Below, piece by piece: positions 1 to 64,000 of a stretch of DNA of 64,000 bases; the first letter of the stretch is position 1, and each line of letters opens with the position of its first letter. A program made the translations under genes and the position numbers. The notes beneath the pieces are model-generated. The model did not search any database, was not told where the DNA came from, and saw only the letters and a program-made list of their open reading frames with translations. The DNA is taken from assembly GCA_964023205.1 (NCBI GenBank), contig OZ026833.1:37426366-37490365 (forward strand), in the 5' to 3' direction. This stretch comes from Lutraria lutraria. Taxonomy: Eukaryota; Mollusca; Bivalvia; Venerida; Mactridae.

Positions 1-204
1 GATCCTTGTCAATGCTGAGTAGATCAAAAAACAGATAAAAGGCAAATCTTAAAACATATTCATGAAATAAAAGATAACTAGTAATGCATCAACATCAGTG
101 CAAAGCTGGCCATTTAGATCATACATTTAAAACAGACAGAAAACTAACAACAGTGCACCCTCCCTACAACAGCCAACAATGGGAATGACAGAAATGGCCA
201 TTGT
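1..204. other. No gene seen; left edge
   Basis: AT-rich sequence with no open frame of note, no splice-site pair and no repeat that recurs elsewhere in the window. It ends where similarity to the boundary module at 22677-22936 begins. Confidence 0.4.
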
Positions 205-469
205 TCGGAGGTGACTGTTGTTGAGAGAGTGAAAATAAGACAAAGATCAATTGGGGTTGCTAATATACTGACTGTAACAGGGAAATGGCTGTTGTTTGGA
301 GGTGACCGTTCATGGAGGTTACACTGTATAATGTCTACAAATGCCAGAAATCAAGCAAGAACATTCACATTTAGTCGCTATGTGCCTTATTTTGATCATG
401 ACCTTGACTGCCATAATCAAAAGGAATGCCAAGAAACATAAACGCTTACAATTAAGCCAGAATACTTAC
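205..469 (-). repeat. Array boundary module, copy 1
   Basis: This stretch is clearly similar to 22677-22936 (shared phrases include 'gttgagagagtgaaaataa', 'ggtgaccgttcatggaggtt' and 'attaagccagaatacttacg'), and its last part also matches 18075-18165. In each case it sits immediately on the low-coordinate side of an array exon, so it marks one end of an array block; in minus-strand terms it lies just downstream of the last exon. In the 18.1 and 22.9 kb copies the minus strand reads ALVCRVIKV, which parallels ALVSMVTKV in the array exon, so the module appears to hold a decayed partial relative of that exon. No working acceptor is visible. Confidence 0.6.
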
Positions 470-2878
470 GTTGAAATGCTGAATGCATTACGGTGACCCT
501 GACCTTGATGACCATTGAGACCAAGGCCTTGCCATCAATCCGTGTGCCAAGCTTCCATCTGAAGTTGGTATCCCAAGATGAGATCCACTTCCAGGAGTCG
601 ACACATCCGACTGCTGAAATTAAGAAAATACCCATTAATACACAGGGATCTGTTTGCAGATCATGTAAATTGCAAGATGGACAAAAACAAATATGCAGAC
701 GACAGACCAATTCAACCGTTCCATCTGAAGATGAAACATCAAAAAGCAAAACCCTTTACAATCAAGTGATAATACGAACGTTGAAATGCTGGATGCATTA
801 CGGTGACCCTGACCTTGGTGACCATTGAGACCAAGGCCTTGCCATCAATCCGTGTGCCAAGCTTCCATCTGAAGTTGGTATCCCTCGATGAGGTCCACTT
901 CCAGGAGTCGACACATCCGACTGCTAAAATAAAGAAAATACTTATCAATACAGAGGGATCTGTTGGTAGATCATGTAAATTGCAAGATGGACAAAAACAA
1001 ATATGCAGACGATAGACCAATTCAACAGTTCCATCTAAAGAAGAAACATTAAAAAGCAAAATCCCTTACAGTCAAGTGATAATACTTACGTTAAAACGCT
1101 GGATGCATTACGGTGACCCTGACCTTGGTGACCATTGAGACCAAGGCCTTGCCATCAATCCCTGTGCCAAGCTTCCATCTGAAGTTGGTATCCCTAGATG
1201 AGATCCACTTCCAGGAGTCGACACATCCGACTGCTGAAATAAAGAAAACACCCATTAATACAGAGGGATCTGTTGGCAGATCATGTTAATTGCAAGATGG
1301 GACAAAAACAAATATGCAGACGACAGACCAATTCAACGGTTCCATCTGAAGTTGAAATGTCAAAAAGCAAAACCCTTTCCAATCATGTGATAATACTTAC
1401 ATTGAAACGCTGGATGCATAATGGTGACCCTGACCTTGGTGACCATTGAGACAAAGGCCTTGCCATCAATCCGTGTGCCAAGCTTCCATCTGAAGTTGGT
1501 ATCCCTAGATGAGATCCACTTCCAGGAGTCGACACATCCGACTGCTGAAATAAAGAAAATACTCATTAATACAGAGGGATCTGTTGTTAGATCATGTAAA
1601 TTGCAAGCGACAAAAACATACATGCAGACGACATACCAATTCAACAGTTCCATCTGAAGAAGAAATGTTAAAAAAGCAAAATCCCTTACAGTCAAGTGGT
1701 AATACTTACGTTGAAACGCTGGATGCATTACGGTGACCCTGACCTTGGTGACCATTGAGACCAAGGCCTTGCCATCAATCCGTGTGCCAAGCTTCCTTCT
1801 GAAGTTGGTATCCCTAGATGAGATCCACTTCCAGGAGTTGACACATCCGACTGCTGAAATAAAGAAAATACTCATCAATACAGAGGGATCTGTTGGTAGA
1901 TCATGTAAATTGCAAGATGGACAAAACAAATATGCAGACGATAGACCAATTCAACAGTTCCATCTAAAGAAGAAATGTTAAGAAGCAAAACCCCTTACAA
2001 CCAAGTGATAATACTTACGTTGAAACGCTGTATCCATTACGGTGACCCTGACCTTGGTGACCATTGAGACCAAGGCCTTGCCATCAATCCGTGTGCCAAG
2101 CTTCCATCTGAAGTTGGTATCCCTAGATGAGATCCACTTCCAGGAGTCGACACATCCGACTGCTGAAATAAAGAAAATACTCATCAATACAGAGGGATCT
2201 GTTGGTAGATCATGTTAATTGCAAGATGGACAAAAACAAATATGCAGATGACAGACCAATTCAACGATTCCATCTGAAGATGAAACGTCAAAAAGCAAAA
2301 CCCTTTACAATCATGTGATAATACTTACGTTGAAACGCTGGATGCATTACGGTGACCCTGACCTTGGTGACCATTGAGACCAAGGCCTTGCCAACAATCC
2401 GTGTGCCAAGCTTCCATCTGAAGTTGGTATCCCTAGATGAGATCCACTTCCAGGAGTCGACACATCCGACTGCTGAAATAAAGAAAATACTCATCAATAC
2501 AGAGGGATCTGTTGGTAGATCATGTAAATTGCAAGATGGACAAAACAAATATGCAGACGACAGACCAATTCAACAGTTCCATATGAAGAAGAAATGTTAA
2601 AAAGCAAAATCCCTTACAATCAAGTGGTAATACTTACGTTGAAATGCTGGATGCATTACGGTGACCCTGACCTTGGTGACCATTGAGACCAAGGCCTTGC
2701 CATCAATCTGTGTGCCAAGCTTCCTTCTGAAGTTGGTATCCCTAGATGAGATCCACTTCCAGGAGTCGACACATCCGACTGCTGAAATAAAGAAAATACC
2801 CATTAATACAGAGGGATCTGTTGGCAGATCATGTTAATTGCAAGATGGACAAAAACAAATATGCAGACGACAGACCAG
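470..2878 (-). repeat. Tandem exon array, block A (8 units of 310 bp)
   Basis: Minus-strand exon blocks lie at 470-613, 780-923, 1090-1233, 1401-1544, 1710-1853, 2019-2162, 2329-2472 and 2638-2781. Each is 144 bp, preceded on the minus strand by a T-rich tract plus CAG and followed by GTAAGT. The 780 copy belongs to the Thr subfamily (WTSSRD), the others to the Ile subfamily (WISSRD). The 1090 copy has CAA changed to TAA in its last complete codon. The 1401 copy ends T|GTAAGT instead of C|GTAAGT. The block stops inside a unit at 2878, where a hAT-like element is inserted. Confidence 0.9.
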
Positions 2879-4726
2879 CAGGGTTTTCATTATCTTTTGA
2901 GTCAAGGGATAAAGTTTGAAATCCAAGCGATAGGCCTGGGGTCAAGGGGGCGGCCTTAGCCCCCTTGTGGGTCTAGGGCAACGCCCTGGTAGGGGGACCA
3001 GGGGGGCAAAGACCCCCAGGAAGCTCCTGTAATTTAAGCATTTTGAGTGGCAAATTTTTATTATTTCTGTGCTTCTTTTAGCCAGTTTCTATTCGGAAAT
3101 GAAATGTTTGATGATAATAAAAATCAAAACTAAACACCATTTCTAGTGTTCTTTTTCCTACCAACCATGGCAAGAGTCTTTAACTTTATCTTTGTTTACT
3201 CAGCCAATGAGTTCTCAAATTTTGATTGAATGAAAGGAAAAAATCCCCAACTAAAACTTGTAAGAAAAACAACAACCCATTTTCAATTCTTCTATTCATA
3301 TTTATCAATCATTTGCAAAATAACAATCATATTAATAAAATTTCATATAACATAAACATTTGTAGTTAAGACATCTCGCACTATAATGAGATTAATCTTT
3401 TGTATAATTATAGGTATTTATATTGATCAGTGATCAAAGAAATAGCATGATACTATTCTTTTGTCTGTATATCATTTATTCAAATAGAAATTAATTTATT
3501 TGAGAAATAAACAAGACAAAATAGGAGAAATGAGTTGATTGGTAGGAAAGGAGACAAATCTCTATCACAAAGTTAACAGATTGTAACTTCAATTCCTTTG
3601 GCTCTCACTCATTTTATCTTAATTGTTGAACATTGCAATATGAATATTATTAGCACTGTGTCCTGGCAAATGGTGAATTCATCCTGAATGCGTGTCACAA
3701 GATTAAACATCAAAGATAAGATGCCCCAGTTAGAACAGATTATCATTAAACACCCATTAAATGATGTATGGTTGCACAATATGTAGTGCCGTTATCCGAA
3801 ATTTGTCGACTGGAATTCGTATACTTTATTGAAATATAAGTGTAACAACGACCATTCTTGAAAATTAACGAGCCTTTGGTGTTTAGTTGGTTTTAATCAA
3901 GTTAATGCTTAATTAAACATAATATTACATAACATTAGATTCAATAACTATCAAAACGTGATTGTCAAGTGAAGTGTTAACAATTTTCGGAACATATGAC
4001 AGGGCCATGGGCCGTACGGTCTGGTACATTTTTGTTTCAATTGAACTGGCGATGCAGGAATGAAGAATTCACAACTAACTGGATAAAATTATCATCTGCA
4101 TTATGAATCACAGCTTGGAGCAATTGAAATTGGTGTTGATCATGTTGATAGGTGCAAACAAACAACATACATCGACATGGTCAATTTAAATATGACTGAC
4201 AAGTTGCCGACTTTTATGTATATCGTATTGGGCGAGCAGAAATTATTTTGGTCGCCCGATCATTTTTTTACTCATCAGTGACCAGGGCGAGCGGGCGAGT
4301 GCTAAGACTCCAGTGAGAACGAACTTCAGAATTTCGTATCGGCAAATTTACTGTTTAGCATTTAATTTTGACGGAAAAACAATGTATTTCATCGCACGAT
4401 TTGCTTACCAGATCGGCGTGTAAAGCCAAAGCTTTACGTTTATTTTCGTTCGATTTTTGTTCTATTTCTCTCTTGTGGTGCAGAAATCCGTAACTGTATT
4501 AAACGCGAATGCCTGTTGGTAGTTGCCTAGTCCACTAATCAATCAAAAGCCTCGTTTCGTTATACTCTCAATACTGATGACAAAACGGTGTTATAGTACA
4601 ATATTTCAATGCAATTTCTACTACGTAAACAAATTCGTCTTTACTTTTGCTGACGGAATTTCAACCAATATAAAGATGATTTCAACCGATGGTTTCATCG
4701 GGTATCGGCTGTTATTGAAAACCCTG
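2879..4726. mobile_element. Non-autonomous hAT-like element inserted in the array
   Basis: Termini are CAGGGTTTTCA on both sides in inverted orientation. The array unit breaks off at 'gacagacca' and resumes at 'gactgacca', a 9-bp near-duplication with one mismatch, so the insertion is well delimited. Just inside the left end is a GC-rich hairpin (2942-2966, CAAGGGGGC paired with GCCCCCTTG), and GC-rich 'gggcgagc' sequence lies near 4230-4300. No transposase frame is present, so any movement would have depended on an enzyme made elsewhere. The hAT assignment rests on the terminus and duplication length only. Confidence 0.7.
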
Positions 4727-5339
4727 GACTGACCAATTCAATGGTTCCATCTGAAGATGAAATGTCAAAAAGCAAAACCCTTTACAATCATGTGATAATA
4801 CTTACGTTGAAACGCTGGATGCATTACGGTGACCCTGACCTTGGTGACCATTGAGACCAAGGCCTTGCCATCAATCCGTGTGCCAAGCTTCCATCTGAAG
4901 TTGGTATCCCAAGATGAGATCCACTTCAAGGAGTCGACACATCCGACTGCTGAAATAAAGAAAATACCCATTAATACACAGGGATCTGTTGGTAGATCAT
5001 GTTAATTGCAAGATGGACAAAAACAAATCTGCAGACGACAGACCAATTCAACGGTTCCATCTGAAGATGAAACATCAAAAACCAAAACCCTTTACAATCA
5101 TGTGATAATACGTACGTTGAATTGCTGGATGCATTACGGTGACCCTGACCTTGGTGACCATTGAGACCAAGGCCTTGCCATCAATCCGTGTGCCAAGCTT
5201 CCATCTGAAGTTGGTATCCCTCGATGAGGTCCACTTCCAGGAGTCGACACATCCGACTGCTGAAATAAATAAAATACTTATCAATACAGAGGGATCTGTG
5301 GGAAGATCATGTAAATTGCAAGATGGACAAAAACAAATA
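4727..5339 (-). repeat. Tandem exon array, block B1 (2 units)
   Basis: Exons at 4806-4949 (Trp of the DSWKW motif is Leu, TTG) and 5116-5259 (Thr subfamily). Both keep CAG acceptor and GT donor; the 5116 donor is GTACGT. The block is cut by a MITE at a TA dinucleotide in the 'acaaatatgcagacg' part of the spacer. Confidence 0.9.
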
Positions 5340-5931
5340 ATGTAGAACTGGTTTTATTCGCGTTAGTTTTATTTTCGCTAATATTCACGAATCGAATACC
5401 TCGCGAATTCATGAATGTCGCGAATAAATGCTGAGTTTTATATATTCGATAAAGAGTATGTCCGAAAATAAGTCAGTTATAGTATTTTATCGTAAATATA
5501 ATCAGTTTAGTTAATCTGTTGAAAGCAAGATATTAACAATAAACATGTACCTTTAAAGTTTACAATCTTAATTTTTCTATAATATTGCCTTTACTGAACT
5601 ATCGTTTATTGAAAAATTTTGGACATCATTTGAACATACCAGTAACAGTTTTTCACACTTAATTACCTACTGTTTGTAAAACATAACTTCTACAACAATT
5701 ACAAACTATTATCAATCTATTGTTATTACATATAAAACATTGAATCACAACTTAAATGTCTAACAGATCAGGAGTGACACACACATATCAAAGCAATGAC
5801 AGCATGTCTTTGATCGCACTTTAATCCTGCCTGACAACGTCAAGAATTCATTAATACGCGAATAAAGAAAACAGCTGATTTTTAACAAAAAACGCGAAAT
5901 TTTGACCTCGCGAAATTAAAGCATTCTACAG
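5340..5931. mobile_element. TTCGCG-type MITE, array copy 1
   Basis: A 592-bp insert between TA dinucleotides (5338-5339 and 5932-5933). Imperfect terminal inverted repeats read TGTAGAACTGGTTTTATTCG on the left and TGTAGAATGCTTTAATTTCG on the right, with CGCGAA-rich subterminal sequence. There is no open frame. A TA duplication suggests mobilisation by a Tc1/mariner-like enzyme, but the family is not certain. By eye it is identical to 7330-7921 and 10093-10684. Confidence 0.8.
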
Positions 5932-5933
5932 TA

Positions 5934-6551
5934 TGCAGACGATAGACCAATTCAACAGTTCCATCTAAAGAAGAAATGTTAAGAAGCAAAATCCCTTACA
6001 ATCAAGTGGTAATACTTACGTTGAAACGCTGGATGCATTACGGTGACCCTGACCTTGGTGACCATTGAGACCAAGGCCTTGCCATCAATCCGTGTGCCAA
6101 GCTTCCTTCTGAAGTTGGTATCCCTAGATGAGATCCACTTCCAGGAGTCGACACATCCGACTGCTGAAATCAAGAAAATACTCATCAATACAGAGGGATC
6201 TGTTGGTAGATCATGTAAATTGCAAGATTGACAAAACAAATATGCAGATGATAGACCAATTCAACGATTCCATCTGAAGATGAAACGTCAAAAAGCAAAA
6301 CCCTTTACAATCATGTGATAATACTTACGTTGAAACGCTGGATGCATTACAGTGACCCTGACCTTGGTGACCATTGAGACCAAGGCCTTGCCATCAATCC
6401 GTGTGCCAAGCTTCCTTCTGAAGTTGGTTTCCCTAGATGAGATCCACTTCCAGGAGTCGACACATCCGACTGCTGAAATAAAGAAAATACTCATCAATAC
6501 AGAGGGATCTGTTGGTAGATCATGTAAATAGCAAGATGGACAAAACAAATA
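5934..6551 (-). repeat. Tandem exon array, block B2 (2 units)
   Basis: Exons at 6020-6163 (Arg variant, FRRK) and 6329-6472 (FRRK). Both are open on the minus strand with intact splice signals. The block ends at the truncated MITE. Confidence 0.9.
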
Positions 6552-6707
6552 TGACACACACATATCAAAGCAATGACGGCATGTCTTTGATCGCACATTA
6601 ATCCTGCCTGACGACGCCACAAATTCATAAATATGCGAATAAAGAAACAGCTGAATTTTAACAAAAAACGCGAAATTTTGACCTCGCGAAATTAAAGCGT
6701 TCTACAG
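6552..6707. mobile_element. TTCGCG-type MITE, truncated older copy
   Basis: The right 156 bp of the same MITE, sitting at the homologous spacer position and ending in the same 'ctacag|tatgcagacg' junction. It lacks about 435 bp of the left part and differs at several bases (for example 'gacggcatg' and 'gacgccac') from the three full copies, so it is older or has diverged separately. Confidence 0.75.
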
Positions 6708-6709
6708 TA

Positions 6710-7329
6710 TGCAGACGATAGACCAATTCAACAGTTCCATCTAAAGAAGAAATGTTAAGAAGCAAAATCCAATACAATCAAGAGGTAATACTTACGTTGA
6801 AACGCTGGATGCATTACGGTGACCCTGACCTTGGTGACCATTGAGACCAAGGCCTTGCCATCAATCCGTGTGCCAAGCTTCCATCTGAAGTTGGTATCCC
6901 TAGATGAGATCCACTTCTAGGAGTCGACACATCCGACTGCTGAAATAAAGAAAATACCAATTAATACAGAGGGATCTGTTGGCAGATCATGTTGATTGCA
7001 AGATGGACAAAAACAAATATGCAGACGACAGACCAATTCAACGGTTCCATCTGAAGATGAAACGTCAAAAAGCAAAACCCTTTACAATCATGTGATAATA
7101 CTTACGTTGAAACGCTGGATAAATTATGGTGACCCTGACCTTGGTGACCATTGAGACCAAGGCCTTGCCATCAATCCGTGTGCCAAGCTTCCATCTGAAG
7201 TTGGTATCCCTAGATGAGATCCACTTCCAGGAGTCGACACATCCGACTGCTGAAATAAAGAAAATACTCATCAATACAGAGGGATCTGTTGGTAGATCAT
7301 GTAAATTGCAAGATGGACAAAAACAAATA
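6710..7329 (-). repeat. Tandem exon array, block B3 (2 units)
   Basis: Exons at 6796-6939 and 7106-7249. The first carries TAG in place of the second-motif TGG (DSWKW becomes DS-stop-KW). The second is open and has the VTIIYPAFQ ending. Confidence 0.9.
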
Positions 7330-7921
7330 ATGTAGAACTGGTTTTATTCGCGTTAGTTTTATTTTCGCTAATATTCACGAATCGAATACCTCGCGAATTC
7401 ATGAATGTCGCGAATAAATGCTGAGTTTTATATATTCGATAAAGAGTATGTCCGAAAATAAGTCAGTTATAGTATTTTATCGTAAATATAATCAGTTTAG
7501 TTAATCTGTTGAAAGCAAGATATTAACAATAAACATGTACCTTTAAAGTTTACAATCTTAATTTTTCTATAATATTGCCTTTACTGAACTATCGTTTATT
7601 GAAAAATTTTGGACATCATTTGAACATACCAGTAACAGTTTTTCACACTTAATTACCTACTGTTTGTAAAACATAACTTCTACAACAATTACAAACTATT
7701 ATCAATCTATTGTTATTACATATAAAACATTGAATCACAACTTAAATGTCTAACAGATCAGGAGTGACACACACATATCAAAGCAATGACAGCATGTCTT
7801 TGATCGCACTTTAATCCTGCCTGACAACGTCAAGAATTCATTAATACGCGAATAAAGAAAACAGCTGATTTTTAACAAAAAACGCGAAATTTTGACCTCG
7901 CGAAATTAAAGCATTCTACAG
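7330..7921. mobile_element. TTCGCG-type MITE, array copy 2
   Basis: 592 bp between TA dinucleotides, at the same spacer position as copy 1 and visually identical to it. Same site and same sequence mean it was copied with the surrounding array rather than inserted independently. Confidence 0.8.
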
Positions 7922-7923
7922 TA

Positions 7924-10092
7924 TGCAGACGATAGACCAATTCAACAGTTCCATCTAAAGAAGAAATGTTAAGAAGCAAAATCCCTTACAATCAAGTGGT
8001 AATACTTACGTTGAAACGCTGGATGCATTACGGTGACCCTGACCTTGGTGACCATTGAGACCAAGGCCTTGCCATCAATCCGTGTGCCAAGCTTCCTTCT
8101 GAAGTTGGTATCCCTAGATGAGATCCACTTCCAGGAGTCGACACATCCGACTGCTGAAATCAAGAAAATACTCATCAATACAGAGGGATCTGTTGGTAGA
8201 TCATGTAAATTGCAAGATTGACAAAACAAATATGCAGACGATAGACCAATTCAACGATTCCATCTGAAGATGAAATGTCAAAAAGCAAAACCCTTTACAA
8301 TCATGTGATAATACTTACGTTGAAACGCTGGATGCATTACGGTGACCCTGACCTTGGTGACCATTGAGACCAAGGCCTTGCCATCAATCCGTGTGCCAAG
8401 CTTCCATCTGAAGTTGGTATCCCTAGATGAGATCCACTTCCAGGAGTCGACACATCCGACTGCTGAAAAAAAGAAAATACTCATCAATACAGAGGGATCT
8501 GTTGGTAGATCATGTAAATTGCAAGATGGACAAAAACAAATATGCAGACGACAGATCAATTCAACGATTTCATCTGATGATGAAACGTCAAAAAGCAAAA
8601 CCCTTTACAATCATGTGATCATACTTACGTTGAAACGCTGGATGCATTACGGTGACCCTGACCTTGGTGACCATTGAGACCAAGGCCTTGCCATCAATCC
8701 GTGTGCCAAGCTTCCATCTGAAGTTGGTATCCCTAGATGAGATCCACTTCCAGGAGTCGACACATCCGACTGCTGAAATAAAGAAAATACTCATCAATAC
8801 AGAGGGATCTGTTGGTAGATCATGTAAATTGCAAGATGGACAAAAACAAATATGCAGACGACAGACCAATTCAACAGTTCAATCTGAAGAAGAAATGTTA
8901 AGAAGCAAAATCCCTTACAATCAAGTGATAATACTTACGTTGAAACGCTGGATGCATTACGGTGACCCTGACCTTGGTGACCACTGAGACCAAGGCCTTG
9001 CCATCAATCCGTGTGCCAAGCTTCCATCTGAAGTTGGTATCCCTAGATGAGATCCACTTCTAGGAGTCGACACATCCGACTGCTGAAATAAAGAAAATAC
9101 CAATTAATACAGAGGGATCTGTTGGCAGATCATGTTGATTGCAAGATGGACAAAAACAAATATGCAGACGACAGACCAATTCAACGGTTCCATCTGAAGA
9201 TGAAACGTCAAAAAGCAAAACCCTTTACAATCATGTGATAATACTTACGTTGAAACGCTGGATAAATTACGGTGACCCTGACCTTGGTGACCATTGAGAC
9301 CAAGGCCTTGCCATCAATCCGTGTGCCAAGCTTCCATCTGAAGTTGGTATCCCTAGATGAGATCCACTTCCAGGAGTCGACACATCCGACTGCTAAAATA
9401 AAGAAAATACTCATCAATACAGAGGGATCTGTTGGTAGATCATGTAAATTGCAAGATGGACAAAAACAAATATGCAGACGACAGACCAATTCAACAGTTC
9501 AATCTGAAGAAGAAATGTTAAGAAGCAAAATCCTTTACAATCAAGTGATAATACTTACGTTGAAACGCTGGATGCATTACGGTGACCCTGACCTTGGTGA
9601 CCACTGAGACCAAGGCCTTGCCATCAATCCGTGTGCCAAGCTTCCATCTGAAGTTGGTATCCCTAGATGAGATCCACTTCTAGGAGTCGACACATCCGAC
9701 TGCTGAAATAAAGAAAATACCAATTAATACAGAGGGATCTGTTGGCAGATCATGTTGATTGCAAGATGGACAAAAACAAATATGCAGACGACAGACCAAT
9801 TCAACGGTTCCATCTGAAGATGAAACGTCAAAAAGCAAAACCCTTTACAATCATGTGATAATACTTACGTTGAAACGCTGGATAAATTATGGTGACCCTG
9901 ACCTTGGTGACCATTGAGACCAAGGCCTTGCCATCAATCCGTGTGCCAAGCTTCCATCTGAAGTTGGTATCCCTAGATGAGATCCACTTCCAGGAGTCGA
10001 CACATCCGACTGCTGAAATAAAGAAAATACTCATCAATACAGAGGGATCTGTTGGTAGATCATGTAAATTGCAAGATGGACAAAAACAAATA
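7924..10092 (-). repeat. Tandem exon array, block B4 (7 units)
   Basis: Exons at 8010-8153, 8319-8462, 8629-8772, 8939-9082, 9249-9392, 9559-9702 and 9869-10012. The 8939 and 9559 copies carry the Trp-to-TAG stop and alternate with open copies. Together with the preceding MITE, this block forms a 2763-bp higher-order unit (7330-10092) repeated at 10093-12855. Confidence 0.9.
8939..9082 (-). pseudogene. Array exon with in-frame TAG (subfamily of six)
   Basis: Minus-strand codon six reads TAG instead of TGG. The same change occurs at 6796-6939, 9559-9702, 11702-11845, 12322-12465 and 13562-13705. These copies share other markers ('taccaattaatac' and 'gatcatgttgattgc' in the spacer), so they are one lineage spread by duplication and not repeated mutation. 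Splice signals are intact, so inclusion would truncate the product; they would behave as skipped or poison exons if the array is transcribed. Confidence 0.7.
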
Positions 10093-10684
10093 ATGTAGAA
10101 CTGGTTTTATTCGCGTTAGTTTTATTTTCGCTAATATTCACGAATCGAATACCTCGCGAATTCATGAATGTCGCGAATAAATGCTGAGTTTTATATATTC
10201 GATAAAGAGTATGTCCGAAAATAAGTCAGTTATAGTATTTTATCGTAAATATAATCAGTTTAGTTAATCTGTTGAAAGCAAGATATTAACAATAAACATG
10301 TACCTTTAAAGTTTACAATCTTAATTTTTCTATAATATTGCCTTTACTGAACTATCGTTTATTGAAAAATTTTGGACATCATTTGAACATACCAGTAACA
10401 GTTTTTCACACTTAATTACCTACTGTTTGTAAAACATAACTTCTACAACAATTACAAACTATTATCAATCTATTGTTATTACATATAAAACATTGAATCA
10501 CAACTTAAATGTCTAACAGATCAGGAGTGACACACACATATCAAAGCAATGACAGCATGTCTTTGATCGCACTTTAATCCTGCCTGACAACGTCAAGAAT
10601 TCATTAATACGCGAATAAAGAAAACAGCTGATTTTTAACAAAAAACGCGAAATTTTGACCTCGCGAAATTAAAGCATTCTACAG
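10093..10684. mobile_element. TTCGCG-type MITE, array copy 3
   Basis: 592 bp between TA dinucleotides, visually identical to copies 1 and 2 and at the same position of the unit. Offset from copy 2 is exactly 2763 bp. Confidence 0.8.
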
Positions 10685-10686
10685 TA

Positions 10687-13600
10687 TGCAGACGATAGAC
10701 CAATTCAACAGTTCCATCTAAAGAAGAAATGTTAAGAAGCAAAATCCCTTACAATCAAGTGGTAATACTTACGTTGAAACGCTGGATGCATTACGGTGAC
10801 CCTGACCTTGGTGACCATTGAGACCAAGGCCTTGCCATCAATCCGTGTGCCAAGCTTCCTTCTGAAGTTGGTATCCCTAGATGAGATCCACTTCCAGGAG
10901 TCGACACATCCGACTGCTGAAATCAAGAAAATACTCATCAATACAGAGGGATCTGTTGGTAGATCATGTAAATTGCAAGATTGACAAAACAAATATGCAG
11001 ACGATAGACCAATTCAACGATTCCATCTGAAGATGAAATGTCAAAAAGCAAAACCCTTTACAATCATGTGATAATACTTACGTTGAAACGCTGGATGCAT
11101 TACGGTGACCCTGACCTTGGTGACCATTGAGACCAAGGCCTTGCCATCAATCCGTGTGCCAAGCTTCCATCTGAAGTTGGTATCCCTAGATGAGATCCAC
11201 TTCCAGGAGTCGACACATCCGACTGCTGAAAAAAAGAAAATACTCATCAATACAGAGGGATCTGTTGGTAGATCATGTAAATTGCAAGATGGACAAAAAC
11301 AAATATGCAGACGACAGATCAATTCAACGATTTCATCTGATGATGAAACGTCAAAAAGCAAAACCCTTTACAATCATGTGATCATACTTACGTTGAAACG
11401 CTGGATGCATTACGGTGACCCTGACCTTGGTGACCATTGAGACCAAGGCCTTGCCATCAATCCGTGTGCCAAGCTTCCATCTGAAGTTGGTATCCCTAGA
11501 TGAGATCCACTTCCAGGAGTCGACACATCCGACTGCTGAAATAAAGAAAATACTCATCAATACAGAGGGATCTGTTGGTAGATCATGTAAATTGCAAGAT
11601 GGACAAAAACAAATATGCAGACGACAGACCAATTCAACAGTTCAATCTGAAGAAGAAATGTTAAGAAGCAAAATCCCTTACAATCAAGTGATAATACTTA
11701 CGTTGAAACGCTGGATGCATTACGGTGACCCTGACCTTGGTGACCACTGAGACCAAGGCCTTGCCATCAATCCGTGTGCCAAGCTTCCATCTGAAGTTGG
11801 TATCCCTAGATGAGATCCACTTCTAGGAGTCGACACATCCGACTGCTGAAATAAAGAAAATACCAATTAATACAGAGGGATCTGTTGGCAGATCATGTTG
11901 ATTGCAAGATGGACAAAAACAAATATGCAGACGACAGACCAATTCAACGGTTCCATCTGAAGATGAAACGTCAAAAAGCAAAACCCTTTACAATCATGTG
12001 ATAATACTTACGTTGAAACGCTGGATAAATTACGGTGACCCTGACCTTGGTGACCATTGAGACCAAGGCCTTGCCATCAATCCGTGTGCCAAGCTTCCAT
12101 CTGAAGTTGGTATCCCTAGATGAGATCCACTTCCAGGAGTCGACACATCCGACTGCTGAAATAAAGAAAATACTCATCAATACAGAGGGATCTGTTGGTA
12201 GATCATGTAAATTGCAAGATGGACAAAAACAAATATGCAGACGACAGACCAATTCAACAGTTCAATCTGAAGAAGAAATGTTAAGAAGCAAAATCCTTTA
12301 CAATCAAGTGATAATACTTACGTTGAAACGCTGGATGCATTACGGTGACCCTGACCTTGGTGACCACTGAGACCAAGGCCTTGCCATCAATCCGTGTGCC
12401 AAGCTTCCATCTGAAGTTGGTATCCCTAGATGAGATCCACTTCTAGGAGTCGACACATCCGACTGCTGAAATAAAGAAAATACCAATTAATACAGAGGGA
12501 TCTGTTGGCAGATCATGTTGATTGCAAGATGGACAAAAACAAATATGCAGACGACAGACCAATTCAACGGTTCCATCTGAAGATGAAACGTCAAAAAGCA
12601 AAACCCTTTACAATCATGTGATAATACTTACGTTGAAACGCTGGATAAATTATGGTGACCCTGACCTTGGTGACCATTGAGACCAAGGCCTTGCCATCAA
12701 TCCGTGTGCCAAGCTTCCATCTGAAGTTGGTATCCCTAGATGAGATCCACTTCCAGGAGTCGACACATCCGACTGCTGAAATAAAGAAAATACTCATCAA
12801 TACCGAGGGATCTGTTGGTAGATCATGTAAATTGCAAGATGGACAAAAACAAATATGCAGACGACAGACCAATTCAACGGTTCCATCTGAAGAAGAAATG
12901 TTAAGAAGCAAAATCCCTTACAATCAAGTGATAATACTTACGTTGAAATGCTGGATGCATTACGGTGACCCTGACCTTGGTGACCATTGAGACCAAGGCC
13001 TTGCCATCAATCCGTGTGCCAAGCTTCCATCTGAAGTTGGTATCCCTAGATGAGATCCACTTCCAGGAGTCGACACATCCGACTGCTGAAAAAAAGAAAA
13101 TACTCATCAATACAGAGGGATCTGTTGGTAGATCATGTAAATTGCAAGATGGACAAAAACAAATATGCAGACGACAGATCAATTCAACGATTTCATCTGA
13201 TGATGAAACGTCAAAAAGCAAAACCCTTTACAATCATGTGATCATACTTACGTTGAAACGCTGGATGCATTACGGTGACCCTGACCTTGGTGACCATTGA
13301 GACCAAGGCCTTGCCATCAATCCGTGTGCCAAGCTTCCATCTGAAGTTGGTATCCCTAGATGAGATCCACTTCCAGGAGTCGACACATCCGACTGCTGAA
13401 ATAAAGAAAATACTCATCAATACAGAGGGATCTGTTGGTAGATCATGTAAATTGCAAGATGGACAAAAACAAATATGCAGACGACAGACCAATTCAACAG
13501 TTCAATCTGAAGAAGAAATGTTAAGAAGCAAAATCCCTTACAATCAAGTGATAATACTTACGTTGAAACGCTGGATGCATTACGGTGACCCTGACCTTGG

Positions 13601-14672
13601 TGACCACTGAGACCAAGGCCTTGCCATCAATCCGTGTGCCAAGCTTCCATCTGAAGTTGGTATCCCTAGATGAGATCCACTTCTAGGAGTCGACACATCC
13701 GACTGCTGAAATAAAGAAAATACCAATTAATACAGAGGGATCTGTTGGCAGATCATGTTGATTGCAAGATGGACAAAAACAAATATGCAGACGACAGACC
13801 AATTCAACGGTTCCATCTGAAGATGAAACGTCAAAAAGCAAAACCCTTTACAATCATGTGATAATACTTACGTTGAAACGCTGGATAAATTACGGTGACC
13901 CTGACCTTGGTGACCATTGAGACCAAGGCCTTGCCATCAATCCGTGTGCCAAGCTTCCATCTGAAGTTGGTATCCCTAGATGAGATCCACTTCCAGGAGT
14001 CGACACATCCGACTGCTGAAATAAAGAAAATACTCATCAATACCGAGGGATCTGTTGGTAGATCATGTAAATTGCAAGATGGACAAAAACAAATATGCAG
14101 ACGACAGACCAATTCAACGGTTCCATCTGAAGAAGAAATGTTAAGAAGCAAAATCCCTTACAATCAAGTGATAATACTTACGTTGAAATGCTGGATGCAT
14201 TACGGTGACCCTGACCTTGGTGACCATTGAGACCAAGGCCTTGCCATCAATCCGTGTGCCAAGCTTCCATCTGAAGTTGGGATCCCTAGATGAGATCCAC
14301 TTCCAGGAGTCGACACATCCGACTGCTGAAATAAAGAAAATACTCATCAATACAGAGGGATCTGTTGGTAGATCATGTAAATTGCAAGATGGACAAAAAC
14401 AAATATGCAGACGACAGACCAATTCAACGGTTCCATCTGAAGAAGAAATGTTAAGAAGCAAAATCCCTTACAATCAAGTGATAATACTTACGTTGAAACG
14501 CTGGATGCATTACGGTGACCCTGACCTTGGTGACCATTGAGACCAAGGCCTTGCCATCAATCCGTGTGCCAAGCTTCCATCTGAAGTTGGGATCCCTAGA
14601 TGAGATCCACTTCCAGGAGTCGACACATCCGACTGCTGAAATAAAGAAAGTACTTATCAATACAGAGGGCTC
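10687..14672 (-). repeat. Tandem exon array, block B5 (13 units, longest run)
   Basis: Exons at 10773-10916, 11082-11225, 11392-11535, 11702-11845, 12012-12155, 12322-12465, 12632-12775, 12942-13085, 13252-13395, 13562-13705, 13872-14015, 14182-14325 and 14492-14635. The 11702, 12322 and 13562 copies have the TAG stop. The 14182 and 14492 copies have DPNF instead of DTNF. The part to 12855 is a near-perfect repeat of 7330-10092; a clear difference is 'tgctaaaata' near 9393 against 'tgctgaaata' at the matching site. The block is cut at 'gagggctc' by the element that starts at 14673. Confidence 0.9.
12942..13085 (-). CDS. Representative 144-bp array exon (48-residue repeat)
   Basis: Given as the model for all regular copies. 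On the minus strand the sequence runs TTTCTTTTTTTCAG (acceptor), then 144 bp beginning CA-GTC-GGA, ending TTT-CAA-C, then GTAAGTATTA (donor). Both boundaries are phase 1, so joining any two copies makes a Pro codon (C+CA) and keeps frame. The peptide reads VGCVDSWKWISSRDTNFRWK, then LGTRIDGKALVSMV, then TKVRVTVMHPAFQ. It has one Cys, three Trp, no signal peptide and no membrane segment. I do not recognise the family; symmetric 1-1 exons are typical of extracellular modular proteins, but that is only a general association. Copies vary at a few codons: Ile/Thr in W(I/T)SS, Trp/Arg/Gly in FR(W/R/G)K, and MH/IY before PAFQ. Transcription and splicing are inferred from signals only. Confidence 0.5.
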
Positions 14673-17600
14673 CAGGGCTCCAGATAAAGGGCGTAATTGC
14701 GCAAATGCGCATTAGTTTTCCGAAATACGCATTAGAAATATTTCTAAAGCGTACCGATAACACACTTAAAATCCCAGGTACCCGTTTTACCAAATTAATA
14801 CTATCAAAGTGGTAGGTTCACTTAGAGCCTAAAATAAGATTGGATGCTTCTTCATCAAAAATGTGTTGCAAATTGTTGTGAAATGAGAATTGTTGCCATA
14901 GCAACGAAACAAATTCCTTTATCAAAATTTCAAAAAAACTCCAAATTTCTTTTTCATTGCCTTAATGTTCTTTTTATGAAGTGCATTATGATAGTGCATG
15001 TTGACTGAAGTGATGAGATATTTTTATTCCATGGTTGCTACAGAAACGTGGAAGTCACGTGAGTGGGCATAATATAGGGGTATTTTGTGTTTATATCGAA
15101 GATATACAAATTATTTTCTCAAAATCTATATAGCAGAAAAATTAACATATTTATAACAAGAATGTGTGAAAAAGCATTTACGTGACGCTAAAGATTTTCG
15201 TAATATGACGTAATTAGTGTGCTTCCTGCATAGTTACATCACTAATAATTTTATCAAATATATCGATAGAAAAAAATCGTAAAAAGGTCTGTTATTCAAA
15301 ATTAACTGGCAATTAAATTTTCAACATCTGTTTTCGCAATTACACAAAACAATAATTTAATATGAGAGTACCATTCCACATGCTACGATCCGTCATCCTC
15401 TCCTAGCACTGTTAAAAAAAAATGGAAATTTAAATATGAAGTCCCACACCCGACACATTTATATTTTGTATATATGTTGTTTACATTCTGACTGATAATT
15501 GTTCAAAGTTTCGTGGTGTAGGTTGGAGGACTTCATATTACAATATAGAAAAATGTACGATGGTTTCATATCCGTACCCAGCAAAGTTAGTCGCAATAAT
15601 TCTATTGTTTTTTAATAAATAATGAACGATTGAGGATCGACATACAATTCAGATAAAATAATAAAACTAGCATTTAGTACATTAGTAAAGTTCTGTCAAG
15701 TAAGAAAATCTTCCACAAATCTCATTCAAAGCCAAATAAACTGTTTATCCGATTAATGTATCAATATCCAAATTGCTGTTAGTAATAACAAAGGGAGACA
15801 AGTAGTTTGTTTACAGCGTTCTTTGTACAGCGTCTCGTGATACGGTAACAACTGCAGATAAATCGACGAAACAATTAAGTATTTGATATTTCTTATGTGA
15901 TATATTCATGCGTTCATGATACGAGGCTATAGGTCTACATGTAAGGTTAAATAGCCTCGTGGCTGAAAAATCACTTTTTAGTTCATCATGATGCCGCACT
16001 GAAAACATTCCATTTTGATGACGTAACACATCACACACTTGATCGATTTTGGTGATTTGCGCAGGGCCGTAGGAAGCGTGAGGGGATGGGGCAATAAATT
16101 TGACTGTAATGGTTGTCAAAAGTGACTATAGTCTATACCCCCTCCCCTGAGTCAAACCCCCACCCCCTATTTTTTAATTGCTTCTTCTGTTGTGACCCTA
16201 TGCTATTAATGTTTTTATTGCTTTAGCTAACCTAAATTTTGTTATCTGTTGCATTTCAATTTTTATCATACAACTGTACATGTATGTTTTTATACTTGTT
16301 TGTGAATTGTGTATACAGGTGCAAAGTAAATATTTTTAGTCACTCAGTGATAAAATCCATGGTCTTCACTGGGGCTTGAACCCATGATCCCTAGCAATGC
16401 TGGCACCAAACCATGTTGCTAAATGGATAACCCAATAGCAAGGCTGTTGAAATTAGCTAGTATTCCTACAAGTTCTAAAATTGTATGAAATTAATGTGGA
16501 CTATTGATGCTGTAATGAGAATACAAATGAATGTCTACTGCTTGTCAGAGATGTCAGATTAGTGTTCATGTTGATGTCACAGAGGACCATAATGTTTTAA
16601 AATCATTGTAATACATGTATTATGCCAGTATTGTATGGATTACAAATATTATAGTTATACTAACTCAATTGTAATAGTATCTCAGTATAATTGAATTGCA
16701 TATATTTATCTTCTTTCAGAATCATATTACATTGTATGTTAGTTCATATGTATGAAGTGTAAGCAGTTGTGGGCCTTCTGTATAGTTAACTCGTAAGTAT
16801 GCATATGGTCATTATACCTCTACAAACAAAGTTTGATGGGGGTATATTGGAGTTACTCTATCGGTCAGGCAGTTGGTTGGTTTGTCCTCATACAATATCA
16901 CAATAAAGTTTGTGGATTGAACTAGTCTACTTTCACATTCCTTTTAAAGCGATTGCAATGAAAGATGTCATCACCATGGAGTGTATATATATGTGCAAGA
17001 CACAATTTTCATGCCCAGTGAGCCACTCATTCCAGAGTTATATGCCCATATAGTAACCTGTGTACTATAGCATTCTCACTGTCAAAGCGGTGGTGGGGGT
17101 ATTAGTCACTTCTGTTACAAAGGCTTTGAGCACTAGTTCAAAAGATGTTTAGTTTGAATTTGAATTATACATTTCAATAATGTTCGAAATGATATCACAG
17201 TTGCTACAAATGAATTATTTGATATCCAAGTGAAGGGAACATGAGGTGAATAAATCAGACAAAATATTACTTTTTCAAAACTGCTCATATATAATAATTC
17301 AGTTGCCATGGAAACAAACCATCTAAGAACATTGCTATACAATGCAATTTCATTTAATCATATGTATTTATGAAAACTTGAGTGACTAAATTGCATTTTT
17401 GAAGAAACTAAAAAATGATATTTTTAAAAAATTAATTTCATCAGGTTACCATGGCATCTAAAATAATACTTAATTACATGAATATTGACCATATCCCTTT
17501 ACCTTTCATATAAAACAAAACTAATAAGGTTTCATCCAAACATTATATGGAAAAAATTGATGCTTTGAAAATCATGTTTTCTTCAAATACGATGAATGGT

Positions 17601-18004
17601 GAACATATAATGAGATTTTGGACAGAAATTGACACTGGCCCTAAGTGAACCTACCCCTTTAAATGTAGTATTTGTGACTAGTGCTTTAATTGAACATATT
17701 GAATAAGGCACAGGTATTGCATATAAGCTACATGTACATTCTTCACTGGATTCATAATAAGTTCACAAGGATAATGTACGCATTAAATATAGATGAACTC
17801 AATACAATAAAGTACATTAATTTTAAAAGGTAAAGCTTTAATGTGTGTTTATATGTGAATACCCTTTAGAGTGGTTCCTGTGATTGCCATTACCCTTTAA
17901 AAATTTGTAATATAACCACATAAAAAGTAAAGGAGTAAAATACCCCCTGCTAATGAAAGCAGGGGGTAAAATACCCCTTGCCCAATTATCTATCTTGAAC
18001 CCTG
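14673..18004. mobile_element. Large CAGGG-terminated element in the array, 3.3 kb
   Basis: The array unit breaks at 'cagagggctc' and resumes at 'gggatctgttgg'. Ends are CAGGGCTCCAGATA on the left and, inverted, CAGGGTTCAAGATA on the right. Flanking GGGCTC/GGGATC is a possible 6-bp duplication with one mismatch. Hairpins lie just inside each end (GCGCAAATGCGC near 14699; TACCCCCTGC with GCAGGGGGTA at 17941-17968). No transposase frame; the interior includes a tRNA-like SINE head near 16.4 kb. It may be a composite of nested insertions. Confidence 0.6.
16335..16450 (-). mobile_element. tRNA-derived SINE head
   Basis: On the minus strand a B-box-like GGGTTCAAGCCCC (complement of 16371-16384) is preceded at normal spacing by an A-box-like TTAGCAACATGGTTTGGTGCC. 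This is the layout of an RNA polymerase III promoter in tRNA-derived SINEs. The cloverleaf is not convincing enough for a functional tRNA. Confidence 0.5.
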
Positions 18005-18380
18005 GGGATCTGTTGGTATATCATGTAAATTGCAAGATGGACGAAAACAAATATGCAGACGACAGACCAATTCAACGGTGCCATATTTTGACAATGACCT
18101 TGATGACCCTACAGACCAAGGCCATAAATGTCAAGAAATAAACACAATTAAGCCAGAATACTTACGTTGAAATGTTGAACGCATTACGGTGACCCTGACC
18201 TTGGTGACCATTGAGACCAAGGCCTTGCCATCAATCCGTGTGCCAAGCTTCCATCTGAAGTTGGTTTCCCTCGATGAGGTCCACTTCAAGGAGTTGACAC
18301 ATCCGACTGCTGAAATAGCAAAAATACCCATTAATACATAGGGATATGTTGGCAGATCATGTAAATTGCAAGATGTACAA
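18005..18380 (-). repeat. Tandem exon array, block C1 (1 exon plus boundary fragment)
   Basis: Unit sequence resumes at 18005. A boundary-module fragment at 18075-18165 is followed by one exon at 18166-18309 (Thr subfamily, DSLKWTSSRE, Trp replaced by Leu). Acceptor context is slightly altered (minus strand TTTTTGCTATTTCAG) but usable; donor is GTAAGT. Confidence 0.85.
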
Positions 18381-19348
18381 TCAAAGCTCTGAAGGTTCTG
18401 CTGTTGTTCGGAACTACAAAGCAGTCAAAAGTTGAATTTCTTTGTAGGGTGATGTATTGGGCTGGGTTTTGGAAACCGAACAATAGTTCATGCATGAATT
18501 TTGATGCAGACCAAGGTGCAACGCTTTTCTTTACCCGTCATGCAGTTGTTAAAGTTGTTCCCGTTCCATGTACTTTCAGTACTTTGATTTAAGTTTCCCA
18601 ATCTGATCACCAAAAGTAGTTCAGCAATTTCTTTGTAGGGTGAGTTTTTGAATCCGAACGATAGTTCGCACATGAATTTGGATACAGACTTAAGTACTAC
18701 TAAGGCTTTTCTACACCCGCTATGCAGTTGTTAAAGTTGTTCTCGTTCCATGTGCTTTCAGTGCTTTGATTAATGATTCCCATCTGATCACCAAAAGTAG
18801 TTCAGCAAATAGCGTAATATTATAAAGTCTACATTACCTGCCTATTTGTATACTTAACTTACGGTATGCAGAATGTTTTATCTCATACATGAAGAAAAAG
18901 TTACACGTTAAAAGCATTAAATCAATCGATTACAATTTCCTGATGAACCATTTTTTAAATATCTGGTTGACACTCAGTTATCATTGCATCGTCCATGAAT
19001 TCAATGATGACTTCTATACGTTTACAATAGAAGCTAGGAACCAGACTAAATTAGCATATAAAGCACGAGGATTCCTTCCACGTCATCCTTCCTTGAAATG
19101 TGTGTTCTGATAGTAAATATTGTAGTAATTGACTGTTTTGTATTGCTCGTTTACGATATTGCATAGCCATCTGATTTTTACTTATATGCACATAATATTT
19201 GAATTTGTATTTATGCCATTGAACTGAAAAAAATGGAACTATGTTCGTAGGCAGAAGGTTAAATTAATGGAAGCTATTCGGTATGCAGGTTTTCAATGAA
19301 AACTGAGCGATTTCTGAAATACGGTAATAACTTTATTGTTCGTACGGA
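18381..19348. mobile_element. Insert with internal 191-bp tandem duplication
   Basis: The array unit is interrupted in the 'gcaagatg...aaaacaaatatgc' spacer. Inside, 18436-18626 and 18627-18808 are diverged tandem copies (shared: 'atttctttgtagggtga', 'gcagttgttaaagttgtt', 'ctgatcaccaaaagtagtt'). Terminal repeats are weak (left has CTGTTGTTCGGAAC, right end has GTACGGAACAAC). No coding frame is recognisable, and the superfamily is unknown. Confidence 0.5.
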
Positions 19349-19626
19349 ACAACAAAAACAAATATGCAGACGACAGACCAATTAAATGGTTCGGTCTGAA
19401 GAAGAAACGTCAAAAAGCAAAATCCCTTACAATCAAGTGATAATACTTACGTTGAAACCCTGTACGCATTACGGTGACCCTGACCTTGGTGACCATTGAG
19501 ACCAAGGCCTTGCCATCAATCCGTGTGCCAAGCTTCCATCGCAAGTTGGGATCCCTCGATGAGGTCCACTTCCAGGAGTCGACACATCCGACTGCTGTAA
19601 TAAAGAAAATACTCATCAATACAGAT
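19349..19626 (-). repeat. Tandem exon array, block C2 (1 unit)
   Basis: Exon at 19451-19594, Thr subfamily with DPNLRWK and the ending VMRTGFQ. Signals are intact (minus strand TTTCTTTATTACAG; GTAAGT). Cut at 'aatacagat' by a hAT-like element. Confidence 0.85.
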
Positions 19627-22600
19627 TAGGTATGTCAATTCATGAAGATTTTACAAATCGGTTAATCGTTCGTTCATACAAACCATTAATCAATTAACCG
19701 TTAGTGCTTATAAATATGAATTGTCACCGGTTTCCGTGACACTGACGTATTACACGAAATGTGAAAATGTATATATTAACCACTGAAATGTGATGTTTGT
19801 ATGTTCTTATCAATTTTCGGTTTAGATATATTAATTATCAATTACACATAATATTATGGCAACTAATATTCATTTTGTTTACAAAACAGTAGATTATGGC
19901 ATGTGTTTTATACTCAAATTAGTCAGGTTATAATTGGAACATTGGGCGGAGCAATGATCATTTGATTGGTTGATTGGTACGTGTAATGCTGAGTTATAAA
20001 TTGTGTTTAATTGTGATCCCAATCGATGTTTGTAAGTATTCAACTCTTTGTGCAATTGAGTATCAGATGTCAACACGTTCTCATGATAATCAGCAGCTAT
20101 GTTTGATGCAAAGATGCAAAATTAAATCATACCAGTGTCTTAACACAGAGATAATTAATAAAGAACATGTAAAGAAGAAATATATGTCATTTTATATCAA
20201 TAAAGATGCAAAATAAGAAAAAGCGATATTGTTTGACAATTTTATTAGTAATACTGGCGAAACACGCTACATATGTGTATACATACCGTATTCCCTCGAA
20301 TAAACGCCCCCGGGGGCGATGCATTTTCCAAAAGGGGGGCATTTATTGTGACCCTATTTTACAAAAAAAAAAATCTGGAATACCGTATCCAAAGATTTTC
20401 CAGAGGTCAAATGAATTAATTTGCAACACTTGCCATCGAAAAATATCGCGGTGTTAATGCAATATTAATCAACTGTCATTCCTGGCACGCTTTACTATGA
20501 TAAATATTGTAGTCAGTTGCACTAGTTAAACTACATGTCAAAAATCAATAACACGTTATCGCTGCAGAGTAACCGTTTTATCTTTACTGCGCGTCTGACG
20601 TAATCTCCTCTGACGTAATCTCGCCAATGTGTAATCGAGTTTTTATGTACATGTCAACTAAGTTTAGCTTTCATGGAGTCGAGGAGTAAAAAATCTTACA
20701 CGTTAAAGTCGTTAAATTTTCAGAAAACCTACTTTCGCTTTAGGTATCGTAAGGACAAAGTCGAAACATCGCCGAATAAAACTAATAAAACTAATTAATA
20801 AACATCATGAATGGTCCATAGATCTACTGTATTACTGTACGAAAGTGATAGAACTAATATTGTTAATCACGCGGTTTCGCTAGTTTTTAGTTATTGTTCA
20901 CGTGTTTGGATTAATACAATTATTCAAAGTGGATTTAATTGTGTTTTATCTTCAATAAAAACGGATTTTACGTCATAAGTCCCATAAAGCTGGCAAGTCC
21001 TTTTGGCAAAAATGGTGGGGGGCATTTATTAGGGGGGGAGCGTTTAAACGGGGGAATACGGTAGTATAAAATATGTGCATTACCGCAAAGGTTACAGTTT
21101 TACGATAGTATGATCTATCAAACTTATTGTATATGATGACTTGCGAAACAATTATCAAATTGTGAGGAAGTCCCAGACCAAGCAAGTTAAATTTACTCGC
21201 ATATCCAAAAATCGCTTCTCAATTAGTTAATTACACAATCAACAACTAGGCTAGCGCTAGCTGATCGCCAAATCGCTATTGGCGAGTCAAAGTCGAATCT
21301 GGCGAGTTAAAAATTCTCAAATGGGCAACACAAATCGCCAGACAATTCTCCATTTGGCAATTCCAACAGGCCTTGATAATTTATCCAATACTTTAATCTC
21401 AAATACGCACCGTCAATGGTAATGAATAAAGTCCGTACTATACCGGTACAGTCCGGGTTGTATTTTCCAAAAATTGCTTTACAATTTAATACAAGTACAA
21501 TGTCATGTTGAATTTAGCAGTATGACCAACAAAATAATAAAACTCGATAACTTTCAAGCATGGTTGTTAAGCTTATACTTCCTTGAAGTATACGAATTTC
21601 GGACAACAAATTTCGGATAACAGAATTTATTGAGTAATTTGAGTAAACCTGTTCTATCTGCTAATGTTAAATGTGGTATATTAACCTTGATTTATGATAA
21701 TATGGCACACATTTATGATGAAATCATCATTTGCCAGGGCAGCAGCATTACCGTTAGTCTTTTGAAAATCATAATGCAGTTTATCTTGGATTGATTATTA
21801 TGAGTTCATAATGACATCACCATTTGCAATTTAATAATATCGCAGCTCAACAAAGTAAAAGGTGTAAGAGCCAAACATCTGCAATTTTGTGAAAGAGATC
21901 CATCTCCATTTCGTACCAAACAACACAACTCACAAATAATTGATAGTCATGTTGATATATGCTTTTGAGTTTGTTTCAAGACAAAATCTGTGCAATAAAA
22001 TGTGATTTGAACTCATGCCTAGATAGCCAATGCATCTAGATAATATCAATTACTTTGCTGTTGTTTAAGTATGTCAAAGACTCATGTCTGAAAGAGTACA
22101 TATAAAAGCAACATCTAAATAGTTCCAGCATGTCAAAACATAAATAAACCAAGTGACTACATTGCCCCTAAAGTCCAGAGAATGCCATGGAAAGTGTCAC
22201 TTTGTCAGTGCAGTAACAGGCATATAAAGCCATGTTTCGTGGTGATTGAACTGGTCTAATAATTAGCCAATGTGACCTGATTTGATAAATGCAGAGAAAC
22301 TATAACTAGCTGTATATACCAATAAGTCTTGGTTGACATGCCCAACATTTTGCTTTTGGTGAATTAAATGCTGATCTGGCTATTAAGAAATCCGGGTTAA
22401 TAGCCAGACGATTAAATGTCTGGCAACAAAGAATTTTTGGCTAGCGCTAGCCTAGAACAATATACGTGTCTGTGTATAATGGTCCCAGGTCAGTGTCAAT
22501 GAATTGTTAATTGCTCAATATAACTCGCACGTATTGACTGAAAATTTCGATTTTTCTCTTATTTATTATTACATTTTACTTGTTTCTGTCTATTTCTTCA

Positions 22601-22676
22601 GGATAATCAAATAATGATTTAATAACCGGTTAATTGGACAAACGAACGGTTAATCGATTAACTGTTTACATCCCTA
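19627..22676. mobile_element. hAT-like element, 3.05 kb, with nested MITE
   Basis: Ends are TAGGTATGTCAA on the left and, inverted, TAGGGATGTAAA on the right, followed inward on both sides by AATCGGTTAATCG / AATCGATTAACCG type sequence. Flanking 8-mers ATACAGAT and ATAGAGAG match at 6 of 8 positions, fitting an aged 8-bp hAT duplication. It contains the TA-flanked MITE at 20286-21061. No transposase frame remains. The TIR resembles that of 32258-33579. Confidence 0.65.
20286..21061. mobile_element. TA-flanked MITE with G-tract ends
   Basis: Inverted termini CCGTATTCCC...GGGAATACGG lie between TA dinucleotides. Subterminal sequence is G/C-tract rich ('aaacgcccccgggggcg' on the left; 'ggggggagcgtttaaacgggg' type sequence on the right). 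No coding capacity. A Tc1/mariner-type duplication is inferred from the TA. Confidence 0.7.
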
Positions 22677-23210
22677 ATAGAGAGTGATCTCTTGTTGAGA
22701 GAGTGAAAATAAAGAGTAAAACATCAATTTGGGTTGCTAATATACAGACTGTAACAGTTGTTGGAGGTGACCGTTCATGGAGGTTACACTGTATATGCCT
22801 ACAAATGCCAAGAATGAAGCAAGACCACTCACGATTAGTCGCTATACGCCATATTTTGTCCATGACCTTGATGACCCTACAGACCAAGGCCATAAATGTC
22901 AAAAATAAAAGCTTACAATTAAGCCAGAATACTTACGTTGAAATGTTGAACGCATTACGGTGACCCTGACCTTGGTGACCATTGAGACCAAGGCCTTGCC
23001 ATCAATCCGTGTGTCAAGCTTCCATCTGAAGTTGGTATCCCTCGATGAGGTCCACTTCCAGAAGTCGACACATCCGACTGCTGAAATAAAGAAAATACCC
23101 ATTAATACAGAGGGATGTGTCTGCAGATCAAGGGATGTGTCTGCAGATCGAGGGATGTGTCTGCAGATCATGTAAATTGCAAGATTGACAAAAACAAATA
23201 TGCAGACGAC
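22677..23210 (-). repeat. Boundary module copy 2 and array block C3 (1 exon)
   Basis: 22677-22936 matches the module at 205-469. The exon at 22937-23080 is Thr subfamily, open, with GTAAGT donor and a TTTCTTTATTTCAG acceptor. Upstream on the minus strand the spacer carries a local triplication of a 24-bp piece (23112-23171, 'gggatgtgtctgcagatc' three times), unique to this unit. In the module the minus strand also shows ATGGCCTTGGTCTGTAGGG followed by a GTGAGT donor near 22840, a possible decayed second exon type. Confidence 0.8.
23112..23171. repeat. 24-bp triplication in an array spacer
   Basis: Three consecutive copies of 'agggatgtgtctgcagatc' plus a short linker, where other units have one. 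Replication slippage is the simplest explanation. Confidence 0.8.
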
Positions 23211-23263
23211 AAGATGACCCAAGTTCTTCTTGCAATTATCCATTATAAATTGTTTTACATATA

Positions 23264-23608
23264 CAGTAAAACCTCGATTATCCGAACACCGATTATCCGA
23301 ATACCCGGTATTATCCTAATAAAATCTACGGTCCCGATTACGTCTCTATATATTTCAAGTACAACGAATTTTACGAATACCTAGTGTAATCCGAATACAT
23401 TATTTGGTCCCTAAAGTTATTTTCACACCATTATTCAAAATCGTCAATTGATAACAATTGCCGATTGAGAAACGAATGTTGTGTGACAAACAATGTGTAA
23501 CATCAATTCATACACGAAGCGTGTCAACAGTTTAAGTATCATTAAGTTGACCATATTGTTTGTTATGATTTTATACTAAACGACATTCGAATAATCAGGG
23601 TTTTACTG
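23264..23608. mobile_element. pogo/Tigger-like MITE, 345 bp
   Basis: Inverted termini CAGTAAAACCTCGATTATCC (left) and CAGTAAAACCCTGATTATTC (right, reversed) lie between TA dinucleotides. It is a shortened relative of 38429-39357, sharing the left ~180 bp and part of the right side. The CAGT...ATCCGAA terminus with TA duplication is characteristic of pogo/Tigger-type elements. Confidence 0.8.
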
Positions 23609-24014
23609 TACATCTAACACATTTTTACACTTTCACAAAATGTTTGTCAGTTGTAGGGTATGCTCCTTTAATGCTTAAATTAGACACAGGATCGCATAAA
23701 ATAACTTTTTTTTATAACATTTTTTCGTAAAATAAATCTCCGTACGACTATTTCATACTGGAAAATCGGACCGTACTGCGAGCGTTTATTCATTATTATG
23801 ATAATTAGTTAAATTCTGCAATGTTTCCTCTTTATCAGAAGACATAAATAAAGTGAAAGTAGACGGTATAAAGTGAAAGTAGACGGTTTACCGGCAAATA
23901 TATTAAGATTCAATCCGATGAATTAAATGTGAGTTTACTACAGAATTTAAATAGGTGACCATTAAAATTATGTAAAACGCGCGACATTGACGCATGGTTT
24001 TAGACCAGTCAATT

Positions 24015-25779
24015 GGCCTTTTGGGGAATAAATTAGTACATAAGCCATTTTTGGTATACTGGTTTTTTATGTGATAGAGAATGACCAGAAAAAAGTCCCC
24101 AAGAATCCTATGGTGCAAAAGCGAAATTTTTAGGCTAAAAGATGAAAAAAATGAATAAAACTGCGAATTTCAAAAGCAGTTCATTCCTGACATTTTAAAT
24201 CTTCTATACTGATGAACATCTATCAACAGCATCTTTTTTAATGTTTTTTATATCGGCTTAGAATTCAAAATGGCCACCATAATCCAATATGGCCACCCAA
24301 ACTTCATTTGGTTTAAGATTAATTTTTGAATTGTTGTATAAAAACATTTTCTGCCAAAAAAACTGTCAAGTTAGTAGCTTTTTCTAGTATTTTAGCATTG
24401 AAAGGTTTTTAATCAATGTATTTTTAGTAATTTATATTAAAAAGATTAATCAAAGTACTGGAATTACTGACAGAAAGTCAACTTGGTCCTAATTTCGCAT
24501 TTAAGCATTTTCGTGGCGAAATCGCGATAACTTGTATGACATGGCGTAATTCACCTTCACATGTTCGAGCACTACTTTAAATAGCGAATGAAACTATTTT
24601 CAATATTAGTAAATCTTATTACCTCAACAGTTTATGAATGAAACTTTTGTGCGTTTGAATACTTTATTATTATACTTATTAGTTTTACAGTTTAAGTTGC
24701 CATAACATAATATTTCTGCAGTAATATCTCCAGCTTTTATCAAAAGTCTCACTCTGCAATGTGTACGTATGCAACAAGTGGTACTATTTTCTGTCCTGTT
24801 ATTGGGCCGAGGGTAACCATTTTGAATATGATGATGTAGGAAAGTATCACCGTCCAAAAACATAGATTTGGTGATTTGTGATTTGATTTTCTAGATAGCA
24901 AAAATTTAATGGACTTCTTTTGTTGCAGATGCATTTTTGTTGAGGTTAGTAGTTATAATGTACAATGAATACCTGGGTATGTTAGTTGGTGTGATTTTTA
25001 TGTGATTACTTTCTATTAAAATGTTGTTTTTCTATCACAACGAATCCTTATATTAATTTCACTGTTGGAAATGCACTGTTTAATGTTGTTTTACGGCACA
25101 TCGACAACATAAGTCATGTAAGGCGAAATTAAATAAGAGGACGTCAAGAAGTATGTTATCAGATTGGTAAAAGGATAATATTCATGTTAAAAAGAAATGA
25201 AGCGCAACTAAAAATGTAAAATGAAATAGTTGCAATTGGTATGTAGTGACAAAAAATAAGAGTGTGTGAGACTAATATCATTTACATTGTATTATATTAT
25301 AGTGAATCAGATTATATAACATCAGATTAAATGGGTTGATGCATGTGGTATATGTTTCTTTCGTTCTTGGTACATTTGTATTTGGTTTGGAAAGTGCCAA
25401 GTGGTGGAATTACATTCAAATATATATTTTCATAAAGTGTAATTAACAACTTGGTGTGTAGAGAAATTAAATTTTAGTTTTAAAATACAAATGTATAATG
25501 AGCGGCAAGTAGTAAAACTAAATCAAAATGATGTCTTTTATCAATACACATCATCTTGGAAAATTAAAACTCATTTGGCCGAATAGTTTTTCAGTTACAC
25601 ATCGATTCCTGAAATTCCCAGTTTTATTTTATTTTTTTTCAACTTTTAGCCCAAAAATATCGCTTTTGCACCATGGGATTCTTGGGGACTTTTTTCTGGG
25701 TGTTATTCATCACAAACAGAACCAACATACCAAAAATGGCTTATGTACTAATTAATTCCCCAAAAAATTTATAATGGCC
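24015..25779. mobile_element. Inverted-repeat element with ~160-bp arms
   Basis: Arms 24015-24175 and 25605-25779 are inverted copies (shared: 'tagtacataagccattttt', 'aaaaagtccccaagaatc', 'atggtgcaaaagcga'). Both outer ends begin GGCC next to 'ttttggggaat'. A clear target-site duplication is not visible. The 1.4-kb interior has no recognisable gene. Confidence 0.6.
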
Positions 25780-26291
25780 AGGCTATTTATTTGCCAGTGA
25801 AAACAATTGCTACTAATTAACCAACATTGATCGTTTAGTTCCTAAAGTCATCTGGTAGATCTAAAATTAGACTAAAACAACAACATCAACACTTTTTCAT
25901 TTATCCACCAGTTACATGCTGAACAGATCAGATCAACAGTATACCATACATGACCACTAATTCATAGTCCCTTATGCACTTATTATCGTTAAAAACAAGG
26001 TCCTGACCGGAAACAATGTATGCCTCGCGGCAATCTCATTGTCAGAGGTGTGAAGTCAGTGATGCAAAATGCGGGTGTGCAATCGACCGTGGTCGTAATA
26101 TCGGGGTCAAATGACACACCGTAAAAAAAAATGGTCGGACATAAGTGGTAGTATTACGTTATGGCGGGGTGGTAGCAATTTTGGATCAAAAGACCATTAA
26201 ACATAGAAGGAAAAAATCTGTTCTTTTAAAAAATGCCTGTATTAGCAGGGTGATCGTAATTTCGGGATGGTTGTTAGGCGGGGTTTAGGTG
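25780..26291. other. No gene seen
   Basis: AT-rich linker between the inverted-repeat element and array block D1; no convincing repeat or splice-site pair. The last 60 bases ('gggtgatcgtaatttcggg') may be a short element end. Confidence 0.3.
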
Positions 26292-26734
26292 TACTTATCA
26301 ATACAGAGGGATCTGTTGGCAGATCATTTAAATTGCAAGATGGACAAAAACAATTATGCAGACGACAGACCAATTTAACGATTCCATCTGAAGAAGAAAC
26401 GTTAAAAAAAAAATCCCTTACAATCAAGTAATAATACTTACGTTGAAACGCTGGATGCATTACGGTGACCCTGACCTTGGTGACCATTGAGACCAAGGCC
26501 TTGCCATCAATCCGTGTGCCAAGCTTCCATCTGAAGTTGGTATCCCTCGATGAGGTCCACTTCCAGGAGTCGACACATCCGACTGCTGAAATAAAGAAAA
26601 TACCCATCAATACACAGGGATCTGTTGGTAGATCATGTAAATTGCAAGATGGACAAAAACAAATATGCAGACGACAGACCAATTCAACGATTCCATCTGA
26701 AGAAGAAACGTTAAAAAGCAAAATCCCTTACAAT
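26292..26734 (-). repeat. Tandem exon array, block D1 (1 exon)
   Basis: One partial unit plus the exon at 26442-26585 (Thr subfamily, open, intact signals). The unit is interrupted after 'cccttacaat' by a CAGTG-terminated element and resumes at 28838. Confidence 0.9.
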
Positions 26735-28837
26735 CAGTGTTTGACACTAACTTTTTGAGCATGGTGGTTTACAGGACCGGTAACTTCTCAAACCTACCGG
26801 TCCTTCTACACTTTCACAGGTCCTTCAATTTTAGTGATAATTTAAAATATAAAAAAAACAATTCAACAAAACGTTCTCCCATCCCATTTTTATTGATGTA
26901 CTATTCTGATTGTTTCTTTTTAAATAAAAGCAATTGTAACTTATATGAAAGACTTGTTCATATTCATTCTAATAAGTCACTGCAAGCCTTTTCTGTATTG
27001 AAGATATTAAATGATTAAGAATCATCATGTGCATTTACTCAAATAAAATTGTAATGATTTACTTATAAGACTATTTTGTCATTAATCTAAAATGATTAAA
27101 TCTACAACAGCTTCGTACCTTACCAAGTAATCCAGTAACAATTTTAAATTATTCAAACACAAAAATATCAATAATTGTGTGACACATTTAAATTACGAAA
27201 TTCCTGTTCAATTTAAGGGAGTAAAAAATTAACCAGAGAGCAAGATATCAGTGTCCGATCTAGAATGCGCGATTGCGAGATTCACGCTAATTTTTTGAAA
27301 ATCCCCCATTTTAAATGATCGGGCGCGTGACATTCCTGTCAAAATCCCCCATTCTCAGTAAGCGGATGCGAGACAAACTACCTTAGGATGTTCGTCATAA
27401 TCGTGGAATCCCGATTTATTTAAGATCTACTAGCTTTAATAGGTTACATGATATCGAAAGTAGAAATGTTATCATTCCGATGGTTGCCTATTCTGCACGA
27501 CACTTTAAGATAAAGCATGGAACCAAGTATTTTCCTTCCGGTTGCGTGATATCTGTCCATAATATGAATCGAAACCATGTGCGAACGAAAATTATTTCAT
27601 GATATTTTTCTTTTACCATCATACGTTGTTACTGTTGATACTTTTTGCCCATATATTTTTATTTAAATGTGGAGATATCTAATTGACGTGCCGAATAACA
27701 AAATTTTAATACTAGTTTTTAAATAAAATTTCCCGAATAACCGTTTCGTTTTTTAATGATTATACAACTTACTTAAACCACGCTAAGCAATTAAACGTCG
27801 CTATAAAGCAGACGATCAAGAACTTTGATAATGAGTCAATGGCAATGTCACAGCCGTCAAAAAGGAGAATTACCAACTTTTTCGATACGTGATGTACCCC
27901 AAAATGTAAAACTCTTGAATCCGGATAAAAATACCGTCTTTAACGGATTTTGATAAGTTGTGTGGGTATCGATGCATTGAGATCCAATGAGTTTTCTGAT
28001 GTTAATATGAACACGCCCCCATACTTTAAAAAAATCCCCAAACATTTTTTAAGGTAGGGGGGAAAGTCCCCCCCACTTTCAAAATCCTAGATCGGACACT
28101 GGATATACGTCATTTGATTGGCAGATAACATCATTCATGACGTCAGTTACACTAACTTTAAACCTACTTAATTTCAGCAGCGCTAACAATAGAAAATCAA
28201 TATAGTTACAAAGTGCACCAGTTCAACCCGTTTGTGCAAAAATATGTGTGGACATAAATTATTGCGTTTTTGTGCTCTGAAAGTGTCCCAAGTGATATTT
28301 TTTTGGTTACTCGGCCGTAAGTCGAGTTGGATTTTACGGACAATTTCAGGACCCATATTTGATCGACTTATGGCCAAGTATATATGGTAATTTGGATTCT
28401 TTTGGTGGCATGAGTGAAAAATCGTTGAAGTACTTGATCAAAAATATTTATTACAACACGAATACAAGAGGTAAAGATCATACTTTAATTAAATCGGGCA
28501 CTAGTTGACGAAGGGTACGACTACGAGTAGATTGATTCATGTATGAGTTTACCAGTCTCTTAAGCGCACAGACTTTATTATGCTGAACGTCGCAGTTATG
28601 TCTAAAAATAGATACATAATTCTGGCCCTGTAACCTGCATATATAAAACACCGTTAATGTTAAACATTGTTAACTGCGATTATGCTGATACGTCGTAGTT
28701 TATATTTATTTTAAGAATGGGATTTCCTATTTGCACAATCTATCGGACACCCGGGCCGACCAGGTCATGGATGTCATCGGTCCTTGGTGATTTCTGTCGG
28801 TCTCGGACCGACGGACTAGAGTAAGTGTCAAACACTG
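26735..28837. mobile_element. CAGTGTTTGACAC element, 2.1 kb, in the array
   Basis: Inverted termini CAGTGTTTGACACT on both sides. Flanks are ACAAT and GCAAT, a likely 5-bp duplication with one mismatch; the array reads straight through if the element is removed. Subterminal 'ggaccggtaac...accggtcc' and 'gggccgaccagg...ggaccgacgg' are GC-rich hairpin-forming. It contains a second element at 27249-28101. No transposase frame. Confidence 0.75.
27249..28101. mobile_element. CAGTGTCCGATC element, nested, 853 bp
   Basis: Inverted termini CAGTGTCCGATCTAG on both sides, with perfect 5-bp GATAT duplications (27244-27248 and 28102-28106). C/G-tract subterminal regions. It is nested inside 26735-28837, so it is the younger insertion. 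No coding capacity seen. Confidence 0.85.
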
Positions 28838-31800
28838 GCAATCAAGATATAATACTTACGTTGAAACGCTGAATGCATTACGGTGACCCTGACCTTGGTG
28901 ACCATTGAGACCAAGGCCTTGCCATCAATCCGTATGCCAAGCTTCCATCTGAAGTTGGTATCCCTAGATGAGATCCACTTCCAGGAGTCGACACATCCGA
29001 CTGCTGAAATTAAGAAAATACACATTAATACACAGGGATCTGTTGGCAGATCATGTAAATTGAAAGATGTACAGAAACAAATATGCAGACGACAGACCAA
29101 TTCAACAGTTCCATCTGAAGTTGAAACGTCAAAAAGCAAAACCCTTTACAATCATGTGATAATACTTACGTTGAAACGCTGGATGCATTACGGTGACCCT
29201 GACCTTGGTGACCATTGAGACCAAGGCCTTGCCATCAATCCGTGTGCCAAGCTTCCATCTGAAGTTGGTATCCCTCGATGAGGTCCACTTCAGGGAGTCG
29301 ACACATCCGACTGCTGAAATAAAGAAAATACCCATCAATACACAGGGATCTGTTGGTAGATCATGTAAATTGCAAGATGTACAGAAACAAATACGCAGAC
29401 GACAGACCAATTCAACGATTCCATCTGAAGAAGAAACGTTAAAAAGCAAAATCCCTTACAATCAAGATATAATACTTACGTTGAAACGCTGGATGCATTA
29501 TGGTGACCCTGACCTTGGTGACCATTGGGACCAAGGCCTTGCCATCAATCCGTGTGCCAAGCTTCCCTCTGAAGTTGGTATCCCTAGATGAGATCCACTT
29601 CCAGGAGTCGACACATCCGACTGCTGAAATTAAGAAAATACACATTAATACACAGGGATCTGTTGGCAGATCATGTAAATTGCAAGATGTACAGAAACAA
29701 ATATGCAGACGACAGACCAATTCAACGGTTCCATCTGAAGTTGAAACGTCAAAAAGCAAAACCCTTTACAATCATGTGATAATACGTACGTTGAAACGCT
29801 GGATGCATTACGGTGACCCTGACCTTGGTGACCATTGAGACCAAGGCCTTGCCATCAATCCGTGTGCCAAGCTTCCATCTGAAGTTGGTATCCCTCGATG
29901 AGGTCCACTTCAGGGAGTCGACACATCCGACTGCTGAAATAAAGAAAATACCCATCAATACACAGGGATCTGTTGGTAGATCATGTAAATTGCAAGATGT
30001 ACAGAAACAAATATGCAGACGACAGACCAATTCAACGATTCCATCTGAAGAAGAAACGTTAAAAAGCAAAATCCCTTACAATCAAAATATAATACTTACG
30101 TTGAAACGCTGGATGCATTACGGTGACCCTGACCTTGGTGACCATTGAGACCAAGGCCTTGCCATCAATCCGTGTGCCAAGCTTCCTTCTGAAGTTGGTA
30201 TCCCTAGATGAGATCCACTTCCAGGAGTCGACACATCCGACTGCTGAAATCAAGAAAATACTCATCAATACAGAGGGATCTGTTGGTAGATCATGTAAAT
30301 TGCAAGATTGACAAAACAAATATGCAGACGATAGACCAATTCAACGATTCCATCTGAAGAAGAAATGTTAAGAAGCAAAATCCAATACAATCAAGAGGTA
30401 ATACTTACGTTGAAACGCTGGATGCATTACGGTGACCCTGACCTTGGTGACCATTGAGACCAAGGCCTTGCCATCAATCCGTGTGCCAAGCTTCCATCTG
30501 AAGTTGGTATCCCTAGATGAGATCCACTTCCAGGAGTCGACACATCCGACTGCTGAAATTAAGAAAATACACATTAATACACAGGGATCTGTTGGTAGAT
30601 CATGTAAATTGCAAGATGGACAGAAACAAATATGCAGACGAAAGACCAATTCAACGATTCCATCTGAAGAAGAAATGTTAAAAAGCAAAATCCCTTACAG
30701 TCAAGTGATAATACTTACGTTGAAATGCTGAATGTATTACGGTGACCCTGACCTTGGTGACCATTGGGACCAAGGCCTTGCCATCAATCCGTGTGCCAAG
30801 CTTCCCTCTGAAGTTGGTATCCCTAGATGAGAATCCACTTTCAGGAGTCGACACATCCGACTGCTGAAATTAAGAAAATACACATTAATACACAGGGATC
30901 TGTTGGCTGATCATGTAAATTGCAAGATGTACAGAAACAAATATGCAGACGACAGACCAATTCAACAGTTCCATCTGAAGTTGAAACGTCAAAAAGCAAA
31001 ACCCTTTACAATTATGTGATAATACTTACGTTGAAACGCTGGATGCATTACGGTGACCCTGACCTTGGTGACCATTGAGACCAAGGCCTTGCCATCAATC
31101 TGTGTGCCAAGCTTCCTTCTGAAGTTGGTATCCCTAGATGAGATCCACTTCCAGGAGTCGACACATCCGACTGCTGAAATAAAGAAAATACTCATCAATA
31201 CAGAGGGATCTGTTGGTAGATCATGTAAATTGCAAGATGGACAGAAACAAATATGCAGACGAAAGACCAATTCAACGATTCCATCTGAAGAAGAAATGTT
31301 AAAAAGCAAAATCCCTTACAGTCAAGTGATAATACTTACGTTGAAACGCTGAATGTATTACGGTGACCCTGACCTTGGTGACCATTGGGACCAAGGCCTT
31401 GCCATCAATCCGTGTGCCAAGCTTCCCTCTGAAGTTGGTATCCCTAGATGAGATCCACTTTCAGGAGTCGACACATCTGACTGCTGAAATAAAGAAAATA
31501 CCCATTAATACACAGGGATCTGTTGGCAAATCATGTAAATTGCAAGATGTACAAAACAAATATGCAGACAACAGACCAATTCAACGGTTCCATCTAAAGA
31601 AGAAACGTTAAAAAGCAAAATTCCTTACAATCAAGTAATAATACTTACGTTGAAACGCTGGATGCATTACGGTGACCCTGACCTTGGTGACCATTGAGAC
31701 CAAGGCCTTGCCATCAATCCGTGTGCCAGGCTTCCATCTGAAGTTGGTATCCCTCGATGAGGTCCACTTCCAGGAGTCGACACATCCGACTGCTGAAATA

Positions 31801-31871
31801 AAGAAAATACCCATTAATACAGAAGGATCTGTTGGCAGATCATACAAATTGCAAGATGGACAAAAACAAAC
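28838..31871 (-). repeat. Tandem exon array, block D2 (10 units)
   Basis: Exons at 28860-29003, 29170-29313, 29480-29623, 29790-29933, 30100-30243, 30409-30552, 30719-30863, 31030-31173, 31340-31483 and 31649-31792. The first four alternate Ile and Thr subfamilies, giving a 620-bp dimer repeated twice. The 29170 and 29790 copies have Leu for Trp (CTG). The 30719 copy is 145 bp (frameshift) and has TGA for the same Trp; 31340 also has this TGA. The array ends after 31860, where similarity stops at 'aaacaaactagagctg'. Confidence 0.9.
30719..30863 (-). pseudogene. Array exon with 1-bp insertion and TGA
   Basis: One extra base in 'gatgagaatccac' makes the exon 145 bp, breaking frame symmetry, and the codon after GTC-GAC-TCC is TGA in place of TGG. 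Splice signals remain. Clearly non-coding in the shared frame. Confidence 0.8.
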
Positions 31872-32257
31872 TAGAGCTGTCCCAGAGGTGACTAATACTC
31901 CCGTCGCTGCTTTGACACTTAATAATGCAGTAGTACACTATATGGCTATGTCAAGGTGACATAACTCTGCGATGAGTGAATCGCAGGGTATAAAAATTTA
32001 CACATCTACACTTGATGGTGATACAAATTTCAAGTTTCATTGCAATCACATAAATCAAAGGCCTGAAAGCCGGAAATGAGATGAATTTTGTGATGCTTGC
32101 ATATCTCTGAGTCGATACAAAATTGAAAACTGTCCGTCTGAAACGAGGACCTAGTACTGTAGTTTATTGTTTATTCAATCAAATATTATAGTACAAGGAT
32201 CATGTTGCCTGTTTAAAAAGAATTAATTCATCATATGAATTATCAAGGCCTTTTAAC
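31872..32257. other. No gene seen
   Basis: Linker between the end of the main array and a hAT-like element; no open frame, splice pair or recurring repeat recognised. Confidence 0.3.
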
Positions 32258-33579
32258 TAGGAATGTCAACTGGAGTCCGGATATACGAATGTTCCGATCC
32301 CGTACCTAAGTTCGTATCCGATTTTTGGATCCGGATGTTCGTATAAAAACAAAACCGTCATCTAAAATGCGTATAAATGTTGCTGAAATCGACTGTCATG
32401 AAGTATAATCAAAGTGTCCAACACATGGGTGCAATTAAGTTGACGTCATCATGGTGATGACACTTTAACATAGTATATGCTAGGCCTACAATATACACCG
32501 GTGACACTAATGACATCGCATATCAACATTTATTGCGATTTTATTTTAATGTCAAAACTAAATAATAGTAATGACAAATTATTTATCACACGTCTTATTA
32601 TGATGAAAGTTTGTCATTTGATGATCGAATGTTGATAATTGGTGCACTAAAGACTTATTATCAAGTTTCAAAGTTTATTTAGTGATACCGCTTAATGCCT
32701 TATCAACGTCCCAGACCGATTTGAATCGCAGAAAACGACTTTAAAAATCAGTCCATAAAAGTTTCATAAAATTCAGTCTGTCACTAAACCTCTATGTGCA
32801 TAATGTCACAAACCTTGCTGTATGTTGTTTGCGCCATTCTCAATACACTAATTATTAAAACAAGTCGAGGTGATCATGCAATCGCCCGGAGCGATCACTT
32901 GTTAATCCCATGAAATCTATTGCGTTAAATGATGTGTTTGTACAAAGTTATCAATTTCAATTGTTTCAAACAAATTATGTTGCATATAATTACTATATAT
33001 GCGTTAAGTTTGAGTTAAAGACTTCAAACGTCGTTCCGAACGCAGATTCCGTACAGCCAGTTTTCTCTATTTTAGTAGTATTTCGGTTTAATCAAAGGTG
33101 GTGAATTGTTAAGTTGGTATAAAAAAAAAAATTAGTTACAGCAAAAGGACGCCGACATTCTTTGGTCCAGTTTTAGAGACAATTCGCCATTATGATTTAG
33201 TAAATAACCCGTGTAACTTAAGACACACGTCATCATCAACCTGGCAGGTATAGAGACATGATGACGTACATACGCTTTACAATAACTTTAAATCCAAGAA
33301 ATCGTTCCCTCTGGACTAAAATAGAAACATGGCAGTGAATCTTTTAAATGGTTCACACCGGTCTGAGCAAAAATACGTGCGAAATTTGATTGTATTTTAT
33401 TTAGTCAATATTGAATATAATATTTATTCAAAATAAATGAAACAAGCGATGAACATATGGTCGCGAAAACTGGTTACGATAAAACAGTAAATACTAAATA
33501 ACAGTGTAAAGATCAATCTGAACATCCAGATGTGATCCGAATATCCGGATACTTGATTTGGTCAATTTTGACATCCCTA
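32258..33579. mobile_element. hAT-like element, 1.3 kb
   Basis: Inverted termini TAGGAATGTCAA (left) and TAGGGATGTCAA (right), followed by subterminal 'ggatatacgaat' / 'ggatattcggat' sequence. Flanks CTTTTAAC and CTTATGTC match at 5 of 8, compatible with a decayed 8-bp duplication. The TIR is close to that of 19627-22676. No transposase frame. Confidence 0.6.
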
Positions 33580-34109
33580 CTTATGTCTACTACTGGGTCT
33601 AGAAATCACGAAAATATACATTAATCGTGTTCATCAAGGCAGTGATATACCAATTTAAAACCGATTTTTTAAACAATGGTCTTATGCGACGCAGAATTTT
33701 TTTTCTTCATGCAACAATGTTATATATATATGAATATATTGTTCTGAACTGGAGCAGCAAGCACTATATTTTACAAAAAGCATGTCTCAATCACTTGGAC
33801 CGCTGTTAGCTACAGTATTTTTTATATCGTTCGTGCTTTTATACCCACATCAGGGTTTATCTAAAGAATATCAACCTTGCAATCACATACAACCAACAAA
33901 TTATTCAATGGGTGGATACCTTAGACACTACAACTCATGATTTGAGGCAATTATCATCTCAACCTGCTAAGCAGCCATATTGACTTACGTCAATCCCGAC
34001 CTGTTCCTTGCCGATCCGGGATTATAGTTAAAGTCTCAAAGGTATAGAAACCATCACGGCCAATTTCGTCAAATCTTGAATCAAGAACACACTACTCTAC
34101 ACGTCTTAA

Positions 34110-34860
34110 TACTGGCGCCCGTTTTATTTTGGCGATATATTGGCGGTCAGCATCGGAACCGCCAACTCTAGACCGCACCAATATAAAACCACGCCAATAA
34201 TGAACACAGCCAATTATTTTGTCAAAGAAAATTATTGCAACTTTTGTGGTCAAAAGGTGTAACTAACACTTTTTCACTAACTATTTATCTGTTTAGTATG
34301 TTTGTACATGTATTATTACTTGTTTACTTTCATCAGTTAAAGTACAAGCATTACATTTATTGCCTTAGGGTAAATCTTAATTGAAACAATTTAAAAATCT
34401 AAACGATTCAAACAATACAGCTTATTTGTCACACGATATAAAACTTATATTGTCGGTACAGACTAAATTAATATAATAACAGTATGTGTCAATTTAAGAT
34501 AAATTATCCAAACAAATAATCACTTTTAGCCATTGTGTTAACTCCTGTTCGATCCCAAGTAATTACCAATACAATACAATTACCAACACTTTGGTTTACA
34601 TGTAACTTATTCTTGCTGTTTATACATTTCACTTGACACGATAGTATTTTGAAGGATATTTAGTAAAATAGTCTAATTATTTCCCTTGAAAATGGTGGAA
34701 ACGTATTTTCTTAAGTGTTTTAATTTTGGCGCCTAAGAAGACAGGACTCAGTTTTATTTTGGCGGTTGGATATGAAACCACCAAATATAGAACCCGCCAA
34801 TTCATGAACATCTTAAAAACGCCAAATTTTGCACCCGCAGAATTAAAGATGTAATACTAT
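34110..34860. mobile_element. Possible MITE with 'ttttattttggcg' ends
   Basis: Two GGCG-rich subterminal regions in the same style as the TTCGCG MITE: 'cgttttattttggcgatat' near 34120 and 'cagttttattttggcggttg' near 34750, followed by an end resembling 'gcagaattaaagatgtaata'. Termini are not cleanly matched, so boundaries are approximate. Confidence 0.35.
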
Positions 34861-35319
34861 ACAGTATTTGACAACAAAATAATGATTTGGCACTCACTTT
34901 TGGTGATAAATGATCGAAAATAATTCAGCATCCCATTTGTTTGACAGCTGTGGTATACATTTTACAAATTTCAATCCATCAGACGAAAATTATTTCCCAG
35001 TGCAAAGGCAACTACATTGTATTAAATTTCATCGAAATATCTTTCTAGTCCTTTGCAAACGGTCAATTTAAAACGCTACAAATGAATTGGGAAAACCATG
35101 TCGGTACTCATCTGAATATTTAAGGGATTTTTCATTTAATTTAGGATGGAGATGATACTCAAAACATTGATACATTAAACTAGTTCAGGACGTATTTATA
35201 AGCAAAATGATAGCCTTTAGAAATGGGTCCTTAACGCTGAACCGATCGTATTTGCTTACTGACTGCGTGTGAATGAGTGTTTGTACTGTGTGCAGTATTG
35301 CTCTGTAGGGGTATAATAA

Positions 35320-35560
35320 GCAGACGACAGACCAATTCCATCAGATGAACAAATGACAAGAAGCATAAAAGTGACAATACGTACGTTGAAACGCTGTGCG
35401 TATTACTGTGACCCTGACCTTGGTGACCATTGAGACCAAGGCCATGCCGTCAATCCGTGTGCCATATCCATCTTCCTCCTCAAGGTGCTGATCGATGAAG
35501 AAGACCCTCCCCTTGGTCTCAACTGAGACCAAGGCCATCGTCGCCACACCACGAAATAAA
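35320..35560 (-). repeat. Divergent, most 5' copy of the array unit
   Basis: The low-coordinate half matches the array exon (donor at 35385, minus strand TTTCAAC|GTACGT; peptide GTRIDGMALVSMVTKVRVTV then IRTAFQ). The other half is different: MALVSVETKGRVFFIDQ then HLEEEDGYGTR, itself starting with a second ALVS motif, so the module looks internally duplicated. The expected CAG acceptor is lost (minus strand TTTCTTTATTTCGTGG). 'ccttggtctcaactgagacc' and following bases form a 24-bp near-palindrome. On the minus strand this copy is upstream of all others. Confidence 0.6.
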
Positions 35561-36303
35561 GAAAACAGAAAGCATATAGAGTATGTTTAATCCAACTGTA
35601 GATACAAAACTCATATTGTGTTGATAAGGAAAACGTCAACTACACATATTCAGAAGACATCTTTACCAAGGATAAAAAGTAACGGCTCCTGCCTTTTCTT
35701 ACTCACCACTTCAATTCAGTGTGACATCAGAAAAAAATTTGCATGGCAATGTCAATTTAGTCATGACATATATTGGCTCTTAGTGCAACCTACCCTGCAA
35801 TCATCTAAATAAAACACTGTGCAAACTGACTTTAATATTTAATTCATTATGCAGAAGTCACAAATTTAGTTTCCATTCATTCTCTGCATAACCAGACATG
35901 TTTATTGATTTTATTGCTGGAAGAAAATGCTATGCCAGTATGCTAAAAGAGATCAATTAAATATAATCCAAAAATGAACTAGACAGGCCTGATGCAGAAA
36001 CACCACCCCAGTAGAATTACCGGTGCCCGGGCAGCTTTCGACATGGTGTAGCCATGATGTCTTAATCAAATTTTTACTGGACATAACAAGATCATCCTAC
36101 TTGCAACAGTGTTCGGACATAATGTGAAATCAAACAAATGCTCCAAGAATCCAGCAGCTAGCAAAATGAGAACTTAGTCATACACTAAATGAACTGATTG
36201 GGAGATTACTTTCCTTGTTTGCAAATCAGTCTTCATTTGAAGTTAATGTAAACGAGTAGAACATAACCAAATTTCTGACACTGATGAAGAAAATAAAACA
36301 TAC
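35561..36303. other. No gene; possible element end near 35.99 kb
   Basis: No splice-site pair convincing. 'caggcctgatgcag' near 35985 followed by GC-rich 'ccggtgcccgggcagc' resembles one end of the hairpin-bearing CAGG elements; no matching second end found. Confidence 0.3.
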
Positions 36304-36430
36304 CATATCACATTTGCAGCTTCTAAACGATGGTGTGATAGACCTGGCTCTAAAGAATCGTAAAAGCAGTGAAAAAAACTTGCATCAGTCTTGCACATGC
36401 AGCGATGTTGTTTTTTCACCTTGAAATTAC
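36304..36430 (-). CDS. Candidate internal exon, 127 bp
   Basis: Minus strand: acceptor TTTGTTTATTTTAG at 36431 upwards, open 127-bp block, donor ATATG|GTATGT at 36303-36302. The frame reads NFKVKKQHRCMCKTD, then ASFFHCFYDSLEPG, then LSHHRLEAANVIW, with three Cys. It enters in phase 1, which matches the phase leaving array-type exons and the first-exon candidate at 51.04 kb; it leaves in phase 2, which does not match the array, so another exon would be needed between. I do not recognise the family. Chance splice-like flanks in AT-rich DNA are possible. Confidence 0.3.
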
Positions 36431-36443
36431 CTAAAATAAACAA

Positions 36444-36506
36444 AACAATCAAGTTCAAGGACAGGTAACCCAAAAACAATCAAGTTCAAGGACAGGTAAC
36501 CCAAAA
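36444..36506. repeat. Short tandem duplication, ~31-bp unit
   Basis: 'caatcaagttcaaggacagg' plus 'taacccaaaaa' occurs twice in a row just upstream, on the minus strand, of the exon candidate at 36304. Confidence 0.8.
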
Positions 36507-38428
36507 ATGAGATCAGTGATCCCCACTTTTTTTCATTTAAAATGTTTCTGTTATCGTATGTTATGATTATGCAGTTTAAAAAAATTCTGTTGAACAATTT
36601 TCATTTGGCCTATATGTCTGAGTGAAAACAAGCAAATATCTCAATCAGGGCCTTTTTTCCATTTTTTTTTGGGAAATTCAAGCGCTATAATAATGTGGCC
36701 AAATTTTGACAAGGTTAGATTACTGAGTTTGATTAGCATTGCATTTTTGGGAATTTGCCTAAAATTGGGGAAAAAAAACTTGCAATTGGGAAGTCACCAA
36801 ATTTCGGCCTCTGTTGTAGAAGGAAAAAAAGCCCAGTTAACATTGTACAAACTAGGAGTATAGTTGAATGGTTGGAATAAGTATATATGACCGCTTACTG
36901 TTTTTTGTTTTTTTTTAATTGCTCTCAGTAAGGATCATTCACCCAGATTATGATTTTGACTATTTACATGACACCAAAACTACAGATTTTGCATAGATTA
37001 AATGCAACAGACATCAGAGACAAGGCATCAAAATTTCCTACGTGAAAATTAGCAGCCATCAAGAATGAAAGGCCCAAAGGAAAGCTCACTTCCAAGATAA
37101 CTTTGAATCATGATCATTAAAATGAGTACAGACCATAGCATAATATTGCAACAATTTATACATGAAGATTTTCATGAGGAAGAAATATGCACCAGCCTTC
37201 ACGAATAACTTTATCATTGACCAGAACTTCGGTCTTGTGAACACACAAATTTTACCATACCAAATGAACTTTTACCGGACCGATTCTTAACCAGTTCTTG
37301 CATGATCAAATGTTGTTTTGAGAATATTTATAAGTATATTTCTTACAAATTATAGGTTTCATGATGGTTTTATTAAAATCAATGGAAATTCTTTATCATA
37401 TATTAGTGAAACATTAGTTTTGGGGTCTCAATTATGCATTTTAGACATTATATCATCACAAATATTTACCAGACCATTGGGCTGGTGATCAGTCAATTTT
37501 TACCAGACCAGTAGCAACTGGTAATTGCTTCAGAATTGAGCCTGTGTGGTCAGATTTCTTGGGCGTTCAGTAAAAAAATAAATGCAGTTTATGACACAAA
37601 AAAAGTCATTTCTTATGGTCCGGTTTAAAAATAAGGAGATATGGCAACATCTTTCTGCCTACATATAGTTAAGCCAGAATAGCATTATGATCGATAATAT
37701 TGAAGTCACAATTTTAAGTGTGTCAAGTGCCTGTATTGTGATAATTTCTGTGTGTTATATTTATTATTTTCATATATTTTAACTATTCTGATTAATAAAT
37801 ACCCATGTGACAATGAACAGAATTTTTCACACACTCTATACACATAGAAGCACAAAAAGTCAATCAACTTCAAGAGTAACATGTTTTAAATTTTATTTTA
37901 TTCACTAACCAATTAAATCAAAGCACTGAGAGTACTGTTCGGACCAAAGTTTACATATTTTAGATAAAACCAGCCTCAGTCTTCGACCTAACCGAGTCTA
38001 CTGATTTTCCCCTCGATCGAGTGAAAGATCCAAGTTGATAGCCCAATCGGTCAAGCGCATTTCTGTATCCGAATTCTGTAACTGTCCGAAATAGGGACAT
38101 TTACGTATTAATTAAACACTGCGCATATCGCTTTCGTTTAATATTTTACAAAGTAAACGTTTTATTAATATTCCTGTTCGCAATCTTTATTAACCAAAGC
38201 CATGATTCGTAATGTAGATAGCAATTTGATCAAAAGAGTTGTGGACATGCATCTTCGTTTCTGCATCGTTGGTATACTGTACGGTCTACGGCACATTTTC
38301 CAAAAATTGTCACAATTTTTTATAGTTTTATGTAATTCTTACTACAATATCACATTGCATTAAGCATTATGACCAACAAAATAACAAACACTCATTAAAT
38401 TTCAAGAATGGCTATTGCATTTATAATA
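36507..38428. other. No gene; degraded element pieces
   Basis: Holds a possible 190-bp MITE at about 36646-36835 (CAGGGCCTTTTTTCC against inverted CTGGGCTTTTTTTCC) and, at 37210-37550, sequence with repeated 'ttttaccagacca' and a right end 'attgagcctg' like the hairpin-bearing elements. No coding exon recognised. Confidence 0.35.
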
Positions 38429-39357
38429 CAGTAAAACCTCGATTATCCGAACACCGATTATCCGAATACCCGGTATTATCAGAATAAAATCTACGGTCCC
38501 GATTATGTCTCTATATATTTCAACTACAACGAACCCCGGTTATACGAATCGGATTTTACGAATACCTGGTGTAATCCGAATACATTATTTGGTCCCTAAC
38601 GTTACGAATGCGTGTATTTTCACACTTATTATTCGAATATCAATTGCTAACAATGGTCAATTGAGAATCAAATGTCGTGTGACAAACAATGTGTAACATC
38701 AATTCATACACGAAGCGTGTCAACAGTTTAATTAGCGTTAAGTTGATCATGTTGTTTGTTACGACTATATACTAATAGCAATGAATATTTCACTGTGATC
38801 TCGGGTATAATAAGTTAATTAATACGCGTACATACCTGGTGATCTGTATGAAATTATTTGTATTTCAGCGTCATTCAAAATTTAAAAACTGATTCGAACA
38901 CATTAAACAAAACTCACTAGAATACAATGATTTATTGAAAAAATGTACCGAACATAAAAACATTACGTCTTCGATTCTTTAATTGGTTTAGAATGTGACG
39001 ATAGCGATGCCTAGTCGATCGTTAGTAAGTGAAGTGAGAATGACATACTGCTTTGTCGGATTGAGTTCTGCATAATCCATTAATTCCCGGGTATTTATTT
39101 AACAAGAATTATTGTTTCATTTGTTAACTCATATACATTCATAAAACAGGGATAAATAATAAGTGTTTGTTACACATTTTATTTTAATCTTATTAGTCAT
39201 GTTTGCATACGAGAGTTAACTCCCTTGCAATATACGGACAGTACAGAATTTATCGTTTCCAACCAGTACATCATACCGATATGGATTATTTGAAACCATG
39301 GATTATCCGAATGATTTTTCAGGGCCCAAAGACATTCGAATAATCCAGGTTTTACTG
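38429..39357. mobile_element. pogo/Tigger-like element, 929 bp
   Basis: Inverted termini CAGTAAAACCTCGATTATCC (left) and CAGTAAAACCTGGATTATTC (right) between TA dinucleotides at 38427-38428 and 39358-39359. The left 200 bp closely matches 23264-23608. No transposase frame, so it is non-autonomous. Adjacent right flank 'aaatttcggacgacaaattt' recurs near 21.6 kb. Confidence 0.85.
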
Positions 39358-40116
39358 TATGTGGTGTACAAATTTCGGACGACAAATTTCGGATAACATG
39401 GTGAAACTTTATATTATTCTGATGTGTATTTAATGAAGATCTTTTCTAATTGTGGTGTCTTATCTCTGATCCAACATCATGTGACACATATTAAAGATTA
39501 ATTTTTCAGGAAACAGTTTTTAAAAAATCATAGTTATAGCTACAGTTTATGTAAATTGGATTCCAAATTTTGAAGTTCATGTAACATTTTAATAATATTG
39601 CAGCGATATAATAGGGTTTTGTTTAAGACAGATTGTTCTCCTTTCCTGTCAAACAACACATCAAGCAAATAATTGAATGCAATAATGTAATATTGATGTA
39701 TACTCAGCAAAAAAATAAATTTTACATTATTCATGTATTGATATTTCAATGCTTATTAAAGAAATAACCAAGGACAGACATCATGACATTTTAACTGTCC
39801 ACCCTGTTGAAGAATTTCAGGGAAAACAACTATCTGTTCATTGGCTGTTGACCATTTTTAATGTTGTAAACATCGATACATGTATTGCTCTAAAGAAAAA
39901 CAAGTTTGATACTGAAAATGTTTAACCCTGATTAATACAGTTTGAGTCAAACTTTGATGTTTCAAATTACCTCCCTTTGAATTAAATTAAGAGCATATTT
40001 ACTGTTGCATTTTCTGTCAAATGTTTGCATTAACTGTTAATTTCTTGAACGAACTGTGTCGCCTGCAGTCCAATGCATTAAATACCATTAATTTTATCGA
40101 TGCACGGGACCTTTAG
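39358..40116. other. No gene seen
   Basis: AT-rich; only the 'tttcggacgacaaatttcgg' phrase (also near 21.6 kb) recurs. No splice pair or RNA gene recognised. Confidence 0.3.
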
Positions 40117-40979
40117 CAGGCCTCGAAAAAAAATTTCAGAGCCACTCGCCCTGTAGGGCGAATGGCTCTGAGAATCCACTCGCCCAGCAACGAAACCCAA
40201 TCGCCCTGCATTTTCAGAAAAGGAAAAACACGGCATTTTGTCTTAGATGTATACTAGTCATAGACTCGTACGAAATACCGCGAGTCTAACTCTTTACTTA
40301 GCTTAAAATTCACGACAGTGCTAGTATGCAATCATAAACCATTTAATATATATATTACACAATCCTTCTTCGTGTCAAAAAACATAAAAATTCTCTAAAA
40401 AAACAATAAAATCATGCGTCATCTGCTTGCATTCTTTGACACACTGACATCCACGTTTATTTTTACCATGTGTTCAAAAAAGCGATCAATCAAATCAAGA
40501 TACGAAATCACGCGGGAAATTCCTGGGAAAGTACTAAACTCCAACCAGTGTGCAGACCATCTATATAAACATTTCGCGTTTCTAGTCTCAAACTGTTGAT
40601 AAAATTGTGAAAACACAAATGTTTAGTCAAAAATGGAAGAAGTCTGTGTATAAGTGCATACATACATGTATTACGTTCATTACGCACACGATGACGTACC
40701 TAACGGTCGCTTTACGCTATATAAATTGTTTTGATCGATTAAGTTAGTAACAGCGTCTTTGATGAATCGAGTGCAACCGACCGAAGTCGTCAGAATTTTA
40801 TACAGTACCCGGTGACGTCATCGGAAATGTTTTGATTCTGCTTTCGTTTTGACCGTGTATTTTTTCAATTTCGAATTCGTTTGGAATTTTTTAATACCTT
40901 TTGACGGTGTTACGGAACTAATGTGCGCTGGAACTAGATAAAAGCGCTCGCCCGTCAAATTTCGATTTTTCGAGGCCTG
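40117..40979. mobile_element. CAGGCCTCGAAAA element with subterminal hairpin, 863 bp
   Basis: Inverted termini CAGGCCTCGAAAAA on both sides and perfect 5-bp TTTAG duplications (40112-40116, 40980-40984). Just inside the left end 'cactcgccctgtagggcgaatg' type sequence forms a GC-rich hairpin, with 'gcgctcgcccgtc' near the right end. No coding frame. Confidence 0.85.
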
Positions 40980-41609
40980 TTTAGGTTAATACATCGTCAA
41001 TTAAAGTTGCGTAAATGGAAATCTTACCTAAAATATGTAAAGTTTCTTTTTTTGTTGAATATAATGATTGGCTTTTGGGTGTGGATTTGCTTCTTAGACA
41101 AAAATGAAAATTCAATGCTAAATGGATTCAAAACAGCTTTAATACTAAATCATTTTGATTGCATCCATACAAAATTCATTACATTACATGATGGACAGAT
41201 TTCGGACAAGTTGATATTGTTGCAGACAACTTAGATTTTGGGGTACATGGAATACACTATAAAGTTATTCTAGATCATCACGGAAAAAATGTCTTCTTTA
41301 TGCTATCTTTAGAGCACTATATTAAATGAGAGGAAAGAGTTTGCTAAAATGTTAATCATTCTAGTTTGATGTTGTAACAGTTTCCAATATAGTCTCACTG
41401 TTATAGAAATAGATCATTTTAGTTCGGTCTAGTGAATTTGGATTCGGGCTAGTGAAATTTCTAAGCTGGTAGCCTGGGCTAGTGACGAAAAAGAAATGCG
41501 AAGACTACAGCCTTAAACAAGACGCTGCATTCAATAAATGGGAATACCACAGGTGGCATATTTGTGAAGCAATAGCCCATTTGACAATGTCAAAGTGTCG
41601 GTGTTTGAT
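40980..41609. other. No gene; fragment of hairpin element
   Basis: Contains 'cggtctagtgaatttgg' and 'gggctagtgaaattt' near 41425-41490, suggestive of an element end of the same class as 40117-40979; no partner end located. Otherwise unremarkable. Confidence 0.3.
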
Positions 41610-41990
41610 AATTATGGGTGGATTGAGAATGGTCATAAGCAACAACTGTAAAAGTATTAAAGTGTTCTAGCAAGCGGTATTGGTGCTAGACGAAACCGTA
41701 AAATGTATTTAACCTGGTACAGAATCATTCTAAATCCAAATAAAGTCAAGGTGGGATTTCTTGATATGGGTGGATTGACAATTATCATACGCAACAACTG
41801 CGTAAGTATGAAAGTGTTCTAGCAAGCAGTATTGGTGCTTGACGAAACGGTAAAATCTACTTAACCTCGTACGGACGGACGAACAGACAGGACAATCCCT
41901 ATATGCCCTGACATCAAAGATCCCGGGGGCATAAAAAGTCAAGCCCTCTCTCTGTCGAGAATTTGATGAACAGTTCAATAAAGTTCATCA
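41610..41990. repeat. Tandemly duplicated bivalve-type dispersed repeat
   Basis: Two copies, 41610-41727 and 41763-41880, about 153 bp apart (shared 'gtgttctagcaagc', 'attggtgct', 'gacgaaac'), followed by a 'cggacggacgaacagacagg' tail and 'atcccgggggcata'. This kind of tail is common in bivalve intergenic repeats. Confidence 0.65.
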
Positions 41991-43025
41991 GTTTATTCAC
42001 TACTTGTTCATGAATTTATTCATGAGGCCACTTCTTTTTTATTTCTTGGTTTATAAGAATTTTTTGGAAAAATGTCCATCGGCAGGTCAAAAAAAAAATG
42101 CTCTGGTGACGCACAAAAACTCGCATTATGCAATGTGGAAACAAATATACCAAACTACATATGGTAGTACTACCTAATTTTGATAGGAATGACCAGAAAG
42201 TAGTTCCAATGCTACAACAAATATTGAAATAGAATTGACTGCTTACAACAGTGATACAAGAAACAAAGTTTGGTCAGATAAACTTGTGTATCCAAACAAA
42301 ATACTATACATTCCGCGAGTTGAAATGATTTTAATTGCTTCATAAATTATACAAATCCAACCAATCATGGTAAAATTTTCGTAAATGTCATTATTAACTG
42401 CATCACAAACAATCTTGACTCGACCAACCTGTTTTCGTCTATTTTTCGTATCGCGAAAATACATGACTATGCATATTTAAGAGTGTAAATTTATACCTTT
42501 TACTTCAATTGTTACCTCAGCGACCATAAAGACGTCCATCAACCCATCCGACATGTAAATCACCTGCTACAATACTCTAAATATGCAGTCAGATTCGTAC
42601 TCAAAATTTTTCGTACCATCAGCAAAAATAAAAATGCCAAATTGCAATTATTTTTTTTCACTTTTGGAAAAATTACGACCGTCGCTTTTGTAAACCAAGA
42701 AATATAAAAGAAGTGGCCTGACCAGCAAATTAGACATGAAGTTCATTTACAAATGTCTATGAACTAACTTATCAACCTTAGGCAGTCTTTATCAAAAATG
42801 TGTTGTTCATTAGGTTCATGAATTATTGATGAATTATTTTGGTGAACCTATGATGAACTTAGATGAACAATTCATGAAACTTTCTAAACAGATCATGAAC
42901 TCATGATGTTCATGAATGGTTAGTTAAGTTTCATCATGAATTGTTCACAGACTTCAGTTGATGAACAGTACATGAAACTTCATAAACTGTTCATGAACAT
43001 CATCAGTTCATGAACAAACTCTCAA
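41970..43025. repeat. TTCATGAA-rich region, split by a MITE
   Basis: Both flanks of the element at 42026-42718 are dense in TTCATGAA and GATGAAC palindromic words (41970-42025 and 42730-43025). The words occur on both strands because they are self-complementary. It reads as one palindrome-rich repeat that was later interrupted. Confidence 0.6.
42026..42718. mobile_element. Harbinger-like MITE, 693 bp
   Basis: Inverted termini GGCCACTTCTTTTTTATTTC and GGCCACTTCTTTTATATTTC, continuing to TTGGTTTA, flanked by TGA on both sides (42023-42025, 42719-42721). GG-start ends with a 3-bp duplication suggest PIF/Harbinger; no coding capacity. Confidence 0.75.
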
Positions 43026-43665
43026 CAGGGGTGTTATCTTAATTATGAATTAAAATTTGAGGGTCAAGTACATAGTCTTGACAAACCACAATTATCAAGG
43101 AAAAGCTACACTCTAAAAGTCATGACATACAGTGAGAAATTACTAGCAGAAAAACTAAAACAAATTCACTACCTTCAGCACTTTGATTTGTATACACACA
43201 TTGAACTGTATAAACCAGCTGTACTGAATTTCTGACCCTGTGTTTTTATGTCAACTGTCTACACTGAGAGACAATAAGATTATGAATGAACTTTAGTGTG
43301 GATGAATACTTAATTATTATACTTGTTAGTTTTACAGTATAAATTGCCAAAATATTCCGTGCTTTCAAAATCAATAGAATCCTGCAATTTATCTCCAACA
43401 TTCAGGGGTTTTCTTAAGGATTTTACTTCCACTTGCCCAAGAGGCAAGTTACTTTGAACATCTACTTGCCCCCAGAGAAAACAGGTTGCCCAATTTTAAG
43501 TCAATATTTGTTAACATTTAATACAAAATATGTGATATATTAAGATGTATTTTACGTAATAACTTATTATGCATCAAACATGATGATATTTATGAATAAA
43601 AACCATTTAAAAGAAAAACAAATTAATTCTACAGTGAATAATCAATATATTATTTGAGTTTAAAT
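42719..43665. other. No gene beyond the TTCATGAA repeat
   Basis: After 43025 the sequence is AT-rich. 'caggggttttcttaagg' at about 43404 with 'cttgcccaagaggcaag' hairpin just inside looks like the left end of another hairpin-bearing element; a weakly matching right end ('ggagagccctg') lies near 45292 but without a target duplication. Confidence 0.3.
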
Positions 43666-45133
43666 CAGTGTCCGACAAATCCTTTGCCCGGTGCCCGCGG
43701 GCAACTAGAATTTTCGGTCGGGAAACCAAAAATATTTCAGATCAGCCCGCCGGGCTACCATAAAGTCAAAGGACCAATTGCCCGGAAATAGCGCACATCA
43801 GCAGCTCGATCAATACTTAAGTTGTATATAGTATAACCCCAATTAACATCATAAACCGACACGCTATATTGTTTTTTCGCTAAGGATCATCAAACATCGC
43901 CTACGGCTCTCTGTTTGTTAATCCCAATCAACATAATAAACTGACACGCTTCTGTTCATTAAAGACCGCCCACAGCTGTCAATCACTGTACTACACTATA
44001 CAATATCGTAGATTTAACTCCGCCTTATTATGAAAAATATACGAAATCCTCGGATTTTATCGTCGTGTAACGTCATTGACTAAAATTCTATTATTAGAGC
44101 CATGTGCTTACTGCTTACCGGCTTCGATATAATTGTTACTCGCGAGAATGGGAACCGTTTAACTGAGTCATTAGCAACATGGTGGCTAATGTGCGAAAAA
44201 CTTAAAAAAGAAATTCGTTGTATTTGATGAGCGTTTTGTTTTTTTGTCATCTCTGTTGGCGGCATGCGCGGATGAATGAAATACTACGCCAGGTAGGTTG
44301 ATCAAACGCACTGACGATCTTTATTTGACCAATTTCCATAGCAAATACACAAGATGTTTGATGAGTGACTTTTTATAATACATATCAGTACATGTATTTA
44401 TGTTTATGTCAATAAAATATTTTGACTTGTGTGACCTGATTTCGTATAATAAAAGAGATACAAAACAGACTCTACAAATTACTTACTACAATAATTTCTC
44501 TTACAGTGTCAGTGGACGATTCAGATGATGAAGAACACTGCTCACCGAGAGGCAGAACAGTTTTGTGTGTTTGAAAACAAATTATAGTACCTGTATATTT
44601 TTTTATATCATCAATATTTTTTCAAGAAAAATGTGACTTTAGTTAGTGACATGGAACGATGGAGTATACTGATTGACTTGTTTTTGTGTAATTGGAACTT
44701 TAAGATTAAATTGTGTTGTTGTACAGTATGTATAGTATGTCTTAAAATGTGATTGTATTGTTTTAATGTTATGTGTCTTAAATACTTATAAACATGAATA
44801 AAGGAACAAAAACGTTTGCTTGATTTAATGTTTCTGTTGGCCTTGACACTTGCCAAGTCATGGTTATAGACATTTGTATACATATATATATATATGCTGG
44901 TCATTAGAATACTTGAACAGTGGTAATCAAAACATGTTAATAAGTACATGTATTATATGCACATCAAGTAGATCAAAGGTCACTTGATTGGCTATTCAGT
45001 TTCAGTGTAATTGCAAAACATGCAGAAATACATCGCGTGCGATAAAAAATTGAGCTAAAAGTTCCGGGCAACCAGTTCAAAATTTAGGTTGCCCAGTGGG
45101 CAACAAGAACAGAAAAAAATTTGTCGGACACTG
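43666..45133. mobile_element. hAT-like element with perfect 8-bp duplication, 1.47 kb
   Basis: Inverted termini CAGTGTCCGACAAAT on both sides; GTTTAAAT duplicated perfectly (43658-43665, 45134-45141). Subterminal hairpins: 'ttgcccggtgcccgcgggcaa' region on the left, GTTGCCCAGTGGGCAAC on the right. The first eight bases are shared with 27249-28101, yet that element has a 5-bp duplication. No transposase frame. Confidence 0.9.
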
Positions 45134-45403
45134 GTTTAAATATATACCAGGTTGTTCCCTGGACTTCGAAAGTTAGGGGTCAAAATGACCCTTAGCTGAT
45201 AGATATTTAAAGAGTCAACAAAGTTTCTTACTACCTACTGTAATAGTTAATTGACCCTTTGGTTCCAATTCTCAGGTCAAAGGAGAGCCCTGTATACTTA
45301 GTTATATTCTTGATATTTTATTAATGATGTAGATGAACTAAAATTCTAATGAGTCATATATCCACAAATGCAATGAATTAACACTATGAAATTAAATACT
45401 TTA

Positions 45404-46121
45404 GGCCATTATAAATTAATTGCTTGATTATCATCCAAATTTTTCTCAAAAAGGGGGCGGGGGTAGAATTTTATTTTTTATTTTTCCAAAAACCTTATTG
45501 AGACCAGAGTATGTATGAGAAATACAAAACAAAATACTGATAACTGTCCTTCCGTTTACTTAAGTGAGATTCAGCATTTCTGACATTATAAATAGAAGTA
45601 TTATGCATTCTGTTGATTTTTCTATCTGTACCCAGGGTAAATCCTAACAACCACAAACATGTCTACGTCTTTGAAAACCTTCCCCTTTTTGGAACCAGAG
45701 GCTTCTTCTCAATTAGACACATATATAACAAATGGGATAAATGGGATTTTTCGCCCAGAGTCAAGTTTGGTTGTCACAAAATCGTAATGCAAGTCAAACA
45801 ATGACGATACGTCGCTATAATTACATGCGAAACAGTCTTTTTCCACCTTTAATAGGCCGTGTTTTTATTTTCAAGATTTCGGCTGCACAAAAATCAGCTG
45901 TTTGACGGATACTCTTCAACGCGGAGAACACGACAAGTTTACTATGCGGCATATAGCATACACTTATACGGCACATTTTACTAATATGCGGCACCCATTG
46001 ACGGATAGGTTTTCCTCGCGATTTTTTTTTCGATTTTTTTTTCAAAATAAAATTTGTCGGGGCGGCACTAAAAATAGGGGGCGGGCGGGGATGATAATCA
46101 AGCAATTAATTTATAATGGCC
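45404..46121. mobile_element. Harbinger-like MITE, 718 bp
   Basis: About 33 bp of perfect inverted terminus beginning GGCCATTATAAATTAATTGC, flanked by TTA on both sides (45401-45403, 46122-46124). G-tract subterminal regions near both ends. The 3-bp TTA duplication fits PIF/Harbinger. Near-perfect termini suggest recent activity. Confidence 0.85.
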
Positions 46122-46127
46122 TTACAG

Positions 46128-46557
46128 TAGTGTTGTAAAATCAGACATGAAAGAGAATCGATTATCAAATCGAATCGGAAAGGGTGTTTTGATTTACAGT
46201 CGGAAAATAATTGAAAGCAAATTTGTATCCTTATTTGACAAACTTATTTGGTTGTAACTTGTTTGTCATACAATATATAGTCATTAAAATATGAAACACA
46301 AAATACTTCTAGACTGATGACCTGAACTTCTCCAGACAAGGCAAAATTTCACTCAAATTTTCTCTAATAACAGCGACCACCCTTGTTTAAATACATACAA
46401 TGCCCGAAAGTAGTGGAAAGAAGACAGTTGCTCAAATAATGACGGCAATTTCCCTATTTGCATAGTCATCGATTTAACACCACCAACATCTATAGTTGCC
46501 GACCTCAAGCTGTCAGCAACGATTATTCGATTATAATCGATTATCTCTACATCACTA
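46128..46557. mobile_element. hAT-like MITE, 430 bp
   Basis: Inverted termini TAGTGTTGTAAAATC and TAGTGATGTAGAGAT, then AATCGATTAT on both sides. Flanking 8-mers CCTTACAG and CTTTACAG match 7 of 8. It begins only six bases after the Harbinger-like MITE. Confidence 0.8.
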
Positions 46558-47910
46558 CTTTACAGCATTAAATGCATCCAATCTGATAAAAATTGATTAA
46601 GATGTACGAATACAATGTATTTAATATTGAAACAGTTTTAAGAAGCAGTGCAATTTTGTGTCCATTCATTATTCGTGAGCTGTCAATATCACCATAAAAC
46701 TGGATCACTCACAAACCAAAGGAACCTCATTATCGTACATTATTTTATCTGAATGAAACACAGAAGAGACTGATTCCACAATTTACAAAGAAGTCAAATT
46801 TTACTATCAATATGTCAAAGATTGAGCCTGTAGATGTTTACACCTGATCTTATTAAATTCAAACAAATTGTCATAAATTGTGGACCTACTAAATGGTTTG
46901 CATAATTATATCTAAATTGACACAATAAAGCATCAATTTCAATCAAGAATGATGTAAACTTACATAACATGTCATTCTTATTAATCTCAATACAATCTAC
47001 ACACAGCCGTGTCAGTAAATGACCTGATGCTTAGAACGTGTTATGGGAAAAAACCCGCATGATCAATGAATGCTAGCTTTTTCATTGGTTATTTATCTCT
47101 ATAACTGACCCTGACTGACAAATAAACCGCCCATTTATTTCTAGCTGAAGACCCCAATGATCGATATTTAATTCTATTGACTGTTCGACAGAATTTCCAC
47201 CCTCCTTTAACCTTATCTATGTGTAATTAGTATAGACACTGACATAGTTTCATCTCAGTTTGTTACGATTTTTGGAGAAGTTGTTACGATTTTTGGAGAA
47301 GTAACTATAAGTTGTTTTTATGTAAAGTCACTTCACAAATGTGTAAAGTTTGCTAGAATACTGCCAACTTATATTCAATATTTAAGATTCAATTTTGGAT
47401 TTAAAAAAAAGCAACATAGGCATACTCAATGAATATAAATCTGAATAGATAAACAGGTATAATATACATCGGGTAAATGAGCCACCGAACAGCCGTATCG
47501 ATGAGATAAGATTTTTATCTGACCAAAACACAATCCATCGGCATCGGACAAGTCCGACGGCTTTCGCAAAGTTTGAATTATTTTACAGAATATGTTTTGG
47601 CCTGTTTGATTGGCTGATAACAGTCCCAATAGCCAATCGATATGAACCCAGAGAAAATGATTCACAAAGCAAAAGAAACGGAAAGACTTTTCACTACGAA
47701 AATTTCACTTGCCCGGCTGGCTAGCTATTTTGAAAAATCACTAGCCCGTAACGATTTTAACACGGTGCGGGCAAGCAGGCGTCCGCTTAAAAAAAACCTG
47801 AACATTTATCAAAACTACAGTCTTATACAACAAGTGGTACTATTTTTCAACGCAGATGAGAGGCGTCAAGAGGTGTATACCTATATTTTCCGTAAGATAC
47901 GTCTCCGTAT
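46558..47910. other. No gene; element fragments near 47.6 kb
   Basis: Unremarkable AT-rich sequence to 47.4 kb with a small tandem copy of 'gttacgatttttggagaagt' at 47263-47303. At 47500-47790 GC-rich words ('cggcatcggacaagtccg', 'ttgcccggctggctagc') look like fragments of the hairpin-bearing elements. ORFs here are not supported as genes. Confidence 0.3.
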
Positions 47911-48745
47911 CAGGGCATGAAAAATATTTTTGAGGGGTACTCGTCCTGCAGGACGAGTGACATATAAAATCAACTTGTCCTGCCCTAGATGTCACTCGTC
48001 CTACCACTACTTGCTAGAAAAAGCACAGTAGAAACAGTAAATGTATATTACTGAGCCTTTTTGATCATTTAAACAGCCAAATATACAACCTAATGTTCAT
48101 TTCTGAAGCATTGGATGCCTTCATGACATTACACCATTTTAAAACTTTTCAAGGTTGTCAATGAACAACTTTATTATTGACAGTAACAGTGTCATAGTAA
48201 TGTATACTTAAAGCTTGTAAGCTGTCACAATAATTGTATCAGGTGAGAATGGAGTTCAAGACAGCTAAGTAACTGAATATGTAATTGAAACAGACGACAG
48301 CAAACCGAAAATGATAAACATCCTGAGAACAGTCTGGATAAATGCCAGACCGGGCCGTTTTACAGGTATCACGACACGGCTAATCCGAGTATAAATATTA
48401 AGTACCTCCATTCATTTCTCAAATGATAACTAGGTCCATTTCACATCTATTTTTCGTAAAATGTACGTTCAATATAAGTACGAAGAGTAAATTTAATTAA
48501 GTATTGTCCATTTGATAGTAGACGTTCGCCGCTCACGGAGAGAACTGGGCGATCGGCATTTACCCCAAGGCTATTTTTTTCAATCTGTCAAACAAGAAAT
48601 TATGAACAGACATTTCGTATCGTTATTCCGCTGCAAGAGCTAGATTTTTTTTGATTGATTTTTCGAATTGGTTTTAAATAACGCAAAAGCAACTCGTCCC
48701 ATCGGACGACCGTAGCCGATTTTCTACTGGATTTTTGGTGCCCTG
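47911..48745. mobile_element. CAGGGCA element with subterminal hairpin, 835 bp
   Basis: Inverted termini CAGGGCATGAAAAAT and CAGGGCACCAAAAAT with perfect 5-bp CGTAT duplications (47906-47910, 48746-48750). Just inside the left end ACTCGTCCTGCAGGACGAGT is a perfect 20-base palindrome; the right side carries 'actcgtcccatcggacgac'. Same architecture as 40117-40979. No coding frame. Confidence 0.85.
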
Positions 48746-51036
48746 CGTATGACTATCAAATACTGGAATCGGACCGTACAGTGGGCGTTTATTCATGATT
48801 ATGATGATAAGTTTCATTTGGGGATGTTTTGACTTTATCACTATACATTGACAATTAAAATGAAAGCAGATTGGGAATGTCGATCCAAAACAATCAACAT
48901 GCACATACACATTTATCCGTCAATTACATGTTAAACTGAACAGATCAATCACATTCAGGCATCGATCACAAAACAATCAGTGCGAAATAAGTGTAAGATC
49001 AGCTACGATCTCTGCCTTGCGACAATCTCATCATTAGGGTGCGAAGTTAGTGAAGCGAATCACAATCGGGATTAACAATCATATCTGACACGCGCGACTT
49101 ACTCATGCAGTTGTATGTCTACCTTTACAACTGATTATTGAATTAATTCACCCCATCAGCAAAATGTCTGAGGTCATGTAACCGCTTACAACATAAAACA
49201 GGTACCAATTTTATTTTGATGTAAAATCGTTCCAAACAGATTTCGTTGGGGATTACATAGCCAAAGAGTATCCTTTTTCTGACACAGAATTAACCTTTGC
49301 GCAGTTGTACTCAGAAGGTAGATATCGGCAAGCGCAAAAATGTCTCAATATCATCTGTAGTGTACAATTAGTTGGACTACTGTAAGTATATCGATGCCAA
49401 GTAAATTGGAGTTACTTCCCCTTGCGAATCTCATGAATATTAATTTTTCGTATCACCTGACCCAAGAATAGTAACCATTTATTATGGTAATTTAAAGCTA
49501 TAAAACAATCGAAACACTGGACCAAAATGCAATTAATAGTTAGATAGATGATGAAACATGTGGGAAACATGCTAAATACTGAGAAATACGCTTCCAATCC
49601 GCTAGAAAAATGTATTCGAAAAATTGAGAAGATAAGCTTTTGGACATTGGGGATTTCGCTCAATTATTTGGTGTGTTCTTTAGCAGCAAAGTGTCATTAA
49701 AAGTATTTAATGCAATTTTTGAAAGAAAACAACGGGAATATACTGTTATTTCAACATATTCCAACCCCAGACCCAAAATCCAAGATGTCGGCAAAGTGAA
49801 AGTAGCGAACAACTACGTACAAGCAATGTCGTAAATATTCTGTTTAAACGTGGATGACAGCTTCAGATTCTGACAGCACATGATGAGAACATGTTTCAAT
49901 GTGTTTATTACATAAAAAATATACCCAAGCATTTAGTATTTGCACTGAAATTCACTGTAAATGTTAAGAAAATTTGTCCCAAATATTTTCATTCCATTCA
50001 TGTTTTGAGAGTTTTACTGATTTCTAGACTTACGCTATTTCTTTCATCAACTTGTTTGTTACTTTAATGTACATGTACACTTATCATTAATATGATTGAA
50101 AGATTTTTTTGCAGGTTTTTAACCATTTTGCACAATTTTTTGGTGAAAATTGCCCAACAGCCATCCAAAAAAGAGATAAATGATCTTCAGAAAGTATTGC
50201 CAAGTACAGTTTTAGATTTTTTTAGGTAAATTGCAAACTTCACTAACAGAAAATACTATTAAAAGCTTATGACATCTGAATATATTGCAAAAAAAATTAA
50301 GTTGGGTCAGGATTTTGTGATTTTTTAACTGTGAATTTTGATGCCGAATAGTGGACTTGGGGAAAAAATCATAATTTTAGTTTAAACAAGGTTTGTTCAA
50401 TAATTCTTTCACTTATGTTATCATCAATAGTAACTCTGTCTAAAAAATATGTAAAAATCATGTTGCATTGCCACTGTAAGGCAACCCAGAGAATTTTAAG
50501 TGGGTATTTAGGTAGAAATTTTTTTTTTACTATTTATTTTAATACATATAATTAACCCAATATACATGTCACACTGCTATTTTAAAATGAAAACAAAATC
50601 CTGAGAGGTCAAAAGAAAGTTCGGTAGAGGCTTTTTGGGAGGCTTTTTGGTGAGTTTGGACTCGGTGAGGTAGCGTTATGGCAATCAATTTCTCAAAGCC
50701 CAAGGACATTTGAAACTGTAAATATCATATGTAACAACGATTGTTTGGTACAAACAAAAAGTAATACATTTCTTCTGAAGTTCAACGTACATCATAATTA
50801 CACTTAAACAAGATGAGAAGAGGCATGATTGATCTATCATGCGTCTAAAAATTAGCTTCCGTCCGCCATATATTTTCCAATCAGACATGTGCACGTGCTA
50901 ATCTAATAGTAAGCTCTGTAACCTCAATCAGGATAGTATCTATTACTCATTTTGAGCTTGAAGTAAAATTAGCCAAGTGACATAACTTTCAGCTTCGAAA
51001 TAAATGAATAATTGCATGAACTTAATGTTCACTCAC
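48746..51036. other. No gene seen
   Basis: About 2.3 kb of AT-rich DNA without a supported exon, RNA gene or delimited element. Confidence 0.3.
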
Positions 51037-51067
51037 ATTTTCTAGGAGAGTCCGAAGACAGCGTCAT
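51037..51067 (-). CDS. Candidate first coding exon, 31 bp
   Basis: On the minus strand ATG has a good context (ACAAAATGA, A at -3) and is followed by MTLSSDSPRK, then AAAT|GTGAGT. It ends in phase 1, the phase needed by the array exons and by the 36304-36430 candidate. The surrounding 51040-51140 is the most GC-rich stretch for kilobases, which would suit a promoter-proximal exon. This is inference from a very short frame. Confidence 0.2.
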
Positions 51068-51140
51068 TTTGTTCTGGCTCGCTCTGCACGCTTTCTGATC
51101 TATTGCAGTTTTGATTGACGTGAAGGTTGAAGCTAAAGAC

Positions 51141-52320
51141 TATAGTTGCACGGTCCCACTCTTCGTCACATTTCTACGAAGAAAAAAAGGAAAAGGGTCA
51201 CATTCATAACAATAATATTTTTGCAATGTCGAATTAATTTAATATTGTCCATCAATTATATTGTTCAATACAATAATCATAATGATTATTATTCCTGAAC
51301 ATTGACAACAAAGTTAGGCATACCTTAACTGGCGGGAAAAAAGAATGCTCAGTAGAACATGTATATGATATATCTATCATTTATACAAACTTCAATGCCA
51401 AATTTTAAGATATTCATGTATGTGTTTATAAGATGCCAAGTAATAAAATCCAGCTATTTCACAATCAAAATGAATATTGCAGTGACCGAAAACAAATTCG
51501 CAATATAAAGTTATAAATTAAATCTAAAAATATAAGATATACTAAAATCAAAGATATATTACACACATAATATGCTCCACGTTTGCCAGTTTAATCAAGG
51601 TTTAATGCATAAAAAATGAAATTCCACATAATAATAATAATAAAATTCTACAATAAAAAATCATGTTTACCTGAATATGTGTACCTGCGAAAATTATATC
51701 ATGAAATCACGCCCCTAAGGCCCTAACATATCTAATACAATATTGTACAAACGACTGGCCAATCAAATGTTTGTTAATCCCTTGAACATGTGTGTATGGA
51801 AAGCACGTGATTAAATTGATAACACAGCCTAGGGCGTATTCTGTAGTCACAACGTACTATAAATGTACACATCGATCTACCCGTGTAAAAATAATAAACA
51901 TAAGTATTTAAGTAACATATCTATACTCAAATTTTCTAAAATTATTACTTTAATCTAGCAAATTCATTTTTAGATTTCTTAAAATGCTTTGTACCGGTTT
52001 GAAAGTTTTTTTTAAATAAATGTATAAGCCAATTAAAACATGTCCCAGCACTGCACACACAACCCTCATTTTTAGTTACAAGTCTTTACACAATCTTCCC
52101 ATATTTTGTATTCTGCTAATTTCGCCTTCCTTCTTTCATTTTAAGATGCTGGACAATATAATTTCATCATTCAGTCTGTCACGAGTGAATAAAATGTCAA
52201 GGGGCATTTCAATGTCGAAAATGCTGGAGAAATATTCTAGTTTATATATCAGTGACATCATTGAAAATAGATAAAAAATGCTCCCGTGTGTCTTCTTAGT
52301 ATGAGCTCATTTATCAGCCA
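51141..52320. other. No gene seen
   Basis: AT-rich with homopolymer and ATA-rich runs ('aataataataataaa' near 51630); nothing supportable. Confidence 0.3.
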
Positions 52321-52339
52321 ACTGCCTATTTTCTCACAT

Positions 52340-52440
52340 AAAGAGTCATGGTTGGTAGCGGGCCTCGAACCCACGAACCTCTATCTGTAAGAGGTTACAG
52401 AATACAACTCCCTAGCATGAAGAAGAATATCAACGGACCA
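52340..52440 (-). mobile_element. tRNA-derived SINE fragment
   Basis: On the minus strand GTGGGTTCGAGGCCCGCTACC matches a B box followed by a tRNA-like 3' arm, preceded by GTAACCTCTTACAGATAGAGG, which recurs (GTAACCTCTCACTGATAGAGG) in the element at 53.3 kb. The A box is poor, so this is a degraded copy. Confidence 0.55.
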
Positions 52441-53164
52441 GTTCAATGAAAATAACTACATAAAATACTGAATTATTTTCAACATATACGTATAGTACAA
52501 AGTGGAGAGACAGAAAACTAAATTAGCTATCAAGCCCATGTTATTTTACAAAGGTCCATTATTTTGGATGAGTTTTACAACATCCCGTCGCCATTTTACC
52601 GTCACGGATATTAATGACACAACCTAATATCGATTTTGTCTAATGTATGGTCTGATTATGTAAATAAAATACAGTTTAGATTAAGCAATTAATGATACAA
52701 CTGAACATTTTTAAAAAAAAACCGCACATGTCTTGAATTATTGTAGCCGTCAGTTTTAGAATACAAATGTATTACTGGTTTTCTGGTCTAGAGGCAACAA
52801 CCTTCTTTCTCAGTAATATATTGACAGAAAAATATCACATTGTAATGTTAAATTACACGTTAAAATAAATTCAGAAGACATATTTATAAGTGTATAATTA
52901 AAATCGACTTTATCTTATCATTATCAACTTATATACATTAAACAGTTAAAGACAGACAATGAGATTTCAGCTTGGAGACCGATTTCGAACTTATTAACCT
53001 CAGACCCAGCACACAATGATTCCATCCATATTATTATAATTATAAGCTTCTTGAAAATTAAAAAAAGAATCCTCCGTACCCTTTGAAAGACCGGGAACTG
53101 TACTGATATAGGCTGTTTGTTTATATCAAGTTGTAAGCCCTTTTTAACAGTCATACTTATAGCA

Positions 53165-53345
53165 GTTCACCTAAGCATATCGTCCCTGGTAAGAACCAGT
53201 ACTAGACTCCCATCCTCCGTAAGCAGCTGCCTAATGCCTAAGACACATAGTCGATAGCGGGATTGGTACCCGGCACCACCCTCTATCAGTGAGAGGTTAC
53301 ATGTATGCTGTGATCCTAAACCACTCGACCACGGGAACGGGTCTA
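53165..53345 (-). mobile_element. tRNA-derived SINE, Leu/Ser-like head
   Basis: The minus strand begins with GTGGTCGAGTGGTTTAGGAT, an A box of the type II tRNA (Leu/Ser) kind, then a variable region, then GGTACCAATCCCGC, a B-box-like arm. It shares the middle block with 52340-52440, so both belong to one SINE family. Confidence 0.6.
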
Positions 53346-53413
53346 TTTCAGGACTATTTGCACGCATTTTTTTTCAAAAGCACGAGATTTTCGAGTTCCT
53401 ATACAAGAATGTT

Positions 53414-53600
53414 CCAGTGGCGTAGCCAAATATTGCTCTGCAAATTTTAGCCAAGACAACTGCCTCTATGTGCCTCAGCGTGTCTACGATGTCCTGAAGT
53501 TGACAAATGAACAACACCAGGGACACTTTTATGTACATAATTATGCTAACTAAGAAGGGAATAAACCTAACTTCAATTGTCGACAAGGCTAGCAGGTGTT
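53414..53600. mobile_element. Probable hAT element end (CAGTGGCGTAGCC)
   Basis: CAGTGGCGTAGCCA at 53415 is a terminus seen widely in animal hAT elements. The opposite end was not located, so the right boundary is arbitrary. The long minus-strand frame overlapping here is not considered a gene. Confidence 0.35.
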
Positions 53601-53852
53601 CATTGCCAGACTTGAATTCAACCAAATGAATTTTTATAGCACAGCAAAGTCGATCTATATCAGTCCTCCCAGTGTTTTGATTATGGTTCATCAGGTAGTT
53701 GTATTAACTAAATACAACTACCTGGGTTCATGTAAAAACAAAAATGCAAATCATGTTTCTCTGGATAAACAATTAGTACAGGGGGTTTCATAATATATGA
53801 TACAATACATGTACACGCAAAGAGTTGCGCAATAAAATCACATCGGATATAA

Positions 53853-54002
53853 TGTAAGACAATTTCGTCAGCATGATTCATCCACTACTAGAACTTATTC
53901 ATACAAATAGTGGAATGAATTTATATTGTAAGACAATTTCGTCAGCATGATTCATCCACGACTAGAACTTATTCATACAAATAGTGGAATGAATTTATAT
54001 TG
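53853..54002. repeat. 75-bp tandem duplication
   Basis: Two copies, 53853-53927 and 53928-54002, differing at one visible base ('ccactactag' against 'ccacgactag'). Confidence 0.9.
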
Positions 54003-54102
54003 TGCTTTAGCTCTACTTGTTTATCTACAATTAAGGTGCAGTATCACTTTACGTCGCTAAGTTGTACAACAACATCATTCACGGAACACGTCCAGATAGC
54101 AA

Positions 54103-54400
54103 GCCCATATGGGTACCATATGGGCTGTATCGGGGCAAGCCCATATGGGCTAGTAGATGTTGGTCCCATATGGGTCCCATTTGTGACTATTTGCCCACAT
54201 CGGCCCCATATGTGGCCCATATGTATATATTATGTATATAAAGTGGAATTTTAAGCTACAACTGTAAATGTATATTGTTACACATATAAGCACTGCTAAG
54301 TTTGTCTTTTTTATCATTTTTGAGAACGTATGAAGTTAAAAGAGGAAGTTGCTACTACCCACATGGGACCCAGATGGGTCCCATATTTGTGATATTTATG
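54103..54400. repeat. CCCATATGGG palindrome cluster
   Basis: CCCATATGGG and close variants occur at least five times within 140 bp, with further 'cacatgggacccagatggg' at about 54360. The words are self-complementary, so the region can fold extensively. Such CATATG-rich sequences occur as dispersed repeats in marine invertebrates; family not identified. Confidence 0.6.
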
Positions 54401-54779
54401 GCAGGTCGTTTAACCTGCCGTTATGAATTTGTTTTTTATTTTTTTCCCATTTTCATCGATCTGCTTTGAAAAATATTGACAAGCTGAAAACTTACAGTGT
54501 TCGTCTTTTAATTTGTTCATAATAAACTCGATAACAGAATTGCTACTGCCAAATCTCGCGTGAGGTTGCGATACACGCGCCATTTAGTTGAAGCTAGGAT
54601 TGGCAAGTTGAAAAAAATTGCCACATAGATTCTTTTCTGTTCTTGAAGTTGGTTATTTGAAGGTAAGTACACTCAAATGAATTATTTTAAATACTGTATC
54701 TGCATTCTCCTCTACAATACTTGTCAGGATCGTTATTTCGTATTTTAATACGTTTGTCCTTTCTCTGTCATATGTATGT

Positions 54780-54902
54780 ATATAAGTCCTTGAAATGGCT
54801 ATTTCGTGAGGACATAAATTCGTGGAATTTGATTTTTGAAAAATGCACGACCCACGAAATGCACGAAATCAATCCCCAACGAAAATTATTGATTCCACAG
54901 TA
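54780..54902. mobile_element. MITE-like end ('acgaaatcaatccc')
   Basis: Contains repeated 'cacgaaat' and ends 'ccaacgaaaattattgattc' then 'cacagta', similar in style to ends of the TTCGCG MITE ('cgcgaaat...ctacagta'). Left end not resolved. Confidence 0.3.
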
Positions 54903-55198
54903 GGCCTAAAGTTGTGAAAATTAATTCATTTCTCTTGCAATAGATTGACCAGCAAATCTGACCGAAGTCTCAGTGTTTATCTGTAAATCAAAACATGCTT
55001 CCATAAAATTCTTAAGCAATTTTCCAATCAAATAAATTACAAAAAGTCGTGAAACCTTATCATGCAACAAAGACTGTTTCACTCGGACCCTTAATGATAA
55101 AGGAGAAATATTTTTATGGATTGAGTCATAGAAGGATGCCAATATAATCATGACCATATATGCCTAGTAGCAGTCAAAGGTTGGCAAGAATGCATGCA

Positions 55199-55373
55199 CA
55201 GTCAAGCCTGTGAACAAAGGCCTCCTTGGGAAAGACAATGTGGTCTTTTTTGACAGGTGACCTTTATTTTGATGTAAATTTGTTTTGAATAATCACAGAT
55301 AGTTTGTAAAAGAATGGCCTTTCACAGGATGACCTTTATTTGCAGGTGGTCACTAACACATGTTTGACTATAG
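55199..55373. mobile_element. Short MITE, ~175 bp
   Basis: Inverted ends ACAGTCAAGCCTGTG and ATAGTCAAACATGTG, with 'aaaggcc' and 'aggtgacctttattt' repeated inside in both orientations. TA at the right boundary suggests a Tc1/mariner-type target. Confidence 0.45.
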
Positions 55374-56009
55374 TTGGATGAAGATGTCTATAAATCCAGT
55401 GTTGATGCACTACTCTTTGTGGTCTAAACTGGTATCTTTTGTCAGTGGCTTTTGGACTCCCAGCAGATTATATCTAAACTAAATCAAATTACAATAATCA
55501 AATAAAACAAACTGTTTAGTAGGGTGCCAACAAATAATTTATGTAATGGCCCTTTACTGGGAAATAAGCAAGTTGTTAACATAAAATTACCTATGAACTA
55601 TGTATTAGCAGGTTGAGAACAACAACTCTTGCATAACTACAACATCAGAAGTTATGACAACATATTATGTCCCATAGTACAATTGATTGATATCTGTCAT
55701 AATTGATATATTACATATAGCATCCCTGATAGGGTGTACAAAATTGTTTGTTTTTGGCTAGATTTTCATTAGTAATATAGACAAGATGGGAAATTTTTGT
55801 TAAGGATTTTGTTCGTATTCTTGAGAGCATGTAGGAACATACAAAATGGAGCTTCATGGAAAATGTTCAGGTACAGTAGTTTGTCCTACCTGAAATTACT
55901 TTTTTTTACTCCTTGATAAACATTATGTCTCGCCTGGTAAAATTTCAAAGCACATTTTGTACTTTATTATTTTAAGTTAAAGAAGTTCAGTGTTATTATT
56001 TCAGGTTGA

Positions 56010-56330
56010 GCTTGAAGCAAACCCCGATGTCCTGTGCTGCAGCACTTGATGATAAACATTCTGTGAAATTTTGGTGAATATTGCATGGGAAATGTAGGAG
56101 TATACATATAGTTGTGTACAGAAGCACTGAAATGTAAGATTCAACAAAGGGCAATAACTCCCTAAAAAATAATTCAATCACAAAACCCTGACGATATGCG
56201 CTGCAGCACTTGATGATAAACATTCTGTGAAAGTTTGGTGAAAATTGCATGGGAAATGTAGAGTTATGCACAGACAAAAGTGTGACAGACCCACGGAAGT
56301 GAGGATGCACGGACGGCTACCATTTTAATA
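56010..56330. repeat. Duplicated bivalve-type dispersed repeat
   Basis: Two copies about 180 bp apart share 'gctgcagcacttgatgataa' and 'acattctgtgaaa', with 'agggcaataactccc' between them and an 'acggacggctacca' tail. This phrase is a recurring component of bivalve intergenic repeats. Confidence 0.65.
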
Positions 56331-56938
56331 TCCGGGAGGGGGGTGGGGGTAATTAAAGATGAGGCCTAATTATAGAAGTATAAATACAATGCATTAAATT
56401 CATCTATGTCCAACATGAAATGAGTTGACATAGATGACTATATCTAGTTTTGAAACTTAGGACTGAACAGAGAAAAACAACAACATAAATTAATGTGAAC
56501 TTTTATTACATCTACTTTTACATGAGTAGCTAATTATGTAACACCCTGATATATCTTAAATACAATACCAAGTGTGAGTTTTATACACATATCTATAAAA
56601 TTCTGAGTAAGGCCTTAAGTAATTTGTTAACTTAAGTTATATTTTTCCTTAAATTTGACTTTTCCTTACTCTTTTGTACTAATATAAAGGAGAAAATCAC
56701 AATAGTATTATTTAATCTTTGTTCTACAGATGCCAATAATGAAAATGATAATTCATTTTCACACTTTTGATGACTGGTTTACAACATTTTACCATGAACA
56801 AAATTTACACTTAAGTAAAAATTTCAACTTAAGTTAAAGAAGATCTTAAGATGCTTCGTGAATACGGACCCAGAATATATTTACTTTTTGTTTCTTGAAC
56901 ATGTTCCAGAAATACATAAAAAATAAATACCTGGTAAG

Positions 56939-57416
56939 TAGGGCTGAGTATCGATAAGAATTACCATTACGATATTTGTATCGATACAGAATGATCGATA
57001 TCCGATATATCATTTGATATTCTATTCATATGAAAAAATAACAGAAATGGTGAGAAACTTGGAATATATCGACACAGGTACTTGACACAAAATCAAATAT
57101 TGCCTGCATAGGATACGTATATACCTAATAATAATGGAAGGAACCTAATGTTCATTCAGTAGGCATGCCAAACACTCATTCTGAACTGCAAAAAAACTAT
57201 TTTCTTCTTGCGGATGACTACAGAGAGGTTTTATATGTGTCACAACTTTTTATTTGACGAAAATTCACAAAACCCATACAACATGGTCCAAAACATGTTT
57301 CAAAATTTTTTCATTTTGATCAATAATTGTTCGATACTTCAACGTTCGACACGATATATCAACTGAACCCTATGTACCGGTATTCGATACAATATGTGAA
57401 ATGGTACTCAGCCCTA
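56939..57416. mobile_element. hAT MITE with perfect 8-bp duplication, 478 bp
   Basis: Inverted termini TAGGGCTGAGTA on both sides; CTGGTAAG duplicated perfectly (56931-56938, 57417-57424). Interior has repeated ATCGATA/TATCGATA words. No coding frame. Confidence 0.9.
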
Positions 57417-57424
57417 CTGGTAAG

Positions 57425-58770
57425 CAAAAATGAAAAACAAAGCAATTTTTTAAACTTAGATAATAACTATACATAGATTCACATGAACTTGTATGACACA
57501 TCTATGGAACAATACAATGATTGTTACTGCAAATCTACTAAAAATAAAATATGAAACAAAAAGTTAAAAAAGTCAGGCCATGAGGTCGTACAACTTGAGA
57601 TCAGTCTCAGAGATCAAATCCTAATTCCGTTCTCAGAGTTTACGGTTGAAAAGGTAGAGCTGATTAATGTTTAAATACATGTTAAGATAAATTATGCTGT
57701 CAGATTTATGTAACAATCATATGATATAAATTAGCTTGGGGACCGATCTCAATTTTTTATTACCACAGGGCCAGATCTTAGTAACTTTAAATGACATAAA
57801 AAAACATAAACAATATGGCCCTATATCGCTCACATGAGTATCATTGTTTACTTATTAAAACATTGCTTTGAACCAGTATCATGAGGACTGCTGATATCAA
57901 CATGTTCCTATGATTTGACCTGGTGACCTAGAATCTGACCACAGATGACCAATGTTCGAACTTGTCCTACACTTAGATAAAACTAACATTCTGACAAGCT
58001 TTGGTGAAGATCCAATCAAAACGGTGACATAGAAAAATGTGGTCCCAAGTGTGTTCACAAGGTAAAGTTTGATGGTGCATGATGCCGGACGCTAGATGCC
58101 ATGTGAGCTAAAAATGGATGTAAATCACTAATTAACAAAATATTAAACTAAAAAAAACCACATCAAAACCATAGCAACACCCAATGATACAAATTTTACA
58201 AGAAATTGGGTCAATTGTGAGAAAATTCCATAGAGTACTATCCTGTCTGGTTTAAATTTCTTAGTACATGTAAATAATAAGTCCTATTTATATCTAGAAT
58301 TAAATTGAACTAAAACGTTTTAGAAAATTATGATTAGAGGTTAGCGAATACAATTTTGAGAACAATACTGTAATTCGTTTATTTAGGAATATCATATGTA
58401 ATAACTGTCATAAAGAACCATTTTTTAAATCAATAAATTGTTCTTGTCAAGAAAAACAACAACATTTTAGTTTGTTTACAACACTTATAAAACTTATGCA
58501 TCAATTCATGTGCGTGTCCATCTTGCCCAGTCAAGTTATTTATCAAAATTGTATTAGACATAAACACTGCATTACAATATTGCAGATTTACAAAATGCCA
58601 AGAGCTGTAGTTCTTTAGGCAACTAATATATTTTTTAATATAAACATTCCCTTAAAATAAAATTATCTACCTGAAATTCAAAACCATTTTGTGAATACAG
58701 ACATTAACAACATGATGGTTGTCAATTTATGACAATAATAAAATGGTGAACTAAAAGATGATGCTACACT
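57425..58770. other. No gene seen
   Basis: AT-rich; no supported exon. 'cctggtgacctagaatctgacc' and 'ggtcccaagtgtgttcacaag' near 57920-58060 look like a dispersed bivalve repeat, without clear ends. Confidence 0.3.
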
Positions 58771-58774
58771 ATAC

Positions 58775-58828
58775 AGTAAAACCTCTAACAGTGAAATGTT
58801 GACCTAGCAAAATTAAAGCATTCTACAC
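58775..58828. mobile_element. Remnant of TTCGCG-type MITE end
   Basis: 'aaaattaaagcattctacac' here matches the right end of the array MITE ('gaaattaaagcattctacag'), preceded by 'tgttgacctagc' against 'ttttgacctcgc'. A solitary diverged end, directly next to the minisatellite. Confidence 0.55.
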
Positions 58829-59028
58829 TATGAGGTTTAGGACAAATGACCCTAAATATGAGAATTAGGGCAAATGACCCTAAATATAAGAATTAGGACA
58901 AATGACCCTAAATATAAGGTTTAGGACAAATGACCCTAAATATGAGGTTTAGCTAGGACAAATGACCCTAAATATGAGGTTTAGGACAAATGACCCTAAA
59001 TATGAGGTTTAGGACAAATGACCCTAAA
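58829..59028. repeat. 28-bp minisatellite, 7 units
   Basis: Unit 'tatgaggtttaggacaaatg' plus 'accctaaa', seven copies; one is 32 bp because of an inserted 'ctag'. Each unit contains CCCTAAA, a telomere-like heptamer, but the array is not telomeric. Confidence 0.9.
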
Positions 59029-60953
59029 TGTAATTGAATTATAAGCTTATATCTACATCAACAAACCAAAGAATTAGGAGTATGTGTGAAATGGCAAAAC
59101 AAAACTATTTTTCAATTGGTGCAAGTTACAATAATTTATTGCACTTAATTATATGAAGTATTACAAAAAGAAACACCTTAACTATTATTATGCAAAATTT
59201 TCAACAAAAAATAAATATTGTAAACATCATAAAAATAACAATGGGTTGACAATGAGTATAATAATCATGGTTAATTCTATGTTAATTAGCAAATTTACAT
59301 TATATCAACTGTCCCGAGCAAATATTACAAAAGAAAACGTATGGAGAGTTATTATCCATCTCTAATGACCAACATTCATGAAATAACACTTGGAAAATGT
59401 TTTTGAAGCAATATGATAACTTAATTATCAAATGTGGTGCATTTTAGACCATTTTGGTATGTCCCTGGCATTGGTGTCAATTTTGCAGGCTACATAACAT
59501 AGTAAGTGTTCATTCTATCATATATAACAAGACATAAATATAATAACCTAAAGCCTGTGTTACTTTTTGATGATAAAGATTGATCTTTTAGAATATATTT
59601 TTTCATCATTGACCAAATATTCTTTGTCCCTATTTTGAAATAAGATACATTATGTAAATTTGTCACTGATTATAATGATCATTATAAGGTATGGGTACAT
59701 TTAAATAGTCTCAAATAATACAATCTTCCTTGCTACGAATAAGAAAAAATCAGTTTCTATGTAACATTAATACATTTAAGTCCAAAGTTGGAATTTCAAT
59801 AAAAAACGTAAGATACGTTATACAGATTTTTCAACACAGCTGTATTAAAATTGATTTTGACCTACATTTGAACCAGGGATGCTATATTATAGGGATGCTA
59901 TATTACAATTTGAACTAATGAAATTGTTAGATACAAGATACATGAGCATTTTTTACAGTAATTTTCACAAGTTTACGATTTCCTGACATAGCTGGTGAGA
60001 AAAAGAAGAAAATATAACTGAGTACATTTACCAAAAAATTAATACAATTAGTTATTTCCAGTAACAAAATGTCGTCATGCTTGACTTTGCCAATGTCCGG
60101 AAACTGTACATCTATGAGGCATTAAGTTTGTACTGTATCTGCGCCGATTATCTTTTTTTAAAGATATTTCTTGTTTATACTAACATCAACATATTGTCAA
60201 TTATATGAATACTGGTATAAACAGCAGTGATAGAAAGTCAAACATCCTTCCATTTTAATCAGTGACAAACATGTCCTTAAAACTACAATAAGATATGTTA
60301 TGTCAAAACATTAAGCGATTACAGTACATGAATGAACCAAGTAATTGAACATATGCACACCGGATACAAAAGTATTATCCACGGAAGCACAAGGAGCCTT
60401 GTGTCGACTTGTTTATCATTAGGTTCACGCAGCGGGAACGTTTTAACGACAAATATAAGTGAGGAAAAGTAGGTATATATCGTATTTTCATTACATGTAG
60501 TGTAGTATTTGAAATGTGTATTATTAATTCAAAGTTCTAGCTCTATTTGGAAAATATATTAATTGCTTATTTGCGCAGAATTTTCTGAAATAACAGGTGA
60601 AAATGTTTATGAAATATCTAATGTATCTTATGCAATATAAAGTATGTTACAGTCAAATAACACTTCAATAAACCATAATTTATTAGTTTACACATAAAGT
60701 AATTGCTTCTACATACTATTCAAAGTTATTACAAACTACGATGTTAGCAAATTAAACAATTTGTTTAATGCGTGCAATATAAGAGATTAGCTATATAATA
60801 TATCTTATGAAATACGTAACGTATCTTACAAAATTTTAATATTTTATCATAATTTTTTATCATGTAAAAAAATCATGAAATATATAAATAATCAAAATAA
60901 ATTTGAAACAGATTTGCATTCTTCCTTTTAGATTCGTTAACTTTTCATTAAAT
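59029..60953. other. No gene; recurrent ATAACGTATCTTACG words
   Basis: AT-rich. The word AACGTAAGATACGTTA (59805) and relatives at 60287, 60619 and 60799-60830 recur on both strands; see also 61567 and 61936. No exon supported. Confidence 0.4.
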
Positions 60954-61130
60954 ATGACAAAAACACAAAGGGAAAGGCAGAAAAAATACCAAGAGAGGCG
61001 AAAGCTATCTGATCCTAATTATCTAAGAAGAGCAAAACAAATACCGAAAAGTCATAGAAACTTTGTCTCGAAAACAAAACATAAATACATGATCATGAGA
61101 AAAATAAGATATACACACAGAGGTTCATAA
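60954..61130 (+). CDS. Small basic ORF, possible N-terminal exon
   Basis: 58 codons from ATG to TAA, reading MTKTQRERQKKYQERRKL, then SDPNYLRRAKQ, then a Lys/Arg-rich tail. A splice acceptor (CTTCCTTTTAG) lies 23 bp upstream of the ATG, so it could be a second exon with its own start. The (R)ERQ(K/R)YRERR pattern followed by DPxYL is common at the N-terminus of uncharacterised, transposon-related animal proteins. It runs on the opposite strand to the C-terminal exons at 62992-64000, so the two are not one simple gene; the fragment may be a decayed separate copy. No RNA evidence. Confidence 0.3.
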   Translation: MTKTQRERQKKYQERRKLSDPNYLRRAKQIPKSHRNFVSKTKHKYMIMRKIRYTHRGS

Positions 61131-62991
61131 CACTTGTTTATATGCAGAAAACAACACTGTATGTGATTCACGAACATTACAGAAACGTATTTGTTATTAT
61201 CTACCATTATAGGCACAATAATTCAAAACAAGACAAATTGTACAGAAACAGACAGACAGATGGAATTCCAGTCATTTAAATAATATTTTCATGTTTCTTC
61301 CGTAGTTTTGGAAGTAAAAATTAGTTTCAATTGATGTCACGCAAATACTATTATGAATCTGCATACTTCATTATTTGCATTTCTTTTTTTAAATGAAGTA
61401 TAATATTACATATGTTTTGATAAAAATAACATGTAACCTAAGTTATAGATGAAAGTATCATTTAGTGAAGATAAACTGTATTGTTACACTAATATATACA
61501 AATTTGCATGTGTGATGTATCGATCTATAAGAAAACAAATCAATTTGATGTTTTCATATATTGTTAATAACGTAAGATACGTTATGTATTAAGGAGACCA
61601 ATTTAAACATATTTCTTATGGCAAAATCGTAATTTACTTACAACAAAATGCATTGTCATTGATATATAAAGGTTGCGTATTGGTTTACATGCACACTCAT
61701 GAAATAACAGCACTTATTTCTGTTACTGTGAAAGAAACGCTTCAGGAATAAAAAATAACAATCATAGAAATAGCAACTAGAGTAACAAGACACACAATTT
61801 ATACCTTTTAAGTTGGAATAATTCCTTACATTGTCGATAAATACAACATATACCGGTATACATAGTTCTATAAATACAAGTTGATAACATATCTTTTTCA
61901 GCATATTTTGTCATGTAAATATACTTTGTTAACAACATAACGTATCTTATGCTTCATGTTTAGTATGTTCTTTTGCAGTGTTGTAAAATATAAGACTTGT
62001 TTGGGTCCACCAAGTTCAGTTTTATACTGTTAATACATTGATCGTCCAAATATAAAGAATAATATCTTATTTCAAGATACTTTATTTTCCACTTTTACTT
62101 TTTCTGACTCTATTGAGTTAACGTAGAATCAATGTAATAACTTAAGAATCTACATAAAACTGATAAATACATACACATTGGTTGCCTAATATTAATGCTT
62201 TATACAATAGTCAGTTACTAAGTAACCTATCCATATAAAATTGTTGCTTAGTGACAAGTATTAAGCAATTCACCAAAAATATACAATAAAAATTTGTGAT
62301 AAAATTGCATAAAATCCTATGATAAAATAATGATACAGTTCAATATTTTCAGATCCCCAGCCAATGGAATCAGGAGTAGCCAATCACATGGCATCTAGCT
62401 CTTTCATTCAGCCAATCAGATACTAAATCAAACGTCTCTTGTTTTGCTGGTTCCAATTCCTTGTGCTATTAATAAAATGTTTCCTCAAATATCTGAAATA
62501 AATATGAGCCGTTGTGCAGGAAAACCTGCCTATATGACAAAATTTTCGATTTTGGGATTTTTTTATTTTTTTAAATTACAATCTTTCTGATATACAAAAT
62601 CGAAAAAAAAAAAATTTTATCTTAAAAATTAAAAAAAATACAGCTGTTTTTGTACTGTGGGTGACAGCGTTTACTAATCAAAATTGGATGCGTCATCAAT
62701 ACATTTTAAGTGAATTATATGTTTCACTACTGCAAACAAATTAGATATTTTCAACATGATTGACTTTGAAATAACAAACTACAGTGACTGAATAATATTT
62801 TGATAGAATTATATAATTATTATTTGGTAAAAATTGAACAAAAAATGGTTGCCATAGTAGCCAAGCACAAAACTTCAAAATCATCACGGATTTTCCAGTC
62901 TATAAGATGGGCAGGTGATATCCTGGTATGCTGGGCGCACAAATGGTCTTACGGATGTATACAGATATTTCCTACGTGCTGAAGTAAGCCC
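61131..62991. other. No coding; possible 3' region of the minus-strand gene
   Basis: AT-rich, with two more ATAACGTATCTTACG words (61567, 61936). Three AGCCAAT boxes lie in 60 bp at 62360-62416. A minus-strand AATAAA (complement of 'tttatt') at about 62562 is a possible poly(A) signal for the gene whose stop is at 62992. Confidence 0.35.
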
Positions 62992-63142
62992 TCAAGGTAG
63001 AAGCTCTTCTGGAAGTGTGTCCTCATGAAAGGACAGATTTGGTGATATCCGGATGTCGACCGGCTGCTCAACAGCATCACTGCCCTCTTTCACCATGACA
63101 ATCCCTGGCTGTGTCTGGCTAAATCTGAAGTACTGGTGTTTC
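62992..63142 (-). CDS. Terminal exon of transposon-related uncharacterised protein
   Basis: Minus strand: acceptor ATTCCATTTTCAG, then 151 bp to TGA (complement at 62992-62994). With the two bases carried from the upstream exon the frame reads RKHQYFRFSQTQPGIVMVKE, then GSDAVEQPVDIRISPN, ending LPEELLP. Aromatic FRF followed by PG and a VKE motif near the C-terminus is a pattern I associate with a large uncharacterised family, widely expanded in molluscs and cnidarians, whose members also carry a PGH...D.GF..IK motif upstream. The role is unknown; many relatives look like transposon proteins, but that is inference. The intron is 63143-63745 with canonical GT-AG ends. Confidence 0.7.
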
Positions 63143-63745
63143 CTGAAAATGGAATATTTGATTTGATGTGTTTATAAAGAGCTCTTATTTTATTGTTGAG
63201 TAGCAGCTAGTGAAATAAATATCATTTTTTAATTATTTACTATGATTAGAAATGAAATATACACAAGAAATCTACTTATTCTGAATGCCATTACAAAAAT
63301 CCTACATAGATTAAACACGTTCTGTGTTTTTACTGAACATTTTGCGCCATAATATCCCTTGTATAAGACATTTTAAAAACAAAGAAGAGGAAGCGGAGCT
63401 GTAAAAAGTACTATTCTCCCTTGAAAATATTCAAACCCACTTCTGATTTTTCTCCTAAAGCCCTGCTGAATTACGTGCTGTTCCATGTAAGTATGTAAGT
63501 CTTACCAAAATAATTACCAGTAAGCAAAATATTAAGGTGGCCTGATATTAAGAGATCTATAGATCTACATAACAAGCTAGTGCAGTGAAGTTTAATTTGC
63601 AACCAACATTTCAATATCCTGAATAATTATAGAGCTGAAACAGCAACTCACATACAATACCCAGATAAAACACAATATTTGATTGATTGATTTATATCTA
63701 TTGATTGATTGATTCTATAGCGTATGTTAAAGTAGAAGAAAATAC
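63143..63745 (-). other. Intron between the two C-terminal exons
   Basis: 603 bp with donor AATAAG|GTATTT and acceptor TTTTCAG|G. The split Arg codon (AG+G) is in phase 2. Contains a short 'attgattgattgatt' run near 63685-63710. Confidence 0.7.
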
Positions 63746-64000
63746 CTTATTCCCTTCACAGCCCTGAAGCAAGGTCGCAAGAATGACTTCCAGTCCCGCC
63801 AAGTCCATGCTGGATATCGAACACATCTGTTAGTGTTAGATGACCTATTTACCACCTGTTCTAGCGGTCAATACAATCAGTGTCCATGCATCGATGAAGC
63901 CTTTTGATGGCAGCAAAGCCTGCATCTATGTGACAACGAGCGTGGCCCGGCACCTGCATCTGATACTCAACCATTCGATGTCTTCCTGTCATTACTGGCC
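63746..64000 (-). pseudogene. Penultimate exon, partial at window edge, one frameshift
   Basis: From 63998 down the frame reads MVEYQMQVPGHARCHIDAGF, then AAIKRLHRCMDTDCIDR and TAG. Shifting frame at about 63862-63870 gives LEQVVNRSSNTNRCVRYPAW, then TWRDWKSFLRPCFRAVKGI, which continues in phase into the terminal exon. Both halves fit one family (PGH...D.GF..IK.L motif, then W.WRDW..F), so a single-base loss has split an otherwise coherent exon. PGHA in place of the usual PGHT is also odd. Either a recent pseudogene or a base-calling error; no intron can explain it because no GT-AG pair fits. The gene continues beyond the window. Confidence 0.65.

Follow-up and report, generated by a model that had tools for sequence, protein, structure and literature searches.

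The minus strand of a 64,000-nt stretch of the Lutraria lutraria genome (OZ026833.1; the whole stretch is referred to here as the window) carries dozens of copies of an exon-like 144-bp block. The locus raises the question of what has been multiplied: the exons of a giant repetitive protein, a pool of alternatively chosen protein exons, or an exon-plus-intron unit captured from a gene and amplified.

Organization of the repeats

Between positions 470 and 31792, the block is found in 48 full copies, all flanked by AG and GT, as reported in the initial annotation, which had counted about 48 symmetric blocks. The further description of each copy as exactly 144 bp between CAG and either GTAAGT or GTACGT is accurate for 45 of the 48. 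The block is 144 bp long in 47 copies and 145 bp in one (30719-30863); acceptors are CAG in 46 copies and TAG in 2, and donors are GTAAGT in 45, GTACGT in 2 and GTTCGT in 1. Because the last base is C in 47 copies (T in 1) and the first two bases are CA in 48/48, the codon formed at the joints is proline (CCA), as had been described, with one serine exception.

The repeat unit measures 310 bp (166 bp intron-like and 144 bp exon). Units occur in blocks at 445-2877, 4727-14669 (interrupted by inserts) and 28839-31870, and as four isolated copies. When up to 3 mismatches are allowed, a 24-bp segment of the block is found 50 times, whereas 100 shuffles gave a mean of 0.00; chance is therefore excluded as the source of the repeat. 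The features of the window are the following.

1..469, minus strand: downstream intron, entering the acceptor of a degenerate type-C exon (TTTTTATTTCAG, then CAGTTGG) just left of the window
470..2877, minus strand: array block, 8 exons (starts 470, 780, 1090, 1401, 1710, 2019, 2329, 2638), 310-bp period
4727..5346, minus strand: 2 exons (4806, 5116) and flanking parts of the unit
5932..6553, minus strand: 2 exons (6020, 6329)
6708..7336, minus strand: 2 exons (6796, 7106)
7922..10099, minus strand: 7 exons (8010, 8319, 8629, 8939, 9249, 9559, 9869)
10685..14669, minus strand: 13 exons (10773, 11082, 11392, 11702, 12012, 12322, 12632, 12942, 13252, 13562, 13872, 14182, 14492)
18166..18309, minus strand: single isolated exon copy
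19451..19594, minus strand: single isolated exon copy, acceptor TATTACAG
22937..23080, minus strand: single isolated exon copy
26442..26585, minus strand: single isolated exon copy
28839..31870, minus strand: array block, 10 exons (28860, 29170, 29480, 29790, 30100, 30409, 30719 [145 bp], 31030, 31340, 31649)
35385..35464, minus strand: 49th exon copy, partial, joined to the leader block; covers exon positions 65-144 and has the donor GTACGT
35465..35618, minus strand: leader block, a 31-bp stretch (AAACATACTCTATATGCTTTCTGTTTTCTTT) followed by an exon-like hairpin core; probably promoter and first exon, or else an internal exon

The partial 49th copy lies outside the range of 470-31792 covered by the initial annotation.

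Coding potential

Any combination of copies had been expected to splice in frame. This fails for 9 of the 48 window copies, 8 of which carry in-frame stops (1090, 6796, 8939, 9559, 11702, 12322, 13562 and 31340) and one of which, the 145-bp copy, is frameshifted; the remaining 39 are open in the proposed phase 1-1 frame.

Codon tests on 228 full copies, 48 from the window and 180 from six other chromosomes, revealed no significant synonymous excess in any of the six frames. In the proposed frame, 17 of 76 changes are synonymous. Chance predicts 19.6, and a dN/dS of 0.5 would give approximately 32 (5-95% range 25-40). Changes to stops number 8, against 4.3 expected without selection; old variants comprise 3 synonymous, 20 replacement and 2 stop changes, and variable sites are flat across codon positions (20/18/22). 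Stops are present in 31/228 copies and the frame-breaking 145-bp form in 3 of the 8 copies read of the C4 array, and both stops and frameshifts have been amplified within arrays. Thus, neither the synonymous excess nor the preserved frame expected of protein-coding tandem exons was found. A synonymous deficit seen in the window alone (5/42 vs 11.4 expected, P=0.002) shrinks to 17 vs 19.6 at 228 copies. Frame 0 was also considered as coding and rejected: its window excess (17 synonymous vs 10.6 expected, P=0.006) fell to 23 vs 18.1 (P=0.07) in the 228 copies, and its consensus contains a stop.

A Pfam search returned four matches, each under the curated cut-off (the best, DUF7781, at E=0.00052 and 20 vs 25 bits). 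A PDB search gave a single match at E=0.63, and two protein-database searches gave nothing at E up to 1.

Constraint on splice signals and exons

AG and GT are kept in 228/228 full copies, and the donor is GTAAGT in 220. As these copies are related, more weight is due to tests over positions than to tests over copies. Among 113 distinct contexts, positions +1, +2, +5, +6, -1 and -2 never vary (GT, G5-T6 and AG in 113/113), and the A at -22 varies once, whereas randomly drawn intron positions nearby would be expected to give 73.5 changes (P=1e-5, or 5e-5 when the pools are local). A branch-point motif, yTnAy, is present at -25..-21 in 103/113 contexts, and its free base is the most variable of the five. 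Common variants per site amount to 0.11 at +1..+9 vs 0.90 at +10..+40 on the donor side, to 0.06 at -17..-1 vs 1.00 at -40..-18 on the acceptor side, and to 0.17 within the exon; 84 of 144 exon sites are invariant, compared with 12 of 166 intron sites.

Across 130 aligned units, singletons per site are nearly equal in exon (0.201) and intron (0.221), whereas the exon has fewer common variants (0.167 vs 0.493, P=2e-5), from which it follows that mutation rates match and filtering differs. The depletion is already seen among variants of intermediate age, shared by 2-3 units (0.090 per site in the exon vs 0.457 in the intron). Donor positions at the start of this alignment appear undepleted (0.556 common variants per site), a figure that we take as misalignment at the ends of introns of unequal length, because the opposite is seen when positions are read directly from each exon.

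Hence, the arrays display the conserved donor, branch point, pyrimidine tract and acceptor of spliced exons, and substitutions do not show the even spread over the unit that would be expected of plain satellite DNA. The initial annotation was right that the splice anatomy goes beyond such a satellite, in that the intron is less conserved than the splice signals and the exon.

Leader block, companion exon and predicted RNA fold

A longer second exon type, type C, keeps AG and GTAAGT, measures 239-242 bp and has stops in all frames (4 copies read). The leader stretch AAACATACTCTATATGCTTTCTGTTTTCTTT is identical in 4/4 aligned loci, and the leader donor reads GCAC(C/G)AAA(A/G)C|GTAAGC. Of 18 leader loci, the 10 examined all have the leader preceding exons (C1, C7, C9 [two], C11, C13 [two], C15, C18 and C20), and the other eight lie on C10 (two), C12 (three), C9 (34.5M), C6 and C4; five of the 10 are recent duplicates, and at the other five the leader is 78-89% like that of the window. 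In the C7 copy, leader and exon are spanned by a single 97-codon open frame starting from ATG.

The exon has a predicted fold of -51.7 kcal/mol as sense RNA vs -38.0 as antisense. Mutations avoid predicted paired sites (1/143 circular shifts is as low), and 77 of 96 natural variants are more stable than matched random mutants. The fold z-score is only -2.5, and -1.3 in a second subfamily; no compensatory base changes were found, and the 5' arm of the predicted hairpin is absent from the C7 copy. A 15-bp run at exon positions 107-121 is invariant in 97 distinct exons, and a core like that of the exon recurs in the leader and in the type-C exon.

Nothing in the window reached the Rfam gathering score. 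A match to CLRN1-AS1 (E=0.0061), at 21.4 bits where the cut-off is 48, was attributed to chance.

Genomic distribution and recent divergence

A 32-bp core exon pattern has 609 matches in the host genome (728.5 Mb), and arrays were found on eight chromosomes; core patterns were absent from the viral and bacterial/archaeal genome collections searched. Divergence among whole arrays of C1, C18 and C9 (exon 1.5-1.8%, intron 3.1-3.5%, outside 0.5-0.7%) was not used, as copies within arrays are paired out of register, and the comparison was restricted to isolated copies. In these, exon and flank have diverged equally (9/1888 vs 77/16877, excluding one misplaced row that would bring the flank to 117/17262). 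Thus, nothing in this comparison shows selection on present copies, and the youngest differences between copies look neutral.

The segment shared by C1 and C18 exceeds 80 kb, and its ends, at which a transposon or retroelement would show fixed termini and target duplications, lie beyond the part that was followed. Apart from the arrays, the stretches scanned contained no ORF of >150 codons. The plus-strand frame at 49199-49379 is conserved on C13 and was considered as a host gene; it was rejected as belonging to a dispersed repeat, most listed copies of which contain stops. To the left of the window lies a 381-bp inverted repeat, which was likewise rejected as the end of a giant element; we read it as an unrelated young repeat, because copies are found in many places and the C1/C9 match continues beyond it.

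Nature of the arrays

Selection has preserved the splicing signals but not the reading frame; this favours a repeated non-coding RNA over a giant protein. On balance, we favour the reading that these are multi-exon RNA genes, probably non-coding, whose exons were amplified in tandem and which form a dispersed family comparable to FIRRE. On the minus strand of the window, the transcription unit would open with the conserved leader block. The 144-bp exons would follow as tandem duplicates, from a few to dozens in number and in some cases in alternation with the type-C exon. The product would be a spliced non-coding RNA in which a putative hairpin domain (GGCCUUGGU..ACCAAGGUC, then AGGGUCA) is repeated with each exon, much as the repeating RNA domain (RRD) is in FIRRE. 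Selection retained exon, donor, branch point and acceptor and not the reading frame, and units would have spread as arrays grew, through unequal exchange and through very large duplications.

The main rival is that the exon-intron unit of an older functional gene, RNA or protein, was amplified like a satellite and spread by large duplications, so that the splice-like conservation predates amplification and no working copy exists now. The equal rates of exon and flank in recent copies, the equal singletons, the amplified stops and frameshifts, the arrays on eight chromosomes and the long C1/C18 segment poor in ORFs would all agree with this. However, the exon already has a deficit of variants shared by 2-3 units, and filtering therefore seems to have continued after the copies multiplied; the order of leader and exons is also kept at the 10 loci described above. 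We consider this explanation rather unlikely. The proposal of a unit amplified after capture is accordingly retained as regards dispersed arrays and neutral-looking youngest differences, but the gene from which they came appears to have been a multi-exon RNA gene, not a protein-coding one.

Improbable, in our judgement, is a DNA-level element in which the block is a protein-binding satellite with incidental splice-like ends. The unvarying 15-bp run and the recurrence of a like core in leader and type-C exon fit such an element, and the invariant CAAGGTCAGGGTCAC resembles nuclear-receptor half-sites, but a binding site does not explain the donor, branch-point and acceptor pattern. Least probable of all is a giant repetitive protein or a pool of phase 1-1 protein exons. 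Its appeal lies in a block of 48 codons with symmetric phase, in the 39 open window copies, in the C7 open frame and in the window-only synonymous deficit, which could be read as diversifying selection. Against it stand the lack of a coding signature in six frames, the fading of that deficit, the amplified stops and frameshifts, the companion exon closed in all three frames and the failure to find a homologue.

If the arrays are indeed RNA genes, selection on splicing and RNA form could be observed separately from protein coding, with internal replicates in the hundreds within a single genome; the choice, skipping and circularisation of near-identical tandem exons would become directly testable, and exon-repeat RNA of the FIRRE type would be extended from one locus to a dispersed gene family. 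More tentatively, the arrays might represent a genome-wide class of multi-copy RNA genes, the transcripts of which consist of dozens of near-identical, separately spliced, hairpin-bearing exons, with selection keeping splicing and RNA form but not protein, and which have spread both as arrays and as whole loci.

Comparison with known systems

Tandem satellite DNA of animals is characterized by a short period, homogenised arrays, dispersed blocks and higher-order units, all of which are found here as well. In contrast to the Lutraria arrays, plain satellites lack a conserved leader and show no constraint on splice signals or within exon boundaries. Metazoan hammerhead retrozymes form short dispersed tandem arrays with structured RNA, and are similar in these respects, but no hammerhead was detected by Rfam in the window (gathering score) or in 1.1 kb (E up to 5). 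Titin-like and mucin-like genes contain symmetric tandem exons of equal phase and length, a feature shared with the present arrays, which differ in lacking codon constraint.

The system taken as comparable here is FIRRE, reported as a non-coding locus in which many exons consist of one locally repeated sequence, RRD, which makes up 7 of the 13 exons in human and 11 of the 23 in mouse and acts as a nuclear retention signal (PMC4820808). The same account presents FIRRE as a single locus with repeats that are rare elsewhere (PMC4820808), whereas the Lutraria repeat is not confined to one locus, with 609 core matches, arrays on eight chromosomes and hundreds of copies at many loci. Nuclear retention and hnRNPU binding would further be expected of a FIRRE-like RNA. 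In both systems, the repeat coincides with exons of apparently non-coding sequence; the likeness is one of anatomy, and the Lutraria arrays differ in being near-perfect tandem repeats with a unit of 310 bp or longer.

Organization of the exon array

Strict searches of the window's minus strand for CAG, 144 bases and GTA[AC]GT returned 45 matches. Relaxed searches of the same strand revealed 48 full copies of the 144-bp block (hereafter, the exon) between 470 and 31792, one of which is 145 bp long, in addition to a partial 49th copy. The initial annotation, which described tandem symmetric exons, was correct in both anatomy and count. Exons and 166-bp intron-like segments make up 310-bp units, which fall into three main blocks plus four isolated copies, and this array is broken up by inserts, including three identical 585-bp sequences.

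Further features of the window and its right flank
35385-35464, minus strand: partial 49th exon copy
5347-5931, 7337-7921 and 10100-10684: identical 585-bp inserts, all at the same unit position inside the array
6554-6707: 154-bp insert, related to the 585-bp insert
L033 (genomic stretch right of the window), about 4860-6390, minus strand: ORF pieces

The 585-bp insert has, by eye, short inverted ends (TGTAGAA/TTCTACA), and the copies at 7337-7921 and 10100-10684 are spaced by 2763 bp, as in a higher-order repeat. The window also carries a 28-bp minisatellite (7 copies, 58829-59029) and a dispersed repeat pair (23254-23579 and 38420-38775, 83% identical) with CGATTATCCGAATAC units inside.

Conservation of splice signals

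The copy set numbers 228 full copies, of which the window supplied 48; the other 180 come from 18 of the 23 loci fetched on chromosomes C3, C4, C5, C9, C13 and C18. Another 17 copies that were partial or lay at an edge were left out. AG and GT are present in all 228. Read from the junctions, conservation is high at donor positions +1 to +9, drops at +10 and returns to a high level over roughly -18 to -1. Common variants per site number 0.11 at +1 to +9 versus 0.90 at +10 to +40 on the donor side, and 0.06 at -17 to -1 versus 1.00 at -40 to -18 on the acceptor side. Among 113 distinct contexts, positions +1, +2, +5, +6, -1 and -2 do not vary; yTnAy occurs at -25 to -21 in 103, its free base being the most variable, and A(-22) is changed only once. 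Seven splice positions, of which -22 was chosen post hoc from the profile and the other six beforehand, together feature 1 change, as opposed to a mean of 73.5 for random picks from the 60 closest positions of the intron (P=1e-5; P=5e-5 with local pools).

Conservation extends into the exon, where 84 of 144 sites are invariant versus 12 of 166 in the intron (174 distinct units), intron variation being inflated in this alignment by units with non-tandem upstream sequence, misaligned at the far end of the intron, where even donor positions appear variable. The window's own 37 complete tandem units, 29 of them distinct, differ pairwise by 0.028 on average in the exon and by 0.079 in the intron. 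Exon positions 107-121, CAAGGTCAGGGTCAC, are invariant in 97 distinct exons; we take them to resemble nuclear-receptor half-sites.

Coding potential

It had been proposed that any combination of copies splices in frame. This does not hold, as 8 copies carry a stop and one a frameshift. In the proposed frame (phase 1-1), the 76 unique changes found over the 228 copies break down into 17 synonymous changes, 51 replacements and 8 stops; chance predicts 19.6 synonymous changes and 4.3 stops, and a dN/dS of 0.5 would give 25-40 synonymous changes. Only 3 of 25 older variants are synonymous. In the 228 copies, no other frame yields a significant synonymous signal. The nearest is frame 0 (23 synonymous versus 18.1 expected, P=0.07), whose consensus contains a stop. 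Window copies alone show a synonymous excess in frame 0 and a deficit in the proposed frame, both of which fade in the 228-copy set. A frame-breaking 145-bp form has been amplified on C4, where it makes up 3 of the 8 copies read in one stretch. A longer second exon type (type C; 239-242 bp in four copies measured on C11 and C13) has an AG acceptor, a GTAAGT donor and stops in all three frames. Evidence to the contrary is provided by a C7 copy, in which a 97-codon open frame spans exon and leader, the conserved block preceding the exons.

Predicted RNA structure and timing of selection

The sense consensus has a predicted fold energy of -51.7 kcal/mol versus -38.0 for the antisense, with fold z-scores of -2.5 in one subfamily and -1.3 in the other. 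Sites that pair in the consensus fold are avoided by mutation, taking 41 of the 76 changes; a value equally low occurs in 1 of 143 circular shifts, and in 0 of 120 within exon positions 1-121. Compared with matched random mutants, natural variants have the higher stability in 77 of 96 cases. Because no compensatory base changes were seen and one hairpin arm is missing from the C7 exon, an RNA structure of the exon is only suggested by these predictions.

Age classes were compared in the 130 well-aligned units of the 174 (44 were left out). Singletons per site are about equal in exon and intron (0.201 versus 0.221). Variants found in 2-3 units are fivefold rarer in the exon (0.090 versus 0.457), and common variants threefold rarer (0.167 versus 0.493). 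Isolated copies compared between C1 and C18/C9 differ at similar rates in exons (9/1888) and flanks (117/17262, or 77/16877 without one misplaced row). Filtering is therefore seen at middle and older age and is not visible in the latest divergence, pointing either to weak selection per copy or to selection at source copies.

Genomic distribution and leader

In the host assembly (728.5 Mb, 71 contigs), where the window corresponds to C1:37426366-37490365, exons were identified on C1, C9, C13 and C18 among 40 scored of 1129 candidates, and these loci were then read. A 32-bp exon core pattern, with five positions open or half-open, has 609 matches genome-wide (reversed control, 0). The first 100 fall on C1, C3, C4 and C5; most belong to arrays that repeat every ~308-310 bp, and one, on C4, stands alone. 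At least 8 chromosomes, C11 included, carry arrays.

A colinear segment of more than 80 kb, interrupted by gaps, is common to C1 and C18 (window -10381 to at least 71215), with pieces that are mostly 97-99.7% identical. Parts of it, at the least, also lie at two places on C9 and at one on C13 (12.8 Mb). An older relative occupies another C13 locus (13.7 Mb), most of its matching blocks being 76-90% similar. The shared segments may have spread by transposition or by segmental duplication. A 381-383-bp sequence, found at 9618-10000 of L010 (the stretch left of the window) and at C18:26206966-26209018, occurs with 99-100% identity at about 29 places or more, with several inverted pairs 1.3-2.3 kb apart among those listed; it is probably a young transposon-like family. 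The ORF pieces of L033 presumably resemble Tigger/pogo-type transposase. A dispersed ~180-bp repeat (49199-49379, plus strand) has 141 matches, its frame being open in large-duplication copies and closed by stops in most others.

The leader lies upstream of arrays (at higher window coordinates) and was found at 18 distinct loci (21 rows). A 31-bp stretch containing TCTATATG, identical in all four aligned loci, is followed by a hairpin core similar to the exon core, and an AG precedes the leader in 4 of 4 loci. At 10 examined loci of the 18, the 144-bp exon (a 135-bp form on C7) follows on the same strand, an order read in sequence on C1, C7, C11, C13 (13.7 Mb), C18 and at one C9 locus, taken from coordinates at the other C9 locus and on C13 (12.8 Mb, about 20 kb apart), and from colinear matches on C15 and C20. 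Five of the 10 (C1, C18, both C9 loci and C13 at 12.8 Mb) are recent duplicates, their leaders being the same or almost so; in the remaining five, the leader is 78-89% like that of the window. The window's leader is fused to a partial exon. At the C11 locus, at least 33 exons recur every ~894 bp across some 29 kb, in alternation with type C, and a degenerate type-C acceptor lies immediately left of window position 1. The leader may be a promoter with a first exon, or an internal exon.

Interpretation and comparison with known systems

Judged from sequence, the observations are most simply explained by putative spliced, non-coding transcription units that form a dispersed family and whose exons have been amplified in tandem. 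The main rival regards the arrays as relics of such a spliced non-coding gene.

Titles and abstracts on mollusc tandem exons with satellite DNA, FIRRE-type repeats, duplicated-exon lncRNAs and 310-bp bivalve satellites revealed no matching system. The closest working analogue of the family is FIRRE, a lncRNA with a repeating exonic RNA domain. The repeats of FIRRE are almost restricted to a single locus (PMC4820808), so by that feature the exon-array family is not a FIRRE-type member.
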